Positions 1 through 64,000 of a DNA stretch of 64,000 bases are shown here, in pieces. Within the stretch, counting starts at the first letter, position 1; every line of letters begins with the position of its first letter. The position numbers were made by a program, and so were the translations under genes. Under the pieces are notes generated by a model, which was not told the DNA's origin, searched no databases, and saw only the letters and a list, made by a program, of their open reading frames with translations. Source of the DNA: Clostridium pasteurianum DSM 525 = ATCC 6013 (GTDB taxonomy: Bacteria > Bacillota > Clostridia > Clostridiales > Clostridiaceae); the NCBI RefSeq assembly GCF_000807255.1, contig NZ_CP009268.1, positions 3,378,384 to 3,442,383 of the forward strand, read 5' to 3'.

Positions 1-920
1 TCAATAGCATAATCATTATTCCGCATGCTTTCTAATAGTTTAATTATTTCTATATCTTCAAAAGAACAGACTCCTCGCTTTGCGCCTATTTTTTCCAGCA
101 TCTGCTGACTTGCTATACAATCATTAAATGCACCAATTAAGTTATCTATGTCTTTTAAAATACTTGCTCCAATAAATAATTTAATTTGTAACTCATTAGA
201 TAGATTGTTAAGTATCTTGGAAATATTAAAGGATATATCTTGAAAGGTTATTTCTTTTTTCAATGATATGATAAAAAGTATCTTTTCCCCAAACCATTCT
301 ATTTCCACTTCCGAACTTACACTGACAAGATATTCTTTTAGCCTATTTATGCTTTTCAAAATCATATTATTGGTTATTGCTGCATTATCATAATATACAG
401 ACATCAATAATAGATATACTTTGGATTCTTCCTTATTTTCAATCATCTTATTGATATAATTATTACGACTGCTATTAAGTATATTATTTAATTTATTTCT
501 AAGATTAAACACATCTGAGTTATCCTGTATATTTGATTGATTATTTATATTTTCTATTAAAACATGCATAATAGTTGAAAAAGTTAAATTAGGTGGAAGT
601 TCAATTACTGGAAAATCATATCTATCTCCAGATTCTTTAATGTATTCAGGAATTTCATCTATATAATATCCAGTTTGTATTACTATTCCACAAAGTCCTC
701 TCTTTTTCAATTTTGGAATTAAGTCTTTAAACTGACTTTCATTATCAATTTCATATCCTGTAGTAATAAGCAATTCTCCCTTTTGCAGTGAATCCAAGGC
801 ATCAAGTATTTCCATCAGATTAACCCACAAAATCTCATTGCTAATTCCCTTTTCCCCAGCTACTATTTTTGCTCCTTCCAGCAAATTAAGTTCTACTATG
901 TTTCTCACCATAAAAGCCAA
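1..920 (-). CDS. PucR-family transcriptional regulator, partial (C-terminus beyond window)
   Basis: The readable N-terminal 306 codons match the PucR-type layout. A purine-catabolism-regulator N-terminal domain covers roughly residues 5-125 (motifs LLEGAKIVAGEKG and GELLITTGYEI). It is followed by the central GGDEF-like region seen in CdaR/PucR proteins. The C-terminal helix-turn-helix would lie outside the window. I chose the TTG start at 920 because a GGAGGG ribosome site lies about 9 bases upstream; an in-frame ATG at 911 is the alternative. The gene follows kamE on the same strand after a gap of 139 bases, so it may be the local regulator of lysine fermentation. That role is inference from position only. 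PucR proteins commonly sense small metabolites and act on nearby catabolic genes. Confidence 0.8.
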   Translation of the reverse strand, partial: MAFMVRNIVELNLLEGAKIVAGEKGISNEILWVNLMEILDALDSLQKGELLITTGYEIDNESQFKDLIPKLKKRGLCGIVIQTGYYIDEIPEYIKESGDRYDFPVIELPPNLTFSTIMHVLIENINNQSNIQDNSDVFNLRNKLNNILNSSRNNYINKMIENKEESKVYLLLMSVYYDNAAITNNMILKSINRLKEYLVSVSSEVEIEWFGEKILFIISLKKEITFQDISFNISKILNNLSNELQIKLFIGASILKDIDNLIGAFNDCIASQQMLEKIGAKRGVCSFEDIEIIKLLESMRNNDYAI

Positions 921-1059
921 TACTATAATCCCTCCTTTCTCAACTTAATATACAAAACTGAATTGCTGATTAAAAATAAATTTTATTTTCAATTATAGCA
1001 TATGCAAATGCCTAAATTACATCCAATATATGTTATATCTAAAACAAAGGACTCTCTGT

Positions 1060-1848
1060 TTATATAAGTTTTCTGTTTGTCATTTCAGTTACTGCAAAAG
1101 TAGCCACATCATCTGCAAACTTTCCTGGACCAAAGCCAGCATCATAACCTAATTCTTTGGCAAGCTCATAAGTTATTCTGGTTCCGCCGCATATAAGTAT
1201 GACTTTATCTCTAATACCTTCCACCTCTAAAAGTTCCACTAAATTAGTAAGATTTTTTATATGGATATTCTTTTGAGTAACCGTTTGAGAAACTAGCAGT
1301 ACATCTGCATTAAGGTCTATGGCTTTCTTTACAAACTTCTCATTTTCCACTTGACTACCAAGATTATAGGCATCTATCATATCATATCTTTCAAGTCCAT
1401 AATGCCCTGCATAACCTTTCATATTCATTATGGCATCTATTCCTACCGTATGGGCATCAGTACCTGTACTTGCACCAATAACAGTTATTTTTCTCTTAAT
1501 ATTTTCCTTTATATACTCATTTATTTCTTCCATACTCATAGTTTTTATATCAACAGATTTAACAGTTATCTCTGTATAATTAATATTATGCTCTGTATTA
1601 CCATATACTACATAAAAAGTAAATCCATTGTCGAGTTTTTTATGACATACTACATCTATGTCTCTCATGCCCATTTTTTGTGCCAAAATTTTTGCTGCTT
1701 CTGTAGACTTTTCACAGTCCTCTAACGGAAGTGTAAAACTTATCTGTACTTTACCATCGTTCATAGTGTCACCGTAAGGTTTCACATTTTTTAAATCAAG
1801 TGTTTTATCAAACTTTTTTTGTTCCAGAGAATATAATCCTCCACCCAT
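1060..1848 (-). CDS. kamE: Lysine 5,6-aminomutase, beta (B12-binding) subunit
   Basis: With KamD this subunit moves the terminal amino group of beta-lysine to carbon 5, giving 3,5-diaminohexanoate; the enzyme uses adenosylcobalamin and PLP. The 262-residue length is typical. The B12 ligand motif DAHTVG places His at residue 133, and Lys is at residue 144 (MNMKGYAG). These are the positions known for the axial cobalamin ligand and the PLP Schiff-base lysine in the studied clostridial enzyme. The C-terminal part is a Rossmann-like B12 domain (GTRITYELAKELGYDAGFGPG). It lies 104 bases after kamD in the same direction, so it is probably co-transcribed as the last enzyme gene of the cluster. Confidence 0.97.
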   Translation of the reverse strand: MGGGLYSLEQKKFDKTLDLKNVKPYGDTMNDGKVQISFTLPLEDCEKSTEAAKILAQKMGMRDIDVVCHKKLDNGFTFYVVYGNTEHNINYTEITVKSVDIKTMSMEEINEYIKENIKRKITVIGASTGTDAHTVGIDAIMNMKGYAGHYGLERYDMIDAYNLGSQVENEKFVKKAIDLNADVLLVSQTVTQKNIHIKNLTNLVELLEVEGIRDKVILICGGTRITYELAKELGYDAGFGPGKFADDVATFAVTEMTNRKLI

Positions 1849-1952
1849 ACTACAACACCTTCTTTCCTTTATTTTATAATATGCTAACAGTGTATTTTAC
1901 TGCAATTTAAAACAAATCTCACAGATTTCAAATTAATACTATCTCACAGATT

Positions 1953-3497
1953 TTACATCATAAGCTCTATAAATGGATTAAAATAGCTTTCATCTTTCAC
2001 AATTACTCCATCAAGACCTTTTCCCATTTCTCTAGATCTTTTAATACCGGCAAAAGCTCCCTTCTCCAATGTGTTAAAAAGGCCATCTTTTTCAATCTTT
2101 TCCAAAAGACTGCATGCCTTTTGAAGTATAAAAGCAGCTCTCTTTTGAATTATGCCATCCTGCTTGAATTCAATTTCATCTCCAAGACTCTTCATGGCAT
2201 TGAATACATAGGAAGCATTTTCTATGGAAAGTGCTCTATCAGACATAAAAGGTGTATGAATAGCTTCTGTCATCATACCTAAAAGATGTATTTTTTGTCC
2301 AGTCATTATAGTCACCATATTAAATAAGGCATCTTGAACATGTCCTTTAAAAATATTTCCTGTCATGTATTTTGTAGGAGGCATATATTTTAAAGGTGCT
2401 TTACTGAATATTTCCCTTGCCATCTGTGCTTGAGCAAGTTCATATACAAAAGAATTCTCCAGATTAGGATCAATTTCAAAAGCATGACCAAGTCCCATTT
2501 GTTCTTCTCTAATACCTGCTGTTATAGCAAATTGCTCATTTATAAATTGGGAAGCCAATACGGTATGTGCTTCTTCAAAGGCATCCGCTGTAGTTAAATA
2601 ATTATCTTCGCCAGTATTTATAATTATCCCTGAAAACCCATTTATTACTCTTGAAAAATATTGATCTATAAGGGTTCGTTTCATATTTATATCTCTAAAC
2701 AGTATTCCATATAGCGCATCATTCAGCATTACATCCAGTCTTTCCAATGCCCCCATAGCTGCAATTTCAGGCATACACAATCCTGAGCAATAATTACATA
2801 CTCTTATATATCTTTTAAGCTCTTTTCCCACTTCATCTAAAGCTTTTCTCATAAGTCTGAAATTTTCCTGAGTAGCATAAGTACCTCCAAAGCCCTCAGT
2901 AGTTGCTCCATAAGGTACATAGTCAAGTAGGCTTTGTCCTGTGGTTCTTATAACTGCAATTATATCGGCTCCCTGCCTTGCTGCTGCTACAGCTTGGGTT
3001 ATATCCTCGTATATATTTCCAGTAGCAACAATTACATATAGATAAGGTCCTTCCTTATCCTTATATTCAGCAATTAAGCTATCTCTTTTTTCCCTGTTCT
3101 TTTTTATCTTTTCTATGCTGATTTTTGCAATATCTAAAGCTTTTTGCATAGTTTCAAATTCATCTTCAGATTTAAAAGTTTTAAGGTCTATATTCCCCTT
3201 TGAAACCTCTACTGCCACTTCCTGAGGTGAAAGTCCTGTAGCAATAACAGCATTACTCATATAATAAGCTGCTCCTTTAGATAAATGATTACCTTCATTA
3301 ATATTATCTACCACTACATTAGGAAGAGGTACTCCGTTGTCATTTACGCCGTCAATACCAATTAATCTGCATATGGTTCTTTCTACAGATACAGTAGTAT
3401 GTTTATCAATAAACCTTTGTACATCACTTGATATATTTCCTGCAGATTTTCTCGCCTTTTCTACCAGTTTAAAGTCTAAATTAAGTTTATATTTCAT
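1953..3497 (-). CDS. kamD: Lysine 5,6-aminomutase, alpha subunit
   Basis: This is the catalytic TIM-barrel partner of KamE. At 514 residues it has the family's usual length. Recognisable family stretches include GPYLYVIVATGNIYEDITQA, GADIIAVIRTTGQSLLDYVP and TTEGFGGTYATQENFRLMRK. The ATG at 3497 overlaps the stop of the upstream MutS-like gene by 4 bases (ATGA), which implies translational coupling of the mutase with its proposed reactivase. No promoter signal is visible inside the overlap, so expression should depend on the upstream operon. Confidence 0.97.
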   Translation of the reverse strand: MKYKLNLDFKLVEKARKSAGNISSDVQRFIDKHTTVSVERTICRLIGIDGVNDNGVPLPNVVVDNINEGNHLSKGAAYYMSNAVIATGLSPQEVAVEVSKGNIDLKTFKSEDEFETMQKALDIAKISIEKIKKNREKRDSLIAEYKDKEGPYLYVIVATGNIYEDITQAVAAARQGADIIAVIRTTGQSLLDYVPYGATTEGFGGTYATQENFRLMRKALDEVGKELKRYIRVCNYCSGLCMPEIAAMGALERLDVMLNDALYGILFRDINMKRTLIDQYFSRVINGFSGIIINTGEDNYLTTADAFEEAHTVLASQFINEQFAITAGIREEQMGLGHAFEIDPNLENSFVYELAQAQMAREIFSKAPLKYMPPTKYMTGNIFKGHVQDALFNMVTIMTGQKIHLLGMMTEAIHTPFMSDRALSIENASYVFNAMKSLGDEIEFKQDGIIQKRAAFILQKACSLLEKIEKDGLFNTLEKGAFAGIKRSREMGKGLDGVIVKDESYFNPFIELMM

Positions 3498-4951
3498 ATT
3501 TCCTCCTCCTTTTCATATAATACTTTAGCAATATTTATAATTTCTTCATCTATCCCCATTAAAGAGCATATATTTATGGCATCCCTTGGTATAGATGTAT
3601 ATCTATCAACTTTTTCTAAAGTATAATCCATGTGATCATTTATAAGTTTAAGGTAATCTTCTTCCTTAACTGCAATATTTTTTAATTCATTAAAATCTAC
3701 ATATCTAAGTCCCTTTACCTGATAGTGAAAATTGGCAAAAGAACAGACACCATCATAATGAGTAGACATTATACATATAGAATCAAATTTATTTAAATAC
3801 TGCAGCAGTGCCTTTGTAATATTGGCTCCTTCTGTAGGATTTGTACCTTTTGCAAATTCATCAAGAATAATAAGTCCTCTTTCACTCTTTATTCTACTTA
3901 ATATATACTTTATATTAAAAATTTCTCCTCCAAAACTGCTAAGTCCATTTTTTATGGATTCCGAATCTTCCGATAAAAAATATATAAAATCCAATAAAGT
4001 AAACTCAAAGCCTTTTGCAAATACAAAAAAACCTGTAGATGCTAACATATAATTAAGAGCTATTATACTTAGAAGTACAGTTTTTCCACCCATATTTGCA
4101 CCTGTTATAACAGTAGTCCCTTTCAGAGCCTCAATAGATACAGGTGAAAAAATTCCTCCTCGTTCTTCTACTTTATTTTTAACCATAGGATTTACTCCCA
4201 TATCCATTTTTATTCTGTTGGATATAACAGGTCTTGCCATTTTATATGCAACTGCAATTTTAGCCTTGGCAAAGATCAAATCAAAGTTTCCTATAGAGAT
4301 GGTCTGTTGTATCATTTTATCTGCATATTGTGAAATTGTTAAAGACAGAGCCTTTCTTATTTTAAATTCCTCTTCTCGTTCTTCACTTATAAGCTGCTGC
4401 CTTTGTTCTAGTAATTGTTTCTGTTTTATCCTATCTTTTTCTTTAAAAAGAGTTTTGTTAAATTCTTTTTTCTTCAAACGTATTATCTTTAGTTTTGAGG
4501 AATATTCATCATATACATAAAAATCTGTACTTCTATATTCCAGTGGATTTAATAATTTATACACTTCTGAAAATTCATGAAAAAATATTTCCGTAATATC
4601 CATTTCACTTTTTTTATACAGATCTTTAAATTCAAAACATAAACTTACAAAGCATTTTATTTCATATAATTCTACTTCATCAAGTACCTGTCCCTCTCTG
4701 CATCTTATAAAAGTGTTTCTTATATCCTTAAATCTCATCAATGTATTAGAAATATTACTATTGAGTTTAGCATCATTTATTAGGGAAAAACATCTTTCAA
4801 TATTATTATATTCCAGTAAGAGTTTTTCTTTTTCCCTTATAATTTGCAGATGTGAAATCAAATTCCTTCCATAGGGAGTTAAAATGGAAAGTTTATCTAG
4901 AACATAATAAAATCCGATCTTATCTAGAATATCTTTTTTCATATAATTCAT
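3494..4951 (-). CDS. kamC: MutS-like ATPase, proposed lysine 5,6-aminomutase reactivase subunit KamC
   Basis: The 485-residue protein has the C-terminal ATPase half of MutS: Walker A GANMGGKT near residues 284-291 and Walker B GLIILDEFAKGTNPTEG near 355-370. It lacks the N-terminal mismatch-recognition and connector domains of a true MutS. The middle is rich in charged helices (residues 150-200), probably the lever/coiled-coil segment. In lysine-fermenting bacteria this gene sits between kamB and kamD and is regarded as part of an ATP-dependent factor that restores B12-damaged aminomutase. Here both its ends overlap neighbours by 4 bases (kamB and kamD), which fits a role tied to the mutase rather than DNA repair. 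The function is known for the family by association; the symbol follows cluster order. Confidence 0.85.
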   Translation of the reverse strand: MNYMKKDILDKIGFYYVLDKLSILTPYGRNLISHLQIIREKEKLLLEYNNIERCFSLINDAKLNSNISNTLMRFKDIRNTFIRCREGQVLDEVELYEIKCFVSLCFEFKDLYKKSEMDITEIFFHEFSEVYKLLNPLEYRSTDFYVYDEYSSKLKIIRLKKKEFNKTLFKEKDRIKQKQLLEQRQQLISEEREEEFKIRKALSLTISQYADKMIQQTISIGNFDLIFAKAKIAVAYKMARPVISNRIKMDMGVNPMVKNKVEERGGIFSPVSIEALKGTTVITGANMGGKTVLLSIIALNYMLASTGFFVFAKGFEFTLLDFIYFLSEDSESIKNGLSSFGGEIFNIKYILSRIKSERGLIILDEFAKGTNPTEGANITKALLQYLNKFDSICIMSTHYDGVCSFANFHYQVKGLRYVDFNELKNIAVKEEDYLKLINDHMDYTLEKVDRYTSIPRDAINICSLMGIDEEIINIAKVLYEKEEEI

Positions 4952-6009
4952 TTTCTCACATCCAAAGCATAATCCATTACATTGAAAACGGGAATATCTG
5001 TTTCTTCCTTTAATCTATTGAAAAATTCATTATAATCTAAAACATATCCAGAAGGAGATGTAGGATTTACACTTATACCTATAATATTTATATTATTTTT
5101 CACTTTCAACTTACCACCTTTATATATGAATTCAGTATATCTATTTTTGTCTAACAATAGCTTAGTTCCATCTTCCACTACAAAAGTTACAGATTTAAGA
5201 TTTAAATTGGACTTTATCATATCATCTACAAGATTATTGGTAAAAGCACCTTTTATAAATACAAAGTCTAAATCCTTATTAAAATTAGATATAATTTCTT
5301 TTGAAGCACTTATAGAAGTCTTCAGAACACTCTTTTTTATATTATTTCCATATATAAAAGCAATCCTGCAATCTTCCATATTATCCTCATATATTTTAGA
5401 AATATTATATTCCACCGCATCAAGAGAAAATAAATTTAATACATTTAATGTGTCTTCCACCAAAACATTCACATCCTCTGAAAAAGCTGCTCCAGTACAA
5501 AGTATAGATGCCTCAGTGATTGAAGGATCAGCAAAGCTTTTTTTAGATAGAGCTCCGTCTACAATTATATGCTGGCACTTAAACTCTTTAAGTTTTTCTA
5601 TAACAGCTTTAATCTGAGTGTTAATAGATGGTCCAGCTATTTCCACAAAGCCAGAATAAATACTCTCTCCAATTATTACAGGTCCAAGGGGAGTATTTAT
5701 GTCCATAACCTGAAGTATTTTAAGAGTAGAATCACTTCTTAGAAAACTTGACTTTGAAGTTGCAATTAACGTATTTTCATCAATATAAATTTTAGGCTTA
5801 GGAGTTAAAGTTACTATATCTTCTTCTTCACCATCTCTTCCTACAGAAGTAATTCCTATTTTCCTTCCTTTTAGCTGCTGAATTAAAAAGTTTAATGTAG
5901 TGGTTTTTCCCGTATTCTTTTCCATGCCTATTATAGATATGGTTCTATACTTATATAATTTATCTATAAATAGCTTGAAATCCCTTAATCTAGCGTTAAT
6001 CTCTAACAT
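4948..6009 (-). CDS. kamB: P-loop protein, proposed lysine 5,6-aminomutase reactivase subunit KamB
   Basis: The 353-residue protein carries a clear P-loop near its start (SIIGMEKNTGKTT, residues 25-37), like the NTP-binding folds of cofactor-handling proteins. I see no signal peptide or membrane segment. The middle (IIVDGALSKKSFADPSI) resembles the switch region of P-loop GTPases/ATPases. It is placed between kamA (gap of 2 bases) and the MutS-like kamC (overlap of 4 bases), the conserved order kamA-B-C-D-E of lysine fermenters. With KamC it is proposed to reactivate the B12-dependent 5,6-aminomutase. I recognise it mainly from order and P-loop; the exact biochemical step is not visible. Confidence 0.8.
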   Translation of the reverse strand: MLEINARLRDFKLFIDKLYKYRTISIIGMEKNTGKTTTLNFLIQQLKGRKIGITSVGRDGEEEDIVTLTPKPKIYIDENTLIATSKSSFLRSDSTLKILQVMDINTPLGPVIIGESIYSGFVEIAGPSINTQIKAVIEKLKEFKCQHIIVDGALSKKSFADPSITEASILCTGAAFSEDVNVLVEDTLNVLNLFSLDAVEYNISKIYEDNMEDCRIAFIYGNNIKKSVLKTSISASKEIISNFNKDLDFVFIKGAFTNNLVDDMIKSNLNLKSVTFVVEDGTKLLLDKNRYTEFIYKGGKLKVKNNINIIGISVNPTSPSGYVLDYNEFFNRLKEETDIPVFNVMDYALDVRK

Positions 6010-6011
6010 AG

Positions 6012-7307
6012 TTATACATTTTTAGACTTATCCCTTAATTCTTCATGTTCTGAAATAAATTTTTGAGTCCTCATCTTTCTTTCATTTCCACCACATTCTA
6101 TAGTAATATTCTCACCATTTAACAATCCCGAGATACCAATTCTATGAACCTTTTTCTTACCTCTGCATACTTCACAGTGACAATCAGGACTGTAATTTTT
6201 AGGTTCTTGATAAGTAGTTATTACTCCTTCAAAATTTCTCATTATTACTTTATCATTACTCTGACTTATCATATAGTTAGGCATTATAGGAATTTTTCCG
6301 CCGCCGCCAGGTGCATCTACTACAAAAGTAGGAACACAATAGCCTGAAGTATGCCCTCTAAGTCCCTCTATTATCTCTACTCCTTTAGATACTGAGGTTC
6401 TAAAGTGGCTTAATCCCATAGAAAGATCGCATTGATAAATATAGTAAGGTCTGACTCTTATTTTTACAAGTTCATTTACAAGTTTTTTCATTACATGAAC
6501 ACAATCATTAACTCCTCTTAAGAGAACAGATTGATTTCCAAGAGGTATACCGGCATTTGCCAGCATTTCACAGGCTTTTTTAGATTCTTCTGTTATTTCA
6601 TTTGGATGATTGAAATGAGTATTAAGCCATATTGGATGATATTTTTTAAGCATATTAACAAGGTCTTCTGTTATCCTTTGAGGCATAACCACAGGAACTC
6701 TTGATCCTATTCTTATTATTTCCACATGAGGTATAGCTCTTAATCTCTTTATTATATATTCAAGTTTATCATCACTTATTAAAAGAGCATCTCCTCCAGA
6801 TAAAAGTACATCTCTTACTGCTGGATTTAAAGAAATATATTCTATACATTTTTCAATTTGCTCCATTGGAAGGAAATTATCCTTATGACCTGCAAATCTT
6901 CTTCTTGTACAGTGTCTGCAGTACATAGAACATTGATCTGTTATAAGCATAAGCACTCTATCTGGATATCTGTGAGTAAGTCCTGGCACAGGAGAATCTC
7001 CGTCTTCATGAAGGGGATCAAGAAGATCTTCATTTGAAATGTACATTTCATCAATGTCAGGGATTGCCTGTTTTGCTATTGGATCAAACTCATCTTCTGG
7101 ATCTATTAATGATAAATAATAAGGTGTTATAGCCATTCTAAATCTTTCCAGACATTTTTTCATCTGGTTTTCTTCATCTTCAGAAAGCTTTACATACTTC
7201 TTCAATTCCTCTACTGTTTCTATTCTATTCTTAAGCTGCCATTTCCAGTCATTCCATTCACTATCTTTTACTTCTTTAAAAAGTTTGTATCTTCTACTCT
7301 TCACCAT
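6012..7307 (-). CDS. kamA: L-lysine 2,3-aminomutase (radical SAM)
   Basis: The enzyme converts L-lysine to L-beta-lysine, the first step of the pathway, using S-adenosylmethionine, a 4Fe-4S cluster and PLP. The radical SAM motif CSMYCRHC places Cys at residues 126, 130 and 133. The PLP lysine is in DAPGGGGK (residue 338). HFNHPNEITEE and the C-terminal Cys-rich stretch (CHCEVCRGKKK) that binds structural zinc are present. I use the ATG at 7307 (MVKSRRYKLF, matching the usual N-terminus), which has AGGAG 8 bases upstream. A longer reading from 7346 adds 13 residues that do not resemble the family. It lies 72 bases after kdd and 2 bases before kamB. Confidence 0.97.
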   Translation of the reverse strand: MVKSRRYKLFKEVKDSEWNDWKWQLKNRIETVEELKKYVKLSEDEENQMKKCLERFRMAITPYYLSLIDPEDEFDPIAKQAIPDIDEMYISNEDLLDPLHEDGDSPVPGLTHRYPDRVLMLITDQCSMYCRHCTRRRFAGHKDNFLPMEQIEKCIEYISLNPAVRDVLLSGGDALLISDDKLEYIIKRLRAIPHVEIIRIGSRVPVVMPQRITEDLVNMLKKYHPIWLNTHFNHPNEITEESKKACEMLANAGIPLGNQSVLLRGVNDCVHVMKKLVNELVKIRVRPYYIYQCDLSMGLSHFRTSVSKGVEIIEGLRGHTSGYCVPTFVVDAPGGGGKIPIMPNYMISQSNDKVIMRNFEGVITTYQEPKNYSPDCHCEVCRGKKKVHRIGISGLLNGENITIECGGNERKMRTQKFISEHEELRDKSKNV

Positions 7308-7379
7308 AATAAAATCTCCTTTTAATAAGCAGCCAAGCATATTCAAATAGATAACTATACTATCTAAATTTCCTATGTC

Positions 7380-8414
7380 TCAGGCATATCTCTTTTCAAA
7401 AATTTCTTTAATTATATTGGATTCTCTAAGCTCATGAAGAGCTATTTCTGCATGTCCCTTAGTATACCCATTTCCTATATAGAGCTTCACGTCCTTACCT
7501 ACACCCTCTGCTCCCAGTGCGGCTTTTGTAAAGCTTGTAGCCATTGAAAAGAAATAGGAAGTCCCATTATCTTTTACAGGTAGTATTGTAGACATCTCTG
7601 TATTTTCCACATTTACGCAATTAATAGATATATCAAATTCCTCTCCATTGTTAGCTTCCAGTGCCTTATTTAAGACTTCTATAGGATTTGATGCATCTGC
7701 TAAAATTACTTCATCACAAAATCCAGTTTTAATGAGTTCTTCTTTATCTTTTTCAAAGGCAACAAGACCCACTACTTTACCTGTTGGTCCAACTCTCTTT
7801 TTTGCTTCATAAGCACAAAGTACACCCGATTTTCCAAAAGAACCTAATATAAGCACATTATCTCCAGGCTTTACCAATTTTGAAACTTGTGCTGGGGCTC
7901 CTGCCACATCAAGTACCGCAAGAGCAAGATTCTCACTTAAATCAGAAGGCAATTTTACATATAAGCCGCTTTCAAAGACTACTGCTTTTCCTTCTATTTC
8001 AACTCTATCTATTTCCTTGTATACATTTTTTATTTTATCTATTCTAAGAGGTGTAAGGGATAGAGACACCAGAGTAGCTATTTTATCACCGACGTTAATA
8101 TCAATCTTTCCAATAAGATCTTTACCTATCTTTTCAACTGTCCCTATAAGCATTCCGCCAGAACCTGTAACAGGATTTTGCATTTTGCCTCTTTCAGCTA
8201 CTATATTCATTATGCTCTTTTTAATTCTTTCCACGTCACCACCCTCTGCTTTTTCAATTTGAGTAAAACTTGCTGAATCTATATTTAGAGCATTTACATC
8301 TATAAGAATTTCATTGTCATAGATATTCATATCATTGGATATCTTTACAGCCGCTTGAGGTAAAGTGCCTTTAGGCTCTATAACTCTATTAACACCATAT
8401 TTATCACCTATCAT
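7380..8414 (-). CDS. kdd: L-erythro-3,5-diaminohexanoate dehydrogenase
   Basis: Kdd oxidises 3,5-diaminohexanoate to 5-amino-3-oxohexanoate with NAD(P)+. The protein is 344 residues long, as expected. It has a Rossmann-type nucleotide-binding stretch (NVLILGSFGKSGVLCAYEAKKRVG, about residues 185-208; first motif GSFGKSG). The family N-terminus MIGDKYGVNRVIEPKGTLPQ is present. The gene sits 18 bases after kce and before kamA, all on the minus strand, consistent with one transcript covering kal to kamE. The intergenic space toward kamA (7308-7379) holds a short sequence repeated near 40918, described among the findings. Confidence 0.96.
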   Translation of the reverse strand: MIGDKYGVNRVIEPKGTLPQAAVKISNDMNIYDNEILIDVNALNIDSASFTQIEKAEGGDVERIKKSIMNIVAERGKMQNPVTGSGGMLIGTVEKIGKDLIGKIDINVGDKIATLVSLSLTPLRIDKIKNVYKEIDRVEIEGKAVVFESGLYVKLPSDLSENLALAVLDVAGAPAQVSKLVKPGDNVLILGSFGKSGVLCAYEAKKRVGPTGKVVGLVAFEKDKEELIKTGFCDEVILADASNPIEVLNKALEANNGEEFDISINCVNVENTEMSTILPVKDNGTSYFFSMATSFTKAALGAEGVGKDVKLYIGNGYTKGHAEIALHELRESNIIKEIFEKRYA

Positions 8415-8432
8415 TTACTTACATGCCTCCTC

Positions 8433-9254
8433 TTATCTGTATATATTTAAAATTTCTCTTGCTTCCTTTGGAGTAGCAACTGGTCTTCCTATATGTTTTG
8501 CAATATTAACTACCTTTTCAACCATCTGCCCATTTGATTTAGCAAGTATGCCCTTGTCAATATAAATATTGTCTTCAAATCCAACTCTTACATTGCCCCC
8601 TGCTGCTATAGCCATAGCTGCCATAGTAAATTGTGCTCTCCCCACACCTGTTACAGTATAAGTTGATCCCTCAGGTATACTTCCAATCATAAAGGATAGA
8701 TCCCTTAAAGTTGCACTTGTTCCTCCTCTAAGTCCCATTACAAAATTAAATTGAAGAGGTCTTTCTAATAGACCTTCTCTATAAATTCTAAGGGCCGTAT
8801 CTATCATACTCTTATCAAATACTTCTATCTCTGGTTTTACATGAAACTCTTTCATTTTTTTTGCGAAATAGTTTATAGTTTTTTCTGTATTTACAAATAT
8901 ATCATTTAACCCAAAGTTTAAAGTACCACAGTCTAAACTTGCCATTTCTGGTTTTAAATTAATGCAATCTAATCTTTCATCATCACTCATACCGACTGCC
9001 CCACCGGTAGATAACTGAATTATTACATCATTACATTTTTCCTTAATGGCTGTAATACATTTTTTAAATACTTTTATATCTTGTGTAGGGGTACCATCTT
9101 CTTCCCTTACGTGGAGATGAATTATACTGGCACCAGCTTTATATGCACTTTCAGCTTCCCTTGCAATTTCTTCAACAGAATAAGGTATATCAGGATTTTG
9201 CTCTTTTGTTACTTCTGCACCGCATATAGCTGCAGTAATAATCAATTTTTCCAT
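8433..9254 (-). CDS. kce: 3-keto-5-aminohexanoate cleavage enzyme
   Basis: Kce condenses 5-amino-3-oxohexanoate with acetyl-CoA and splits it to acetoacetate and 3-aminobutyryl-CoA. It is a zinc-dependent TIM barrel of about 273 residues. The metal ligands are visible: HLHVRE gives His46 and His48, and the third ligand is probably Glu227 in GFEDNIY. Glu14 (GAEVTKE) and SLDCGTLNFG also fit the family. It is followed by kdd after 18 bases and preceded by kal after 108 bases, the expected pathway neighbours. This family was formerly annotated as DUF849 (BKACE); the surrounding genes make the lysine assignment firm. Confidence 0.96.
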   Translation of the reverse strand: MEKLIITAAICGAEVTKEQNPDIPYSVEEIAREAESAYKAGASIIHLHVREEDGTPTQDIKVFKKCITAIKEKCNDVIIQLSTGGAVGMSDDERLDCINLKPEMASLDCGTLNFGLNDIFVNTEKTINYFAKKMKEFHVKPEIEVFDKSMIDTALRIYREGLLERPLQFNFVMGLRGGTSATLRDLSFMIGSIPEGSTYTVTGVGRAQFTMAAMAIAAGGNVRVGFEDNIYIDKGILAKSNGQMVEKVVNIAKHIGRPVATPKEAREILNIYR

Positions 9255-9362
9255 ATCATTCCTCCACTAAGTAATTTGAAAATAAACACTGCGCCCACAG
9301 TATTATATATAAGATAAATACATATCAACTAATTATTTTTATGATATATGACTTTTGAGCCG

Positions 9363-9752
9363 TTATTTAGCTCTTCTCTGCTTATCTTTTGGTACTACAC
9401 ATACCCCAACAGCTTTACAGACAACAATGGCATTTTCAAGAAAATCCGCTGCTGAATCATTGATATCTGTTCTTTGAGATATTACTTTTCTGGCTTCAAA
9501 ACTCATTTTTCGTGATGTGTTACCTACTTTAGTAATACTTCCAACAACCTCTATATAATCCCCGGCATAAACTGGAGCAATAAATTCTACACTTTCATAA
9601 GCTTTAAATAGGCCCTCATCTCCATCATGCTTTATTAAAAGTTCCGTCGCCACATCACCAAATAAAGCAAGTATTTTAGCACCATCTACCAGATTTCCAC
9701 CATAATGTGCGTCATTATTGCCCATCCTAAGTCTTATAACTGATTCATACAT
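9363..9752 (-). CDS. kal: 3-aminobutyryl-CoA ammonia-lyase
   Basis: Kal eliminates ammonia from L-3-aminobutyryl-CoA to give crotonyl-CoA, linking lysine breakdown to butyrate formation. The 129-residue product is a small hotdog-fold protein. Family features are the N-terminal [20 protein letters not shown] and the central [18 protein letters not shown] chose the ATG at 9752, preceded by GGAGG seven bases upstream; a longer frame from 9773 runs through the ribosome site. It is the first gene of the kal-kce-kdd-kam unit. Upstream lie repeat R1-A and the terminator of the transporter gene, so the promoter of the unit should fall between 9753 and about 10200. Confidence 0.94.
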
Positions 9753-9857
9753 AAGATCTCCTCCCCCTAACATAATATGTAGAAATTAATAATATGAAAT
9801 TAATAAATGAATAAATTTCAGTTATAAAATTCTAAATCTATCACTTATTTTTATCTT

Positions 9858-9988
9858 ATTGAAGCAAGTTCTTAATTCAAGTGGGAATTCTTTTACCCCA
9901 TCTGAATTTTAGAACTGCAAATGCATGGCTTACTTGGCGTTGAACTCCCACTTGAATAAGGGGGAGACTTACGCAAGTTAGTCAGGTT
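9858..9988 (+). repeat. R1 repeat, copy A (131 bp, shortest form)
   Basis: This is one of four related intergenic elements (also at 30458-30687, 35060-35246, 41141-41327). It starts with ATTGAAGCAAG and ends with AGTTAGTCAGGTT. A first stem pairs GTTCTTAATTCAAGTGGG with CCCATCTGAATTTTAGAAC. The later GAACTCCCACTTGAA can pair back to TTCAAGTGGGAATTC. This copy lacks the internal AGAGAACC...GCGTGG module found once or twice in the others. It lies between the transporter terminator and kal, antisense to both genes. Confidence 0.85.
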
Positions 9989-10205
9989 AAAATTATAGTA
10001 TACATAATAATTCGATAATTTAAAGCCAAATACATTATCAAATTATCAAACATTTTGAATATGTTTTATTATAATTCTTTTTTTAAGGCTCTACAATCAA
10101 CGTTCTGTATGTAAATATTCAGTATGTATGTACATGTTGTACATTGTATACCTATTCATTAAATTTCAAGGTGTCCATATTTAATTATTTTTGATGTAGC
10201 ATAAC

Positions 10206-10245
10206 AAAAAGCTGTCTCACAATACATATGTATTGTGAGACAGCT
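10206..10245 (-). terminator. Perfect 36-bp palindromic terminator
   Basis: Bases 10210-10245 form a perfect palindrome (AGCTGTCTCACAATACAT and its complement). On the minus strand it is followed by TTTTTG, so it should end transcripts of the transporter gene before they reach kal. On the plus strand no T run follows. It separates the oxidoreductase/transporter transcript from the kal-kam unit. Confidence 0.8.
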
Positions 10246-10428
10246 AATGATCAATATTATTTTTAAATTTGGAAGTATTTTATTAATTCTATTGATAATA
10301 TATTACAAAAATATATTACTATTTATGAATGTCATAAACTTTTGAATATATACTTTTTTAACAAAATTTCAGTGTTATAATATATGTCATAAAATGATTT
10401 TTAACCAATTAAATTCAAAGAAATATAT

Positions 10429-11835
10429 TTATATCATAAACATAGCAACTACTATAGTAGCTAAAAGTCCTGCAAGTACAGGTATTAAATTTCTTCTAGC
10501 TAGTTCGGTTGGCTTTACATTACATATTGCAGCAACAGGTATAACTCCCCATGGAATTATTGTTCCTCCTCCGACCCATACTGTGGCTATCTGTCCTAGG
10601 GCAGCAAGTACTTCTCTATTTCCACCAGTTGCTGTGGAAAAAGTTTGAGCTAACGATCCCACAAGAGGAAGTCCTGAGAAACCAGATCCATCAAGTCCTG
10701 TTATACCACCTATTGCAGCCTGCATTAAAGCTATTGGAAATTTTGCCATAGGAATTATTCCAGCTAAGTACATTCCTATATCATTAAGTAATCCTCTAGC
10801 ATTAGGCCCTAATATGGTCTTTGCAGTTTCTTCGCTTCCCATGAAGAAAAAAGATGCTATTACAATTACAGGAGCAAATATCTTTATACCAAATATAAAT
10901 CCTTCTTTTAGATTATCTGTTATTCTTTCAAGAGATTCTGATAGATTACCATGTAAAACTGTAACTATAGACATTATTATTATTGCAGTTCCTCCTACAA
11001 GTGCAGTAGCATCTCCACCAACTATGTGATATTTACACATAAAGATTACATCAATTATAAAAGCTGCTGGTGTTATTACAGCAATAAATAATCTAGCTGC
11101 AGAAGACTTACTTTTACTGTTATCTTCTTCTATTACACCATTTACCTCAGCTTCTGGAGCCAAAGTAGCTGCTATTTCATTCTCATACTGAGGATTTTTC
11201 TTAAGGTCACGTAACATCATAAAAAATGCAACTCCAACAGTTACAACACTCATAACTATCCATAATGGAAGCATAGCCTTCATTACAGCTAATGTACTAA
11301 CTCCTGCTGCTTTACCTGTTATTGCAGGTGCCCCCTGTATAAAGAAGTCAGAAGATAAACCCATACCGTGTCCAAATAAATTCATTGCGCTGGCTGCCCA
11401 AATAGCAGGTAATCCAACTTCTAATGCTGCTGGCAGTAATAATGCTCCAATAAGAGCAACTGCAGGTGATGGCCAAATAAACCAGGATACAATTAACATT
11501 ACAAATCCTATTACAAAGAAAGCCATTTTCTTGGTTCTAATAACCTTTTTTATAGGTTTCATCATCAATTCATCTGAACCTATATCACTTAATGATCTTG
11601 ACATAGCAACAACTAATGATATTACAACTATTATTCCTAAAAATTGAGTACCTGATTCCACTACAGAATTATACATAATCTGTACTGCTTTAAGTAAATT
11701 TCCCGAATAAACAATTCCTATTAGGAAGGTACCTATGATACAAGGAAGAACAATTTCTTTTTTCATTAATAAAGTTACAATTATAACTATAGTCATTATT
11801 ATGTAGATGTAATGCAGAATACCTAAACTTACCAT
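10429..11835 (-). CDS. Multi-pass membrane transporter of the lysine cluster, substrate unproven
   Basis: The 468-residue protein is almost entirely hydrophobic helices, about 12 by eye, with a charged loop near residues 215-240 (PEAEVNGVIEEDNSKSK). Its shape and motifs (SPAVALIGALLLPAALEVGLP, GGGTIIPWGVIPVAAICNVKP) recall the ion-transporter superfamily of GntP/CitMHS-like carboxylate and amino-acid permeases. I cannot assign a subfamily with certainty. It is preceded by an FAD oxidoreductase gene (gap 153 bases) and followed by a strong terminator. Its place beside the lysine genes suggests uptake of lysine or a pathway intermediate, or export of a product. This is inference. Confidence 0.75.
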   Translation of the reverse strand: MVSLGILHYIYIIMTIVIIVTLLMKKEIVLPCIIGTFLIGIVYSGNLLKAVQIMYNSVVESGTQFLGIIVVISLVVAMSRSLSDIGSDELMMKPIKKVIRTKKMAFFVIGFVMLIVSWFIWPSPAVALIGALLLPAALEVGLPAIWAASAMNLFGHGMGLSSDFFIQGAPAITGKAAGVSTLAVMKAMLPLWIVMSVVTVGVAFFMMLRDLKKNPQYENEIAATLAPEAEVNGVIEEDNSKSKSSAARLFIAVITPAAFIIDVIFMCKYHIVGGDATALVGGTAIIIMSIVTVLHGNLSESLERITDNLKEGFIFGIKIFAPVIVIASFFFMGSEETAKTILGPNARGLLNDIGMYLAGIIPMAKFPIALMQAAIGGITGLDGSGFSGLPLVGSLAQTFSTATGGNREVLAALGQIATVWVGGGTIIPWGVIPVAAICNVKPTELARRNLIPVLAGLLATIVVAMFMI

Positions 11836-11988
11836 TATTAACTACCTCCATAGTGTAATTTAATTTTAAATTACCTCTAAATTTATTTTAAATTTTGGAA
11901 GTTCTTATACAATACTACTCATTGATAAATAAATTGTATTGTATAAGTATTCCTTAGTTTTAAACCCATAATTATCTATAGAATAATT

Positions 11989-13296
11989 TTATTTTGCTCC
12001 CTGCAGATTTAATTCACTTGGTACTTCAGTCTTATAAGAGAAAATATCTTTTAATTGTAGTTCTTCAACTTTATTTTTAATATCAGAATTATTTATAGTA
12101 TATAATCCTAATTCTTTCATTCTATCGAAAAGTACTGATCCTGAAAAAGTATATTTCTTAGATAATCCTTCTTCTGTTTCCATTTGTTCTTTTACATATG
12201 CAATTGCTTCTCCTATAGCTAATTGTCTTGGAATTTCCAGTTGTTCTTCTCCCTTATAGAATTTAACGCTGTTATATGCAGCTAGAGTTCCTGTAACTAT
12301 TGCTTCAGTATGTCCAACTAAAAGTCCAGCTTTTTCACCAGCGCAGAATAGATTATTTACCCCTTCTACCTTAAGCTTATTATCTCTTGGTGCCATAGCA
12401 AAATATCTCATAGAATTACCTTTTCCACCAGCATATGGATCTTCATATCTTGCATTTTCAAAACCAGGTATCATTCTTAATTTTGCAAGCTCATAATAAG
12501 GTGTCATTAATTTTGCATGTCCTGTATCTAAAAGAATTACATTTTTCTTAAATTCTTTTAAAGCATATTGTTGACAAGCTTTTATATCTAAATGATCCTC
12601 TATAAGTTCTTCTGGTATAGGTATTACAGCTACACCTTTTGTGTTCAACTCTTCAACTATTTCAGATGACAAAGATTCTTTATATAATTTGCATGAACCA
12701 CTCATAGCTCCTACAGAACCATTTGCCTTTTTACCAACATATTCTTTTATGCCAGTAAGTCCTGTCAAACTTACTCTTCCTCCAAAGCTTGGACATCTTA
12801 ATATACACATAGCACATCCATTACCATATTTAGTACAATTATTCATAGGTCCTGCTGTTCCTGTTGTATCTATAAATACATCAGCCTCATAGACATTACC
12901 TTTTGCATCTTCAACGCTGACTATAGAATTATCCTCCATATTAGCTTTTGTCATTCTTGCTTCAAAAACTACATTTACACCAATTTCTTTAAGATAACTT
13001 AATACAGCTGCAGGAGTTTTTCCTATGTCATATAAGTTGGCATGACTATGTCCTGGGAATTCTATATTCTTATGTTTTGAATTATCATCTACAATCTTAA
13101 ATATTTCTCCTCCGCCCATGGCAATTAATTCTTCAGTGGCAGTATAACGTCCATTATTTCTCATTATTCCACCAACTAAGCCTGTTCCTAAAAGCATATC
13201 AGTTCTTTCAAGTAGTGTAACTTCTGCTCCACCTTTTTTTGCACATACAGCTGCTGCACATCCAGACCAGCCTCCACCAACAATAACTATTTTCAT
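11989..13296 (-). CDS. FAD-dependent oxidoreductase with four-cysteine motif
   Basis: The 435-residue protein begins with a dinucleotide-binding fold (IVIVGGGWSGCAAAVCAKKG... ERTD at residues 2-33) and has the second FAD motif near the C-terminus (VNNLFCAGEKAGLLVGHTEA). The architecture resembles the GidA/TrmFO-like and FAD_oxidored families. Between them is C-x6-C-x2-C-x3-C (NCTKYGNGCAMCILRC, about residues 158-173), a spacing that could bind an iron-sulfur cluster. No membrane segment is seen. It is the first gene of the unit with the transporter. The substrate is unknown; a redox step on lysine or a related amino acid would fit the context but is not shown by the sequence. Confidence 0.8.
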   Translation of the reverse strand: MKIVIVGGGWSGCAAAVCAKKGGAEVTLLERTDMLLGTGLVGGIMRNNGRYTATEELIAMGGGEIFKIVDDNSKHKNIEFPGHSHANLYDIGKTPAAVLSYLKEIGVNVVFEARMTKANMEDNSIVSVEDAKGNVYEADVFIDTTGTAGPMNNCTKYGNGCAMCILRCPSFGGRVSLTGLTGIKEYVGKKANGSVGAMSGSCKLYKESLSSEIVEELNTKGVAVIPIPEELIEDHLDIKACQQYALKEFKKNVILLDTGHAKLMTPYYELAKLRMIPGFENARYEDPYAGGKGNSMRYFAMAPRDNKLKVEGVNNLFCAGEKAGLLVGHTEAIVTGTLAAYNSVKFYKGEEQLEIPRQLAIGEAIAYVKEQMETEEGLSKKYTFSGSVLFDRMKELGLYTINNSDIKNKVEELQLKDIFSYKTEVPSELNLQGAK

Positions 13297-14140
13297 ATTT
13301 AGTTCCTCCTTGATTTTTATTACTTTAAATTTAAAATATTTAATGCATTAAGCTATAAATCAACCCTATGTCCATATTAAATTATTTACATTAATTGTAT
13401 TTTTTATGTAACATCAAACATTATACTTAATATTAATTTACTGCAACAAAATTTAACTTCAATAGAATTTATCTATTAAAATTTGGACAATAAATTAACA
13501 ACATATATAATTATTTAACTGATATAATACTAAAATACTTGGGATCTCTAGAATTTTAACAAACATGGGCGTGTCTATTATAAAATACTGTTGATATGAC
13601 AGATGCAAAAGTTTTACAACTGTAATAGAATCCTCAATGTAAATGTATAATATAGATTATTCTTTTCATTTACAATTTTTACTAATCAATTTAACTGTGG
13701 GCAACGGGTTAAATTAATTAGTAATATATCATAATATTTTTAATTAAGCAATAATATATTTAAAAATTTATCAAATAAATAAAATTTATAATTTTTATAA
13801 AAAAATTTTATAATATAAAAAATAGTTCCTTATATTGTAGTAAATTCTATTCATTTCACTATGTTATCCATTTACATGTACAAGTTGTATATTTATATCT
13901 AATTTTTACATACAATTCGTTGATTGTTTGACATATAAAAATAAATTATAATGAGTTTCAAGAAATTCATTAACAACTTGATAATATAATCACTTTAAAA
14001 TTACATTATTATCATCGTCAATACATAATTATAATAATATTAATTGTCAACTTATAAAAAATATTGATTGTCAATTTAAGCCTATTGGTAATATAAGCTA
14101 CCAATAGATGAGATTTACTAATAACTGGAGGAGAAGCCTT
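13297..14140. promoter_or_regulatory. Long divergent control region
   Basis: An 844-base, very AT-rich gap separates the lysine cluster (left) from the aminotransferase cassette (right). I see no credible gene in it. It should hold the promoters of both divergent units. Visible signals are repeated GTCAA-type boxes (ATTGTCAA near 14043 and 14067, CGTCAA near 14018) and an inverted repeat directly before the aminotransferase. An isolated GC-richer patch lies at 13563-13580. No clear -35/-10 pair stands out. Confidence 0.5.
14082..14107. promoter_or_regulatory. Inverted repeat before aminotransferase gene
   Basis: CTATTGGTA (14082-14090) and TACCAATAG (14099-14107) form a perfect 9-bp inverted repeat with an 8-base spacer. 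It ends 33 bases before the start codon. It could be a regulator binding site or a small leader hairpin. No T run follows, so it is not a terminator. Confidence 0.5.
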
Positions 14141-15322
14141 ATGGAAAATATTATTGCAAGAGATATTGAAAGTATTGAAATATCAGGAATAAGAAAGTTT
14201 TTTAATGCCCTGCAAAACTATCCAGATGCCTTATCATTTGTTTTTGGTGAACCAGACTTTCCAGTACCTGAAAAAATTAAAACCGCAGTATCAGAGGCCC
14301 TTGATTTAGGAAAAACAGGGTATACTTCTAATGCCGGAATACCTGAATTGCGAGAAGAAATCTGCAAGTATCTACTAGAAAAGAATATAAAATACTCACC
14401 TGATGAGACAGCTTTAACTGTTGGCTGTGCCGAAGGTCTATTATGTGCTTTTAAAGCTGTTATCAATTCTGGTGACAAAGTTCTTATACCAAATCCCGGC
14501 TTTCCTTCTTATAAATCACTTTTAAAATTGTGTGGTGCAGATCCAATTTACTATGAATTCAACGATGACTTTTCCATTAATATAGAGGATCTAGAATACA
14601 AATTAAAAATACATAAGCCTAAAGCCATTGTATTATGTTTTCCTTCAAATCCAACCGGAGCTATACTAAGTAAAAATGACAGGGAAAGTTTATATGAAAT
14701 AATAAAAAACAATAACATTATAGCTATAAGTGATGAAATCTATTGTGAACTCTGTTTTGATGAATACTATACTCCTATACAACATGAGGATATTAAAGAT
14801 AAATTTATTTTAGTAAGTGGTTTTTCAAAAATGTTCTCCATGACTGGTTTACGTGTAGGATATGTTTGTGCCAGTGAACAAATTATAAAGGCTGTGCTAA
14901 AAGTTCATTCTTACAACTGTTCCTGTGCCCCTTCAATATGCCAATGGGGAGCCCTTACTGGGATGAAAGAGTGCAGACAGGATGCAATTGACATGAAAAA
15001 TGAATTTATTAGAAGAAGAAATTATGTATATGACAGGCTTGTAAAAATGGGTCTTGATGTTGAAATGCCAAAGGGTGCTTTTTATATCTTCCCTTCTATA
15101 AAGAAATTTGGAATAAAGAGTAACGAATTTTGTTTAAGGCTTTTAGATGAAGCTGGAGTAGCTGTTGTTCCTGGAGATGCCTTTGGAGATAAAGGGGAAG
15201 GATACATGAGAATTTCCTATTCTGACAATCTAGATAATCTAAAAAAAGGATTGGATAGAATTGAAAAATTCATAAAAATTAATTTTGAACTTGTCAATGC
15301 GAGTATTAACGCAGAAAAATAA
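14141..15322 (+). CDS. PLP-dependent aminotransferase, class I/II
   Basis: The 393-residue protein has the fold type I aminotransferase signature. The PLP lysine is Lys230 in SGFSKMFSMTGLRVGY. Other motifs are CFPSNPTGA and SDEIYCELCF (the Asp-x-x-Tyr that holds the pyridine ring) and the substrate arginine near YMRISYS. I use the ATG at 14141 (MENIIARDIESIEISGIRKF), which has GGAGG nine bases upstream; an earlier in-frame ATG at 14108 has no ribosome site. A 2-hydroxyacid dehydrogenase gene follows after 61 bases and then an AEC transporter. Together they could turn an amino acid into a 2-oxo and then a 2-hydroxy acid, or the reverse. Substrates are not predictable from sequence. Confidence 0.9.
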   Translation: MENIIARDIESIEISGIRKFFNALQNYPDALSFVFGEPDFPVPEKIKTAVSEALDLGKTGYTSNAGIPELREEICKYLLEKNIKYSPDETALTVGCAEGLLCAFKAVINSGDKVLIPNPGFPSYKSLLKLCGADPIYYEFNDDFSINIEDLEYKLKIHKPKAIVLCFPSNPTGAILSKNDRESLYEIIKNNNIIAISDEIYCELCFDEYYTPIQHEDIKDKFILVSGFSKMFSMTGLRVGYVCASEQIIKAVLKVHSYNCSCAPSICQWGALTGMKECRQDAIDMKNEFIRRRNYVYDRLVKMGLDVEMPKGAFYIFPSIKKFGIKSNEFCLRLLDEAGVAVVPGDAFGDKGEGYMRISYSDNLDNLKKGLDRIEKFIKINFELVNASINAEK

Positions 15323-15383
15323 CTTAATAAAGTTATTCTCATATATTATTGATAAAAAAATTTATTAAAGGAAGTGTTTATAA

Positions 15384-16364
15384 ATGAGTTATAAAGTTTT
15401 ACTTACTGAAGATATTAATAAAGCAGGAAAAGATTTTCTTATAGAACAAGGATATGAAATAAAAATTTGTTCCGACATAAAAGAAGAAACATTAATAAGA
15501 GAAGTTGAAGGTTGTGATGCTATACTAACTCGTAATGGTCATATCACAGAAAAAGTTATGAGAGCTGGTAAAAAACTTAAGGTTGTATCAATGCATGGAG
15601 TAGGTGTAGATGTTATAGATGTAGAAGCTGCTACAAGACTTGGCATCCAAGTTACCAACTCACCTGAGTCAAATAAAAATTCAGTAGCTGAGTATACAAT
15701 AGGTTTGGTACTTTCTCTAAGTAAAATATACAGAATATATGACAAAGAATTGAGAAAGGGAAATTTCCAAATAAGACAAACTTTTGGAATGGACCTTGAA
15801 GGTAAAGTTCTTGGAATAATCGGTATGGGTAATATCGGAAATCTAGTTGCTCAAAAAGCTTCTCAAGGATTTGGAATGAAAGTTATAGGTTACAAGAGAA
15901 ATATTAAAAATGTAACAGCAATGGAAAATGTAGAACTTACTGAAGATATGGATTATGTACTTAAAAATTCTGACTTTGTAAGCTTACATATTCCTCTTAC
16001 AGATAAGACAAAAAAATTAATTGGTAAAAGAGAAATAGGTCTTATGAAAGATGGATCTTTCCTTATAAATACTGCTCGTGGAGAAGTTGTGGATACGGAA
16101 GCTCTTGTAGAAGCTCTTACAGGAAACAAACTTGCTGGAGCTGCAATAGATGTATTTGAAGGTGAAGTTCCTTCTAAGGATAATCCCCTTCTTAAACTTG
16201 AAAATGTAATTGTGACTCCACACACTGCTGCTTTTACAAATGAAACTCTTAAAAGAATGGCTCTTCATTCAACACTAGGCATACATGAAGTCTTAATGGG
16301 TGAGGCACCAACATGGCCTGTAAATACTATTAAAGACAATGATTTAGATTGTATTTCTGTATAA
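15384..16364 (+). CDS. D-isomer-specific 2-hydroxyacid dehydrogenase (SerA-like)
   Basis: The 326-residue protein has the two-domain layout of the family. The NAD-binding motif GIIGMGNIGNLVAQ lies near residues 149-162. The catalytic set is visible: Arg in LINTARGEVVDTEAL, Glu in IDVFEGEVPS, and His in VIVTPHTAAFT. At this length it lacks the C-terminal ACT domain of regulated phosphoglycerate dehydrogenases, so it may act on another 2-hydroxy/2-oxo acid. A GGAAGTG ribosome site precedes the ATG at 15384. It follows the aminotransferase and is closed by a hairpin at 16431-16470. Confidence 0.9.
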   Translation: MSYKVLLTEDINKAGKDFLIEQGYEIKICSDIKEETLIREVEGCDAILTRNGHITEKVMRAGKKLKVVSMHGVGVDVIDVEAATRLGIQVTNSPESNKNSVAEYTIGLVLSLSKIYRIYDKELRKGNFQIRQTFGMDLEGKVLGIIGMGNIGNLVAQKASQGFGMKVIGYKRNIKNVTAMENVELTEDMDYVLKNSDFVSLHIPLTDKTKKLIGKREIGLMKDGSFLINTARGEVVDTEALVEALTGNKLAGAAIDVFEGEVPSKDNPLLKLENVIVTPHTAAFTNETLKRMALHSTLGIHEVLMGEAPTWPVNTIKDNDLDCISV

Positions 16365-16430
16365 TAAAATTTAACAGCCTATACTATTAATATTATATAT
16401 AGCCCTAATATATACCCTCATTCTGGAAAG

Positions 16431-16470
16431 GCACTTTCTTGTAGTGTATACTATAAGAAAGTGCTGTATT
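16431..16470 (+). terminator. Hairpin terminator or attenuator after dehydrogenase gene
   Basis: GCACTTTCTT (16431-16440) pairs with AAGAAAGTGC (16455-16464), and the inner TAGT/ACTA extends the stem. A short T-rich tail (TGTATTTT) follows. It separates the dehydrogenase from the transporter gene, which starts 46 bases further on, so the transporter may be read partly by readthrough. Confidence 0.6.
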
Positions 16471-16515
16471 TTAGAATACATATATCAATAGACTAAAATA
16501 AAAGGAGACTTATTA

Positions 16516-17457
16516 ATGCTGCTTACATCTATAGGAAATGTATTAAGTATAGCCATAATGATTATTATTGGCTATGTACTGGCATATAAAAAGTGGTTTA
16601 ATAAAAATTCTACAGATTTACTAGTAAAGCTTGTAATTAAAATATCATTACCTCCATTGCTTTTTAGTATAATGTTAGAGAATTTTGACAGAAATGAACT
16701 TATACATTCTTTTAAAGGACTCAGTATACCCTTATTATCAATATTTATCTTATTTTTAATAGGTACAGCTGTAGCCAAAATATTAAATGTACAAAAAAAT
16801 AGAGAAGGTCTTTTTACTTCCTGCTTTTTTAATTCCAATACAATATTTATGGGATTGCCTATTAATCTGGCTCTCTTTGGAGAAAAAAGTATACCCTATG
16901 TTCTCTTATACTATGTAGCTAATACAATATTTTTTTGGACACTAGGTGTGTATGAAATAAGTAAAGATGGTACTGAAGAAAAATCCAGATTTTTTTCTAT
17001 GAAGACCATAAAAAAAATATTATCTCCCCCTCTTATAGGCTATCTCATAAGTCTTGTTTTTATTATTTTCGGAATTAAATTACCAGATTCTTTAATGAGT
17101 ACTTGCAAATACTTAGGTAATCTTTCTACACCACTATCTATGATATTTATAGGTATAACTATTTACTCTGTGGATAAAAGTGCATTCAAACTTTGTAAAG
17201 AAATGATAGCTATATTCTTCGGTAGATTTATTCTATCTCCTGTTCTTATTTTTATATTATGCTTGTTTATGCCAATACCCTCTCTTATGAGAAGTGTTTT
17301 TGTAATACAAGCTGCTATGCCTGTAATGACAAACTCCTCTATAATAGCAAAGTCTTACAATGCAGATCATTCCTTTGCTGCAGTTATAATAACAGTAACT
17401 ACAATTGCATCTATATTTGTAATTCCAATCTATATGGTAGTACTAAGCAAAATTTAA
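16516..17457 (+). CDS. AEC (auxin efflux carrier) family transporter
   Basis: The 313-residue protein is a 10-helix membrane carrier. Family hallmarks are the N-terminal half with LVIKISLPPLLFSIMLENF, the loop FFNSNTIFMGLPINLALFGE, and the C-terminal half with MFIGITIYSVD-like and VIQAAMPVMTNSSIIAKSY segments. Known members move malate, lactate or other organic acids. Placed after an aminotransferase and a 2-hydroxyacid dehydrogenase, it may carry the hydroxy or oxo acid of that cassette. That is inference. An AAGGAG ribosome site lies upstream of the ATG. Confidence 0.88.
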   Translation: MLLTSIGNVLSIAIMIIIGYVLAYKKWFNKNSTDLLVKLVIKISLPPLLFSIMLENFDRNELIHSFKGLSIPLLSIFILFLIGTAVAKILNVQKNREGLFTSCFFNSNTIFMGLPINLALFGEKSIPYVLLYYVANTIFFWTLGVYEISKDGTEEKSRFFSMKTIKKILSPPLIGYLISLVFIIFGIKLPDSLMSTCKYLGNLSTPLSMIFIGITIYSVDKSAFKLCKEMIAIFFGRFILSPVLIFILCLFMPIPSLMRSVFVIQAAMPVMTNSSIIAKSYNADHSFAAVIITVTTIASIFVIPIYMVVLSKI

Positions 17458-17623
17458 TCTAATACTGTTTCTGCATATTACATATAATGTAGAAACTCCA
17501 CTACTCCCAAAAATTTATTAAAATTAATTTAGTTAGGATATATATCCTAACTAAATTAAAATAGACAAAAATATTAATCTCTTCTTAACTTGATACTTGT
17601 AAATTTATATTTATGTAAAATTC

Positions 17624-17653
17624 AAAAAACCCCTTAAAGCTTAGCTTTAAGGG
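17624..17653 (-). terminator. Rho-independent terminator of csp gene
   Basis: CCCTTAAAGC pairs with GCTTTAAGGG across a TA-type loop, and on the minus strand the stem runs into GGTTTTTTG. It lies 18 bases past the cold-shock gene stop codon. Confidence 0.85.
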
Positions 17654-17670
17654 ATTAAAATATCTACTAA

Positions 17671-17868
17671 TTATAGAACAGTGATATTTTCAGCTTGAGG
17701 TCCTTTTGGTCCTTCAACTACGTTGTAAGAAACATTTTGACCTTCTTCAAGAGATTTGTATCCATCTGCATTTATCTGTGAAAAATGTGCGAAAACATCT
17801 TTTCCATCTTCTCCTGTAATAAATCCAAATCCTTTTTGTGCATTGAACCATTTAACTGTACCGTTCAT
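17671..17868 (-). CDS. csp: Cold-shock protein (CspA family)
   Basis: The 65-residue protein is a single cold-shock domain binding single-stranded RNA/DNA. RNP1 is KGFGFI (residues 12-17) and RNP2 is VFAHF (about residues 25-29). The start [11 protein letters not shown] is the family norm. It acts as an RNA chaperone in the cytoplasm. It stands alone with its own terminator. The leader upstream (17869-17990) is AT-rich, and GGAGGTAAGG lies close to the ATG. Confidence 0.97.
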
Positions 17869-18137
17869 TTAAACCTTACCTCCGAAATTTTACTTTCCTT
17901 AAACTCTTTGTAATAATACAACAATAAAATTTCGATATAGAATACTATTTTTAAGTACTAATTGAAACATATTTGTGTTACATTAATTACGATTCATTTA
18001 AGCTTAATATTATTGTATCACTATTATTTACTAATATCAAGTATTTTTTATTATTTTTTTCTATATAAACTTTTTATTATATTAGTACATAGTATTTCTC
18101 ATTGGGATAACTACTTTTCTATCAATGAAATACTGTG

Positions 18138-21100
18138 TTATTTAAATAAGTTTACTATTTCATCTTCAGTTAAATCTGCAATTCCATCTCCACTAAAAAC
18201 TTCATCTCCAAGTAAACTGTCTATGAGCTTCTTCTTTTCTTCTTGCAGCTCTATAATTTTTTCCTCTATAGTTCCCTTAGCCACTAGCTTTATTACTTCC
18301 ACTACATTTTTCTGTCCTATTCTATGAGCTCTATCTGTAGCCTGCTGCTCTACCGCAGGATTCCACCAGGGATCGAAATGAATTACTACATCTGCTGATG
18401 TTAAATTTAATCCTGTACCACCAGCTTTTAAACTTATAAGGAATACTGAATTTTTTCCTCTATTAAAGCTTTCCACAAGACTCATTCTATTTTTTGAAGA
18501 TACAGATCCATCTAGATAGCTATAATCTATTTTCTCCAATTCTATTCTCTTTGCTATATTTTTAAGAACGGAGGTAAACTGTGAGAATACAAGTATTCTA
18601 TGACCTTCTTCAATACTCTGAGTTAATAAATCTGACAGTGCTTCTATTTTAGCACTACTTCCATTGTAATCTTCCATTACTACAGATGGATCAAGGCATA
18701 TCTGTCTTAATTTAGTTATATATGCCAAAATTTCTATTTTACTGTTCTTAAATTCCTCATCTTGAACTTTCTTTTTAATTAACTCCACTGCATGCTTTGC
18801 ATAAGTTCCATAGACTTTTTTCTGTTTATCTTCTAAATTAATCATCATAGTCTTTTCTATTTTATCTGGTAATTCCTTTATTACATCTTTTTTCCTTCGT
18901 CTTAAAATAAAAGGTTTTATAAGTCTATTTAAATCCTCAATAACTTCTGGTTCTTCTTTAATTTTTTTATAATACCTTACACTAAACCTCTTTTCATCAT
19001 AAAGATAGCCTGGCATTATAAAATCAAATACAGACCAAAGTTCCATGACAGAGTTTTCCATAGGAGTTCCTGATAATGCAAATCTACTTTTAGCTTTTAC
19101 TTTTTTTACAGTTAATGCATTTTGAGAATGTGAATTCTTTATATTTTGAGCCTCATCTAACAAGCAATAATCAAATTCTATGGATCTATACAATTGGAAA
19201 TCTCTTTTTAAGAGATTATAAGTAGTTATAATAACATCATACTTATCTATATTTTTAATTATTCCTTCTCTTTCTTTTTTTGATCCGTTAGCTACCGCTA
19301 TGTTCATAGTTGGAGCAAATCTTTCAAATTCATGTGCCCAATTATATACTAGAGAAGTGGGCACCACAATCAATGATTTTTTCCCTGGGTTTGACAATAA
19401 AAAAGTAATGGATTGAAAGGTTTTACCCAGTCCCATTTCATCTCCAAGTATTCCGCCAAATCCCAAATAGTCTAAAGTCCTAAACCAGTTATACCCTATT
19501 TTTTGATACTCTCTTAGACTTCCCTGTAAATTTTCTGGTTCCTTAAAACTAAGACTATCTATTTTACCGAACTTATTCCTTATCTTTTTAAGTTCAGCTT
19601 TACCCTTAATATACCTGATTTTATTTTTTTCCATGTATTCATCTATATAAAGGCCCTTATTTTTGGGAATTTCAATGTGATTTTTCTTTATGTTTATCGG
19701 TGACACAGAATCCAAAAGCTTTAAAAATTTTCTAATTTCCAATTCCTCTAAATCAAGGTATTCTCCACTTTTAAGCTTATAGTATTTTAGATTATCTCTA
19801 AAGGCTCTCAGTATAATTGCCGTTTCACCGGCAGGTATATCTCCTAGATTAAAGTCCATTTCAAAATAATTGTACTTTCCCGTTTTTATATGTGCACTTA
19901 TATTCTTTGAATTAATTGACTTAATACCTTTAAAGTTTTCAGAATAAAATACCTCTCCTAAAGTTTGAAGTCTATTCACTTCACTTTTAAAGAATCGAAA
20001 AATATAGTCATCTCCCCAAAGTATGTAAAACTTATTGTTTATTTCTTCAAAACCGAGACCTCTGAGCATCCCTAAAGCCTGTGATTCTTTCTTTGAGTCT
20101 CTATATATGATTTTTTCTGTACAATCTTCAAATATGTTAAATTCAAAAGCTCCATATTTAACCTTTAATGTTACAATAATATCTTTTCCATCTTTATCAA
20201 AATAAAATTTAGGTTCACATTTTTCCTTCACTATTTTATCTCTTATAGATTTAGATAAGGTGATATCCTCTGCTAAAAAATCTAAATTGGGGATCAGATC
20301 TCTTAATATGATCTCTTCCCGTGAAATTGGTAATTTAACTATTTTACTGGTTTTAAATACATTAATGTAAGGATTTATTTTAATGCAATACTCATAATTT
20401 GGCATATATATACTTGTTCCATATAAAAATATATTTTCCTTGTTTCCCAATACCAGGGGAGCATCCCCTAGTAATTTAAGCACATATTCTCCCTTTACTA
20501 TTCTTAAATCAAATTCAATAGGTGGAGGGGTTTCCAATATTTCCGTTTCAAAACTTCTATATAAAAAACCTGTATTTAGATAAACCCTATGATTTTTTAT
20601 TGTATGAAAAAAATTCCTCAATAAATAATCTGGTATATGTATGTATTTCCCCTCTATATTTGACTTTTTTACTCTTCTAAAATAGTTTGAAGATCCATCT
20701 ATACTTAAAAGAGTCTGAATAAAATCCACAAGTTTTCTATTCTTCATACCAAGTTTATTTTCATGCATATTCAACGTAAAATTTTTACCGTAGGTTACAG
20801 GAATCCCATTATATATTGCCATAAGAAACTGATTTATGTCTTTTAATACATAGAGATTATTTGAACTCATAGAACTAGTTCCTATTTTAAATTCTGCTGA
20901 AATACTATGGTCCCATTGATTTCTATTTATATAGACCTCTATTTTTACTTCACATTTATCTCTATCCTTGCCTAAAAGTATATCCAAGGTATCTGTATCT
21001 ACAATATTTTTATTATGCTCAAATAAGGCTTCAGTTTTTGATGAATTTAAAAGAGGCTGCTCTATGAGTTTATTTATTGATTTATAAAAAGTAGCCATTA

Positions 21101-21383
21101 GATGTTTACAACAATAATTTTGTCTATGCTCATTGTTTTCATAATCCTTGCAGCTGCAATAAGTGGATACTATAATATTATTTACAGCATCCATTTCAAT
21201 ACTGGTTTTATATTCACTAAAAAGATTTTCTGAAATTACTTTCCCCTTTATGTAGACAATTTCTCCCTCACTGTCAAATTCTATGGAAGAAACTAAGTCA
21301 TTATCCACAATTCTTAAACCTTTAGAATGATTCTTTCCGGTAATCTGTTCATTGAATATTTGCATCAATAAGTTTTTATCCAT
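18138..21383 (-). CDS. SNF2-family DNA helicase/translocase with SWIM zinc finger
   Basis: The 1081-residue protein has an N-terminal SWIM zinc finger (CSCKDYENNEHRQNYCCKH, residues about 76-94), a long middle domain typical of bacterial SNF2 proteins, and then the SNF2 ATPase. Walker A is GDEMGLGKT near 645, the DEAQ box is LLDEAQNIKN near 744, and the helicase C motif QQATDRAHRIGQ is near 1020. It is an ATP-driven double-stranded DNA translocase; bacterial members are linked to transcription recycling or chromosome upkeep. It is monocistronic, with AAGGTG before the ATG. A fragment of a diverged paralog (about 35 codons) lies at 40192-40299. Confidence 0.93.
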   Translation of the reverse strand: MDKNLLMQIFNEQITGKNHSKGLRIVDNDLVSSIEFDSEGEIVYIKGKVISENLFSEYKTSIEMDAVNNIIVSTYCSCKDYENNEHRQNYCCKHLMATFYKSINKLIEQPLLNSSKTEALFEHNKNIVDTDTLDILLGKDRDKCEVKIEVYINRNQWDHSISAEFKIGTSSMSSNNLYVLKDINQFLMAIYNGIPVTYGKNFTLNMHENKLGMKNRKLVDFIQTLLSIDGSSNYFRRVKKSNIEGKYIHIPDYLLRNFFHTIKNHRVYLNTGFLYRSFETEILETPPPIEFDLRIVKGEYVLKLLGDAPLVLGNKENIFLYGTSIYMPNYEYCIKINPYINVFKTSKIVKLPISREEIILRDLIPNLDFLAEDITLSKSIRDKIVKEKCEPKFYFDKDGKDIIVTLKVKYGAFEFNIFEDCTEKIIYRDSKKESQALGMLRGLGFEEINNKFYILWGDDYIFRFFKSEVNRLQTLGEVFYSENFKGIKSINSKNISAHIKTGKYNYFEMDFNLGDIPAGETAIILRAFRDNLKYYKLKSGEYLDLEELEIRKFLKLLDSVSPINIKKNHIEIPKNKGLYIDEYMEKNKIRYIKGKAELKKIRNKFGKIDSLSFKEPENLQGSLREYQKIGYNWFRTLDYLGFGGILGDEMGLGKTFQSITFLLSNPGKKSLIVVPTSLVYNWAHEFERFAPTMNIAVANGSKKEREGIIKNIDKYDVIITTYNLLKRDFQLYRSIEFDYCLLDEAQNIKNSHSQNALTVKKVKAKSRFALSGTPMENSVMELWSVFDFIMPGYLYDEKRFSVRYYKKIKEEPEVIEDLNRLIKPFILRRRKKDVIKELPDKIEKTMMINLEDKQKKVYGTYAKHAVELIKKKVQDEEFKNSKIEILAYITKLRQICLDPSVVMEDYNGSSAKIEALSDLLTQSIEEGHRILVFSQFTSVLKNIAKRIELEKIDYSYLDGSVSSKNRMSLVESFNRGKNSVFLISLKAGGTGLNLTSADVVIHFDPWWNPAVEQQATDRAHRIGQKNVVEVIKLVAKGTIEEKIIELQEEKKKLIDSLLGDEVFSGDGIADLTEDEIVNLFK

Positions 21384-21444
21384 TTTATCACCTTATAGTA
21401 ATTTATACGTTACAATATTTAATTATAACATAAATCACTACTAT

Positions 21445-22236
21445 CTATATAATCCCATAGTGCTTTAATGCATGTTCAATTCCATCTTCTTCTATATGCT
21501 TTGTAACGAAATCTACGGAATCAAATAAGATAGGTGTGCTGTTTCCCATAGCAACACTATTAGGAACATATTCAAGCATTGGCAAATCATTAGTACTATC
21601 GCCAATAGCATAACAATTTTCTAAAGGTATATCAAAATATTCCTGCAGAAACTTAATTCCAGTTGCCTTTGAATATCCTTTAGGTACTACCTCTCCAAAA
21701 TTATTACCTCTATCAATGTAATCAAATTCTTCTATAATATAAGAATAAAATTTTTCAAAATCACTACTTTCTTCTTTCCAAACAACAAATTTATCAAAAC
21801 TTATTTCTGGATCATCCCAAGATTTTGACACATCAAATCCTTGAGCTCCAAATTGTGCTTTTATCCTTGCAAGATGACCTATACTTGGTCTTCTATTATC
21901 GAAGAAAACATCATTTAATCCTTCACAGAGTGCATTAACTCTATATTCTCGAAGTTTTTGTACTATTTCAATACACTTTTCTCTTTCTAAAGATTTATAC
22001 AAAAGTTCTTTATCATTATAATTTATGTAAGTTCCACAACCGCAAACATAGCCGTCGAAGCCAATGCTGCGTATATCCTCAGTTACATTGAAAAAAGTTC
22101 TACCAGTATTAATAAAAACCAGATGACCATTTTCACGAGCCTTCTTTATTGAATTTTCTGTACTCTTAGGACAAATGTGTGTTCCTTCGGTTATTATAGT
22201 TCCATCAATATCAAAAAATATCATATTCCTATTCAT
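21445..22236 (-). CDS. HAD-superfamily phosphatase, Cof subfamily (IIB)
   Basis: The 263-residue protein has the HAD nucleophile motif FFDIDGTI (Asp8, Asp10), motif II INTGR, motif III lysine in YSKATGIKFL, and motif IV GDSTNDLPMLEYV. The large cap domain between motifs II and III marks the Cof (C2B) type. These enzymes dephosphorylate sugar phosphates and nucleotides in the cytoplasm. The ATG at 22236 follows a GGGGGT site. It lies upstream of the SNF2 gene (gap 61 bases). The substrate is not predictable, although the neighbouring sugar operons make a sugar phosphate plausible. Confidence 0.92.
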   Translation of the reverse strand: MNRNMIFFDIDGTIITEGTHICPKSTENSIKKARENGHLVFINTGRTFFNVTEDIRSIGFDGYVCGCGTYINYNDKELLYKSLEREKCIEIVQKLREYRVNALCEGLNDVFFDNRRPSIGHLARIKAQFGAQGFDVSKSWDDPEISFDKFVVWKEESSDFEKFYSYIIEEFDYIDRGNNFGEVVPKGYSKATGIKFLQEYFDIPLENCYAIGDSTNDLPMLEYVPNSVAMGNSTPILFDSVDFVTKHIEEDGIEHALKHYGII

Positions 22237-22420
22237 TGAATACCCCCTGCAAAATAAAAATTAAACAAAATTTATAATCTATTAAAGTCCCTAAAACCTC
22301 CTATGCTTTTATTGTATAGATTTTTAAAAAAACATCAACCACTTTTACTTTAAAGTAAATTTATTTATTATCTTGTAATTTACTTAATTTATAATTTAAT
22401 TACATAAATTAAATCATAAA

Positions 22421-22470
22421 ATTGCTATATTGCTTATAAAATTGAATTATTTTATAAGCAATATAGCAAT
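22421..22470 (-). terminator. Long-stem terminator of the first ABC importer operon
   Basis: A 22-bp perfect inverted repeat (22421-22442 and 22449-22470) with a 6-base loop lies 49 bases past the last permease gene. On the minus strand the stem is followed by TTTTATG. It ends the LacI-controlled importer operon. Confidence 0.8.
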
Positions 22471-22518
22471 CTAAATTAATAATATTTTTAATTTTTCTAT
22501 ATTTTGTTATTAAATATA

Positions 22519-23373
22519 TTAGCCTTTCTCTGCTCCATCTGCAACTCCAGCTATAATATATTTCTGAAGAAACAGGAATAGAATAATTATTGGTATAATA
22601 ACAATGAACACTGATGGGAAGACTAACTCCCAGGGATTTCCGTATTGACCTGAAAGATTTTTAGCATAATATAAAGACAAAGTTAACGTCTTTTTCCCCG
22701 AATTTCCAAGAACTAAAAATGGTAACAAATAATCATTCCAGATCCATACTGCATTTAATATTATTACAGTTACAGTGGTTGGTTTCACTAATGGAAATAT
22801 AACTTTAAAGAACACCTGAAACACATTCGCTCCATCAATTATTGCAGCTTCCTCTAAGGATGCAGGTACACTTTTTAAAAATCCATGATATAAAAACACA
22901 GAAAGACTTAAACCAAAGCCACCATACATTATGATTAAACCACCTATATTCTTTAAATGCAAGGCATCCATAAAACTAATCAATGGATACATTAAAGATT
23001 GAAAAGGTATTAACATGGCTCCTGTAAAAATAAGGAATAAAATATTGCTGAGTTTAGATTTACTTCTCACCATTATCCATGCAGTAAAAGATGACACTAT
23101 TACTATTAACCCTACAGCTAACACTGTTATTAATATTGTATAACCCAGACTACTAAATAAATGAATTTGTTCAAAAGCATTTTTAATATAGACAAGGCTC
23201 CAGTTTTTAGGTAAAGAAAGAGGTGAACTTACAATCTGCGATTGTCCTTTAAATGAATTAATAAATAGGAACAATAACGGAAAGAGTGTATAAATAGCTC
23301 CTAAGCCTAAAACTATATAAATAATATAATTTTTAATTTTTTTCTTATTCCCCATGGTTTTTATAGATTTCAT
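22519..23373 (-). CDS. ABC sugar transporter permease (MalG type)
   Basis: The 284-residue protein has six membrane helices. The EAA loop, the contact to the ATPase, is EEAAIIDGANVFQVFFKVIFP. It is the second inner-membrane subunit of a CUT1 importer for oligosaccharides. The ATG at 23373 shares a base with the upstream permease stop (TGATG), so translation is coupled. No ATPase gene is present in this operon; CUT1 systems in Firmicutes usually borrow a shared MsmK/MalK-like ATPase. Confidence 0.93.
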   Translation of the reverse strand: MKSIKTMGNKKKIKNYIIYIVLGLGAIYTLFPLLFLFINSFKGQSQIVSSPLSLPKNWSLVYIKNAFEQIHLFSSLGYTILITVLAVGLIVIVSSFTAWIMVRSKSKLSNILFLIFTGAMLIPFQSLMYPLISFMDALHLKNIGGLIIMYGGFGLSLSVFLYHGFLKSVPASLEEAAIIDGANVFQVFFKVIFPLVKPTTVTVIILNAVWIWNDYLLPFLVLGNSGKKTLTLSLYYAKNLSGQYGNPWELVFPSVFIVIIPIIILFLFLQKYIIAGVADGAEKG

Positions 23374-24269
23374 CAAGCTTCAACCTCCTTCTTTTTCATT
23401 ACAGAGACTTGTGCTAAAGCAATTATAGCAATAAGAATAAAAAATATAACAGCTTGTGCCTGAGCAAAACCATAATTTGGTGGAACAGTATCCTTAGTAG
23501 TCTGTAGAACTTGGAGTGCCAACATTCTAGTACCGAAGTTTCCATTTGTCAACGCTAAATTTTGATCCAATAATCTAAAACAGTTAGAAAGTGTAAGAAA
23601 AAATACAATTGTGAACGAAGGCATAAGCATTGGCACCGTGATCTTAAAAAACCTTTGAGTTGGACTTGCTCCATCTATACTTGCGGCCTCGTATAAATCT
23701 TTAGATATAGTGTTTAAACCATTTACATAAATAAGCATCATATATCCTGCCATCTGCCAGGTAACCATTATTACTAGTGCAAACATGGCCTTTGTAGAAT
23801 CTTGGGTCATATTAGTTAAAAAAGGTATATGAATAATGCCATTTTCACCGAAAAATATCTTAGAGTAAACAATCTGAAATATAAACTGCCAAATAAAACC
23901 TAATGCCAATCCTCCTAATAAATTAGGCATGTAGAATATGACTCTAAATATACCAGCACCTCTTTGTGTTTTTACTAATAGCATAGAAAGAATTAATGAA
24001 AATGCATTTACTACAATTACTGCAATAACAGTAAATTTAATAGTATATAAAAATGCTGTTCTAAATTTATCTGATTGAAATACCTTTGCATAGTTATCAA
24101 ATCCTACTAAAGCCTGCCACCAATGTTCACCTCCCATAAAATAAGTTCCACGCCAGGCAGTGAAAGAGTATATTACACCTACAATAAAAGGTATTAAAAT
24201 AACAACTGCAAATAATATGATAGCGGGCAGCGAAAATATTTTAAACCATTTTCTATAAAATTGCTCCAT
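23373..24269 (-). CDS. ABC sugar transporter permease (MalF type)
   Basis: The 298-residue protein has six membrane helices and the EAA loop YEAASIDGASPTQRFFKITVP. It pairs with the MalG-type protein, to which it is joined by a 1-base overlap. It lies 137 bases after the substrate-binding protein gene. Its CUT1 family membership fits uptake of an alpha-glucoside such as maltose or sucrose, in line with the glucosidase and sucrose phosphorylase nearby. The exact sugar is not visible. Confidence 0.93.
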   Translation of the reverse strand: MEQFYRKWFKIFSLPAIILFAVVILIPFIVGVIYSFTAWRGTYFMGGEHWWQALVGFDNYAKVFQSDKFRTAFLYTIKFTVIAVIVVNAFSLILSMLLVKTQRGAGIFRVIFYMPNLLGGLALGFIWQFIFQIVYSKIFFGENGIIHIPFLTNMTQDSTKAMFALVIMVTWQMAGYMMLIYVNGLNTISKDLYEAASIDGASPTQRFFKITVPMLMPSFTIVFFLTLSNCFRLLDQNLALTNGNFGTRMLALQVLQTTKDTVPPNYGFAQAQAVIFFILIAIIALAQVSVMKKKEVEA

Positions 24270-24406
24270 TTTTCATTCTCCTTTCAAAATTATAATAATG
24301 TTGTTTCTTATATAATTTATACTACCTAATTAGATTAAGCTCTCCAGATAGGTAAAATGAATTTTCTTTTACACAATATCAATAAATTTTATATTTATTA
24401 CTGTAA

Positions 24407-25879
24407 TTAGTCAGCCTTCAATTCTTTCCACTTCTCTATAGAATAATTTGCTACTTTTATATAATCTGCTTTAGTCCATTTCGCTTTTGTAAAATATTGT
24501 TCCTGAAGTATTTTTCCATAAGCCTCCTGCCCCCAAGAATTTGGTGCTCCATTAAATGCATTAGACAATATATTTTCCTCCTTTTTATAGCTGATTAAAT
24601 CATTACTTAAAGGATTTTCTAGTTTAGTATCATCCCCAGCATTGAATGGTACAAAAGCAAATTCGTCTGTAATAAATTTCTTACCTGTATCTGAAGTATT
24701 AAGCCATACTAAAAACTCTTCTGCTTTTTTCTGTTCTTCACTACTTACTTTTTTATTAATCACGTAATAACTTGGAACAAATTCTGGTATTGATTCATTA
24801 AATTTTTCAGCAGTTAATCCTTTTACCTTAATATCTAAATCTGTAAATGGCAATTTCATCGGAAGCATAGTTAATGAAGATGTAATATCTGAATTTACTT
24901 TTTTAATATTGTTATACACCCAGTTACCTTGTTTTATAAATAAAGCTTTTCCATCCGCAAAGGTCTGCACTGCTTGATCATAGCCTGTAGTTGTAGAATT
25001 TATAAAATCCGCACCTCTTGTCAGTGCACTTTTGGGTCCTGCAAGATAACTTGTTTCAAAATCCAATGCCTGAACAGATTTTTCCAGAGGTACTTTTAAA
25101 TTCTGAATCTGACTATCTGTTGCCTTTTGTGCAGCAGCTAAACTGCTAAATACAGTATTTAAGGGATAGTTGCTGAAATGATCTCCATAAGTCCATTTTT
25201 CTGCTCCTGCTACAGAAAATACACCATTCAATTTTGATGTAAGTTCTGTTTTATTTGGAGCTAATTTGTAAGTATGTCCATTTAACATTATGTTACTTAC
25301 TTTATTTTCTTTAATATAATCGTTTACAGCAATAACCATATATTTAAACTCTTCATAATTAGCTTTTTTAAAGTCTTCAATAAATTGAGTAGTATCAGTT
25401 AACCCAAATAAGTCTCCTATCATTTTTTTGTTAACAATCAGTCCATAGCCCTCAATGTTATATGGAATACCATAATTTTCTCCACTTTCTGTTTGTAATC
25501 TCATAGATTCTGGTATACTTTCAGCTAATTTTTTTAACTCTGGAACTGATGCATCTTTAAGATCAAGAGCATATCCACTATATTTCCACTCTTCAACAGT
25601 ACCTGCACCTACGGAAAAAATAGTTGGTTTTTCACTTGAATTCATTGCAGATCTCAGAGTATCTGTTGCTTCTGTTGTACCAAGTGAAAAAACTTTAACT
25701 TTAACCCCTTTCTCCTTTTCATATATTTCAGCAAGTTTATTGAAGGCATCACCATTTTCGATTTTACCGTTAAATATATATATATCATAATCATGCTTTG
25801 AAGAACTGCAACCTACCATACCTCCTATTAGTATTAACACAAGTGCAAATATTGCTCCTACTCTTAATTTTTTTAACAT
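24407..25879 (-). CDS. ABC sugar-binding lipoprotein
   Basis: The 490-residue protein starts with a lipoprotein signal peptide (MLKKLRVGAIFALVLILIGG, then MVGC with the lipid-bearing Cys24), so it is anchored outside the membrane. The mature part is a type I/CUT1 solute-binding fold (NGKIENGDAFNKLAEIYEKE; KALFIKQGNWVYNNIK). I use the ATG at 25879, with AAGGGGG seven bases upstream; the frame stays open to 26029, but that extension covers operator DNA. Two LacI-type palindromes and a strong promoter lie directly upstream. It feeds the two permeases that follow. Confidence 0.9.
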   Translation of the reverse strand: MLKKLRVGAIFALVLILIGGMVGCSSSKHDYDIYIFNGKIENGDAFNKLAEIYEKEKGVKVKVFSLGTTEATDTLRSAMNSSEKPTIFSVGAGTVEEWKYSGYALDLKDASVPELKKLAESIPESMRLQTESGENYGIPYNIEGYGLIVNKKMIGDLFGLTDTTQFIEDFKKANYEEFKYMVIAVNDYIKENKVSNIMLNGHTYKLAPNKTELTSKLNGVFSVAGAEKWTYGDHFSNYPLNTVFSSLAAAQKATDSQIQNLKVPLEKSVQALDFETSYLAGPKSALTRGADFINSTTTGYDQAVQTFADGKALFIKQGNWVYNNIKKVNSDITSSLTMLPMKLPFTDLDIKVKGLTAEKFNESIPEFVPSYYVINKKVSSEEQKKAEEFLVWLNTSDTGKKFITDEFAFVPFNAGDDTKLENPLSNDLISYKKEENILSNAFNGAPNSWGQEAYGKILQEQYFTKAKWTKADYIKVANYSIEKWKELKAD

Positions 25880-25901
25880 TTTAAAACCCCCTTTATTCAT
25901 A

Positions 25902-25915
25902 TGAAACATGTTTCT
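25902..25915. promoter_or_regulatory. LacI-type operator O1 (imperfect)
   Basis: TGAAACATGTTTCT differs from the perfect palindrome at O2 by one base. It lies 23 bases before the lipoprotein start codon, 107 bases downstream of O2. Two sites of this spacing would allow looping by a tetrameric LacI protein. Confidence 0.75.
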
Positions 25916-26020
25916 TGAGAAGCAAAATATATTTGCTATTTGTAAAAATAGCAAGATTAAAATTTTATAGTTTTGCATGTATTTTAAGCAATGTATATGT
26001 TTACAATTTCGTGCAAAACC

Positions 26021-26071
26021 ATGAAACATGTTTCATATGCTTATAGTAATATATTATATGAATATTGTCAA
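26021..26071 (-). promoter_or_regulatory. Promoter and operator O2 of the ABC importer operon
   Basis: TTGACA (26066-26071, minus strand) is followed after 17 bases by TACTAT (26043-26048), a good sigma-A promoter. Just downstream, at the expected transcription start, is the perfect palindrome ATGAAACATGTTTCAT (26021-26036). The layout is a classic repressor site. The adjacent LacI gene (26100-27110) is the likely owner. Confidence 0.85.
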
Positions 26072-26099
26072 TACAAAAATAAATTATTATATTAAAATA

Positions 26100-27110
26100 T
26101 TATGGCGAAAAAGACTGATTTCCTATAGATTTAAAACTTGTTTCCCCTTCTCTTAAATATATATCTACTTCAGTATAAGATTCTATTATTTTACCTTCTT
26201 CTATTAGTGCTAATATATTTTCTACTGCTTTACTAGCTATTATAGATACCTGCTGTACTACAGTAGTTATATTTAAAATATTGCTGTTAGTAGTATAAGT
26301 TCCATCATAAGCTACTACACAAAAATCCTTTGGGACAGATTTATTAAGCTGCACAGCAGCTTTTAAAAAAGCGGAAGCAGGCATATCTGCTGCGAACACA
26401 CCATCTATTCTCTCATTTTCCATAAGTACCTTTTTTGCAAGCTTTAGATATCCTTCAAAATCAAAGTCATTCCATTTTATCTCAATAGCTGTTGCTTCTA
26501 TGTTATTAGATTTTAGTATCTTCTCCAAAGAAACATGACATTGATAAGATAATACCTTTGTAGCTTTAGTATCACATATGTGAATTACATTTTTACAGCC
26601 ACTTTCAATAAATTTTCTTGCAGCTAATTCTCCTCCAAGCTTATGGTTAGAAGCAACCACCGGAATCTTTGGATTGATAATACAATCCAGCATCACAAGA
26701 GGTTTATTAAAATCTTTATATTCTTTTACTTTCAAATTACTTACACCAGATATTACTCCATCTACAATATTTGATTTCAGTGTTTCCATATAATCTTTTT
26801 CTTTTTTTATATCATCATCTGTACTACATAACATAAGTTTGTATCCGTTTTTATATAACTCTTTTTCTATATAGCTGGCTAGAGTAGAAAAGAAAGGATG
26901 CACAATATTTGGTACTAGCATTGCAATAATACCTGCTTTTTGACGAAACATACCTCGTGCCAGTTCATTTGGTATATAATTTAGTTCTTTGATTGCCTTT
27001 TCAATTTTATCTCTTGTTTCTGGTGCCACATACCCGCTGTTATTTAGTACTCTGGACACAGTACAAGCTGCTACATTTGCCTTTTTTGCTACATCTCGTA
27101 TACTTGCCAT
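26100..27110 (-). CDS. LacI-family transcriptional repressor
   Basis: The 336-residue protein has an N-terminal LacI helix-turn-helix (SIRDVAKKANVAACTVSRVLNN, first residues) with the hinge helix region (NYIPNELARGMFRQKAG), then a periplasmic-binding-type sensor domain (FAADMPASAFLKAAVQLNKSVP). I prefer the ATG at 27110 (MASIRDVAK), ten bases from GGAGG; an ATG at 27116 is closer than usual to that site. It lies between the glucosidase gene and the importer operon. It probably binds the palindromes at 25902, 26022, 32698 and 35000. The inducer is likely a sugar or sugar phosphate. Confidence 0.93.
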   Translation of the reverse strand: MASIRDVAKKANVAACTVSRVLNNSGYVAPETRDKIEKAIKELNYIPNELARGMFRQKAGIIAMLVPNIVHPFFSTLASYIEKELYKNGYKLMLCSTDDDIKKEKDYMETLKSNIVDGVISGVSNLKVKEYKDFNKPLVMLDCIINPKIPVVASNHKLGGELAARKFIESGCKNVIHICDTKATKVLSYQCHVSLEKILKSNNIEATAIEIKWNDFDFEGYLKLAKKVLMENERIDGVFAADMPASAFLKAAVQLNKSVPKDFCVVAYDGTYTTNSNILNITTVVQQVSIIASKAVENILALIEEGKIIESYTEVDIYLREGETSFKSIGNQSFSP

Positions 27111-27377
27111 GGCCATCTATCCTCCATTTTACATAAAAATACTGTTTTAAACTTATTATATATCAATCATCTATATAAATCACTTATAAATTTTATTCTA
27201 TAACTAGTTGCTATAATACTTCAGCTTGTATAATATAAAACTTGTAATCTTATGATAACAATCTACAAGATGCTTATTTAACAATATCCCATTATATGCT
27301 AACTCTTTTATAAATGTTTCTTATGTGAAATTATAGATTCTTATAATTGTAAAGCAATTGTATATTATATATAAGTG

Positions 27378-27420
27378 AAAAATAAGCATGAATCTTATTA
27401 TAAAAATTCATGCTTATTTT
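27378..27420 (-). terminator. Terminator of alpha-glucosidase gene
   Basis: AAAATAAGCATGAA pairs with TTCATGCTTATTTT across a 14-base loop. On the minus strand the stem runs into TTTTTC. It starts 6 bases past the stop codon of the GH13 gene and closes the sucrose phosphorylase-symporter-glucosidase unit. Confidence 0.85.
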
Positions 27421-27425
27421 AATAT

Positions 27426-29105
27426 TTATAGAACAGCCAGAACCAATGCTTCATAAGGTTTTAAGAATATTTCACCATTAGATATATCAAATGAGCCATA
27501 ATTTGATAGCAATACTTTTTCTACAGTATAATTTAATTTAAGCTTTATATTTTGACTATAGAAATTAGCTAATATTAAAAGCTTTTTATCCTCATATTCT
27601 CTTATATAGGCAAATATATTTTTATCATTTTCCATAAAGCCTTTGTATTTACCATATACAATCACATCAGAATATTCACTGTTTTTACGTAAATCAATCA
27701 GTTTTTTATAATAATTTAAAATGGAATCCTCAGCTTCCAGATTATTTTTTACATTTACTTCTTTATAATTGTTATTAGCCTTAAGCCAAGGTTTTCCCTT
27801 TGTAAATCCGGCATTTTTACTGTCATCCCACTGCATTGGAATTCTCGCATTATCCCTGCTTCTATTATGCACAGAAGTTAAAGCTTCTTCTTTGGATAAT
27901 CCATCCCTTATTGCACTATTATATTGATCAATGGAAGAAATATCATTGTACTCTTCAATAGAATCATATTTAACATTAGTCATTCCTATTTCTTCACCCT
28001 GATATACAAAAGGAATACCCTTTAACAAAAAATAAATTGTAGCCAGCATTTTTGCACTAGAAAGTCCTATATCCTCTTCCTTAATAAGCTTATTTAGAGA
28101 TCTTGGCTGATCATGATTTTCTAAAAATAGTGCTCCAAAACCTAAGTCATTATATACTTCCTGACTTTTAAAAAGAGCATCTTTGAATTCCTGCAGTGTC
28201 CACTCTTTAGGTGTATACCATTTTCCATCTTCAGCCACATCTAAATCAGAATGTCCAAATTCAAATAATAAATCAAAGAAACCCTCTGGTCCACTGTATT
28301 TCTTTAATTGTTCCCTTGGTATGCCTGGTGCTTCTGCTACAGTTACAATATCATATTTAGAAAATGTATTTTCTTTTAATTCAGCCAGAAAGTTCTCTAT
28401 TCCCTCCTGATTTAAAGAACCAGCATTTATATGAGCTAATCCCTCATTATCGTCAGCTTCTAAAGATTTAAAAGTGTTGTCTTTTTTTATATAAGTTATG
28501 GCATCTACTCTAAAACCACCAAGTCCCTTATCCAGCCAATAATTAACCATTTTATAAAGTTCTTTTCGAACCTGTTCATTTTCCCAATTTAAGTCTGGCT
28601 GCTTTTTTGAAAATACATGCAGATAATACTGTTTTGTATTTTCGTCATATTCCCAGGCAGAGCCGCCAAATATAGATCGCCAGTTATTTGGCGCACTGCC
28701 ATCTGGTTTTGGATCCTTCCATATATAAAAATTTCTTTTAGGATTATCTATGCTGCTCTTTGACTCTATAAACCAAGCATTCTCATCAGAAGTGTGGTTT
28801 ATAACCAAGTCCATCATGATTTTAATTCCTCTTTTATTTCCTTCCTCTATTAAACTGTCCATATCTTCCATGGAGCCAAATTGCTTGTCTATATCATAAT
28901 AATCACTAATATCATAGCCATTATCATCCATAGGACTTTTATATACTGGACTCAACCATATTATATCTATACCTAAATCTTTTAAATAGTCAAGCTTTTC
29001 AATGATACCTCTTATATCACCTATTCCATCATTATTGGAATCATAAAAACTTTTAGGATACACTTGATAAATTACACTTTTATCCCACCATCTTTTTCCC
29101 AACAC
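27426..29105 (-). CDS. GH13 alpha-glucosidase, copy 1 (Ala-type region II)
   Basis: This is a cytoplasmic GH13 subfamily 31-like enzyme of about 559 residues with no signal peptide. The N-terminus is RWWDKSVIYQVYPKSFYDSN. The nucleophile region is GGFRVDAITYIKK, the acid/base region is VTVAEAPG, and the third carboxylate is in LENHDQPR. The residue after the nucleophile is Ala, whereas the other two copies here have Val; this position is known to influence preference for alpha-1,4 or alpha-1,6 links. The start is GTG at 29105 or TTG at 29102 after AAGGAGG. It probably splits the disaccharides brought in by the symporter (gap 75 bases). Confidence 0.92.
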   Translation of the reverse strand: MLGKRWWDKSVIYQVYPKSFYDSNNDGIGDIRGIIEKLDYLKDLGIDIIWLSPVYKSPMDDNGYDISDYYDIDKQFGSMEDMDSLIEEGNKRGIKIMMDLVINHTSDENAWFIESKSSIDNPKRNFYIWKDPKPDGSAPNNWRSIFGGSAWEYDENTKQYYLHVFSKKQPDLNWENEQVRKELYKMVNYWLDKGLGGFRVDAITYIKKDNTFKSLEADDNEGLAHINAGSLNQEGIENFLAELKENTFSKYDIVTVAEAPGIPREQLKKYSGPEGFFDLLFEFGHSDLDVAEDGKWYTPKEWTLQEFKDALFKSQEVYNDLGFGALFLENHDQPRSLNKLIKEEDIGLSSAKMLATIYFLLKGIPFVYQGEEIGMTNVKYDSIEEYNDISSIDQYNSAIRDGLSKEEALTSVHNRSRDNARIPMQWDDSKNAGFTKGKPWLKANNNYKEVNVKNNLEAEDSILNYYKKLIDLRKNSEYSDVIVYGKYKGFMENDKNIFAYIREYEDKKLLILANFYSQNIKLKLNYTVEKVLLSNYGSFDISNGEIFLKPYEALVLAVL

Positions 29106-29180
29106 ATTTACCTCCTTATTGTACCTCCTATAGTACATACTATAGAAGCCTCTTTTAAAACTATATTAAAAATTTGATTT

Positions 29181-30431
29181 CTATCCAAGCTGCTGCTCTG
29201 GTAAGATCTTGCTGTTTTCTTTTTTTGCTAAAGCCTCATCCTTTTTTTCGTTTATCAAAGTAAAGGCTGCAAAAATAGTAAATACCAGCACTAATATTCC
29301 CATAAACAGATAAGTTTCTCTGAATCCTACTCTATCATACATTTTCCCTACAATAGGTGATAATACCGTAGTACCAATTTGAGTAGCAAATTGAAAACCT
29401 ACAAGATAAAGTACAGAGGATAGACGAGTATCAAAATTGTCTGCTAGATATTTAAATATTGATACTAATAGTGTAGCATACTCAAAGGAATGAATCAGCT
29501 TTATAACTGAAATGCTATAAGGATCACTGACAATTCCCGAACCAACCATACGACCGGTCATTATTATCCCAGCTAAAATCAATCCTCTTTTAGGACCTAT
29601 TTTGTTCACAATGACAGGAGCCAAAAACATCATACCTGCTTCCATGAAAACCTGAAGAGAATTTAAATCTCCAAAAACCTGATTGCCCAATTCTTTTGAA
29701 GGAAACAGCGAAGCATAATATACTGGGAATTGCTGATCGTAAACCATATATACACATACAGCTCCCACCATGTAAATCATGAAGAACCAAAAATCTTTTA
29801 ATTTAAAAAGCTCTTTAACATTTTTAAATCCTACTGATTCAGCCTGTTTAGCCTCTACAGTGCTTACATCAACTCTCATGAATAGAACAAGAATAATCAG
29901 TACTGCAGCCGAAACCGTTGCCATCCAAAAGTTTATATTAGGACTAATATTGAACACTCTTCCTGATACAAAGGCAGCACTGGCTGATCCAATTGACCCC
30001 CACATACGTGCACGTCCAAATTCAAAATCATATTTTCTTCCAGCTTTTTCAATATAGGATTCCACACTGGCGCAACCTGCTATAAAAGTTAAACCTAGGT
30101 AAAGCCCTCCAATCAAAGCTCCAACTATAAAATTACTTTTTAAAAGCGGTCCATATACATATATATAGAAAGGTCCAGCTAATGCAAGCAGTGCAGTTAT
30201 AAAATATAGTACATATTTCTTTAATCCGATACGGTCAGATATGTATCCGTATATAGGCTGAAAAATCATAGCAAAGACAGCGTTTACAGAAAATACAATC
30301 CCAGTTTGTGCTCCAGTTAAATTTATCTTTTCTCCAAGCCATATAGCAAAGAAAGAAAAACAGGAAGCATAGGCAAAGAAAAACAATAAAAAATATGCAC
30401 TTAGATTCCAATACATAATTCTTTTTTTCAT
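29181..30431 (-). CDS. MFS oligosaccharide:proton symporter (LacY/CscB type)
   Basis: The 416-residue protein has twelve hydrophobic helices. The N-terminal pattern (YWNLSAYFLLFFFAYASCFS, AIWLGEKINLTGAQTGIVFS, YGYISDRIGLKK) matches the LacY/CscB group that takes up lactose, sucrose, raffinose or melibiose with a proton. The ATG at 30431 has GAGGAG seven bases upstream. Sucrose phosphorylase lies upstream and an alpha-glucosidase downstream, so sucrose or a related alpha-glucoside is the best guess. Repeat R1-B begins 27 bases upstream, between it and sucrose phosphorylase. Confidence 0.85.
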   Translation of the reverse strand: MKKRIMYWNLSAYFLLFFFAYASCFSFFAIWLGEKINLTGAQTGIVFSVNAVFAMIFQPIYGYISDRIGLKKYVLYFITALLALAGPFYIYVYGPLLKSNFIVGALIGGLYLGLTFIAGCASVESYIEKAGRKYDFEFGRARMWGSIGSASAAFVSGRVFNISPNINFWMATVSAAVLIILVLFMRVDVSTVEAKQAESVGFKNVKELFKLKDFWFFMIYMVGAVCVYMVYDQQFPVYYASLFPSKELGNQVFGDLNSLQVFMEAGMMFLAPVIVNKIGPKRGLILAGIIMTGRMVGSGIVSDPYSISVIKLIHSFEYATLLVSIFKYLADNFDTRLSSVLYLVGFQFATQIGTTVLSPIVGKMYDRVGFRETYLFMGILVLVFTIFAAFTLINEKKDEALAKKENSKILPEQQLG

Positions 30432-30457
30432 AGATATTCTCCTCATATATTTATTTC

Positions 30458-30687
30458 ACCTGACTAACTTGGCGTAAGTCTCCCACGCACTCTGTGAAAG
30501 TGATTCACACCAAATTAAAATTTGGGTTCTCTACTTGCACTCTGTGAAAGCGACCAAATACAAAATAAATTTTGTTTTGTCTGCTTTTCTTCAAGTGGGA
30601 GTTCGACGCCAAGTAAGCCATGCATTTGCAGTTCTAAAATTCAGATGGGGTAAAAAAATCCCCACTGAATTAAGAACTTGCTTCAAT
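30458..30687 (-). repeat. R1 repeat, copy B (230 bp, two internal modules)
   Basis: This is the longest R1 copy, on the minus strand. From 30687 it begins ATTGAAGCAAG, has the first stem (TTAATTCAGTGGGG / CCCCATCTGAATTTTAG), then GAACTCCCACTTGAA. It then has two successive modules, each with an AT-rich hairpin flanked by AGA(G)AACCCAAAT-like and CTTTCACAGAGTGC. It ends in CCAAGTTAGTCAGGT. It lies between sucrose phosphorylase and the symporter, in sense with that transcript. Confidence 0.85.
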
Positions 30688-30705
30688 AGTCAGTTTAAAA
30701 ATTGT

Positions 30706-30913
30706 ATTTCCAGTAATTAAAAATGACTACTAAGGCACATGAAAATAAATAATAAGTCAAAGATGCGACGGGTATTTTGAATCATACAAGGAAATAGGTT
30801 CCGCAGATAGTGAGCTATCTAAGGGTTCTGTTGACGCAGTAGGATTTAAAATAGACTAGCATACTGACTAGTTATTTATTTGAATGTGCCTAAAGAAAAA
30901 GATTACTGGAAAT
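30706..30913. ncRNA. Candidate structured RNA (or inverted-repeat element), 208 bp
   Basis: Outer arms ATTTCCAGTAAT (30706-30717) and ATTACTGGAAAT (30902-30913) are exact complements. Inside, 30733-30759 pairs with 30865-30891 (GGCACAT/ATGTGCC, AAATAAATAA/TTATTTATTT, AGTCA/TGACT). Further in, TATTTTGAATC pairs with GATTTAAAATA (11 bp), with a tetraloop-size hairpin AGATAG-TGAG-CTATCT. TGCG (30764) with CGCA (30835) would cross that helix as a pseudoknot. No ORF explains the region. The size and pseudoknot would suit a family such as raiA RNA, but I cannot confirm the family or strand. A non-autonomous inverted-repeat transposon is the alternative. Confidence 0.5.
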
Positions 30914-30964
30914 TATATTTACTATAATGCTAATCCTTGCAAGATAGGCCTCAACCTGCTAAAC

Positions 30965-32413
30965 TTATGTCAATTCCTTAATCTCTTTACTGTCTGCATC
31001 AAAATAATTAATTTTAAATTTATGAGTTTTAAGATCAGCCTTTAAAACTGCTTTAAGTTCACCCTTTTCCCAAGTTATTTCTAAAACTTCTTCACTAACT
31101 GTATCAGTTATGGAATAATCACCACCAAAAGCTCCGTAAGAATTTCTGAATTCCATAAGTTTTAACAGTCTCTTCATGACAGGTCTTTTCATATTTTCTT
31201 TTACTTCTTCTTTACTATAGTAATGACGATTTATATTTCTTCCTACTTTTGTTTTTTCTAATAATTCTATATCATTTTCTCCAGCCATAAGTCCTACATA
31301 ATATACCTGAGGTATTCCTGGTGCAAAAAACTGGATAGCTCTTGCCAAAATATAGGCATCATCATTATTACCAAGAGCTGAATAATAGGTACAATTAATC
31401 TGATATATATCAAGATTATTGTAGGCAGTGGTATTATATATTTTCTTTACATTTGCTCCTTTAGTGAATAGTGCTTCTCTTGTCATTTCTACTTCCTCAT
31501 CTGTCAACAAATCCTTTACATCCACTACCCCAATACCATCATGAGTATCTAATGTAGTAAACTGCTTTTTAGGAGACATTTCAAGCCATTTTATAAGATT
31601 TTTATTCACTCCACTATATAGGGCATGAAGCATAATCATAGGTAATGCAAAATCGTATATCCAGTGACCTTTTTCTGCTATTTTCATTTGTATTGAATAG
31701 TGTTCATGTATTTCTGGTAATATATCTACATTCAATGGTTCTAATATTTCCTTTACTTCATCAAGAAGTTCCCAGGTATCTGGTTCTATGAAGAAGCAAT
31801 TTGTTCCAACTTTTTTAGTAGCATAGGCAAAAGCGTCGAGTCTTATTAATGAAGCCTTCCTCTTTGCCATATTTGTAAGAGTATCCTTTATAAACTTCTT
31901 AGTAACCTCTGATTTTACATTTAAGTCTACCTGTTCACTGTCAAAGGTACACCAAACTTTTTCACTGGTATCATCTGCAAATTCTACATCTATATAAGGT
32001 GCCCTAGGCTTTCTCTTATATATTAAATCTACATCTTCCTGGGTAGGCTCACCTTTAGGCCAAAAATCTTTATATCTTATAAAGAAGTCTTTATAAGGTG
32101 ATTTATCTTTGTTTTTCTGAAAATCCTTAAAATATTCAGAACTTTTGGATATGTGATTTATCATAAAGTCATACATTAAATAGAAACTTTCACCTAATTT
32201 TTTAATATCTTCCCAATCCCCAAAAGCAGGATCTACTTTTTCATAACCCATTGGTGCAAATCCTCTGTCTGCGGATGATGGAAAGAAGGGTAATATATGT
32301 ACCCCCCCTATTGCTTTTTTAAAATAAGTTGTTAAAAGGTTTTCAAGTTCACTTAAATTTTTACCTAGACTATCTGCATAAGTAATAAGCATTATTTTAT
32401 TTTTAACTGCCAT
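30965..32413 (-). CDS. gtfA: Sucrose phosphorylase (GH13_18)
   Basis: The enzyme splits sucrose with phosphate into alpha-glucose 1-phosphate and fructose in the cytoplasm. At 482 residues it has the usual length. The catalytic set is visible: nucleophile Asp193 in [12 protein letters not shown], acid/base Glu234 in LPEIHEHY, and stabiliser Asp292 in TLDTHDGIG. The N-terminus [14 protein letters not shown] and [20 protein letters not shown] are typical of the family. A promoter and LacI-type operator lie 300 bases upstream. The leader also carries a 14-bp hairpin and an R2 element. The symporter gene follows after about 530 bases that hold R1-B and the structured element. Confidence 0.93.
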
Positions 32414-32515
32414 AATTATTTCCTCCTAATTGTATTTTTAGAATTAATTTCAATCTATACCTTAAAATCATATTTATAATTATTATACAGAATACTGTAT
32501 ACATTGTAATAAACA

Positions 32516-32550
32516 GATTTCTAAGTATCTGCATTTGATACTTAGAAATC
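32516..32550. promoter_or_regulatory. Hairpin in sucrose phosphorylase leader
   Basis: GATTTCTAAGTATC (32516-32529) and GATACTTAGAAATC (32537-32550) form a perfect 14-bp stem with a 7-base loop. It lies between the predicted promoter (32717-32745) and the start codon at 32413. On the minus strand it is followed by TGTTTATT, a weak T tract, so it could be an attenuator or merely a stable leader hairpin. Confidence 0.5.
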
Positions 32551-32572
32551 GTTGTCCTTTATAGGGTAAATT

Positions 32573-32640
32573 GTTATCCAGAGACGTACCCCACTGTACA
32601 AAGGATGGGAGTATTACATCTGTTAGTCATCGGATAAAAA
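32573..32640 (+). repeat. R2 element, copy a
   Basis: It begins GTTATCCAGAGACGTA and ends TAGTCATCGGATAAAA; TTATCC (32574) and GGATAA (32632) can close a stem. The same ends recur at 35338-35423, and the right half recurs at 43681-43715. The middle differs between copies and contains small hairpins (GTAC...GTAC here). It lies in the leader of sucrose phosphorylase, antisense to that gene. Confidence 0.65.
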
Positions 32641-32697
32641 ATTTATGGAATAAAATTTCTATAATCATCTATAATTTAGGTTTATTGATATTATATA

Positions 32698-32745
32698 TGA
32701 AACATGTTCCATATATAATATAATATATATTGTAATCGCTGTCAA
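32698..32745 (-). promoter_or_regulatory. Promoter and LacI-type operator O3 of sucrose phosphorylase
   Basis: On the minus strand TTGACA (32740-32745) and TATATT (32717-32722) are 17 bases apart. Six bases further on is TGAAACATGTTCCA as written on the plus strand (32698-32711), a one-mismatch version of the operator at 26022. The arrangement copies that of the ABC importer promoter, so both should answer to the same LacI protein. Confidence 0.82.
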
Positions 32746-33026
32746 CAAAAATGTACTTGTTTTCATAAATAAATTATCAGCTGAAAATGTAAATTTATAT
32801 TATTGAGCTTTAATATACATTTGTTTGAACAAAAATACATCTTATGTATTTTATTCATTTAACAGGTTATTTTTTTCATATAAAAAAGCGGCCACAGCCG
32901 CGTTATTTCGCTTCGCTCAACTTCTTTTGGGCGAAGCCCTTTAATTAGACCCATTTCTTAGCATATCTATTTCATAATATTTTTATAAAGCTAAAACCTT
33001 TGCGAAGCATATTGATGCTCCGCATT

Positions 33027-33296
33027 TTAATACTCATAAGTTATACCATGAACTCCGTCATATTTTCTTGGTCTCATTATAGCTCCGCATTTCTCGCAAC
33101 TAAATGTAGGAGGTTCAATTACATTTTCATCATCTATTTCATCAAACATCTCAACTACATCCCTTGGTATATATTCTTCCACTCCACATTCTGTACATAT
33201 ATATAAGACTCCGTCTTCTTCAATTAAATTTTCTTTCAATTTAGCTTTATATTTTGCCCTTTGTTTATCTTTTATTTTTTTATTCTTTTTAGCCAT
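33027..33296 (-). CDS. Small zinc-ribbon protein next to IS91 transposase
   Basis: The 89-residue protein has a very basic N-terminus (MAKKNKKIKDKQRAKYKAKLK) and two CxxC pairs (ICTECG and SCEKCG) separated by an acidic stretch (EMFDEIDDENV). The spacing suggests one zinc ribbon. The gene starts 15 bases after the transposase stop on the same strand and ends in a hairpin (AGCAT-ATTG-ATGCT, 33002-33023), so the two are probably co-transcribed. I do not recognise a named family. It could be a DNA-binding helper or passenger of the element. Confidence 0.7.
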   Translation of the reverse strand: MAKKNKKIKDKQRAKYKAKLKENLIEEDGVLYICTECGVEEYIPRDVVEMFDEIDDENVIEPPTFSCEKCGAIMRPRKYDGVHGITYEY

Positions 33297-33311
33297 AATA
33301 ACTACCTTCCT

Positions 33312-34538
33312 TTATACATATAATGGCTCTATTTTATCACGAATTATCCCCTTAATCACACCATAATTGTACATTATCTCTTCAATTTTTCTTTTGTTTT
33401 CACCTATTATTTTCTCTTTAAATTTTTCTCTTACACTTACATTTTTATAGTATATATCATGAAATTTCATCTGTATTCCACACTTTTCACATTTTAATGG
33501 ATTCACTCCAAATGTAAGAAGTATTCTTGTTTGCCAATTATTAATTTTTCTTTTGAACTCAGCAACTTTTTCATTTACCAACTTAAAAAATTTATTTTTA
33601 TGTCTTGTGTTTTTAGCATATATTCCATAATATCTTATCATCTTAAAATTCTTTTCTGGTATGTGTCTTATTACTCTACCTATAAAATCAATAACATCTA
33701 TTTCCTCTACAACTTCTTCACCATCTTCATGTCTTTCATAACGAAAAGTTACTTTTTTACCATCATACTTTATTATTCTTGATTCAGCGATAGCTGGTCT
33801 TGCTGTATATCTTCCAACATACTTTCCTGCTTGCTTTGCTGTTTTTATTTCACCTTTTCCATATACATAAAATCCATTCTCTAACCTTTTATATAGCTTA
33901 TTTTTTAATTTTTTAAATTCTTTTTTTCCACTTTTAAGATTAATTCCTATTTCGTCTAACAATATTTTTTGCCATCTTTTCCTTAGTGCTGTATAATTTA
34001 TATGTTTTGTATTCCTCCAAATTGTAATTTCTCCAGCACCACCTTCGGTGACAATTAAGTGAACATGTGGATTCCATTTTAAGTCTCTTCCAAAAGTATG
34101 AATTACTGAGATTATTCCTGGTGTAAAACATTCTTTTTTATTTAAATCTCTAAACCAGCTCATAATTGCTTTTGCTGAACATTTAGGTAATAATGATAAT
34201 AGTTTTCTATCCCTAGCAAAATATATTCTAAGTTCCTGTGGAATTGTAAATACCATATGTCTATGCTTTGAGTTAATGAGTCTTGCCACCATTTCATCAG
34301 ACCATTCTTCAGATTTTTTCTTACCACATGAGGTACAAAATCTACTTTTACAGCTAAATCCAACTCTTTTTATATGACCACAATTTTCACACTTAAACTC
34401 AATAAATCCATTATCTAAGGATTTACAATTAATCATCTTATCAACTTCTCTACTTATGTTAGCTCTAATTTTCCCTTTATATATCTCACTGAATTTTTCC
34501 CAATTATCCACAAATATTTGTTTTATAACACCTTGCAT
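33312..34538 (-). CDS. IS91-family transposase (HUH, zinc-binding N-terminus)
   Basis: The roughly 408-residue protein starts with a zinc-binding domain (CENCGHIKRVGFSCKSRFCTSCGKKKSEEW). The HUH motif WNPHVHLIVTEGG holds the metal-binding histidines. The tyrosine motif AGKYVGRYTARPAI has two tyrosines three residues apart, as expected for a Y2 rolling-circle transposase. A further zinc pair (CEKCGIQM) is near the C-terminus. All expected motifs are present without frameshift, so it may be active. The start is uncertain: ATG at 34538 (MQGVIKQIF), with a frame extending to 34550. Confidence 0.9.
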   Translation of the reverse strand: MQGVIKQIFVDNWEKFSEIYKGKIRANISREVDKMINCKSLDNGFIEFKCENCGHIKRVGFSCKSRFCTSCGKKKSEEWSDEMVARLINSKHRHMVFTIPQELRIYFARDRKLLSLLPKCSAKAIMSWFRDLNKKECFTPGIISVIHTFGRDLKWNPHVHLIVTEGGAGEITIWRNTKHINYTALRKRWQKILLDEIGINLKSGKKEFKKLKNKLYKRLENGFYVYGKGEIKTAKQAGKYVGRYTARPAIAESRIIKYDGKKVTFRYERHEDGEEVVEEIDVIDFIGRVIRHIPEKNFKMIRYYGIYAKNTRHKNKFFKLVNEKVAEFKRKINNWQTRILLTFGVNPLKCEKCGIQMKFHDIYYKNVSVREKFKEKIIGENKRKIEEIMYNYGVIKGIIRDKIEPLYV

Positions 34539-34910
34539 AATCATCACCAATCACTAAATTTGCTAATAATTATATCAAAAATCCTATTCCAAAATATTAC
34601 TTGTAATATTTTCCTCAAACTTCTAACATTAGATTTTTCAAGCCCTGCCGGGCAATATTTTTATACAAAAAATTTTTAAATTCCTAATATATAAAAAATA
34701 ATTAAATTTAATAATTAATTTAATCACCTTAAAAAAATGAAAAGACATACGCATATATATGACATGAATAAAGATAGAGAATAGCATAAATATAATTAAA
34801 TATGGAATAAAAGGGGGATAGAACAAATTTAAAAGATTATCATGAAAAATTTATGCTTATTTACCAGTAAAAAATTGCTTTTAAGTGGATTTTATGGCAT
34901 ACGGACAATA

Positions 34911-34933
34911 GAAAAATGTTAATAACATTTTTC
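34911..34933. other. Small perfect hairpin in GH31 upstream region
   Basis: GAAAAATGTT and AACATTTTTC flank a 3-base loop. No gene is adjacent on either side; the 900-base gap (34551-35455) otherwise contains the IS end, operator O4, repeat R1-C and element R2-b. Confidence 0.4.
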
Positions 34934-34985
34934 ATAAATACTAAATTTAGCCAACAGTATAAATGTAATATGTTATATAGTAGAG

Positions 34986-35016
34986 TATACTGCGCCTAAT
35001 GAAACATGTTTCATTA
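34986..35016 (+). promoter_or_regulatory. LacI-type operator O4 with probable -10 box
   Basis: TAATGAAACATGTTTCATTA (34997-35016) is a perfect 20-bp palindrome, the longest of the four sites. TATACT (34986-34991) just upstream on the plus strand could be the -10 box of the GH31 gene; the -35 is weak. If so, the transcript has a leader of about 440 bases that carries R1-C and R2-b. Confidence 0.75.
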
Positions 35017-35059
35017 ATGATTACATTATACTATTTGAAATAATACTTACAAATGTCAT

Positions 35060-35246
35060 ATTGAAGCAAGTTCTTAATTCAGGTGGGGATTCTTTTACAA
35101 CATCTGAATTTTAGAACTGCAAATGCATGACTAATTTGGTGCGAATCACTTTCACAGCGTGTAAGCAGAGAACCCAAATCTTTTTTTTGATTTTGTGTGA
35201 GGACTGTACAGAGTGCGTGGGAGACTTACACCAAGTTAGTCAGGTG
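35060..35246 (+). repeat. R1 repeat, copy C (187 bp)
   Basis: It has the standard ends (ATTGAAGCAAG to CAAGTTAGTCAGGTG) and first stem. Its second half differs: TGACTAATTTGGTGCGAATC replaces the usual TGGCTTACTTGGCGTTGAAC and pairs well with GACTTACACCAAGTTAGTCA at the far end. The base changes keep the outer pairing, which argues for a selected structure. It lies between operator O4 and the GH31 start, in sense. Confidence 0.85.
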
Positions 35247-35337
35247 AAAATTGTTTTGCCGTCTCTATTTTTATTTAAGACAACCTAACATGAAGTAAAC
35301 GAAGTTCTCTATTTATGACCTATGAAACTTGTAAATC

Positions 35338-35423
35338 GTTATCCAGAGACATATCAGCTGTTACATCATACTTTCAAAGAATACGATAGAAGTATTCTAG
35401 ATGATGATGGTCATCGGATAAAA
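35338..35423 (+). repeat. R2 element, copy b
   Basis: It has the ends GTTATCCAGAGACATA and GTCATCGGATAAAA, with TTATCC/GGATAA able to close the structure. The interior folds as ACATCAT/ATGATGA around GAATAC-GATAGAA-GTATTC. It sits 33 bases before the GH31 start codon, in the sense orientation, unlike copy a. The ends are well conserved, the middle is not. Confidence 0.65.
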
Positions 35424-35455
35424 CAAAAATTATAATAATTAATGGGAGTGAAACT

Positions 35456-38056
35456 ATGAAAATCAAAAGAAAATATTCATCAAAAAAACTACTTATTATT
35501 ATATTTGCGCTTTCAATAGTGTTTTCTCCAGTTTATTTTGCTCAACAAACTTTTGCAGATGATTTTCCTACAGATGCATTTCATCCACACGATGATATTC
35601 CACTCGATAAAAACAACCTTCAAAAGTCTATGAGCGTTTTCAGTGTTACTAAATTGGAGAATGGCATAAAATTGAATTTAGGTAATCAAAATGCCTTTAT
35701 ACGATTACTCACATCTGACATAGCCAAAATTTCACTTTTAAATAAGGGTGATTCTGAATACACCTCTCCAGGTATTGATAAAACAGATTGGAAAAAACCT
35801 AATTTCAGAGTAAAAGAAACAAGAAACAATATTGTCCTTATAACTGACAGTATAACTATCAACATTAAGAAAAGTCCTTTTGGCATAAGATATCTTGATA
35901 AAAATGGTAAAGTAATAAATGAAGATGCAAATCAAGGTATGGGCTACGAAAATGGTAAACCATATATATTTAAAAAAGCCGATAAAGATGAAAATTTTTA
36001 TGGTCTTGGAGAAAAAGCAGACGGTCTTAACAAGCGCGGTAAAACTGAAGCCATTTGGCATCAAGATCCGTTTCCTTATGAGTCAAGATATCTATATGAA
36101 GCTGTTCCATTTTTTATAGGTTTGAAAGATAAAAAAGCATATGGAATTCTATTTGATAACACATACCGCACATACTATGATTTTGCTAAAGAAAGTGATG
36201 ACTATTATTACTTTTATGCAGATGGAGGGAAACTAACCTATTATTTCTTTAATGGACCAAATATAAAAGACGTATTAGACCGCTATACTGATCTGACAGG
36301 TAAACTTAACCTTCCCCCAGAATGGGCTTTGGGATTTCAACAATCAAGCTGGTCATATAATCAGAAAGACGCTGAAGAAGTAGCTAAAACCTACCGCGAA
36401 AAAAATATTCCTGCAGACGGTATCATGTTTGATATAGGCTGGATGGATGACTATAAAGCTTTTACATGGGGAAAAAATGTTCCAGATCCCAATGGATTAA
36501 AAAATACTTTTGATAATCTCAATTTTAAACTTACAAACATATTTGATCCAGCTATTCGTGCAATACCAGGCTATTCTGTTTATGAGGATGGAACTAAAAA
36601 AGATCTTTGGGTAAAAAATCCTGATGGAAGTAACTTAATGGGAAAATTGTGGCCTTGGGATCTGTCTGGTGAACCTAATTCCGTTTATCCAAATTTTATG
36701 AGTCAAAAAACTCGTGACTGGTGGTCCATGCAGTATAAACCAATGTTCGATTCAGGCGTTGATGGTATTTGGAACGATGTTAATGAACCTGTAAGTTTTA
36801 TTGCAAAAGATCACTGGACACTGCCTCTTAATGCAGTTTTTCAGGATGACAATGGTAAGAAATATACTCACGAAGAAGTTCATAATATTTTTCCTCTTAT
36901 GGAGGAACAAGCGTCTTATAATGCCTTTAAGTATCTGAAACCTAACGTTCGTCCATTTATCTTATCAAGATCTGGATATACAGGCATTCAGCGTTATGCA
37001 GCCATATGGACTGGAGACAATCACAGCACTTGGGAGCACATGAAACTTTCTATATCAATGAACTCAAACATTGGACTTGCTGGTGCTCCTTTTGTAGGTA
37101 ATGACATCGGTGGATTTACAAAAAATATATTGGGAGGAGAAATCTGCACACCTGAGTTATTTGCCAGATGGGTTGAAATGGGTGCATTCCTTCCATTTGC
37201 CCGTGATCATTACAATAATGATGGCGATAGCCCTGGAGAAAAACAAAATATTAATAGGCAAGAACCATGGCAATTTGGTCAAGAAGTTGAAGATATAAGT
37301 AGAAAATATATCAACATGCGTTATGAACTTATGCCTTATTTACAAAACGCTTTCAAACAGGCTCATGAAACTGGTAATCTCATTCAACAGCCTCTAGTTT
37401 ATCAGTTTCAAAACGATCCAAATACGTACAACAATGAAGATCAGTTCATGTTTGGAGACTCAATAATGATTGCACCAATAGTTACTAAAGGGGCTACATC
37501 ACGTAGTATTTATCTTCCAAAAGATACAAAATGGGTGGACTACTGGACAGGTGAAAAGTATGATGGCGGCCAGACTATTACAAAACAAGCTGCTCTTGAT
37601 ACACTCCCTATATATGTAAGACAAGATTCTATTATTCCAAGACGTGAAGTTCAGCAATATGCTGGAGAAAAACCATTGAAAAATTTAATACTTGATACCT
37701 ATCTTGATCATGATGCATCATACAGCTATTATCAAGATGATGGAAGTACAGAAAATTACAAGAAAGGTCAATTCAATGTGACTGACTTCAATATTGAGAA
37801 GAAAAGTAATCACATTGAGTTTGAACAGAACAAAAAAACTCAAAAATATAAATCTGACATTGAGTCCTATACGCTGAAACTCAATAAGTCAGTAGATCCC
37901 AAAAATGTACAAGCAGCTAACAATAAATATGAAAAAGTAAGCAGTTTAGATAAATTGAATAACAAGAAAAGCGGCTACTATTTTGACAATAATACCAATA
38001 CTCTTTACGTAAAAATACCTGTAAATGAGAATCACAAAGTAAGAATTCAACAATAA
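35456..38056 (+). CDS. Exported GH31 alpha-glucosidase
   Basis: The 866-residue protein starts with a Sec signal peptide (KRKYSSKK, then LLIIIFALSIVFSPVYFA, cleavage probably near QQTFA-DD). A GH31 N-terminal beta domain, the (beta/alpha)8 barrel and C-terminal beta domains follow. The nucleophile is Asp441 in GIWNDVNEP and the acid/base Asp521 in WTGDNHS. It should release glucose from the non-reducing ends of alpha-glucans or oligosaccharides outside the cell. No cell-wall anchor is seen, so it may be secreted. It lies behind operator O4 and is followed by its own terminator. GGGAGTG precedes the ATG. Confidence 0.93.
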   Translation: MKIKRKYSSKKLLIIIFALSIVFSPVYFAQQTFADDFPTDAFHPHDDIPLDKNNLQKSMSVFSVTKLENGIKLNLGNQNAFIRLLTSDIAKISLLNKGDSEYTSPGIDKTDWKKPNFRVKETRNNIVLITDSITINIKKSPFGIRYLDKNGKVINEDANQGMGYENGKPYIFKKADKDENFYGLGEKADGLNKRGKTEAIWHQDPFPYESRYLYEAVPFFIGLKDKKAYGILFDNTYRTYYDFAKESDDYYYFYADGGKLTYYFFNGPNIKDVLDRYTDLTGKLNLPPEWALGFQQSSWSYNQKDAEEVAKTYREKNIPADGIMFDIGWMDDYKAFTWGKNVPDPNGLKNTFDNLNFKLTNIFDPAIRAIPGYSVYEDGTKKDLWVKNPDGSNLMGKLWPWDLSGEPNSVYPNFMSQKTRDWWSMQYKPMFDSGVDGIWNDVNEPVSFIAKDHWTLPLNAVFQDDNGKKYTHEEVHNIFPLMEEQASYNAFKYLKPNVRPFILSRSGYTGIQRYAAIWTGDNHSTWEHMKLSISMNSNIGLAGAPFVGNDIGGFTKNILGGEICTPELFARWVEMGAFLPFARDHYNNDGDSPGEKQNINRQEPWQFGQEVEDISRKYINMRYELMPYLQNAFKQAHETGNLIQQPLVYQFQNDPNTYNNEDQFMFGDSIMIAPIVTKGATSRSIYLPKDTKWVDYWTGEKYDGGQTITKQAALDTLPIYVRQDSIIPRREVQQYAGEKPLKNLILDTYLDHDASYSYYQDDGSTENYKKGQFNVTDFNIEKKSNHIEFEQNKKTQKYKSDIESYTLKLNKSVDPKNVQAANNKYEKVSSLDKLNNKKSGYYFDNNTNTLYVKIPVNENHKVRIQQ

Positions 38057-38130
38057 ATATAAGAATTTATTACAAAACTTAAGCACCTATAAATTATTAT
38101 GTACTGACCCCCCTTATAAATTATATAATG

Positions 38131-38180
38131 AAAGTACACAATTATTGCAAAATAAAAATGCATAAAATTGTGTACTTTTT
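38131..38180 (+). terminator. Terminator of exported GH31 gene
   Basis: AAAGTACACAATT (38131-38143) pairs with AATTGTGTACTTT (38166-38178), and a run of T follows. It starts 75 bases past the GH31 stop codon. Confidence 0.8.
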
Positions 38181-38239
38181 CTTTGAACTAAGCTGTATAT
38201 TTTATCATTATTTTTTCAACTTTAGTGTTTGTATACCTA

Positions 38240-38476
38240 TTACCTTACATCAATATTATTTGCAATAATAATTGCAAAGACATTTATCCTTTCATAAGAA
38301 TCATTAATTAAAGGAACTTGAAAGCAGTATTGTTTATGCCTTTTAAAATATTCTACTTCTTTTATATACTTATATATTTTATCAGCTATATTTTTTTCAC
38401 CTTCGGTACCATTAACACTAGGTATATTAACTAAATCTAAACTCAATTTTTCTATTTCTTCAGCTAAATTATTCAC
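38240..38476 (-). pseudogene. RocB-like peptidase remnant (N-terminal 78 residues)
   Basis: The 78-residue reading matches the start of RocB/M20-type arginine-utilisation proteins (VNIPSVNGTEGEKNIADKIYKYI; the later RINVFAIII). Full proteins are near 550 residues, and the zinc-binding and catalytic parts are absent. The reading ends at a stop and is followed within 60 bases by the GH31 terminator, so the rest was deleted. It lies 29 bases after the deiminase-family gene, which suggests an arginine-related pair before decay. Confidence 0.75.
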
Positions 38477-38505
38477 TTAACATCACCTCATATTAAATAA
38501 AATAA

Positions 38506-39357
38506 TTATATTCTCTTAAGTGGAAAAGTCATACAATGAGGTCCTCCACCACTTTTAAGTATTTCTTCTAGTTCTAGTTCTATCACCTTAATTCCACAAT
38601 CCTTTAGTTTTTTATTTACTTTAGTATTTGATTTGAGGGATATTACTCTTCTATTTCCCAATGCCTGTAGATTGCAATGATGCTCAAAAACACCTTCTTG
38701 AGGTATATCAATCAATTCAAACTCTTTTTCTTCTAATATACGAAGGAAATGATCTGGTAGAGCTGACTTACATGCTACTGCTATTTTCTCATCTACAATA
38801 TTAAAGCACATATCTAAATGAAGATTTTCTTCTGCACATTTTATAGGGATTATATTATATCCAAATTTACCGATTTGATCTCTTATTTCTCCTATAGCAG
38901 TTTCATCTGTTCTGGCAATAACACCTATTGCTAAAGTATTATCATCTAAAAACCAAAAGTCTCCACCTTCAAAATAACCTTTACTCACCTTTGCAACACA
39001 AGGTACTCCCAATTCTTTCATTTTCTTTTTATATGCTTCTGTTTCACCATATCTAATTGGTTTTTTAAAATTTCCTAAAATATATCCTTCTCTTATGCAG
39101 GCACCAAAATCCCTTGCAAACACTTCATTTGTAAGATTCTCTTCCGGCTCCATTAAAACTACTTCAACACCATTTTCTTCATAGGCCTTTATTAAATCTT
39201 TATGTTCTTTAATACACTTTTCTATATTTAGACCATTATTTTCTTTAATCCACTTCTCAGCTATAACATTAATAGGCTGAAGTTTCATATAATCAGGTGA
39301 ACAAAGTAGTACTTTCTTTAATATACCAGTTGAGTTTTTTACAAAAAATTTATTCAT
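38506..39357 (-). CDS. Arginine deiminase/dimethylargininase family hydrolase
   Basis: The 283-residue protein belongs to the guanidino-group-modifying (pentein) superfamily. Visible motifs are FARDFG, KGYFEGGDFWFLDD, the catalytic histidine in HLDMCFNIV and the catalytic cysteine in GGGPHCMTFPL near the C-terminus. It is shorter than classical arginine deiminase (about 410 residues) and closer to dimethylarginine dimethylaminohydrolase-like proteins. It should hydrolyse the guanidinium carbon of arginine or a derivative. The ATG at 39357 follows GGGAGAT. A truncated RocB-like gene follows it. The precise substrate is not determined by the sequence. Confidence 0.85.
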   Translation of the reverse strand: MNKFFVKNSTGILKKVLLCSPDYMKLQPINVIAEKWIKENNGLNIEKCIKEHKDLIKAYEENGVEVVLMEPEENLTNEVFARDFGACIREGYILGNFKKPIRYGETEAYKKKMKELGVPCVAKVSKGYFEGGDFWFLDDNTLAIGVIARTDETAIGEIRDQIGKFGYNIIPIKCAEENLHLDMCFNIVDEKIAVACKSALPDHFLRILEEKEFELIDIPQEGVFEHHCNLQALGNRRVISLKSNTKVNKKLKDCGIKVIELELEEILKSGGGPHCMTFPLKRI

Positions 39358-39511
39358 ATAATATCTCCCAATTTCATATAATATATTTCTTAAAGTTTAA
39401 AAAATTTAAGTGTATTTAATAGTTTCATGACTAAAAAATAAATTCATAATAATATATGAACTTCTGAAATAAATTATATAACAAATAAAAAGTAAAGTAA
39501 TTTTTTATACT

Positions 39512-39812
39512 TTATTTACTCTCAATAACTGCCAAAGCAACAGCCCCCATTACTCCTGCATCATCTGTTCCAAGTGCTGCAGTAATAATCTTACAGGATT
39601 CTGCCATGGCTTTAAAACATATTGTATTTACTACTTCTTTTATCTTGTTAAATACAATGTCTCCGCCCTTTGAAACTCCTCCTCCTATGATAACCATCTC
39701 AGGATCAAATATCGCTATCATATTGGCAACACATATTCCCAAATAGTTAAGGCTTGTATCTAAAATTCTAGAAGCCACTGCATCTCCTTGTTTAGCTGCT
39801 TGAAACACTTCA
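39512..39812 (-). pseudogene. ROK kinase C-terminal fragment
   Basis: About 300 bases match the 3' end of the ROK kinase gene at 57819-58116 with roughly 95% identity (about 16 substitutions and a 3-base insertion). The encoded piece covers the last 99 or so residues (AAKQGDAVASRILDTSLNYLG, DPEMVIIGGGVSKGGD). The N-terminal ATP and sugar sites are missing. Homology stops abruptly at CTTCA (39812), where a LevR-derived piece begins. An open frame of 116 residues spans the junction but starts in out-of-frame LevR DNA, so a functional product is unlikely. Confidence 0.9.
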
Positions 39813-40202
39813 GCAGTTTTCATTTGCAATAGCTTGAATACTGCTGGCCGTTGTATTTCCATGAGCTATAATTAACCCTTGAAGTTCTATATTTTCCTCA
39901 ATATACTCTTGAAAAAATATAGTATTCATAATATCCAAACATCTAGATAACCCAGTTACAATTGTTCCCAATTCTTCTCTAAGCTTTATAACTATGAATA
40001 AGCTCTCGGAGATACACCTTTTAAAAAATTTATTACTCTTTTAAAATCCAGTTTAATTATCATATCATCCTGTAGTATCAGCACTAAACATAACATTAAT
40101 TCCATAGATTCTCCAGTACAGTGAATACCATAACGTTTTATAATTTTCACAAATTTTTGCATATAGCTTTCTCTCACAAATATATTTTCATCTAAAAATA
40201 AG
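39813..40202 (-). pseudogene. LevR internal fragment, near-identical to 51158-51548
   Basis: These 390 bases match the middle of the LevR-type gene (51158-51548) with about 7 differences, roughly 98% identity. One is a 1-base deletion near 39995 that breaks the frame. The piece covers the end of the first regulatory domain and the start of the EIIA-like domain. It is joined on the left to ROK-derived and on the right to SNF2-derived DNA. The high identity indicates recent duplication or gene conversion. Confidence 0.92.
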
Positions 40203-40299
40203 AGGAAATTAAATCATTATCTATGATTCTCATCCCCTTAGAGTGATTTTTCCCGTTAATCTGTTCATTGAATGTTTGTAGTAATAAATTTCTATCCAT
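40192..40299 (-). pseudogene. SNF2 helicase N-terminal fragment
   Basis: The ATG at 40299 opens a 35-codon reading that begins MDRNLLLQTFNEQINGKNHS. It matches the first residues of the SNF2 protein at 21383 (MDKNLLMQIFNEQITGKNHS) and stays similar through DNDLISS, then hits a stop in LevR-derived DNA. The ribosome site (AAGGTGATAC) is also conserved. Base identity is only about 75-80%, so it derives from a diverged paralog and not from a recent copy of the local gene. Confidence 0.88.
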
Positions 40300-40316
40300 T
40301 GTATCACCTTAGTAAT

Positions 40317-40781
40317 TTATTTGCTGATTCTATCGGCTATGCAAGAAGCTGCATAGGAATAGGGCTTAATCTGATATTTATATCTCGTTCCTGTAATCCA
40401 CCCAGTAATCTCGCTGATCAATTCAAATGTTTTACCATTTTTATTAGTTCCAATATCCACATGAATTTCTATATCTTCCTTTATATTAGCTTTCTCAAAG
40501 CTTTTAGAAAGTTTTGAAGCAAGCTCTATAAGTGCAGTTTCATAATATATCTTTTGTCTAACATTAGTTATCTTAGGAACATACTTTATTTCATAAAAGA
40601 AAATACCACCTCTGCCAATTCTATGAACTGCTACAACTACCACTACTTTAGTCAAACTTCTATTCTGAGAATCTATTCCAACAGTGATTTTGTATTTATA
40701 ATTCTTGTCGCTTAATATGAAACCTTTTATGCAATTTACCATTTCATTAACAGAAACATTACCAAAGGTCTTGCCATACAT
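40317..40781 (-). CDS. ykuK: YkuK family RNase H-like protein
   Basis: The 154-residue protein matches the YkuK (former DUF458) family with a ribonuclease H-like fold. Typical stretches are YKYKITVGIDSQNRSLTKVVVVVAVHRIGRGG and EIHVDIGTNKNGKT. The conserved acidic residues of the fold are Asp in GIDSQ and Asp in HVDIG. The function is unknown; some members are linked to spores or stress. I use the ATG at 40781 after AGGAGG (9 bases); a longer frame to 40823 runs through that site. It stops 17 bases before the SNF2 fragment, so an SNF2 paralog probably once followed it. Confidence 0.88.
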   Translation of the reverse strand: MYGKTFGNVSVNEMVNCIKGFILSDKNYKYKITVGIDSQNRSLTKVVVVVAVHRIGRGGIFFYEIKYVPKITNVRQKIYYETALIELASKLSKSFEKANIKEDIEIHVDIGTNKNGKTFELISEITGWITGTRYKYQIKPYSYAASCIADRISK

Positions 40782-41140
40782 TACTGTAAACCTCCTAAAA
40801 ATATTTTTTAGAAATTTCTCCATATTAATTTTTGCAACAAATTATTAAATAATCTTTTAATAAATATACTATGAATTATTGGTATATTTGTTTCATTCAC
40901 TTATAACTAGATACTCTAAGCATATTCAAATAAATAACTATCGGTATCTTTTACTTACTATTTGTTTTCATACGCCTTATTTTTATTTTTTATCTATAAT
41001 ATTTATTATACTTTTTTAAATATTTACTGCCTATAGTCTAAATTATACCATTAATTTGCTCAATACTAGTAAAACTTAACTTAAAAAGGAGCTATCTCAA
41101 AATAAATATTTGTTAAATTTGAGAACGGCCTCATTTAATC
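40782..41140. other. Intergenic region without recognised gene
   Basis: This AT-rich stretch contains the YkuK ribosome site and promoter area. It also has a 24-base sequence at 40918-40941 that recurs (one mismatch) at 7335-7358, and a weak inverted repeat near 41094-41131 (CTCAAAATAAA / TTTGAG). I see nothing else. Confidence 0.4.
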
Positions 41141-41327
41141 ATTGAAGCAAGTTCTTAATTCAGGTGGGGATTCTTTTACCCCATCTGAATTTTAGAACTG
41201 CAAATACATGGCTTACTTGGCGTTGAACTCCCACTTGAAGAAAAGCAGAGAACCAAAATCTTTTTTTGATTTTGTGTGAATCGCTTTCGCTGTGTGCGTG
41301 GGAGACTTACACCAAGTTAGTCAGGTT
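41141..41327 (+). repeat. R1 repeat, copy D (187 bp, one module)
   Basis: This is the cleanest one-module copy. It begins ATTGAAGCAAG. Stem 1 is GTTCTTAATTCAGGTGGGG with CCCCATCTGAATTTTAGAAC around ATTCTTTTA. GAACTCCCACTTGAA follows, then the module AGAGAACC...GTGTGCGTGG, and the end is CCAAGTTAGTCAGGTT. It lies between the AraC terminator and ykuK. Confidence 0.88.
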
Positions 41328-41368
41328 AAAAATCAGCTTTTTACATATCCTTAATAATAGAATATGTA

Positions 41369-41408
41369 AAAAGCTGTGTAACAATGCATATATACATTGT
41401 TACACAGC
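41369..41408 (-). terminator. Terminator of AraC gene
   Basis: GCTGTGTAACAATG (41373-41386) pairs with CATTGTTACACAGC (41395-41408). On the minus strand the stem is followed by TTTTTAC. It begins 11 bases past the araC-family stop codon. Confidence 0.85.
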
Positions 41409-41418
41409 CCCTATAATA

Positions 41419-42267
41419 CTATTTTACAGTCTTTCTATACTCCATGGGTGCACAACCCTTTAAATCTTTAAATACCCGATTAAAGCTTTTAACACTATTA
41501 AAACCTGATTTATATGCCACCTCTATAATAGAGTCCTCTTTATCCATTAGATACCATTCAGCCTTGGTTATTCTAAAATTATTGAGATAATCTAAAAAAG
41601 TCATACCAGCATTCTCCTTGAAGAATCTTGTAAAATAATATTTACTGAAACCCGCTACTTTTGCAATTTGATTCAGATCAATATGTTTTTCATAATTTTT
41701 CTCCACATACTGAAATACCCTGTCAAGTTTTTGTAATTTTTCTCTTTGTCTGCTCTTCTCTTCTAAAGAATACTCAATTTTAGGCATGTATCTAAGTAAT
41801 ATACCTGCCAAATCATATAAACGTGCCTTTAAGATAAGCTTATATCCCTCTTTAGCTTCACTGTTTTCATGAATAAGTTCCTTTATTTGCTTTTCCATTA
41901 GCCCATGAATTTCACTTTCCTTTGTAAAGTACTGAGATTTAATAAACATTAATTTTATAGCCCTAGTATCCTTTGTTCTAGAAAGGAAATTGTCATATAT
42001 GGACATCCTAAATTGTATAACTGCTCTTTTACTGAATTCCATTTGTTTAAAAAAATAATGTACTTCTCCTGAACCTATAATAAGTATATCTCCAACTTTA
42101 AGTTTATATATATGGCTGCCTACCCCAACTTTAATGCTACCTTCTACAATATATATAATTTCAATATCTTCATGCCAATGATGGGGCGTACTCATATATC
42201 CATCATTAAAAAACAGTCTAAAAGGAAAATCCGGTTCCAATACAGTTTTTTCAAGGCTCCCCTGCAT
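41419..42267 (-). CDS. AraC-family transcriptional regulator
   Basis: The 282-residue protein has an N-terminal cupin sugar-sensing domain (HHWHEDIEIIYIVEGSIKVGVG, about residues 25-70) and two C-terminal AraC helix-turn-helix motifs (IDLNQIAKVAGFSKYYFTRFFKE; SIIEVAYKSGFNSVKSFNRVFK). It starts with ATG at 42267 seven bases after GGAGGAG; an in-frame TTG is 12 bases earlier. It precedes no gene on its strand before the terminator and follows the isomerase gene, so it is probably the regulator of that sugar locus. A shared upstream module at 43748 and 49541 is a candidate target. Confidence 0.9.
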   Translation of the reverse strand: MQGSLEKTVLEPDFPFRLFFNDGYMSTPHHWHEDIEIIYIVEGSIKVGVGSHIYKLKVGDILIIGSGEVHYFFKQMEFSKRAVIQFRMSIYDNFLSRTKDTRAIKLMFIKSQYFTKESEIHGLMEKQIKELIHENSEAKEGYKLILKARLYDLAGILLRYMPKIEYSLEEKSRQREKLQKLDRVFQYVEKNYEKHIDLNQIAKVAGFSKYYFTRFFKENAGMTFLDYLNNFRITKAEWYLMDKEDSIIEVAYKSGFNSVKSFNRVFKDLKGCAPMEYRKTVK

Positions 42268-42403
42268 AGTCTCCTCCAAAAATTTTTATTATAATTCCAT
42301 TTTAGTACTCTTTTTAACTGATTCATAGATATTGCATATAATTTCTTGAGTTTTTATTGCTTACTTACCTGTAATATCAAGCTGTATTCCTAAATTTAAG
42401 GCA

Positions 42404-43327
42404 TCATACCAATTTTTTGAGATATTCTATCCCCAAAGATAAACCTTTCTTCACCTTTTCTTCGCTGCCTTCATAAAGTGGATCTTCATGTTCAATACTT
42501 ATGACATCATCGTAACCTATTTCTCTTAATTCATTTACAAAGTTCTTCCAATCAATCTGTCCAAGACCCGGCATTCTATATCTCCAGTAGCCAGAATCTT
42601 CAAAGCTAAAATTTAGCTGTTTATTATATACACCATAGGCTTTTAATCTGTCTTCAAACACTTCAGCATCCTTTGCATGAGTATGGAATATTCTATCCTT
42701 AAATTCTTTAATGGGACTGATATAATCCATAAGCATTGAATGTAGATGAGATGGATCATAATTTAACCCAAAGTTCTTATTTGGAACTCTTTTAAATATT
42801 TCTCGCCATAGTTCAGGTGAATAAGATATGGTTCCTGGTATTCCTTTAATTTGCCAGCCAGGCATTGCGCAGTTTTCAATTATTACTTTTATTCCCCTAT
42901 CCTCAGCATACTTAACTAAATCACTAAACACTACCTGAAATTCATCAAGGTTTTCCTCTATAGTTTTATCTATATCTCTTCCAATAAAAGTTCCCACTGC
43001 TGGAACTCCAAGCAGCACTGCAGCATCAACACATTTTTTAAAATGATTATTTATCTTATTTCTTTTATTTATGTCATGATCTAAATTGTTATCATAGTAA
43101 GCTAGTGAAGAAATTGTCAGCCCATATTCTCTAAAATATTCCTTGATTTCCTCAGCTTCTTTTTGAGTAAAATTGTCTACGTCTATGTCACAGCTTGAAT
43201 AGTCTCTGCTATTAGATGCTGGCCAGCAGGCAATTTCAAGTGACTTAAATCCTTGTTCACTTGCCCATTTTGCTTTCTCCTTAAGTGGTATACTTCCAAG
43301 ACTTACTGTTAACAAACCAATATACAT
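42404..43327 (-). CDS. Sugar phosphate isomerase/epimerase (xylose isomerase-like TIM barrel)
   Basis: The 307-residue protein is a single TIM barrel of the AP-endonuclease-2/xylose-isomerase-like family. Metal-binding and active-site stretches are visible: VIIENCAMPGWQ (Glu), NFGLNYDPSHLHSM (Asp, His), IFHTHAKDAE (His) and VISIEHEDP (Glu). Such enzymes epimerise or isomerise keto sugars or inositol-type compounds. It lies downstream of remnants of a second isomerase and of a Gfo/Idh dehydrogenase, with which such genes often pair. GGGGGGAG lies before the ATG. The substrate is unknown. Confidence 0.88.
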   Translation of the reverse strand: MYIGLLTVSLGSIPLKEKAKWASEQGFKSLEIACWPASNSRDYSSCDIDVDNFTQKEAEEIKEYFREYGLTISSLAYYDNNLDHDINKRNKINNHFKKCVDAAVLLGVPAVGTFIGRDIDKTIEENLDEFQVVFSDLVKYAEDRGIKVIIENCAMPGWQIKGIPGTISYSPELWREIFKRVPNKNFGLNYDPSHLHSMLMDYISPIKEFKDRIFHTHAKDAEVFEDRLKAYGVYNKQLNFSFEDSGYWRYRMPGLGQIDWKNFVNELREIGYDDVISIEHEDPLYEGSEEKVKKGLSLGIEYLKKLV

Positions 43328-43345
43328 ATTAAAACACTCCCCCCA

Positions 43346-43459
43346 TTAATTTTTTAAATTTTTATAACCTATTTCTGCTGATTTTCTTATTGCGCTCTTG
43401 AAATCCGCAGCTCTTTTATCATTTATACTGTATAATTGCAGTCCTATTGATAAGCACAT
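43346..43459 (-). pseudogene. Second isomerase/epimerase, N-terminal 37-residue remnant
   Basis: An ATG at 43459 opens 37 codons whose product (LSIGLQLYSINDKRAADF, then IRKSAEIGYKNL) is the typical N-terminus of xylose-isomerase-like sugar epimerases. It ends at a stop directly before the ribosome site of the intact isomerase. The intact gene has a different N-terminus (MYIGLLTVSLGSIPLKEK), so this is a separate, deleted paralog. It is too short to be functional. Confidence 0.75.
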
Positions 43460-43481
43460 AAAAATACATTTTCTCTATATT

Positions 43482-43676
43482 CTAATTATTCAGGTAAACT
43501 GGTTCTCCACTTTTAGCTGATTCGTATAATCTGCTGAACTTCTCTCCATTTATTCTAAGACCCTCTACCATATCTGCTCCACCTTCTATTCCGCAAAGAG
43601 ATGTTTGAGCTTCTCCAACATCCAGGCTATTTATTGCCCAACTGGATTCCAGAACTATAGTTGCTCCATTTTCCAT
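43482..43676 (-). pseudogene. Gfo/Idh/MocA oxidoreductase, C-terminal fragment
   Basis: The 64-residue reading matches the C-terminal end of Gfo/Idh family dehydrogenases (ENGATIVLESSWAIN, YLNN end). The whole NAD-binding Rossmann domain and catalytic EKP region are missing. The break coincides with an R2 half element starting at 43681. The next genes downstream are isomerases, the usual partners of such dehydrogenases, so a catabolic operon has been cut here. Confidence 0.8.
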
Positions 43677-43680
43677 AGAA

Positions 43681-43715
43681 GTTGGGAGTATTACGGATGG
43701 TAGTCATCGGATAAA
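43681..43715 (+). repeat. R2 element, right half (copy c)
   Basis: GTTGGGAGTATTACGGATGG followed by TAGTCATCGGATAAAA matches the right half of R2-a with about 5 differences in 37 bases. The left half (GTTATCCAGAGAC) is missing. It directly abuts the broken end of the Gfo/Idh fragment. Confidence 0.65.
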
Positions 43716-43747
43716 AATCAAAAGCTTTAAAACTTTAATTTATTCTT

Positions 43748-43832
43748 AACGTTTACATATATAATTGTATAATAGAAATTATTTAATTACTTCTCATGAA
43801 TTGCTCACTTATTCTCAAATATTGTTGTTTTT
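43748..43832 (-). promoter_or_regulatory. Shared upstream module, copy 1
   Basis: TTACATATATAATT (43753) and GAATTGCTCACTTATTCTC (43798) occur with exactly the same 45-base spacing as at 49544 and 49589. Overall identity across about 85 bases is about 80%. It lies upstream of the Gfo/Idh remnant and isomerase gene. It may be a promoter with an activator site. Confidence 0.65.
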
Positions 43833-43842
43833 AGATATCTAA

Positions 43843-43891
43843 AACAACTTTAAGCAGCATTGCAAAAACTTCAATGCTGCTTAAAGTTGTT
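43843..43891 (-). terminator. Terminator of FUSC gene
   Basis: AACAACTTTAAGCAGCATTG (43843-43862) and its perfect complement (43872-43891) form a 20-bp stem around a 9-base loop. On the minus strand TTTTAG follows. It lies 31 bases past the FUSC stop codon. Confidence 0.85.
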
Positions 43892-43922
43892 AGTACTGGA
43901 CTTACAGTACGGTATTTCTTAT

Positions 43923-45878
43923 TTAGGACAAGTTTTTATGGCTTACTTTCAATAAATTAATTCCTTGAGCCATCTGCTTAATATGTCTAATAGAATCGCT
44001 TAAATGTAAATCGATGTTATTCAAGGTTCTACCATCGTCTTCCTTTTTAATTTCGGAATAATTGCGGGATTTGATTGAGTGCAGTATGCTTTTTAAAACG
44101 CCAATCTCTGATAGAAAATGATCTCTTTCACTATCTGGAATATCATAAAAATGGAATATCATAAATACATGGATTATTTCTATGCGAAATGCCCTGCAGC
44201 TAGGAAGAATGATATTGTCAATGGGTTCCTTGTCAATAACCTGTTGATCCTGTGCAAGGCCTTGAATACTATCAGTGGTAAGCTGTACCTCCAGCAGAAG
44301 TTCATTAACATACTGACTGTTCTCAGCTTTTAAAAGTACTTTTTCCAATTCATCAGCTATATTCTGATAACTTTCCATTAGTTCTCTTTTCCTATAGCTT
44401 AGCGCATGGTGCTTTTCAGTCCGCAGCAGAACTTTACCGATAATCCATACCATTAATGCGGAAGCAATTACGATGACCAGACGTATACCCAGAGCTCTCC
44501 ACATACTCATTTGAAAGGGCATCATACTAACAATTGCTATCTGAGTTGCAAACACCATACTTATAAACTGGCTGCTACTAGACAAAAGCATCCATATACT
44601 GACAAATAAAACCAAAACAAGGCGGATACGGTTTGGAATAAATTCTGTGATGGATAGGAATACAAGTAGTCCCACAGCTGTTCCTCCCACACGATTCAAT
44701 GCACTTTTGGTTTCCTCATGGTGAAACTCGCAAGTAATCATATAAACAAGTAGTGGTAACCAAAAACTTCTGGAAAAGGGAAGCTTATAAGAAATTGTAA
44801 AGCTTATGCCATTTAGAATAGCCGCCTTTAATGCGAATCTTCCCCTGCAAGATTGCAAGCTAAAATGTTTTTTCAATTGGTTCAATTTAAAGTCTATTCC
44901 TTTTGCAGAATCTATTTTTTTACTGTGGAGTTTCTTGCAGTAAGACAATTCATCTGCAAGACGCTCTATTATGATTTTAAACTCTTCTTCAAGCTTCATA
45001 TGCTGTAAGTGGTGTGTTTCCAAAAAATCCATCAGTTTTTCTGAAAGAATCTTAAAATTATCTTTTTCATTATTATTTTCTGCTGCATTTGAAAATATTA
45101 CGCCCAATTCTCTAAAGTACACTGCATCTTCGCTTTTGTAATAAAATCTAGACTGATTTGCAATCTGCTCAATCTGTTCCAGGCAAAGCATCACATGAAA
45201 CAAATAAGTCTGACCTTCATTTAAGACACCATACTGCTTAGCTACATCATTATAAATCTCCTTTGAAAAATCAACCGACAATTTAGACAGTTCCTTGTGA
45301 TTTCTCCCTGTGGCATTGTCCTCCTTAAATTCCCAAAGCTGCTTAGAAAGTTCTCTAAAGCCCTGTATAACAAATCGATCGCTAGTTGGAATTTTCACCT
45401 TCTGTTTTATTATAAATATAAAAAGACTTACCATTGCAAAACTAAAGGCAAATGTCATAAGTCGCTCTGGTATCATGGAGAACTTGTATGGTATCATCTG
45501 CGCCAAGATAAACATACCTCCAACGATAAAGTAATTTTTAGGCAAAATTTCATCTTCAAATACATATATAAATACAAACATAGCAACAAAATTCAGTAAT
45601 ATGCAGGATACATAGTTCATACTGGCAAATGTGCCAAGCATGCCTGAAATAAACATAACCAGATAACTTCTCAAATATGATTTTATGGACAAACGAGATT
45701 TTATCATAGTACCTGCATAAAGTACCAATCCAACAGCAATAATGGCATTTGCAGCTCCGCCAATCATATTACCTACTACAAACATAATCATTCCCAATAT
45801 CACAAAGGGTAAAGTTGTAATCCCTCGTTTGCACCATGTGTAACACACTTTTTTCATTCCGTTCAATTTCTGTTCCAA
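43923..45878 (-). CDS. FUSC-family membrane protein (aromatic acid exporter-like)
   Basis: The 651-residue protein has two blocks of membrane helices (about residues 18-160 and 350-480) separated by a long soluble helical region, and a soluble C-terminal tail. This is the fusaric-acid-resistance/YccS-like layout. The second block contains PFSRSFWLPLLVYMITCEFHHEETKSALNRVGGTAVG, the typical FUSC core. Such proteins are thought to export aromatic acids or other toxic compounds. The frame starts with a TTG at 45878; a later ATG gives MKKVCYTWCKR. It follows the flavodoxin-like gene after 37 bases, so the two may be co-transcribed. Confidence 0.85.
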   Translation of the reverse strand: MEQKLNGMKKVCYTWCKRGITTLPFVILGMIMFVVGNMIGGAANAIIAVGLVLYAGTMIKSRLSIKSYLRSYLVMFISGMLGTFASMNYVSCILLNFVAMFVFIYVFEDEILPKNYFIVGGMFILAQMIPYKFSMIPERLMTFAFSFAMVSLFIFIIKQKVKIPTSDRFVIQGFRELSKQLWEFKEDNATGRNHKELSKLSVDFSKEIYNDVAKQYGVLNEGQTYLFHVMLCLEQIEQIANQSRFYYKSEDAVYFRELGVIFSNAAENNNEKDNFKILSEKLMDFLETHHLQHMKLEEEFKIIIERLADELSYCKKLHSKKIDSAKGIDFKLNQLKKHFSLQSCRGRFALKAAILNGISFTISYKLPFSRSFWLPLLVYMITCEFHHEETKSALNRVGGTAVGLLVFLSITEFIPNRIRLVLVLFVSIWMLLSSSSQFISMVFATQIAIVSMMPFQMSMWRALGIRLVIVIASALMVWIIGKVLLRTEKHHALSYRKRELMESYQNIADELEKVLLKAENSQYVNELLLEVQLTTDSIQGLAQDQQVIDKEPIDNIILPSCRAFRIEIIHVFMIFHFYDIPDSERDHFLSEIGVLKSILHSIKSRNYSEIKKEDDGRTLNNIDLHLSDSIRHIKQMAQGINLLKVSHKNLS

Positions 45879-45915
45879 GTTAGATCCCTGCTCCTTTCAT
45901 TTCACAATTAAGGTT

Positions 45916-46569
45916 TTATATTTTACAATAAGTTGCTAATCTTTTTCCCATTTGGAAAGCTTTTTCACAATCTATAGGAAATTGTTCCGCTTTTATTTGT
46001 GCTTTGTGTTGCTCATCATATCTAGAAGCGTCATATTTGTTATAATCGTCAAACTGATAGGTATCTGTAACAATTAAAGATTCATTTGTGCCATTGAGCA
46101 ACTGCATATATCTTTTATGCATATCAAATATATATTGATAGCCAGATGCATCTACAGCTATTTGAGGCACATTCATTGTATAAATAAAGCCCGCATTTAT
46201 TTTTCCCTGGAAATTGCTATAATCTTCCTTGCTATACGAAATATTCATGAATATAAGACGCTCTAAAAATGAGCTCATTTCCCCTGTCACATTGCCTAGA
46301 TAGATTGGTGAGCCTAGCAGCAGTACGTCGCTGGTGATTACTTTCTCCAGTACCTCTGTGAGATCATCACGCACAGCACAGTGACCAACGAACTTACTGT
46401 CTTTTCGTTTACAGGCAAAACAGCTGATACATCCCTTATAATTTAAATTGTAAAGATTTATCATCTCGGTTTCTGCTCCCACAGATTTTGCTCCATCTAA
46501 CGTCCGCTTTAATAAGGTGGCTGTATTCCACTCCTTTCGCGGACTTCCATTAACAGCTATCGCTTTCAT
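45916..46569 (-). CDS. Flavodoxin-like NAD(P)H-dependent FMN reductase family protein
   Basis: The 217-residue protein begins IAVNGSPRKEWNTATLLKR, the FMN phosphate-binding loop of the NADPH-dependent FMN reductase/WrbA group. It also has the cysteine segment YKGCISCFACKR found in many clostridial iron-sulfur-flavoprotein-like members, and LLLGSPIYLGNVTGEM for the flavin. It reduces flavin or small organic compounds. It is divergent from an HxlR regulator (gap 112 bases), the typical arrangement for HxlR control of a redox gene. Confidence 0.9.
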   Translation of the reverse strand: MKAIAVNGSPRKEWNTATLLKRTLDGAKSVGAETEMINLYNLNYKGCISCFACKRKDSKFVGHCAVRDDLTEVLEKVITSDVLLLGSPIYLGNVTGEMSSFLERLIFMNISYSKEDYSNFQGKINAGFIYTMNVPQIAVDASGYQYIFDMHKRYMQLLNGTNESLIVTDTYQFDDYNKYDASRYDEQHKAQIKAEQFPIDCEKAFQMGKRLATYCKI

Positions 46570-46681
46570 TAAAATACCTCCTATTTATTTACTTTCTTCT
46601 TTTAATCTGTTAAACTTAGTATAACATGCAGATACAAAATATAAAGTACGCACATTTTTGTGCCCTAAGGAAATGATAGCA

Positions 46682-47032
46682 ATGAGTACTAAAAACTTAT
46701 ATGATGGTTCCTGTAGAATTATTAATTCACTAAACATTATCAGCGGCAAATGGAAACTACCTATTTTATGTAAACTATCTCCTGGCAATATTCGCTATAA
46801 TGAGCTAAAACGTCAAGTACGGGGCATCACCAACATCATGCTTACACGCTCTTTACAGGAGTTAGCATCCCATGGACTGGTTGTGCGAATACAGCATTCT
46901 AATATTCCGCCTCACGTAGAATATGGATTAACAGAACATGGCAAAAAATTAATTCCTGCTCTGGATGCTTTGAAAAAATGGGGCGAAGAACAAGCAGACT
47001 TTGAACAACATGAAATAAAAGGTTATAAATAG
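46682..47032 (+). CDS. HxlR-family transcriptional regulator
   Basis: The 116-residue protein is one winged-helix domain. The motifs IISGKWKLPILCKLSPGNIRYNELKR and GITNIMLTRSLQELASHGLV, with VEYGLTEHGKKLIPALDALKKWGEE, are classic HxlR. The start at 46682 (MSTKNLYDGS) is preceded by AAGGAAA. A longer frame from 46658 is less likely. It should control the divergent flavodoxin-like gene and perhaps the FUSC exporter. HxlR members sense aldehydes, quinones or oxidants. Confidence 0.92.
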   Translation: MSTKNLYDGSCRIINSLNIISGKWKLPILCKLSPGNIRYNELKRQVRGITNIMLTRSLQELASHGLVVRIQHSNIPPHVEYGLTEHGKKLIPALDALKKWGEEQADFEQHEIKGYK

Positions 47033-47110
47033 GATGATCCTCCCATTTATAACCTCTTATTGTTTTATACTTTAGCTATTAAATTTAATATTATTTTAAA
47101 AAAATCTATA

Positions 47111-49498
47111 CTATTTAATATAAATTTCTGTTTCACTCTCCACTACAAACTCAACTGTTTCTTCAACTATTTTGAATTCAATTACCTTCCCATCTGCCAA
47201 AACCTCTGTAGGTTTAATATTATTTATTTTAAATTTAAAGCTATGATAATTATCTCTATAGGCCCTATAAGCCTTATTTATTCTAATTGTCATTCCATTT
47301 AAGTCATCATTGCGTTTTATTAAAAACTCATATAGATTGTAAACTCCCTTTCTATATTCAAAGCTTTCTCCATCATCCTGATAATGTACATACTTAATTT
47401 CCCTATCATTAGCTGCTGGATATATATCTAGAGTAAGTTCTTCTATTTTCTTTTCTCCTATATAATTCTGTATAGGATAACTAGGTATAATTGTTCCCTG
47501 TTTTATATATATAGGGCATAAATCTAAAGGTGCTTCCTTAACAATATATTCCCCACCTTGAAAAACTTCCTTTGTCCAGTAATCCACCCAATTATTTCCC
47601 TTTGGTAAATATACCATTCTGGCTGTCTTTCCCTGCTCTACAACTGGGGCTACAAGAATATTTTCACCACACAGGAATTCATCATTTATTTCATAAGTAT
47701 TTTCATCTTCCTGGTAGTGAAGCATTAAGGCCCTAATTACAGGAAGTCCGCTGCTTTTTTGCTTCCAGAGGGTATCATAAAGATAAGGAATCAATTTATA
47801 TCTAAGTTTAATATATTTTCTGTTAATATCTTCTGTTTGCTTATCAAAAGCCCAGGGTTCCTGATCTCTTGTCATAATCGAGGAATGATTTCTAAATAAT
47901 GGGGTAAAGCATCCAACCTGTACCCATCTTGATAAAAGTTCTGCAGTGCAATCAAAACCAAATCCACCTACATCTGTACCACAAAAAGTTATCCCGCTTA
48001 ATCCTAAATTCATAAGCATTGGAAGAGACATTCGCAAATGCTCCCAAAGGCTTTGATTATCACCAGTCCATACTGTAGAATATTTTTGCGTCCCTGCATA
48101 GCAGGCTCTGGTTATTACAAAAGGTCTTTTATTAGTGTATTTCTTGATTCCCTCATAGGTTGCCTTTGACATATAATGTCCAAAAACATTGTGCATCTCT
48201 CTATGATCTGTAATAATTCCATCATTATTAAAAACCACATCATCAGGAAGGGGCCCATTAAAACTTGCGGGCTCATTCATATCATTCCATATACCAGAAA
48301 CTCCATAATCCATAATTATCTTTTGATTTTCTGCCCACCAATTTCTCACTTTTTCATTTGGAAAATCAGGATAAAGAGCATCTCCCGGCCATACTTTATT
48401 TACATAGGGGATATTATCTTTATCTGTAGCAAAATATCCATTTTTAATACCTTCATCATAGATTTCATAACCATTGTCTTTTTTAACACCAGGATCAATA
48501 ATTGTTACAACTTTAAATCCATTCTGCTTTAACTCAGATAAGGTTTCCTTAGGATTTGGAAATTTATCATTGTCCCAGGTAAATACTCTATATCCATCCA
48601 TATAATCAATATCTAAATATAGTGCATCACAAGGTATATCTCTCGTTCTAAACTCTTTTGCAATTTCCATTAGCCTTTGTTCTGGCACATAAGACCATCT
48701 ACACTGCTGATATCCAAGTGTCCAAAGCTGAGGCAGTGGTGTTCTTCCTGTCAAATCAGTATATTTATTTAATACTTCTTTCATAGAGGGACCATATATA
48801 AAATAATAATCTAAATTTCCATCTACAGCTCCAAAATAATAATAGTCGCTATTTTCTTTTCCAATATCAAAATGAGACTCAAAAGTATTGTCAAAGAAAA
48901 TACCAAAAGCCTGTTTTTCTTTTAAACCAATAAAAAATGGAATGGATTTATATAATGCTTCAAAGCTTTCCACATGTGGGTTAGGATTATCTGTATTCCA
49001 CATCTTGTAATGGTATCCCTTCTTATTTAAATGTCCTGTCTTTTCACCAAAGCCATAAAAATACATATCATTTTCCATCTTTTTAAGCACTTGCACCTTT
49101 AATTCATTGTCACCATCTTTAAGTTCATGACCCTCTTCTGCTGCTACATCCCAGCCACCTTCAGCACCTCTTCTTACAAAAGATTTTCTGTCTCCTCTAT
49201 AATCTTCACAAAGTATATTCCAGTTATAATCGTAAATATCCACCTTGAAATCATCAAATATGTTTACGTTTAACTTATCTGTGGCAATAGTTATTTTATC
49301 TTTTTTACTATCTACTGAAAAATTGCATTGCTTAACATTTAGATCTTCTATTGCTTTAGATAATCTCTCTTCCCTCTTTAGCGGAGAAAAGAAATTTATT
49401 ATAGAAGTCGAAATTATCTCCACAATGACATTTTGGTTTTCAAACTCAATATGAATCTTATTGTCTACTTGCTCAAATCCTCTTATTTTACCAAACAT
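47111..49498 (-). CDS. Cytoplasmic GH31 alpha-glucosidase
   Basis: The 795-residue protein lacks a signal peptide. Nucleophile Asp406 is in GIWNDMNEPASF and acid/base Asp480 in VWTGDNQSLWEH. The fold is the usual GH31 N-terminal beta domain, barrel and C-terminal beta domains. It resembles the exported copy at 35456 in layout but is clearly diverged. It should act on imported alpha-glucosides or related sugars. A shared 85-bp module lies upstream at 49541-49624. It is the only gene on its strand between the pfk remnant and the flavodoxin/HxlR pair. Confidence 0.92.
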   Translation of the reverse strand: MFGKIRGFEQVDNKIHIEFENQNVIVEIISTSIINFFSPLKREERLSKAIEDLNVKQCNFSVDSKKDKITIATDKLNVNIFDDFKVDIYDYNWNILCEDYRGDRKSFVRRGAEGGWDVAAEEGHELKDGDNELKVQVLKKMENDMYFYGFGEKTGHLNKKGYHYKMWNTDNPNPHVESFEALYKSIPFFIGLKEKQAFGIFFDNTFESHFDIGKENSDYYYFGAVDGNLDYYFIYGPSMKEVLNKYTDLTGRTPLPQLWTLGYQQCRWSYVPEQRLMEIAKEFRTRDIPCDALYLDIDYMDGYRVFTWDNDKFPNPKETLSELKQNGFKVVTIIDPGVKKDNGYEIYDEGIKNGYFATDKDNIPYVNKVWPGDALYPDFPNEKVRNWWAENQKIIMDYGVSGIWNDMNEPASFNGPLPDDVVFNNDGIITDHREMHNVFGHYMSKATYEGIKKYTNKRPFVITRACYAGTQKYSTVWTGDNQSLWEHLRMSLPMLMNLGLSGITFCGTDVGGFGFDCTAELLSRWVQVGCFTPLFRNHSSIMTRDQEPWAFDKQTEDINRKYIKLRYKLIPYLYDTLWKQKSSGLPVIRALMLHYQEDENTYEINDEFLCGENILVAPVVEQGKTARMVYLPKGNNWVDYWTKEVFQGGEYIVKEAPLDLCPIYIKQGTIIPSYPIQNYIGEKKIEELTLDIYPAANDREIKYVHYQDDGESFEYRKGVYNLYEFLIKRNDDLNGMTIRINKAYRAYRDNYHSFKFKINNIKPTEVLADGKVIEFKIVEETVEFVVESETEIYIK

Positions 49499-49540
49499 TT
49501 TCCCACCCCTATTTAACAGCTATATTCTATTAATCAATGA

Positions 49541-49624
49541 AACTTACATATATAATTTTATACTATTAATATTTTAATTACTACCTAGGAATTGCTCACT
49601 TATTCTCAAATATTGCTGTTTTTA
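49541..49624 (-). promoter_or_regulatory. Shared upstream module, copy 2
   Basis: This is the counterpart of 43748-43832. TTACATATATAATT (49544) and GAATTGCTCACTTATTCTC (49589) are 45 bases apart in both. On the minus strand it reads AGTATAAAAT near the gene, a possible -10, with no good -35, as expected of an activator-dependent promoter. It lies 43-126 bases upstream of the GH31 start codon. Confidence 0.65.
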
Positions 49625-49682
49625 ATTTTTTCTACAATTTAATTTTTTTCACTATATGAGATTAAAGTTGTCACATAATTAA

Positions 49683-49720
49683 AAGGGTATAAATTGAGCA
49701 ATTGTTCAATTTATACCCTT
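49683..49720 (-). terminator. Terminator after pfk remnant
   Basis: AAGGGTATAAATTGA pairs with TCAATTTATACCCTT around an 8-base loop; on the minus strand TTTTAATTATG follows. It probably ends the LevR transcript that now runs through the pfk fragment. Confidence 0.75.
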
Positions 49721-49787
49721 CTAATTTTTATATAAGCAATGAATTATTTCTAAAATCCATTTAATAAGTTTCATATTTTAATGAAAA

Positions 49788-50120
49788 CTATCTTGAAAGT
49801 ATCTCTGATATCTCATATAGTCTTTCATCAAATTTTCTTGGCATTGCTAGGGCTTCATCTATATCATCAGTTATTTTATTATCTCTTATACTCATAACTT
49901 TCGATGTCTTCTTTCCTTCAATCAGAACTTCTACAGCTCTAACACCCATTCTTGAGACAAGCATTCTATCAAAGGCGGATGGACTTCCACCTCTTTGAAT
50001 ATGTCCTAAAATAGTGGTCCTTGTTTCAATACCCGTAATATCTTGAACTTTTTTTGCCAATTCAATTGATCCGCCAATTCCTTCTGCTACTATAATCAGA
50101 CTATGCATTTTTCCTTTCAA
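49788..50120 (-). pseudogene. 6-phosphofructokinase C-terminal fragment
   Basis: The 110-residue reading (MHSLIIVAEGIGG, TTILGHIQRGGSPSAFDRML, SRMGVRAVEVLIEGKKTS) is the last third of PfkA; full proteins are about 320 residues. The ATP-binding glycine loop and the TID catalytic motif are missing. The frame stays open only a few codons upstream, where the match ends, 45 bases after the LevR stop. It cannot be a working kinase and is probably a recombination scar. Confidence 0.9.
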
Positions 50121-50164
50121 TTTTCCTTCAAGGATAGTTTTACACAGCTAAAGGATAATAATCA

Positions 50165-52867
50165 TTATAAAATATTTTTAAACAACTCATACATTAATGA
50201 TAATTCATATTTATTTATTTTAATATGATATCTTTTTTCTATATCACTAAAAATATCTCTTGAAACATCATAAAATTCTTTTTCTTTATCTGTATACTCC
50301 GCTTTTTCCTCTGGCTCATAATTATTTGATGTCATTAATCGTTCAATCATAAAAGCAATATGCATATACAGATTTAATTTAATATAACCGACTAATTTCA
50401 TGTCATAATATTGTTCATATCTATAAATAACATTTTCCACTTCATTTACTACAATATTGGGATTTAAAAATGTCAGCCGGCTAGCTATTCCCTCCAATGA
50501 AAAAAATTTTAAAAATTCTCTTTTTAAATCTTCAAATTTCTCTTCATTTATTTCATCCTTTAGGGCTTCCCATAAACACTTTTCACCAGTTCCATCTAGA
50601 ATATCGTAAACATTCACCCATTTCATCGTCGCAATATTAGGTAAATTTGAAGTTGTAATTATTAATTTTGTATGCTTAAAATTATCTTTGTTATTCTCCT
50701 CAATTAATTTTTTTAAATTTTTATAGTCCATTATTACAATATCCATGGTCTCATGATTAACAAATCTAGATATAATCTCTTTTATCTTATCAGATATTCC
50801 AAGTCCGGACATACAGGAAATAATTATATTTTTACCTCTTGCAATTCCCTCAAAGTACTGAATACTGATGTTATAAGCACTCTTTGCCTGCTCTGCAATA
50901 TATTTAAAAGAATTGTTTTGAATCATTTTTATTCCAATATCCAAAGCAATAGCAGTAGTTACATTATTCATAATAAGTAAATCTCCAGATAGATGATTCT
51001 TTATAGAAGAATACATTTGATTTAAAGAGCCCATATCTACTAATAGGATAACACCTTTTCTAGTATCTATTTTTTCAAGATAATCGTTAACCTTTTTTAT
51101 AGTATCAGCTAAAGATATATCCATAGGCATATCAATAGATTCAAATACAAAAGTACCGCAGTTTTCATTTGCAACAGCTTGAATACTGCTGGCCGTTGTA
51201 TTTCCATGAGCTACAATTAACCCTTGAAGTTCTATATTTTCCTCAATATACTCTTGAAAAAATATAGTATTCATAATGTCCAAACATCTAGATAATCCAG
51301 TTACAATTGTTCCCAATTCTTCTCTAAGCTTTATAGCTATGTAATAAGCTCTCGGAGATACACCTTTTAAAAAATTTATTACTCTTTTAAAATCCAGTTT
51401 AATTATCATATCATCCTGTAGTATCAGCACTAAACATAACATTAATTCCATAGATTCTCTAGTACAGTGAATACCATAACGTTTTATAATTTTCACAAAT
51501 TTTTGCATATAGCTTTCTCTCACAAATATATTTTCATCTAAAAATAATAAGTTCAAATATTCTTTAATAGAATTCATTAATTTTTTAAATTCAATGAAAA
51601 TTTCCAGTTTAGCTGCTTCGGCATTTTCATAGGAAAACTCAGAAATTTGATTGAAAAATTCAATAAATTTTTGTTTTGCCTCTAAACTTTCATCTTTAAT
51701 TTGAACAAATTCTCTATCATAAAATATTTTAAGAGGTGCTATATCTCTATTAGATACACTAAAAAATATATTTGAAATATCCGGTATATCTTCTAAGGTA
51801 ATCCTTAATACAACTTCATCCATCTGTCTTGTAAAAGCATTAGCACAGCTAGTTTGAACAATATTCTGCAGAGTTCCTATATTGCCTTTAGGTCTTGAAA
51901 AACATAATGCTTCTACCACATGTGAATCGACTATGATATCTTTTTTTATTTTTTTTGATTCTTTATAATAAAAGAGGTAAACTATTTGCAGTCTTTCTGT
52001 AAAAGGACGATTTATTATACTATCTATATTAATATGAACAGCAATCCTTCGTCTGAAAGTTTCAAGCAATACCTCTTCAGTACGTTCTGTAGTAGCAAAA
52101 ATAAATCTAACATTTGACTTTTTCCACTGGTTATCTCCCAGTTGCCTGTATTTACCAGTATCCATAAATAGAAATAACTTTTCTTGATTGGCATAAGATA
52201 GTCTATGAATTTCATCCAAAAATAGATATCCACCATCAGCTTCACTTAACAGTCCTTCCTTATCACTATTTGCACCAGTAAAACTTCCTTTTTTATATCC
52301 AAGTAATGTAGCAGACAATAGTTCAGGATTATTTGCATAATCTGCACAATTTAGCACTACAAAAGGTGCTTTAGAATAAATCACCTTTTGTTCCAGAGCA
52401 TATTGATAAATTAACTTGGCAAGAAAGCTTTTTCCAACACCACTTTCACCTGTAATAAGTATTGGCAGACCATTAGGTGGGTAATTAACTGACGCCCTGC
52501 ACTGTTCCACAATTTTCTTCTGACTTCCATAACATCCAATAAGATCACTAAAAGCATCTTTTTCATACTGACAATTATTTTTTTCACTGTTATCTTGAAT
52601 ATTTATATTCCCTTTTGTATTCTCTACTATAAATTCCTTATGTTCTATTATTTCTTCATCTTCAGTTTTTTCAATCTCTGGAATACTCCAATATACGGGC
52701 CTTGAGTTTGTCTTTTGTACTAATTTTTCCTCAAGAAGACGGTTAAGATAATGACTTACTACCTGGCGGCTCAAATTTAATTCTCTTGATAATTCTACTG
52801 CACTAATTTTTGTCTTTTCCCGGCATATTTTTTTCATCATATCATAAACCCTATCTTTTGCCTGCAT
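50165..52867 (-). CDS. LevR-type sigma-54-dependent activator with PTS regulatory domains
   Basis: The 900-residue protein has an N-terminal winged helix (SAVELSRELNLSRQVVSHYLNRL), then an AAA+ sigma-54 activator domain: Walker A GESGVGKS near 136, GSFTGA loop, Walker B GGYLFLDEIHRL. PTS regulatory domains follow: a PRD, an EIIA(Man)-like domain with HGNTTASS, an EIIB-like segment CMSGLGISDKIKEI and a second PRD. Phosphorylation at His in these domains normally tunes activity to sugar supply. It lies directly downstream of the PTS operon, whose sigma-54 promoter at 57519 it should activate. Part of its gene is duplicated at 39813-40202. Confidence 0.95.
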   Translation of the reverse strand: MQAKDRVYDMMKKICREKTKISAVELSRELNLSRQVVSHYLNRLLEEKLVQKTNSRPVYWSIPEIEKTEDEEIIEHKEFIVENTKGNINIQDNSEKNNCQYEKDAFSDLIGCYGSQKKIVEQCRASVNYPPNGLPILITGESGVGKSFLAKLIYQYALEQKVIYSKAPFVVLNCADYANNPELLSATLLGYKKGSFTGANSDKEGLLSEADGGYLFLDEIHRLSYANQEKLFLFMDTGKYRQLGDNQWKKSNVRFIFATTERTEEVLLETFRRRIAVHINIDSIINRPFTERLQIVYLFYYKESKKIKKDIIVDSHVVEALCFSRPKGNIGTLQNIVQTSCANAFTRQMDEVVLRITLEDIPDISNIFFSVSNRDIAPLKIFYDREFVQIKDESLEAKQKFIEFFNQISEFSYENAEAAKLEIFIEFKKLMNSIKEYLNLLFLDENIFVRESYMQKFVKIIKRYGIHCTRESMELMLCLVLILQDDMIIKLDFKRVINFLKGVSPRAYYIAIKLREELGTIVTGLSRCLDIMNTIFFQEYIEENIELQGLIVAHGNTTASSIQAVANENCGTFVFESIDMPMDISLADTIKKVNDYLEKIDTRKGVILLVDMGSLNQMYSSIKNHLSGDLLIMNNVTTAIALDIGIKMIQNNSFKYIAEQAKSAYNISIQYFEGIARGKNIIISCMSGLGISDKIKEIISRFVNHETMDIVIMDYKNLKKLIEENNKDNFKHTKLIITTSNLPNIATMKWVNVYDILDGTGEKCLWEALKDEINEEKFEDLKREFLKFFSLEGIASRLTFLNPNIVVNEVENVIYRYEQYYDMKLVGYIKLNLYMHIAFMIERLMTSNNYEPEEKAEYTDKEKEFYDVSRDIFSDIEKRYHIKINKYELSLMYELFKNIL

Positions 52868-53047
52868 ATTGCTTATTCTCCTTTATTAATAAATCTAATT
52901 TTTTGTAACAAATATTTACTTTATCCATTGAATCAAAAATACTCTCTCTGATAGATATTATATAGAATTTATTTTATCAATTTAATAAATTTTATTTCAC
53001 CATAAATAATTTTTACCTTGGTCTTATTATATATTATATATTTTTTA

Positions 53048-54754
<1,707 letters not shown>

Positions 54755-55582
54755 TTATGCAATTCCCAATGCAGAAAGTAAAATTCCTAGTATAATAATA
54801 GCAATTAACAAAATATTAATACTAACTTTTTTATTTTTCATCAAATAGAAACAAAGTAGTGTTAGTCCTAAAGGTATAATCCCAACAAATATTTGATCTA
54901 ACATGTTTTGCAGGTTAAGTACAGAGGTACCCCCCATTTTAAATTGAACAGTAGTCTTAAAATTTACCATCTGACTAGTCATACCGCCTACCATAATTAA
55001 ACCTACAATACTAGCTGCTTTAGTTAATATATTAATTAATCCACTGGCATATAATTTTTCTATATATTTTGCACCTAAGCTATATCCTAAAAATGTTCCA
55101 TAGTATTTTATTACAACCGCTGGAATATTAAAAAGAAGAAGAAAAATAATAGGTGCAAGAACATTTCCTGATTGGCCTATACTAACAGCAACACCAGCAG
55201 CAATAACTCTTATAACCCCCCAGAAAATAGAATCTCCAATACCTGAAAGAGGTCCCATTAAACTAGACTTTACCGCATTAATAGATGTAGTATCAAAATC
55301 TTCACGCATGCTGTTTTCTTTTTCCATGGAAGCTGTGAGTCCCATTATAAAAGTAGACATTGGAATAGTTGCACTAAAATATGACATATGACGTGATAAT
55401 GCTTCTTTTTTATCCTCTGGATTATTATAAAGTTTATTAATAAATGGCATCATTGAATAACAAAAACCTGAACCGCCTTGTTTAGCGGGGCTTACAGAAG
55501 AATATAAAGTAAATGAACGCCAAAATATTTTTCTAAGTAACACTCTTTCTTCTTTTGGAATTTCTTTAGTTAGATTACTCAT
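54755..55582 (-). CDS. PTS mannose-family permease, IID subunit
   Basis: The 275-residue protein starts MSNLTKEIPKEERVLLRKIFWRSF and has the IID features SFTLYSSVSPAKQGGSGFCYSMMPFI, GLTASMEKEN and SLMGPLSGIGDSIFWGVIRV. Two or more hydrophobic helices form the C-terminal end. I use the ATG at 55582, nine bases after GAGGAGG. It overlaps the IIC stop region by 8 bases, so it is translationally coupled. With IIC it forms the membrane channel of a mannose-family PTS. Confidence 0.95.
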   Translation of the reverse strand: MSNLTKEIPKEERVLLRKIFWRSFTLYSSVSPAKQGGSGFCYSMMPFINKLYNNPEDKKEALSRHMSYFSATIPMSTFIMGLTASMEKENSMREDFDTTSINAVKSSLMGPLSGIGDSIFWGVIRVIAAGVAVSIGQSGNVLAPIIFLLLFNIPAVVIKYYGTFLGYSLGAKYIEKLYASGLINILTKAASIVGLIMVGGMTSQMVNFKTTVQFKMGGTSVLNLQNMLDQIFVGIIPLGLTLLCFYLMKNKKVSINILLIAIIILGILLSALGIA

Positions 55583-56381
55583 CGAAAAAATCCTCCTCTT
55601 CACTATCAGTTACTTGAACGTTTTCACCAACACCAGCTTTAGCCAATTGGCTTATCTCAAAATCATTGTAGGCAATAACAATTGCAACTATTATACCTAG
55701 TGCAGCAAGAGCAACAAGTGGTAATTTTAAATATGCAACCACTACAAATCCCAAGAAAAAGAAAACTGCTATTTTATTGTTCCATAAAAGCCTTAATAAC
55801 ATAGCCATACCAACAGCTGGTAGTAGATTACCACAGATTGTCAACCCATTTAATATAAAATGTGGTATTGCATTTAACAAAGCTTGAACTGCATCAGAAC
55901 CTACAAGTATACCAAAGAAAGCAACTAATGAGTATAAAAACCAGTTAACAGCCCAAAGTCCAAAATGTAAGGTGATTATTTTGCGTTCTTCTCCTTTTAC
56001 TGCAAGCTTATCAAAAACTGGTGCAAAAAAACCTACTAAAAAAATGTATAAGAGATTTTTAACTTGAAGTCCCAAAATTCCAATTGGAATAGCTAAAGTT
56101 AAAGCAACCTGAGATCCTCCTCCTACCGTAATAGCAAAAGCTGTACCTACTGCAGTAGCAATACCAGGTTCAGCAGCCTGTGCTCCCCCAATATTAACTA
56201 TTCCCATAAATACTGCCTCAAGGGCTGCACCTATCAAAACACCTGTATGCAAGTCTCCAAGCAGCAGGCCCACTAAAGGGCCTATAACAATTGGCCTATT
56301 AAGCATGGAAAGACCTATTAATTCAGCACCGCCAACGCATATAAAAACTGCTAGTGCAACCAAAGTCGCCTGTACTAACAT
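55575..56381 (-). CDS. PTS mannose-family permease, IIC subunit
   Basis: The 268-residue protein is a multi-pass channel subunit. ELIGLSMLNRPIVIGPLVGLLLGDLHTGVLIGAALEAVFMG is the family hallmark (first part ELIGLSMLNRPIVIGPLVGL). GIATAVGTAFAI also fits. It is preceded by the IIB gene (25 bases) and overlaps the IID start. The substrate cannot be read from sequence; the co-transcribed alpha-glucosidase points to an alpha-linked disaccharide. Confidence 0.95.
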   Translation of the reverse strand: MLVQATLVALAVFICVGGAELIGLSMLNRPIVIGPLVGLLLGDLHTGVLIGAALEAVFMGIVNIGGAQAAEPGIATAVGTAFAITVGGGSQVALTLAIPIGILGLQVKNLLYIFLVGFFAPVFDKLAVKGEERKIITLHFGLWAVNWFLYSLVAFFGILVGSDAVQALLNAIPHFILNGLTICGNLLPAVGMAMLLRLLWNNKIAVFFFLGFVVVAYLKLPLVALAALGIIVAIVIAYNDFEISQLAKAGVGENVQVTDSEEEDFFDE

Positions 56382-56406
56382 AATTAATTCCTCCTTTTAT
56401 TGAATC

Positions 56407-56907
56407 TTATAAATTTATCTTTCGAATTATATCTTTCATTGGTTTTTTCTCATCAGAAGGAACAGCCTGTAAACTAGTGTTTGGATCAATTTCAATAATT
56501 TTTTTAAGAGAATCGATTTCATCCTTTGTAAGCATAACTGTTGGACTTAATGTTGTTTTCTCAGACACATCAATTCCATCAAATCTTCCTACATTACCTA
56601 TATTTACATATTCTATTTTTTCTACACTTTCACAAATCTTCAAAGCATCTTTAATATTTCTTGTTATCAATAAGATACGCATCTTAGCTGCTTTAGGGTT
56701 GTTAACTACACCAATAGCATCCTCAACTGACTTTATAAGTACTTTAATGCTATTTGGTGCTGCCATCTTTAATGTCATTTTCTGCATTTCATCTTTTGCA
56801 GCTGCATCGTTTGCAACGACAATTCCTTGAATTTTTAACTCCTTTGACCATCCTAAAGCAACCTGCCCGTGTATTAATCTATCATCTACTCTTAATGCTG
56901 CTATCAT
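56407..56907 (-). CDS. PTS mannose-family phosphotransferase, IIB subunit
   Basis: The 166-residue cytoplasmic protein carries the phosphorylated histidine in RVDDRLIHGQVALGW (His13). It passes phosphate from IIA to the incoming sugar. Length and motifs (KMRILLITRNIKDALKI, NIGNVGRFDG) are typical. It lies between the IIA gene (25 bases) and IIC. The separate IIA and IIB genes place it in the Lev/fructose-type subgroup, commonly governed by LevR and sigma-54. Confidence 0.95.
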   Translation of the reverse strand: MIAALRVDDRLIHGQVALGWSKELKIQGIVVANDAAAKDEMQKMTLKMAAPNSIKVLIKSVEDAIGVVNNPKAAKMRILLITRNIKDALKICESVEKIEYVNIGNVGRFDGIDVSEKTTLSPTVMLTKDEIDSLKKIIEIDPNTSLQAVPSDEKKPMKDIIRKINL

Positions 56908-56932
56908 TTTTCATACCTCCAATTTATTTAAT

Positions 56933-57352
56933 TTAACCTTCCAAAAAATCTTCGTCATTTTCATTATTTATATCAACTTCCACTAAATTCATTTGACTTC
57001 GACTTTCTTCGATAATCTCCTTAAGTCTCTCTTTAGTTACTTTTTCTGTTTCCATTAATACTGTCAATATAACAGGAAGATTAAAACCAGCAATTATAAA
57101 TACATTTAACTTAGATGCATAAGCTGTAATCTTTTGATTGACACTCCCCCCTAAAATATCTGTAAATACAAATACTACTTCTTCTGGCTTCACACTGTCG
57201 AAAAACCTTGTAATACTTTCTGGTACATCCTCACCTCCTTCTACATAGGCATTAATGCATGTAATATCTGCCATATTACCTACTAAAAGTTCAATAGTGC
57301 TTTTAGCACCGCTAGCTAAAGTTCCATGAGTTGCAATTAATATCTTTTTCAC
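56933..57352 (-). CDS. PTS mannose-family phosphotransferase, IIA subunit
   Basis: The 139-residue protein starts KKILIATHGTLASGAKSTIEL with the phospho-acceptor His9. It has TDILGGSVNQKI and AGFNLPVILTVL, typical of EIIA(Man). It is the first gene of the IIA-IIB-IIC-IID-glucosidase operon. The sigma-54 promoter lies 167-182 bases upstream of its start codon. Confidence 0.95.
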   Translation of the reverse strand: MKKILIATHGTLASGAKSTIELLVGNMADITCINAYVEGGEDVPESITRFFDSVKPEEVVFVFTDILGGSVNQKITAYASKLNVFIIAGFNLPVILTVLMETEKVTKERLKEIIEESRSQMNLVEVDINNENDEDFLEG

Positions 57353-57518
57353 GTTCTTATACTCCTTTCCTTTTATATGATAACTAGTCGCTGTAATACC
57401 TTATCATTAAAGATATAAGCAACAGATCTTTGGGTACTTTTTGAGTTAAAATAAATCTTCATCAAATAAGATTCATTTATATTTCCTTAATGATTTTTAC
57501 CTTACACTTTTATATAAA

Positions 57519-57534
57519 GCAAGTATCGTGCCAA
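57519..57534 (-). promoter_or_regulatory. Sigma-54 promoter of the PTS operon
   Basis: TTGGCACGATACTTGC on the minus strand matches the -24/-12 consensus (TGGCAC, 5 bases, TTGC) exactly. It lies upstream of the IIA gene, with a leader of about 155 bases. The LevR-type activator encoded downstream is the expected partner. This explains why no -35/-10 promoter is needed here. Confidence 0.93.
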
Positions 57535-57539
57535 CATTT

Positions 57540-57711
57540 TTAGACATTAAAAAATTCCTCTAAATATGGCGATTTTTATTTGATGTTATATATTTTTATT
57601 TCGTATTTAGACACTAAAAGAATTATAATCTTTAATCTGTCCAAAGAAATATTACTAAAAATAATTTTTTGGACACTTTTTGTTTGTGTCTAAGCTTTTA
57701 TCTTAGACACA
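57540..57711. promoter_or_regulatory. Upstream activating region with TTAGACAC boxes
   Basis: TGTGTCTAAG (57685-57694) and CTTAGACACA (57702-57711) are perfect 10-bp inverted arms with a 7-base spacer. Related half sites TTAGACATTAA (57540), TTTAGACACTAAAA (57606) and TTTGGACACTTTT (57668) lie between it and the promoter. Repeated sites 50-180 bases upstream of a sigma-54 promoter are what an enhancer-binding LevR protein requires. Confidence 0.75.
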
Positions 57712-57756
57712 TTTGTATTGAATTTAAAATATGACATAGAATATTTTATATAACGC

Positions 57757-57800
57757 AATAAAAACAGCAATGAAATCTAAATATCATTGCTGTTTTTATT
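57757..57800 (-). terminator. Terminator of ROK kinase gene
   Basis: AATAAAAACAGCAATGA pairs with TCATTGCTGTTTTTATT around a 10-base loop, and T residues end the minus-strand stem. It starts 18 bases past the ROK stop codon and shields the PTS control region from readthrough. Confidence 0.85.
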
Positions 57801-57818
57801 TGATTGATTTAACAAATA

Positions 57819-58769
57819 TTATTTACTCTCAATAACCGCCAAAGCAACAGCCCCCATTACTCCTGCATCTGTTCCAAGTCCTGCAGGAACAATCCTACAG
57901 GATTCTGCCATGGCTTTAAAACATCTTGTATTTACTACTTCTTTTACCTTATCAAATACAATGTCTCCACCCTTTGAAACTCCTCCTCCTATAATAACCA
58001 TTTCAGGATCAAATATCGTTATCATATTGGCAACACATATTCCCAAATAGTTAAGGCTTGTATCTAAAATTCTAGAAGCCACCGCGTCTCCTTGTTTAGC
58101 TGCTTGAAACACTTCATAGGAAGTTACATTTTCATAGCTTTTCAGTATAGTATCTTCTCCTCGTAAAATTGCTTCCTTTGCAATTCTTCCTATGGCTGTT
58201 CCCGAAGCTAGTGCTTCTACACATCCATAATTTCCACAATTACACTGAGGACCATCTTTCTCAACAGTCATATGTCCCATTTCAAGGGCATTACAGGTAT
58301 TTCCTCTATATATTTGTCCATTTAGAATAGCTCCTCCCCCTACTCCAGTACTTACAGTAATGTAAATCATATTTTTTGTTCCCTGACCTGCACCAAATAC
58401 AAACTCTCCTATAGCTCCAACGTTGGCATCGTTATCAAGATAGGTTGGTATTTTAAATTTTTCTTTTATAGGATCTACCAGCTTAAAATTTTTAAAGGGA
58501 AGATTTGGTGTAGTTATTATTATTCCCTTTTGTGCATCCAGTGGTCCCGGTGAACCTATCCCTATAGTCTTAATATCTTCTGGAACTTTTTCTCCATCGC
58601 TTAATACTTTTTCAATAACACTAATTATTCTTTTAAGTACAACTTCTTCACCTTCAAAGGCATTAGTAGATATTGTATATTGACTTAATACGTTTCCATC
58701 TACATCAGATAGTGCTCCGCTGATTTTTGTTCCTCCTAAATCTATTCCTATAACATATTCCTTTGACAT
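57819..58769 (-). CDS. ROK-family glucokinase/sugar kinase
   Basis: The 316-residue protein has the ATP motif VIGIDLGGTKISGAL (residues 7-21) and the sugar-site region LDNDANVGAIGEFVFGAGQG. The catalytic Asp lies in that asparagine/aspartate motif. STGVGGGAILNGQIYRGNTC and the ROK zinc motif CNCGNYGCVEALASG follow. It should phosphorylate glucose released by the glucosidases to glucose 6-phosphate in the cytoplasm. It stands alone, between the GT remnant and the PTS control region, with its own terminator. Its 3' end was copied to 39512-39812. Confidence 0.94.
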   Translation of the reverse strand: MSKEYVIGIDLGGTKISGALSDVDGNVLSQYTISTNAFEGEEVVLKRIISVIEKVLSDGEKVPEDIKTIGIGSPGPLDAQKGIIITTPNLPFKNFKLVDPIKEKFKIPTYLDNDANVGAIGEFVFGAGQGTKNMIYITVSTGVGGGAILNGQIYRGNTCNALEMGHMTVEKDGPQCNCGNYGCVEALASGTAIGRIAKEAILRGEDTILKSYENVTSYEVFQAAKQGDAVASRILDTSLNYLGICVANMITIFDPEMVIIGGGVSKGGDIVFDKVKEVVNTRCFKAMAESCRIVPAGLGTDAGVMGAVALAVIESK

Positions 58770-58978
58770 TGATTTTTCACTCCAATACCTGATATTTTCT
58801 TAAGCATCTATAAAATAAAAATTAAAGATATACTAATCTCATATAATCTACTATACATTATAATAGCATTAGTTTAAAATAGAATTTTAAAAAAATAAAT
58901 TATTTTAGTGGATTTTTAAAATAATTTATAAATTATTTATAATATACTACAAATATATAATTAATTTGATGCTATTTG

Positions 58979-59503
58979 TTAATTTTGTGAAATTAATTCA
59001 GCATATAGAGCTTCATACTGATCGGTCATACGAGAAGCTGTAAAATTATCATTTACATGTTTAACGCAATTTTTTCTCATTTCTAAATACTTTATTTGGG
59101 GCATATTATAAAGTATTTCAATTGCTTCACAGAGTCCTTCTAGACCATAAGCTTTTGTAATCCAATTGCCACGTATATCATCTTTTGATGCATTGACAAT
59201 AAAACCTGTTTCTCCATCTTTTATGATTTCTGGTATAGCACCCTTAGCATAAGCTATAACAGGTGTTCCAGCAGCCATAGATTCCACTAATGTAAACCCA
59301 AAAGACTCTTCACATTGGATAGGTAATAGTGTCACCTTTGCCGAATGATAAAAATTTGCTTTTTCCTGTGGCGATTTAAATTGTGCTTTTTCATGAATTG
59401 ATTTATTCAATAAAGGAAAAATCATTTTACTATAATAGTCATTGTTTTCTATAAATCCAACATAATTTAGTGATTTTCCTATACTGTTAGCACTTTCCCC
59501 CAT
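58979..59503 (-). pseudogene. GT4-family glycosyltransferase, C-terminal half only
   Basis: The 174-residue reading is the nucleotide-sugar-binding domain of a GT-B enzyme. LNYVGFIENNDYYSK and the family E-x7-E motif EESFGFTLVESMAAGTPVIAY are present, then IPEIIKDGETGFIV. Full proteins are 350-400 residues, and the acceptor-binding N-terminal half is missing. The match extends about 7 codons upstream of the ATG to a stop, just after the GH13 gene, so the break is near 59525. It is probably non-functional. Confidence 0.8.
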
Positions 59504-59548
59504 TTGAACTTTATACTTTGCTTTTTACTTCGTGTTTTCCCACTATTA

Positions 59549-61231
59549 CTATTTAGAATTAATCTTGTACACTCTTGCTTCATAAGGCCTTAATATTATA
59601 TCATTTATATTGTTGTCCTCTACCTCATAATTACTAATTAACAGATTAACTTTCTTATCTTGAAAATCTTCATGAAACTTAAATTTAGTATTTTCCCCAT
59701 AAAAATTAAGTATGACAATGAGTTTTTCATCATTATAGTTTCTAGCATAGGCAAATATACTCTCATTTTCTCTATCTATTAGTTCCAAATCTCCATATAC
59801 TATTATTTCATTTTCTTTTCTCAATTTAATTAACTTTTGGTAATAATAGAATATAGAATTTTTATCTTCTAATGCCTTCTCTACATTTATTTCTTTATAA
59901 TTTGGATTTACAGCTATCCAAGGTTCTCCGCTAGTAAATCCTGCGTTATTTGATGAATCCCATTGAATTGGAGTTCTTGCATTATCTCTGCCCTTTGCAT
60001 ATATAGCTTTCATTAGTACATCTTTATCTATTCCCTGTTCAGATTTTTCTTTAAACATATTTATAATTTCTATATCTCTATAGTCTTCTATATTTTTAAA
60101 TTCTACATTAGTCATGCCAATTTCTTCTCCTTGGTATATATAAGGAGTTCCCTGCCAGGTGTGTAAAAAAGTAGCCAGCATTTTAGCAGACTCCACTCTA
60201 TATTTTTTATCATTACCAAAACGAGATACCATCCTTGGCTGGTCATGATTATTTAAAAATAAAGAATTCCATCCCTTTTCTTTTAAACCTGTATACCATT
60301 TATACATTATATTTTTAAAAGTTGTAAGTCTCCATGGAACAATGTCCCATTTACCTTCCTCTCCTGAATCTATTTCCATCATTTCAAATTGAAACACCAT
60401 ATTTAATTCATTTCTATCATTATCCACATAGAGTTTACCTATCTCAGGAGTAACCCCTGGAGTTTCTCCTACAGTCATAATATCATATTTACTAAGTACT
60501 TTCTTATTCATCTCCTGTAAATATTCATGTACCCTTGGTCCATTAGCAGTAAAAGGAAAACCATTTCCATACAAATCATCCTCACCCTTATCACCGTCAG
60601 GTAGTCCTGGAACCTTTGAAATCAAGTTTATAACATCCATTCTAAAACCATCTATGCCTTGATCCAACCAAAACTTCATCATGTCATATACTTCTTTTCT
60701 CACCTTTTCATTTTCCCAATTTAAATCAGGCTGTTTTGTAGAAAATAGATGTAAATAGTATTGATCTGAAGTTTCATCATACTTCCAAGCCGAACCACTG
60801 AAAAATGACCCCCAGTTGTTTGGTGGATTACCATCCTTTCCATCTCTCCAAATATAATAATCTCTATACTGGTTATCTTTAGATTTTTTACTTTCCACAA
60901 ACCATTTGTGCTCATCAGAAGTATGATTTACTACTAAATCCATTATCAGTTTTATATCTCTTGAATGCATCTCTTTAAGTAATTCATTGAAATCTTCTTT
61001 TGTACCAAACTCATCCATTATATCTCTATAATCACTTATATCATATCCATTGTCGTCATTAGGTGATTTATAAACAGGACACAACCATATAATATTTACT
61101 CCTAAATTCTTTAGATAATCTAATTTTTCAATAATACCTCTTAAATCTCCTATACCGTCTCCATTGGAATCTTTAAAACTCCTTGGGTATATCTGATAAA
61201 CTACTCCCTCTTTCCACCAATTTTTGTTCAT
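59549..61231 (-). CDS. GH13 oligo-1,6-glucosidase/alpha-glucosidase, copy 3
   Basis: The 560-residue cytoplasmic enzyme has the GH13_31 motifs: nucleophile in DGFRMDVINLIS, acid/base in MTVGETPG, third carboxylate in LNNHDQPRM. The residue after the nucleophile is Val, as in oligo-1,6-glucosidases. It is preceded by the two permease genes of the second ABC importer (gap 112 bases) and should digest the oligosaccharides that importer delivers. There is no terminator before the glycosyltransferase remnant. Confidence 0.93.
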   Translation of the reverse strand: MNKNWWKEGVVYQIYPRSFKDSNGDGIGDLRGIIEKLDYLKNLGVNIIWLCPVYKSPNDDNGYDISDYRDIMDEFGTKEDFNELLKEMHSRDIKLIMDLVVNHTSDEHKWFVESKKSKDNQYRDYYIWRDGKDGNPPNNWGSFFSGSAWKYDETSDQYYLHLFSTKQPDLNWENEKVRKEVYDMMKFWLDQGIDGFRMDVINLISKVPGLPDGDKGEDDLYGNGFPFTANGPRVHEYLQEMNKKVLSKYDIMTVGETPGVTPEIGKLYVDNDRNELNMVFQFEMMEIDSGEEGKWDIVPWRLTTFKNIMYKWYTGLKEKGWNSLFLNNHDQPRMVSRFGNDKKYRVESAKMLATFLHTWQGTPYIYQGEEIGMTNVEFKNIEDYRDIEIINMFKEKSEQGIDKDVLMKAIYAKGRDNARTPIQWDSSNNAGFTSGEPWIAVNPNYKEINVEKALEDKNSIFYYYQKLIKLRKENEIIVYGDLELIDRENESIFAYARNYNDEKLIVILNFYGENTKFKFHEDFQDKKVNLLISNYEVEDNNINDIILRPYEARVYKINSK

Positions 61232-61343
61232 TATATTAATCCCCTTTCACATAATTAAATAATATATTTATTTTTAATTTATTAATATTAAATTTTAAAT
61301 CTCCTTTTTAATCCTATATATACATATTAAACAGATAACTTTA

Positions 61344-62168
61344 TTATTTTACAGCTCCTGTAGTAATACCATCTCTAATCCATCTCTGTGCAAATATATA
61401 AACTATAAGAAGCGGCAGCAAAGCTAATAAATAAGAAGCAAATGCCAAATTATAGTTAGTAGCAAATTGTGATTTAAATACATATTGAACTAAAGGTAAT
61501 GTTGCCATCTTTGAGTCGCTTAAAAGTATAAGTGGCATCAAGAAGTCATTCCATGTCCATAAACAAGTGGTTATTGCAACTGTTGCATTTATAGGTTTTA
61601 ATAGTGGAAATATAACATGTCTAAATACTTGAAATGTAGTTGCTCCATCTATTATTGCTGCTTCTTCTAGGGACTTAGGAATAGATTTAATATAGCCGGT
61701 GTATAGGAATATATTAAATGGTAATCCAAATACAGCATATACAAATATAATACCAAATATATTGTCCATGTGAACACTGCTTACCTGTTTAACAAGAGGA
61801 AGCATTATTATTGGAAATGGTACAAACATAGCACTTACAAAATAATAGTATAGACCGCTAAAAAATTTCTTATCTCTATTCCTAGCTATAGCGTAGGCAA
61901 CTAGAGAATTTGAAAGTATAGTTAAAATTAATACGAAAACTGTTATTATGAAACTGTTTTTAAATGCTCCAAAGAAATTTGTCATTTCAATAGCTTTGGA
62001 AAAGTTTTCAAAGTGCAGTGTTTTTGGAAAAGATAAAGCATTTGGGATCATTTGCTCTGGCGACTTTATAGCTATTAAAACAGTAATGTACAATGGCAAT
62101 ATTATAGTAACTAAGGCAACAATTGCTAGTATTATAGTTGTAATCCAATTTGCACCTTTTTTCTTCAT
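61344..62168 (-). CDS. ABC sugar transporter permease (MalG type), second importer
   Basis: The 274-residue protein has six membrane helices and the EAA loop EEAAIIDGATTFQVFRHVIFP. The ATG overlaps the upstream permease stop by 4 bases (ATGA). Layout and length match CUT1 permeases. It is clearly diverged from the permease at 22519, so the two importers probably have different sugars. Confidence 0.93.
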   Translation of the reverse strand: MKKKGANWITTIILAIVALVTIILPLYITVLIAIKSPEQMIPNALSFPKTLHFENFSKAIEMTNFFGAFKNSFIITVFVLILTILSNSLVAYAIARNRDKKFFSGLYYYFVSAMFVPFPIIMLPLVKQVSSVHMDNIFGIIFVYAVFGLPFNIFLYTGYIKSIPKSLEEAAIIDGATTFQVFRHVIFPLLKPINATVAITTCLWTWNDFLMPLILLSDSKMATLPLVQYVFKSQFATNYNLAFASYLLALLPLLIVYIFAQRWIRDGITTGAVK

Positions 62169-63037
62169 AATACTTTTTCCTCCCTTTTTTCAAGAATTCT
62201 AAGCTGAAACAAAGATATAGCTACAATAACAATGAAATAAATAACAGCATTAGCAGATTGATAAGCAAAGCTTCCCTGATTAAATCCGCCATTATATATG
62301 ACAAAAGATATAGATTGAGTGGCTCCCCCTGGTCCCCCACCAGTCATTGCCATTACTTGGTCAAATACCATTAAGAAATTCTTCATACACAAAACCATAT
62401 TTATAGTAAAAAATGGGGCTATAAGGGGAAATATTATATCTTTAAATTTATGCCAGTTATTGGCACCATCTATTTCACAAGCTTCATATACTTCATTATC
62501 AATAGTTTGAAGCCCTGATATATATATTATTGTATTGAAGGCAATAGCCTGCCAAGCAGCTACAAATACTATTCCAAGCCATGCAAGGTTTTCATCTCCC
62601 AGTATATTCTTACTAAGTGCTGCCATATTTAAAGATTGTCCTATATTAGGTACTATATGTGCAAATACAAAATTGAATATAAAAGCTACTATTAAAGCTC
62701 CCAGTATATTGGGAATAAAATATACAGCTTTCAAAGTATTTTTAAATTTAATTTTTGAGTTCAATCCTACAGCTATTAAAAGACTAGCTACATTTACTAT
62801 AATGGTAGTTAAAATTGCAAATTTAAAAGTAAACATATATGCATTAAAGATATTACTGTCTTGAAATACTGCAATATAGTTTTTAATACCTACAAAATCC
62901 CAGCTTCCAAATCCCTTGTAATTAGTAAAGCTATAAAATATACCTTTTAAAAGTGCCATGGTGTGAAATATAAAAAACAATATGACCGCAGGTATAACCA
63001 TTACATAAAAAGCCTTTTTACTTTTCAATTCTTTCAC
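62165..63037 (-). CDS. ABC sugar transporter permease (MalF type), second importer
   Basis: The 290-residue protein has six membrane helices and the EAA loop YEACEIDGANNWHKFKDIIFP, plus AMTGGGPGGATQSISFVIY typical of this subunit. It follows the binding-protein gene by 58 bases. No ATPase gene lies in the visible part of the operon. Confidence 0.93.
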   Translation of the reverse strand: MKELKSKKAFYVMVIPAVILFFIFHTMALLKGIFYSFTNYKGFGSWDFVGIKNYIAVFQDSNIFNAYMFTFKFAILTTIIVNVASLLIAVGLNSKIKFKNTLKAVYFIPNILGALIVAFIFNFVFAHIVPNIGQSLNMAALSKNILGDENLAWLGIVFVAAWQAIAFNTIIYISGLQTIDNEVYEACEIDGANNWHKFKDIIFPLIAPFFTINMVLCMKNFLMVFDQVMAMTGGGPGGATQSISFVIYNGGFNQGSFAYQSANAVIYFIVIVAISLFQLRILEKREEKVL

Positions 63038-63095
63038 CTTCCTATTGTTAAAATTTACATTATTTTAAAAATTTACATTACCCTGTATACTTAAA

Positions 63096-64000
63096 TCACC
63101 TTCTGTTATTTGCCTTATGATATTCTACATCCAGTTTTTTTAGAAATTCAGCTTTATTTTTCTTAGTATATAGTCCTTGTATTAAACTTGCTGTATCAAA
63201 AGCTGCTGGATAATAGTGATCAGAGAATCCTATAATTTTACCTTCAGTTAAACTGTGCTGAATTTCTGAAACACTTGGATCTTTTTGTTCTACACCTTTA
63301 ACTGCTGAAAAAGCAAATTGATCTTTTATATATTTTTGTACATTTTCTTTTTCAATCATGTAGGATATAAATTTTTTTGCTTCGACCTGATGAGGTGAAT
63401 CCTTTGATATGGCAAAGGCTACATCAACTCCAGAAAGTACACTGTTTTTACTTGCATCACTACTAGCTGGCAGCATGAACATACCTAAATTTATTTTGGG
63501 ATTTCCCTTTTTGATTTCGCTGATTGCCCAGTTTCCCTGTATATACATAAAAGCTTTACCTTGTGAAAAAGCCGCATTACCATCATCATAAGATACACCT
63601 AAAATATCCTTTTCGGCATTATTTCCTATTTGCATCATCTTATCTACTATTTCACCATGAGTAGCAGAAAAAGTAGTTTTTTCAGCCTTCCTATCTTTCA
63701 AAAAATTTTTAGGCTGCAAATTACTGGTTAAAGCATTCCAATAGGGCATTCCCGTCCATGAATCTTTTAAAGTCAAATAAAATGATGTTCCTCCACTAGC
63801 TTTAATTTTATTACATACAGCTATAAGTTCATCCCAGGTTGTAGGAACTTCTAATCCTAATTTTGTAAATAAATCTTTATTGTATATAATTCCACATGCA
63901 TTTGTAGCATAAGGTATAGCATAAACCTTACCATCTGGCTTTTCCTTTAATTGATTCATCATTTCAAGATAAGCTTTATCTATATTCTTTGTAAAACTTT
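63096..64000 (-). CDS. ABC sugar-binding protein of second importer, partial (N-terminus beyond window)
   Basis: The frame is open from 63096 to the window edge; an internal ATG at 63962 is not the start, since SFTKNIDKAYLEM continues upstream in frame. The visible 301 residues are the C-terminal two thirds of a CUT1 solute-binding protein (GKVYAIPYATNACGIIYNKDLF, KAFMYIQGNWAISEIKKGNP, VDVAFAISKDSPHQVEAKKF). The signal peptide is outside the window. It heads the second importer operon. Confidence 0.92.
   Translation of the reverse strand, partial: SFTKNIDKAYLEMMNQLKEKPDGKVYAIPYATNACGIIYNKDLFTKLGLEVPTTWDELIAVCNKIKASGGTSFYLTLKDSWTGMPYWNALTSNLQPKNFLKDRKAEKTTFSATHGEIVDKMMQIGNNAEKDILGVSYDDGNAAFSQGKAFMYIQGNWAISEIKKGNPKINLGMFMLPASSDASKNSVLSGVDVAFAISKDSPHQVEAKKFISYMIEKENVQKYIKDQFAFSAVKGVEQKDPSVSEIQHSLTEGKIIGFSDHYYPAAFDTASLIQGLYTKKNKAEFLKKLDVEYHKANNRR

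Follow-up and report, generated by a model that had tools for sequence, protein, structure and literature searches.

R1, a modular hairpin repeat of Clostridium pasteurianum that is very probably a non-autonomous mobile element

What is a piece of DNA doing in a genome if it carries no gene, folds into strong hairpins and turns up again and again between genes with the same ends and a changing number of internal modules? The window that we analyzed, a stretch of 64,000 nucleotides from Clostridium pasteurianum DSM 525, raises this question four times over. A preliminary description had named the repeat R1 and offered two answers: a non-autonomous mobile element, perhaps with IS200/IS605-like hairpin ends, or a family of structured RNAs that grows by module duplication. 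We argue here, from the sequences of the copies and of their sites, that R1 is very probably the former, and we try to say how such an element might move without an enzyme of its own.

A Family of Many Copies

The four copies lie where they had been placed, and they do have their ends and the first hairpin in common. Of the module numbers, 0, 2 and 1 (copies A, B and D) were borne out; the “about 1.5” of copy C is one module plus a fragment. The features are as follows (insert coordinates of copies A–D leave out the TKAAA target bases).

9859..9986, plus strand: R1 copy A, no module; right flank target TTAAA at 9987–9991
30459..30686, minus strand: R1 copy B, two modules (types c and b); flank TGAAA at 30454–30458
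32509..32638, plus strand: copy of R2, sister family of R1, without module (ATAAACAG...GGATAAA)
35061..35244, plus strand: R1 copy C, one module plus fragment; flank TGAAA at 35245–35249
35132..35161, plus strand: segment of the hairpin II 5' arm of copy C with module type b sequence; apparent recombinant junction
35337..35421, plus strand: R2 remnant, part of hairpin II
41142..41325, plus strand: R1 copy D, one module; flank TTAAA at 41326–41330
41147..41201, plus strand: hairpin I of copy D (coordinates by hand; fold and covariation)
41208..41234, plus strand: hairpin II 5' arm of copy D (coordinates by hand; fold and covariation)
41244..41297, plus strand: module type a in the hairpin II loop of copy D (coordinates by hand)
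41298..41325, plus strand: hairpin II 3' arm and 3' end of copy D (coordinates by hand; fold)
43683..43717, plus strand: R2 3' end fragment

What had been called a four-copy repeat has at least 60 copies in its own genome (40, 5 and 15 from successive sequence searches). With copy D as query, 40 places come up in the own genome (that of copy D among them), each with an E value of 7.7e-57 or lower and with query coverage that starts at base 1–4 and reaches at least base 139 of 187, a number far beyond chance. Window copies A, B and C and two neighbors make five more places, and all 15 of the further copies show both ends. The common skeleton of about 130 nt runs from hairpin I through a short linker into hairpin II, which is long and imperfect and has 0–4 modules of about 50 nt each in its loop; whole copies measure 130–350 nt. 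As had been claimed, R1 is intergenic and without a reading frame of its own: when 44 copies of the own genome were read together with some 1.5 kb to either side, no ORF of at least 80 aa enclosed a whole copy; two ORFs extend more than 30 nt into a copy (L008, L016), and seven overlap a copy end by 1–28 nt. If the origin is taken to be at base 1, the coordinates, by visual inspection, suggest no bias of copy orientation relative to replication.

R1 is patchily spread over distant Clostridia. It occurs in Clostridium magnum, Ca. Formimonas warabiya, Sporotomaculum, Desulfoscipio MAGs and others (in these named genomes, the 3' end was set by the search pattern). In the family to which the window genome belongs, 16 of 206 genomes match, that genome included, 5 of them above 93 bits; in a sample of genomes from the Formimonas phylum, it is 18 of 299, with 5 above 66 bits. 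Distant blastn found no match in plasmids or phages, and viral contigs held no exact match to the 3' end.

Ends and Empty Sites

Where does R1 stop, and into what does it insert? In 46 of 46 copies, CAGGT on the 3' side is followed by T or G (23 each) and then by AAA, of which everything after CAGGT lay outside the search motif; a further 15 copies all have the AAA as well. On the 5' side, TTGAAG is equally constant, but it lies inside the search motif (up to five mismatches allowed). Some other copies depart from the KAAA rule (L221, L222, L225, L299, L301, L320 and L333). Read by eye, the ends have no terminal inverted repeats.

Two independent empty sites show what a locus looks like without the element. 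In both (L218, compared with G045, G044 and G042, and L152, compared with its paralogues L178/L193), the insertion is clean and at the same point, A^TKAAA, and there is no target duplication, with one or two T's ambiguous. In the sequence compared, only 2 of 145 copies have an empty counterpart, and no movement of a copy was observed, which counts against a mobile reading. On the bottom strand, R1 reads TTTMA, then an insert ending in TTCAA. The insertion rule of R2 is like that of R1, with ATAAA at both ends (TTTAT at one end and TTTAT at the other on the bottom strand); an A follows GGATAA, itself part of the search motif, in 25 of 27 rows, one of them a second reading of L074. That R1 is a non-autonomous mobile element is supported by the large number of scattered copies, by the sharpness of their ends, by the two empty sites and by the patchy distribution, and on this sequence evidence, we consider that reading very probable.

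A Fold That Decays in Place

Could R1 instead be a set of structured cis-regulatory or small RNAs, each copy kept for a function at its site, such as a 5' leader or an mRNA stabilizer? The fold is strong (z-scores of RNA folding are −5.0 for copy A, −7.4 for D, −7.3 for B and −3.5 for C), and the proposed covariation check did find covariation between genomes in support of the pairing. An MFS-like ORF on the strand of copy B has its mechanical start about 11 nt past that copy, and 29 of 42 copies are oriented toward the gene downstream, a weak bias of the sort that a regulatory role would predict. Against this, all four arrangements of flanking genes occur, R1 is absent from the orthologous or paralogous counterparts of L218 and L152, and copies within one genome lose their pairing freely. 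Changes at paired sites of the own genome comprise 42 G.U, 40 A.C, 68 other mismatches and 5 double compensations, and paired sites change at nearly the rate of unpaired ones (4.5% vs. 5.6%); no strand asymmetry of the kind that RNA selection would leave was seen in the own genome. None of the 4227 Rfam families matched the window at gathering score, and for 13 loci searched at E up to 10, every match stayed below gathering (low-scoring microRNA matches we read as chance hits on long palindromes).

Copies within the window genome, that is, decay neutrally, and it appears therefore that the fold matters for spreading and not for a job at each site. Because pairing is lost within one genome and no Rfam model reached its gathering score, the functional RNA family of the preliminary description is unsupported; we think it quite improbable. 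We left unused a mixed set of 52 foreign copies (73 G.U, 111 A.C, 203 other and 65 double changes), in which composite copies spoil the alignment. Among 90 copies whose arms were scored, one is perfectly matched (L155), one has two mismatches (L116) and the rest have 4–11; the first two are suggestive, and only suggestive, of pairing that arises when one arm is repaired from the other as template.

Modules and Cargo

Growth by module duplication is supported in part: neighboring modules are often alike, but modules are also common to R1 and R2 in the same genome, and the cargo carried on the one skeleton varies by species. The changed bases of copy C, said to preserve the outer pairing, did not arise as compensatory point changes. 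Over 30 nt (35132–35161), its 5' arm exactly matches a module piece in another copy (L009), and for this reason, copy C appears to be recombinant, with a new arm that pairs by chance.

What Might Move R1?

A layout of this kind is not new. Pneumococcal BOX consists of boxA-boxB(n)-boxC, present in high copy, with outer parts that pair and an inner repeat that is largely unpaired (PMC3049150), and so the statement that no described element has this layout does not stand. Searches of a literature collection with few subscription journals listed no description of R1, and short sequence words from it led to no paper. The BOX authors view their element as parasitic and non-autonomous, with terminal inverted repeats and target duplications, and such modular repeats have long been without a known mover (PMC3049150). 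Might R1, then, be a BOX-type element moved likewise by an unknown DDE transposase? Outer modules around 0–n middle ones, size range, high copy number and outer pairing are all alike in a comparison of descriptions. R1, however, lacks target duplication at its two empty sites and terminal inverted repeats by eye (which also sets it apart from DDE-derived MITEs), and its modules are shared with a sister family, with cargo that differs by species. We judge this unlikely.

Movement by TnpA-REP (RAYT), as for REP/REPIN repeats, has its attractions too. Both are high-copy palindromes foldable as single strands and thought to spread in trans; Y1 genes called RAYT-like by length alone occur in several R1 genomes, including that of the window (L168, a 218 aa ORF), and the modules of Formimonas bear GGGGAC/GTCCCC tags that resemble repeats beside its Y1 genes. 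But REP/REPIN are 21–65 nt long with a GT[AG]G foot (PMC6006769), a foot that the larger R1 lacks, and no link to a Y1 gene was found: of 88 Y1 matches, 52 loci at 50 distinct places were read, and at none of these do R1 or R2 ends frame the gene, with single end-like matches at L170, L174, L176, L178, L189/L214 and L191; one genome with R2 copies (G018) has no Y1 match. This explanation, too, we hold to be unlikely. As for dependence on the IS91 family (Y2), the window does have an IS91-like copy located between copies of R2 and R1, and IS91 elements are likewise not known to make target duplications. Yet the ten IS91-like copies (0–4 differences in 1239 nt) have unrelated ends and sit in T-tracts, and there is no Y2 match in eight genomes (G003, G008, G018, G024, G040, G043, G045 and G046); we rejected this element, and the idea is largely refuted.

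The full-length relative enclosing a transposase that had been hoped for was found, in the genomes examined, neither at these Y1 places and IS91-like copies nor at 24 TnpB loci, none of them framed by R1 ends. One TnpB locus holds a separate R1 copy (L257), another an R2 piece (L263), and four others a single end-like match each (L261, L262, L273 and L275); TnpB (PF01385) has no match in Formimonas, Sporotomaculum, G043 or G024. A search for unpaired ends over the loci collected gave a few R1 5'-like matches with a 3' end 0.8–1 kb on, all weak and beside normal copies, and several dozen unpaired R2 3' ends, whose 5' ends the pattern had missed.

How might the mobile element that we favor move nonetheless? 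It may do so as a folded single strand. The order on the bottom strand is the one found in HUH transposons of the IS200/IS605 kind, with the target pentanucleotide kept on the left flank, a similar one as the last bases of the element and hairpins as recognition sites; an HUH-type enzyme would act on R1 in trans. The loop of hairpin II would go unread and could thus tolerate foreign repeats, which would then spread with the element; module number might shift by unequal exchange or slippage between copies, R2 included; and each copy would drift once inserted. We think this account, taken whole, probable, and for the HUH single-strand mechanism by itself, the chances seem to us evenly balanced.

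The IS200/IS605-like ends first proposed are, then, a lead that holds in part. Alike are the absence of target duplication, the subterminal hairpins and the fixed pentanucleotide beside one end with a similar one at the other. Unlike IS200/IS605, R1 has no room at the left hairpin foot for a 4-nt guide on its 5' side: in three folds in which this stretch can be seen, hairpin II begins just 2 nt, CC, from the conserved flank (copy A has a few bases more, and its outer pairs are weak). Its hairpins are also longer than the 20–25 nt given for IS200/IS605 (PMC6006769), and no tnpA or tnpB with R1 ends was found among the loci examined. PATEs, for their part, are non-autonomous IS200/IS605 derivatives that keep the ends of a known IS (PMC7290912).

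Other mid-size foldable mobile repeats exist in Firmicutes, bcr1 and further Bacillus cereus repeats among them; these are not known to have a module array. Tentatively, and with more doubt than belief, one might go further and see in R1, R2 and R3 a single undescribed superfamily of enzyme-less single-strand mobile DNA that has crossed wide gaps within Clostridia, in which the loop of hairpin II is open for other repeats to dock and the mover is an HUH-like enzyme still to be recognized.

R1 has the layout of BOX together with defined ends, empty sites, a defined rule of insertion and cultured hosts that can be named (Clostridium magnum, Sporotomaculum), and with these, the movement and growth of enzyme-less modular repeats become testable. 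One skeleton with unrelated modules across species, shared with R2 in the same genome, points to cargo capture. Finally, an R1 insertion can bring in a new stop codon and can place a strong hairpin beside a gene.

R1 in the host genome

R1 is a gene-less repeat of about 130 nt plus cargo in which a first hairpin (hairpin I) is joined by a linker to a second (hairpin II) that holds modules, its cargo, in the loop. The four copies that the preliminary description reported in the window are real, and both ends are common to all of them:

9859-9986, plus strand, R1 copy A
30459-30686, minus strand, R1 copy B
35061-35244, plus strand, R1 copy C
41142-41325, plus strand, R1 copy D

Four is the right number for the window, but the genome of Clostridium pasteurianum DSM 525 as a whole holds at least 60. 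Copy D as query against this genome (one contig, 4.35 Mb) gave 40 places, itself included, among the best 40 of 183 candidates, which were the ones scored; in copies with more modules the match breaks off at query base 139 or 157. A script reading contributes copies A, B and C and two neighbours, and a covariance model of the R1 5' domain contributes 15 additional places among the best 23 scored, all 15 with both ends. Capture-recapture (8 of the 23 model places are also among the 40) gives roughly 115 copies, an order of magnitude only, because both samples favour near-consensus copies.

Ends were read in 46 copies, 44 from this genome and two from genome G003; one of the 40 copy-D places, L023, escaped the 5' motif search. 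At the 5' end the copies read A|TTGAAGCAAG (38 of 46 have the A, 45 the TT); at the 3' end they read AGTCAGGT, after which comes T or G (23 copies each) and then, in all 46, AAA. Hairpin I pairs AGTTCTTAATTCAGGTGGGG with CCCCATCTGAATTTTAGAACT, the linker is GCAAATGCA, and the long, imperfect hairpin II pairs TTACTTGGCGT...CTCCCAC with GTGGGAG...ACGCCAAGTTAG. At L155 and L116 the hairpin II arms match perfectly or nearly so at positions where sibling copies carry several mismatches, a pattern that looks like one arm having served as template for the other. A remnant at position 1158 of L025, its 5' end fused to its 3' end through the common TCAGGTG, is an internal deletion of R1.

Relatives and sister families

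An exact scan of the named genome collection for the 3' end found 58 stretches, in Ca. Formimonas warabiya (Formimonas), Clostridium magnum, Sporotomaculum syntrophicum, three Desulfoscipio geothermicus MAGs and Peptococcaceae UBA6129. The 5' end lies upstream in 56 of the 58, and most have the whole skeleton (L129, L136, L138, L142 and L143 are truncated). Cargo varies by species: Formimonas, some of whose copies are 99% alike, has modules of the form GGGGACATTCC...GTGTGTCCCC together with additional hairpins at other joints, and C. magnum has a module of its own.

Model searches scored the best 16 or 23 candidates per genome, so that the copy numbers are minimum values and some weak matches may have escaped. 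Matches occurred in 16 of 206 host-family genomes, five with more than 93 bits and the other 11 with at most 45, and in 18 of 299 genomes sampled from the Formimonas phylum, five with more than 66 bits (one of these, in G403, is a piece of hairpin I). One place read from each of the 11 weak host-family genomes showed the plan of the sister families R2 and R3 in eight, hairpin I alone in two (L302, L304) and an unclear arrangement in one (L311); among weak matches in the Formimonas phylum, L322 and L326 resemble decayed R1, and L324 and L325 resemble R2 or R3.

R2 is ATAAACAGAGTTCTT ... CATCGGATAAA (27 rows, of which 26 are distinct and 16 come from this genome, with a copy in the window at 32509-32638, plus strand), and R3, which includes L325, is ATAAAGTGAAACTT ... 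ATCGGATAAA; both have the two-hairpin plan of R1. The lone hairpins of L302 and L304 resemble hairpin I of R3 and lie directly 3' of genes, one of which resembles elongation factor P by eye; they are perhaps used as terminators.

Insertion and a possible mechanism

Empty sites were seen for two of 145 R1 and R2 copies compared with available sequence; a third candidate, L142, was a match to itself. The R1 copy of L218 in genome G043 is absent from the corresponding position of G045, G044 and G042, the filled site reading CATAAACA[TTGAAG...CAGG]TTAAAAATTTTT and the empty site of G045 CATAAACATTAATCATTTC. The copy of L152, in Formimonas, lies within a relic, and two paralogues of that relic, L178 and L193, lack the insert (filled TATCCA[...]TTAAAATAAC, empty TATCCATTTGGATAAC). 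Both are insertions at A^TKAAA (K = T or G) in which nothing is duplicated apart from one or two T's that are ambiguous; the neighbouring sequence differs by other substitutions as well. At L218 the upstream gene now appears, by eye, to end at a stop codon supplied by R1.

How might such a repeat move? The bottom strand of R1 reads TTTMA|CC-hairpin II-linker-hairpin I-TTCAA|, that of R2 TTTAT|...TTTAT|, and this order of ends is that of IS200/IS605 elements under the rules given in PMC6006769. One of those rules is broken, as R1 leaves too little space for a left guide. Among the Y1, TnpB and Y2 loci examined (these being the HUH transposase and associated genes sought as possible movers), none is framed by R1 or R2 ends; nor does the presence of these genes track R1 or R2 across the genomes compared. 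For these reasons we claim only that R1 plausibly works like an IS200/IS605 element, not that it is one. The layout itself, for which the preliminary description knew of no described element, is that of BOX according to PMC3049150, which also gives BOX, unlike R1, inverted ends and a target duplication. A literature search found no description of R1, which is no proof of absence.

Probable selection on the fold

Between genomes, in 26 copies from nine genomes with no or little cargo (four truncated of 24 listed omitted, six others added), 98.1% of 1005 cells pair, against 94.9% in shuffles. Both sides changed in 10 of 39 pairs, against 4.6 in shuffles, counts that the tool warns are inflated by relatedness and by a structure derived from the same alignment. 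Neither observed value was reached in any of 500 shuffles, and slid controls pair at 21-48%. R2 and R3 (15 chosen copies) have double changes in 9 of 23 predicted pairs. Copies within this genome show little of this covariation: over 48 pairs, three of them in module sequence, 45 copies gave 1809 unchanged cells, 42 G.U, 40 A.C, 68 other mismatches, 5 double changes and 16 gaps, and paired positions changed at 4.5%, unpaired ones at 5.6%. We read this comparison of sequences as a fold that would be under selection during spread and would drift afterwards.

Modules

Among 43 R1 copies of this genome with modules, all located in the hairpin II loop, 21 have one module, 16 two (L059, a fragment, was miscounted into this class), four three and two four. 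Three module types, type a being everything neither b nor c, combine into 13 distinct arrays; of the 22 copies with several modules, 21 begin with type a. We infer that modules pass between families within one genome. All six R2 modules of this genome find their best match in one of its R1 modules, a pool (73) so much larger than the others that it favours such matches; for G003, 10 of 11 R2 modules best match another G003 R2. Outside R1, module words occur in 5 of 49 cases in the 58 named loci (L113, L148). Repeats tagged GGGGAC/GTCCCC, a tag also found in Formimonas R1 modules, lie on both sides of Y1 genes at four Formimonas and Sporotomaculum loci (L204, L203, L202, L184).

Gene context and other features of the window

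Forty-two copies in this genome are flanked on each side by an ORF (mechanical calls of at least 80 aa). In 17 of them both neighbouring genes run in the direction of the copy and in 9 both run against it; 12 are placed between a divergent gene pair and 4 between a convergent pair. The downstream gene is co-directional in 29 of 42, a weak bias (p ~0.02, normal approximation by hand). Three further places in the window deserve mention:

29181-32413, copy B between sucrose-phosphorylase-like and MFS-like ORFs (named by eye), all on one strand
about 32880-34692, minus strand, IS91-family element (ORF 33312-34550; Y2_Tnp and Zn_Tnp_IS91 domains)
39512-40311, near-identical to stretches in 51149-51547 and 57819-58116

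The IS91-family element has ten full-length copies in this genome, with 0-4 differences across the 1239 nt of their ORFs. By eye, all ten are located in T-tracts, in many cases following a terminator-like hairpin, and most have such a hairpin at their own right end, where L285 differs. The stretches in the last entry match each other at 94-100% identity over 193-251 nt; we take them to resemble ROK-type sugar kinase genes, and their likeness suggests a recent duplication or conversion.
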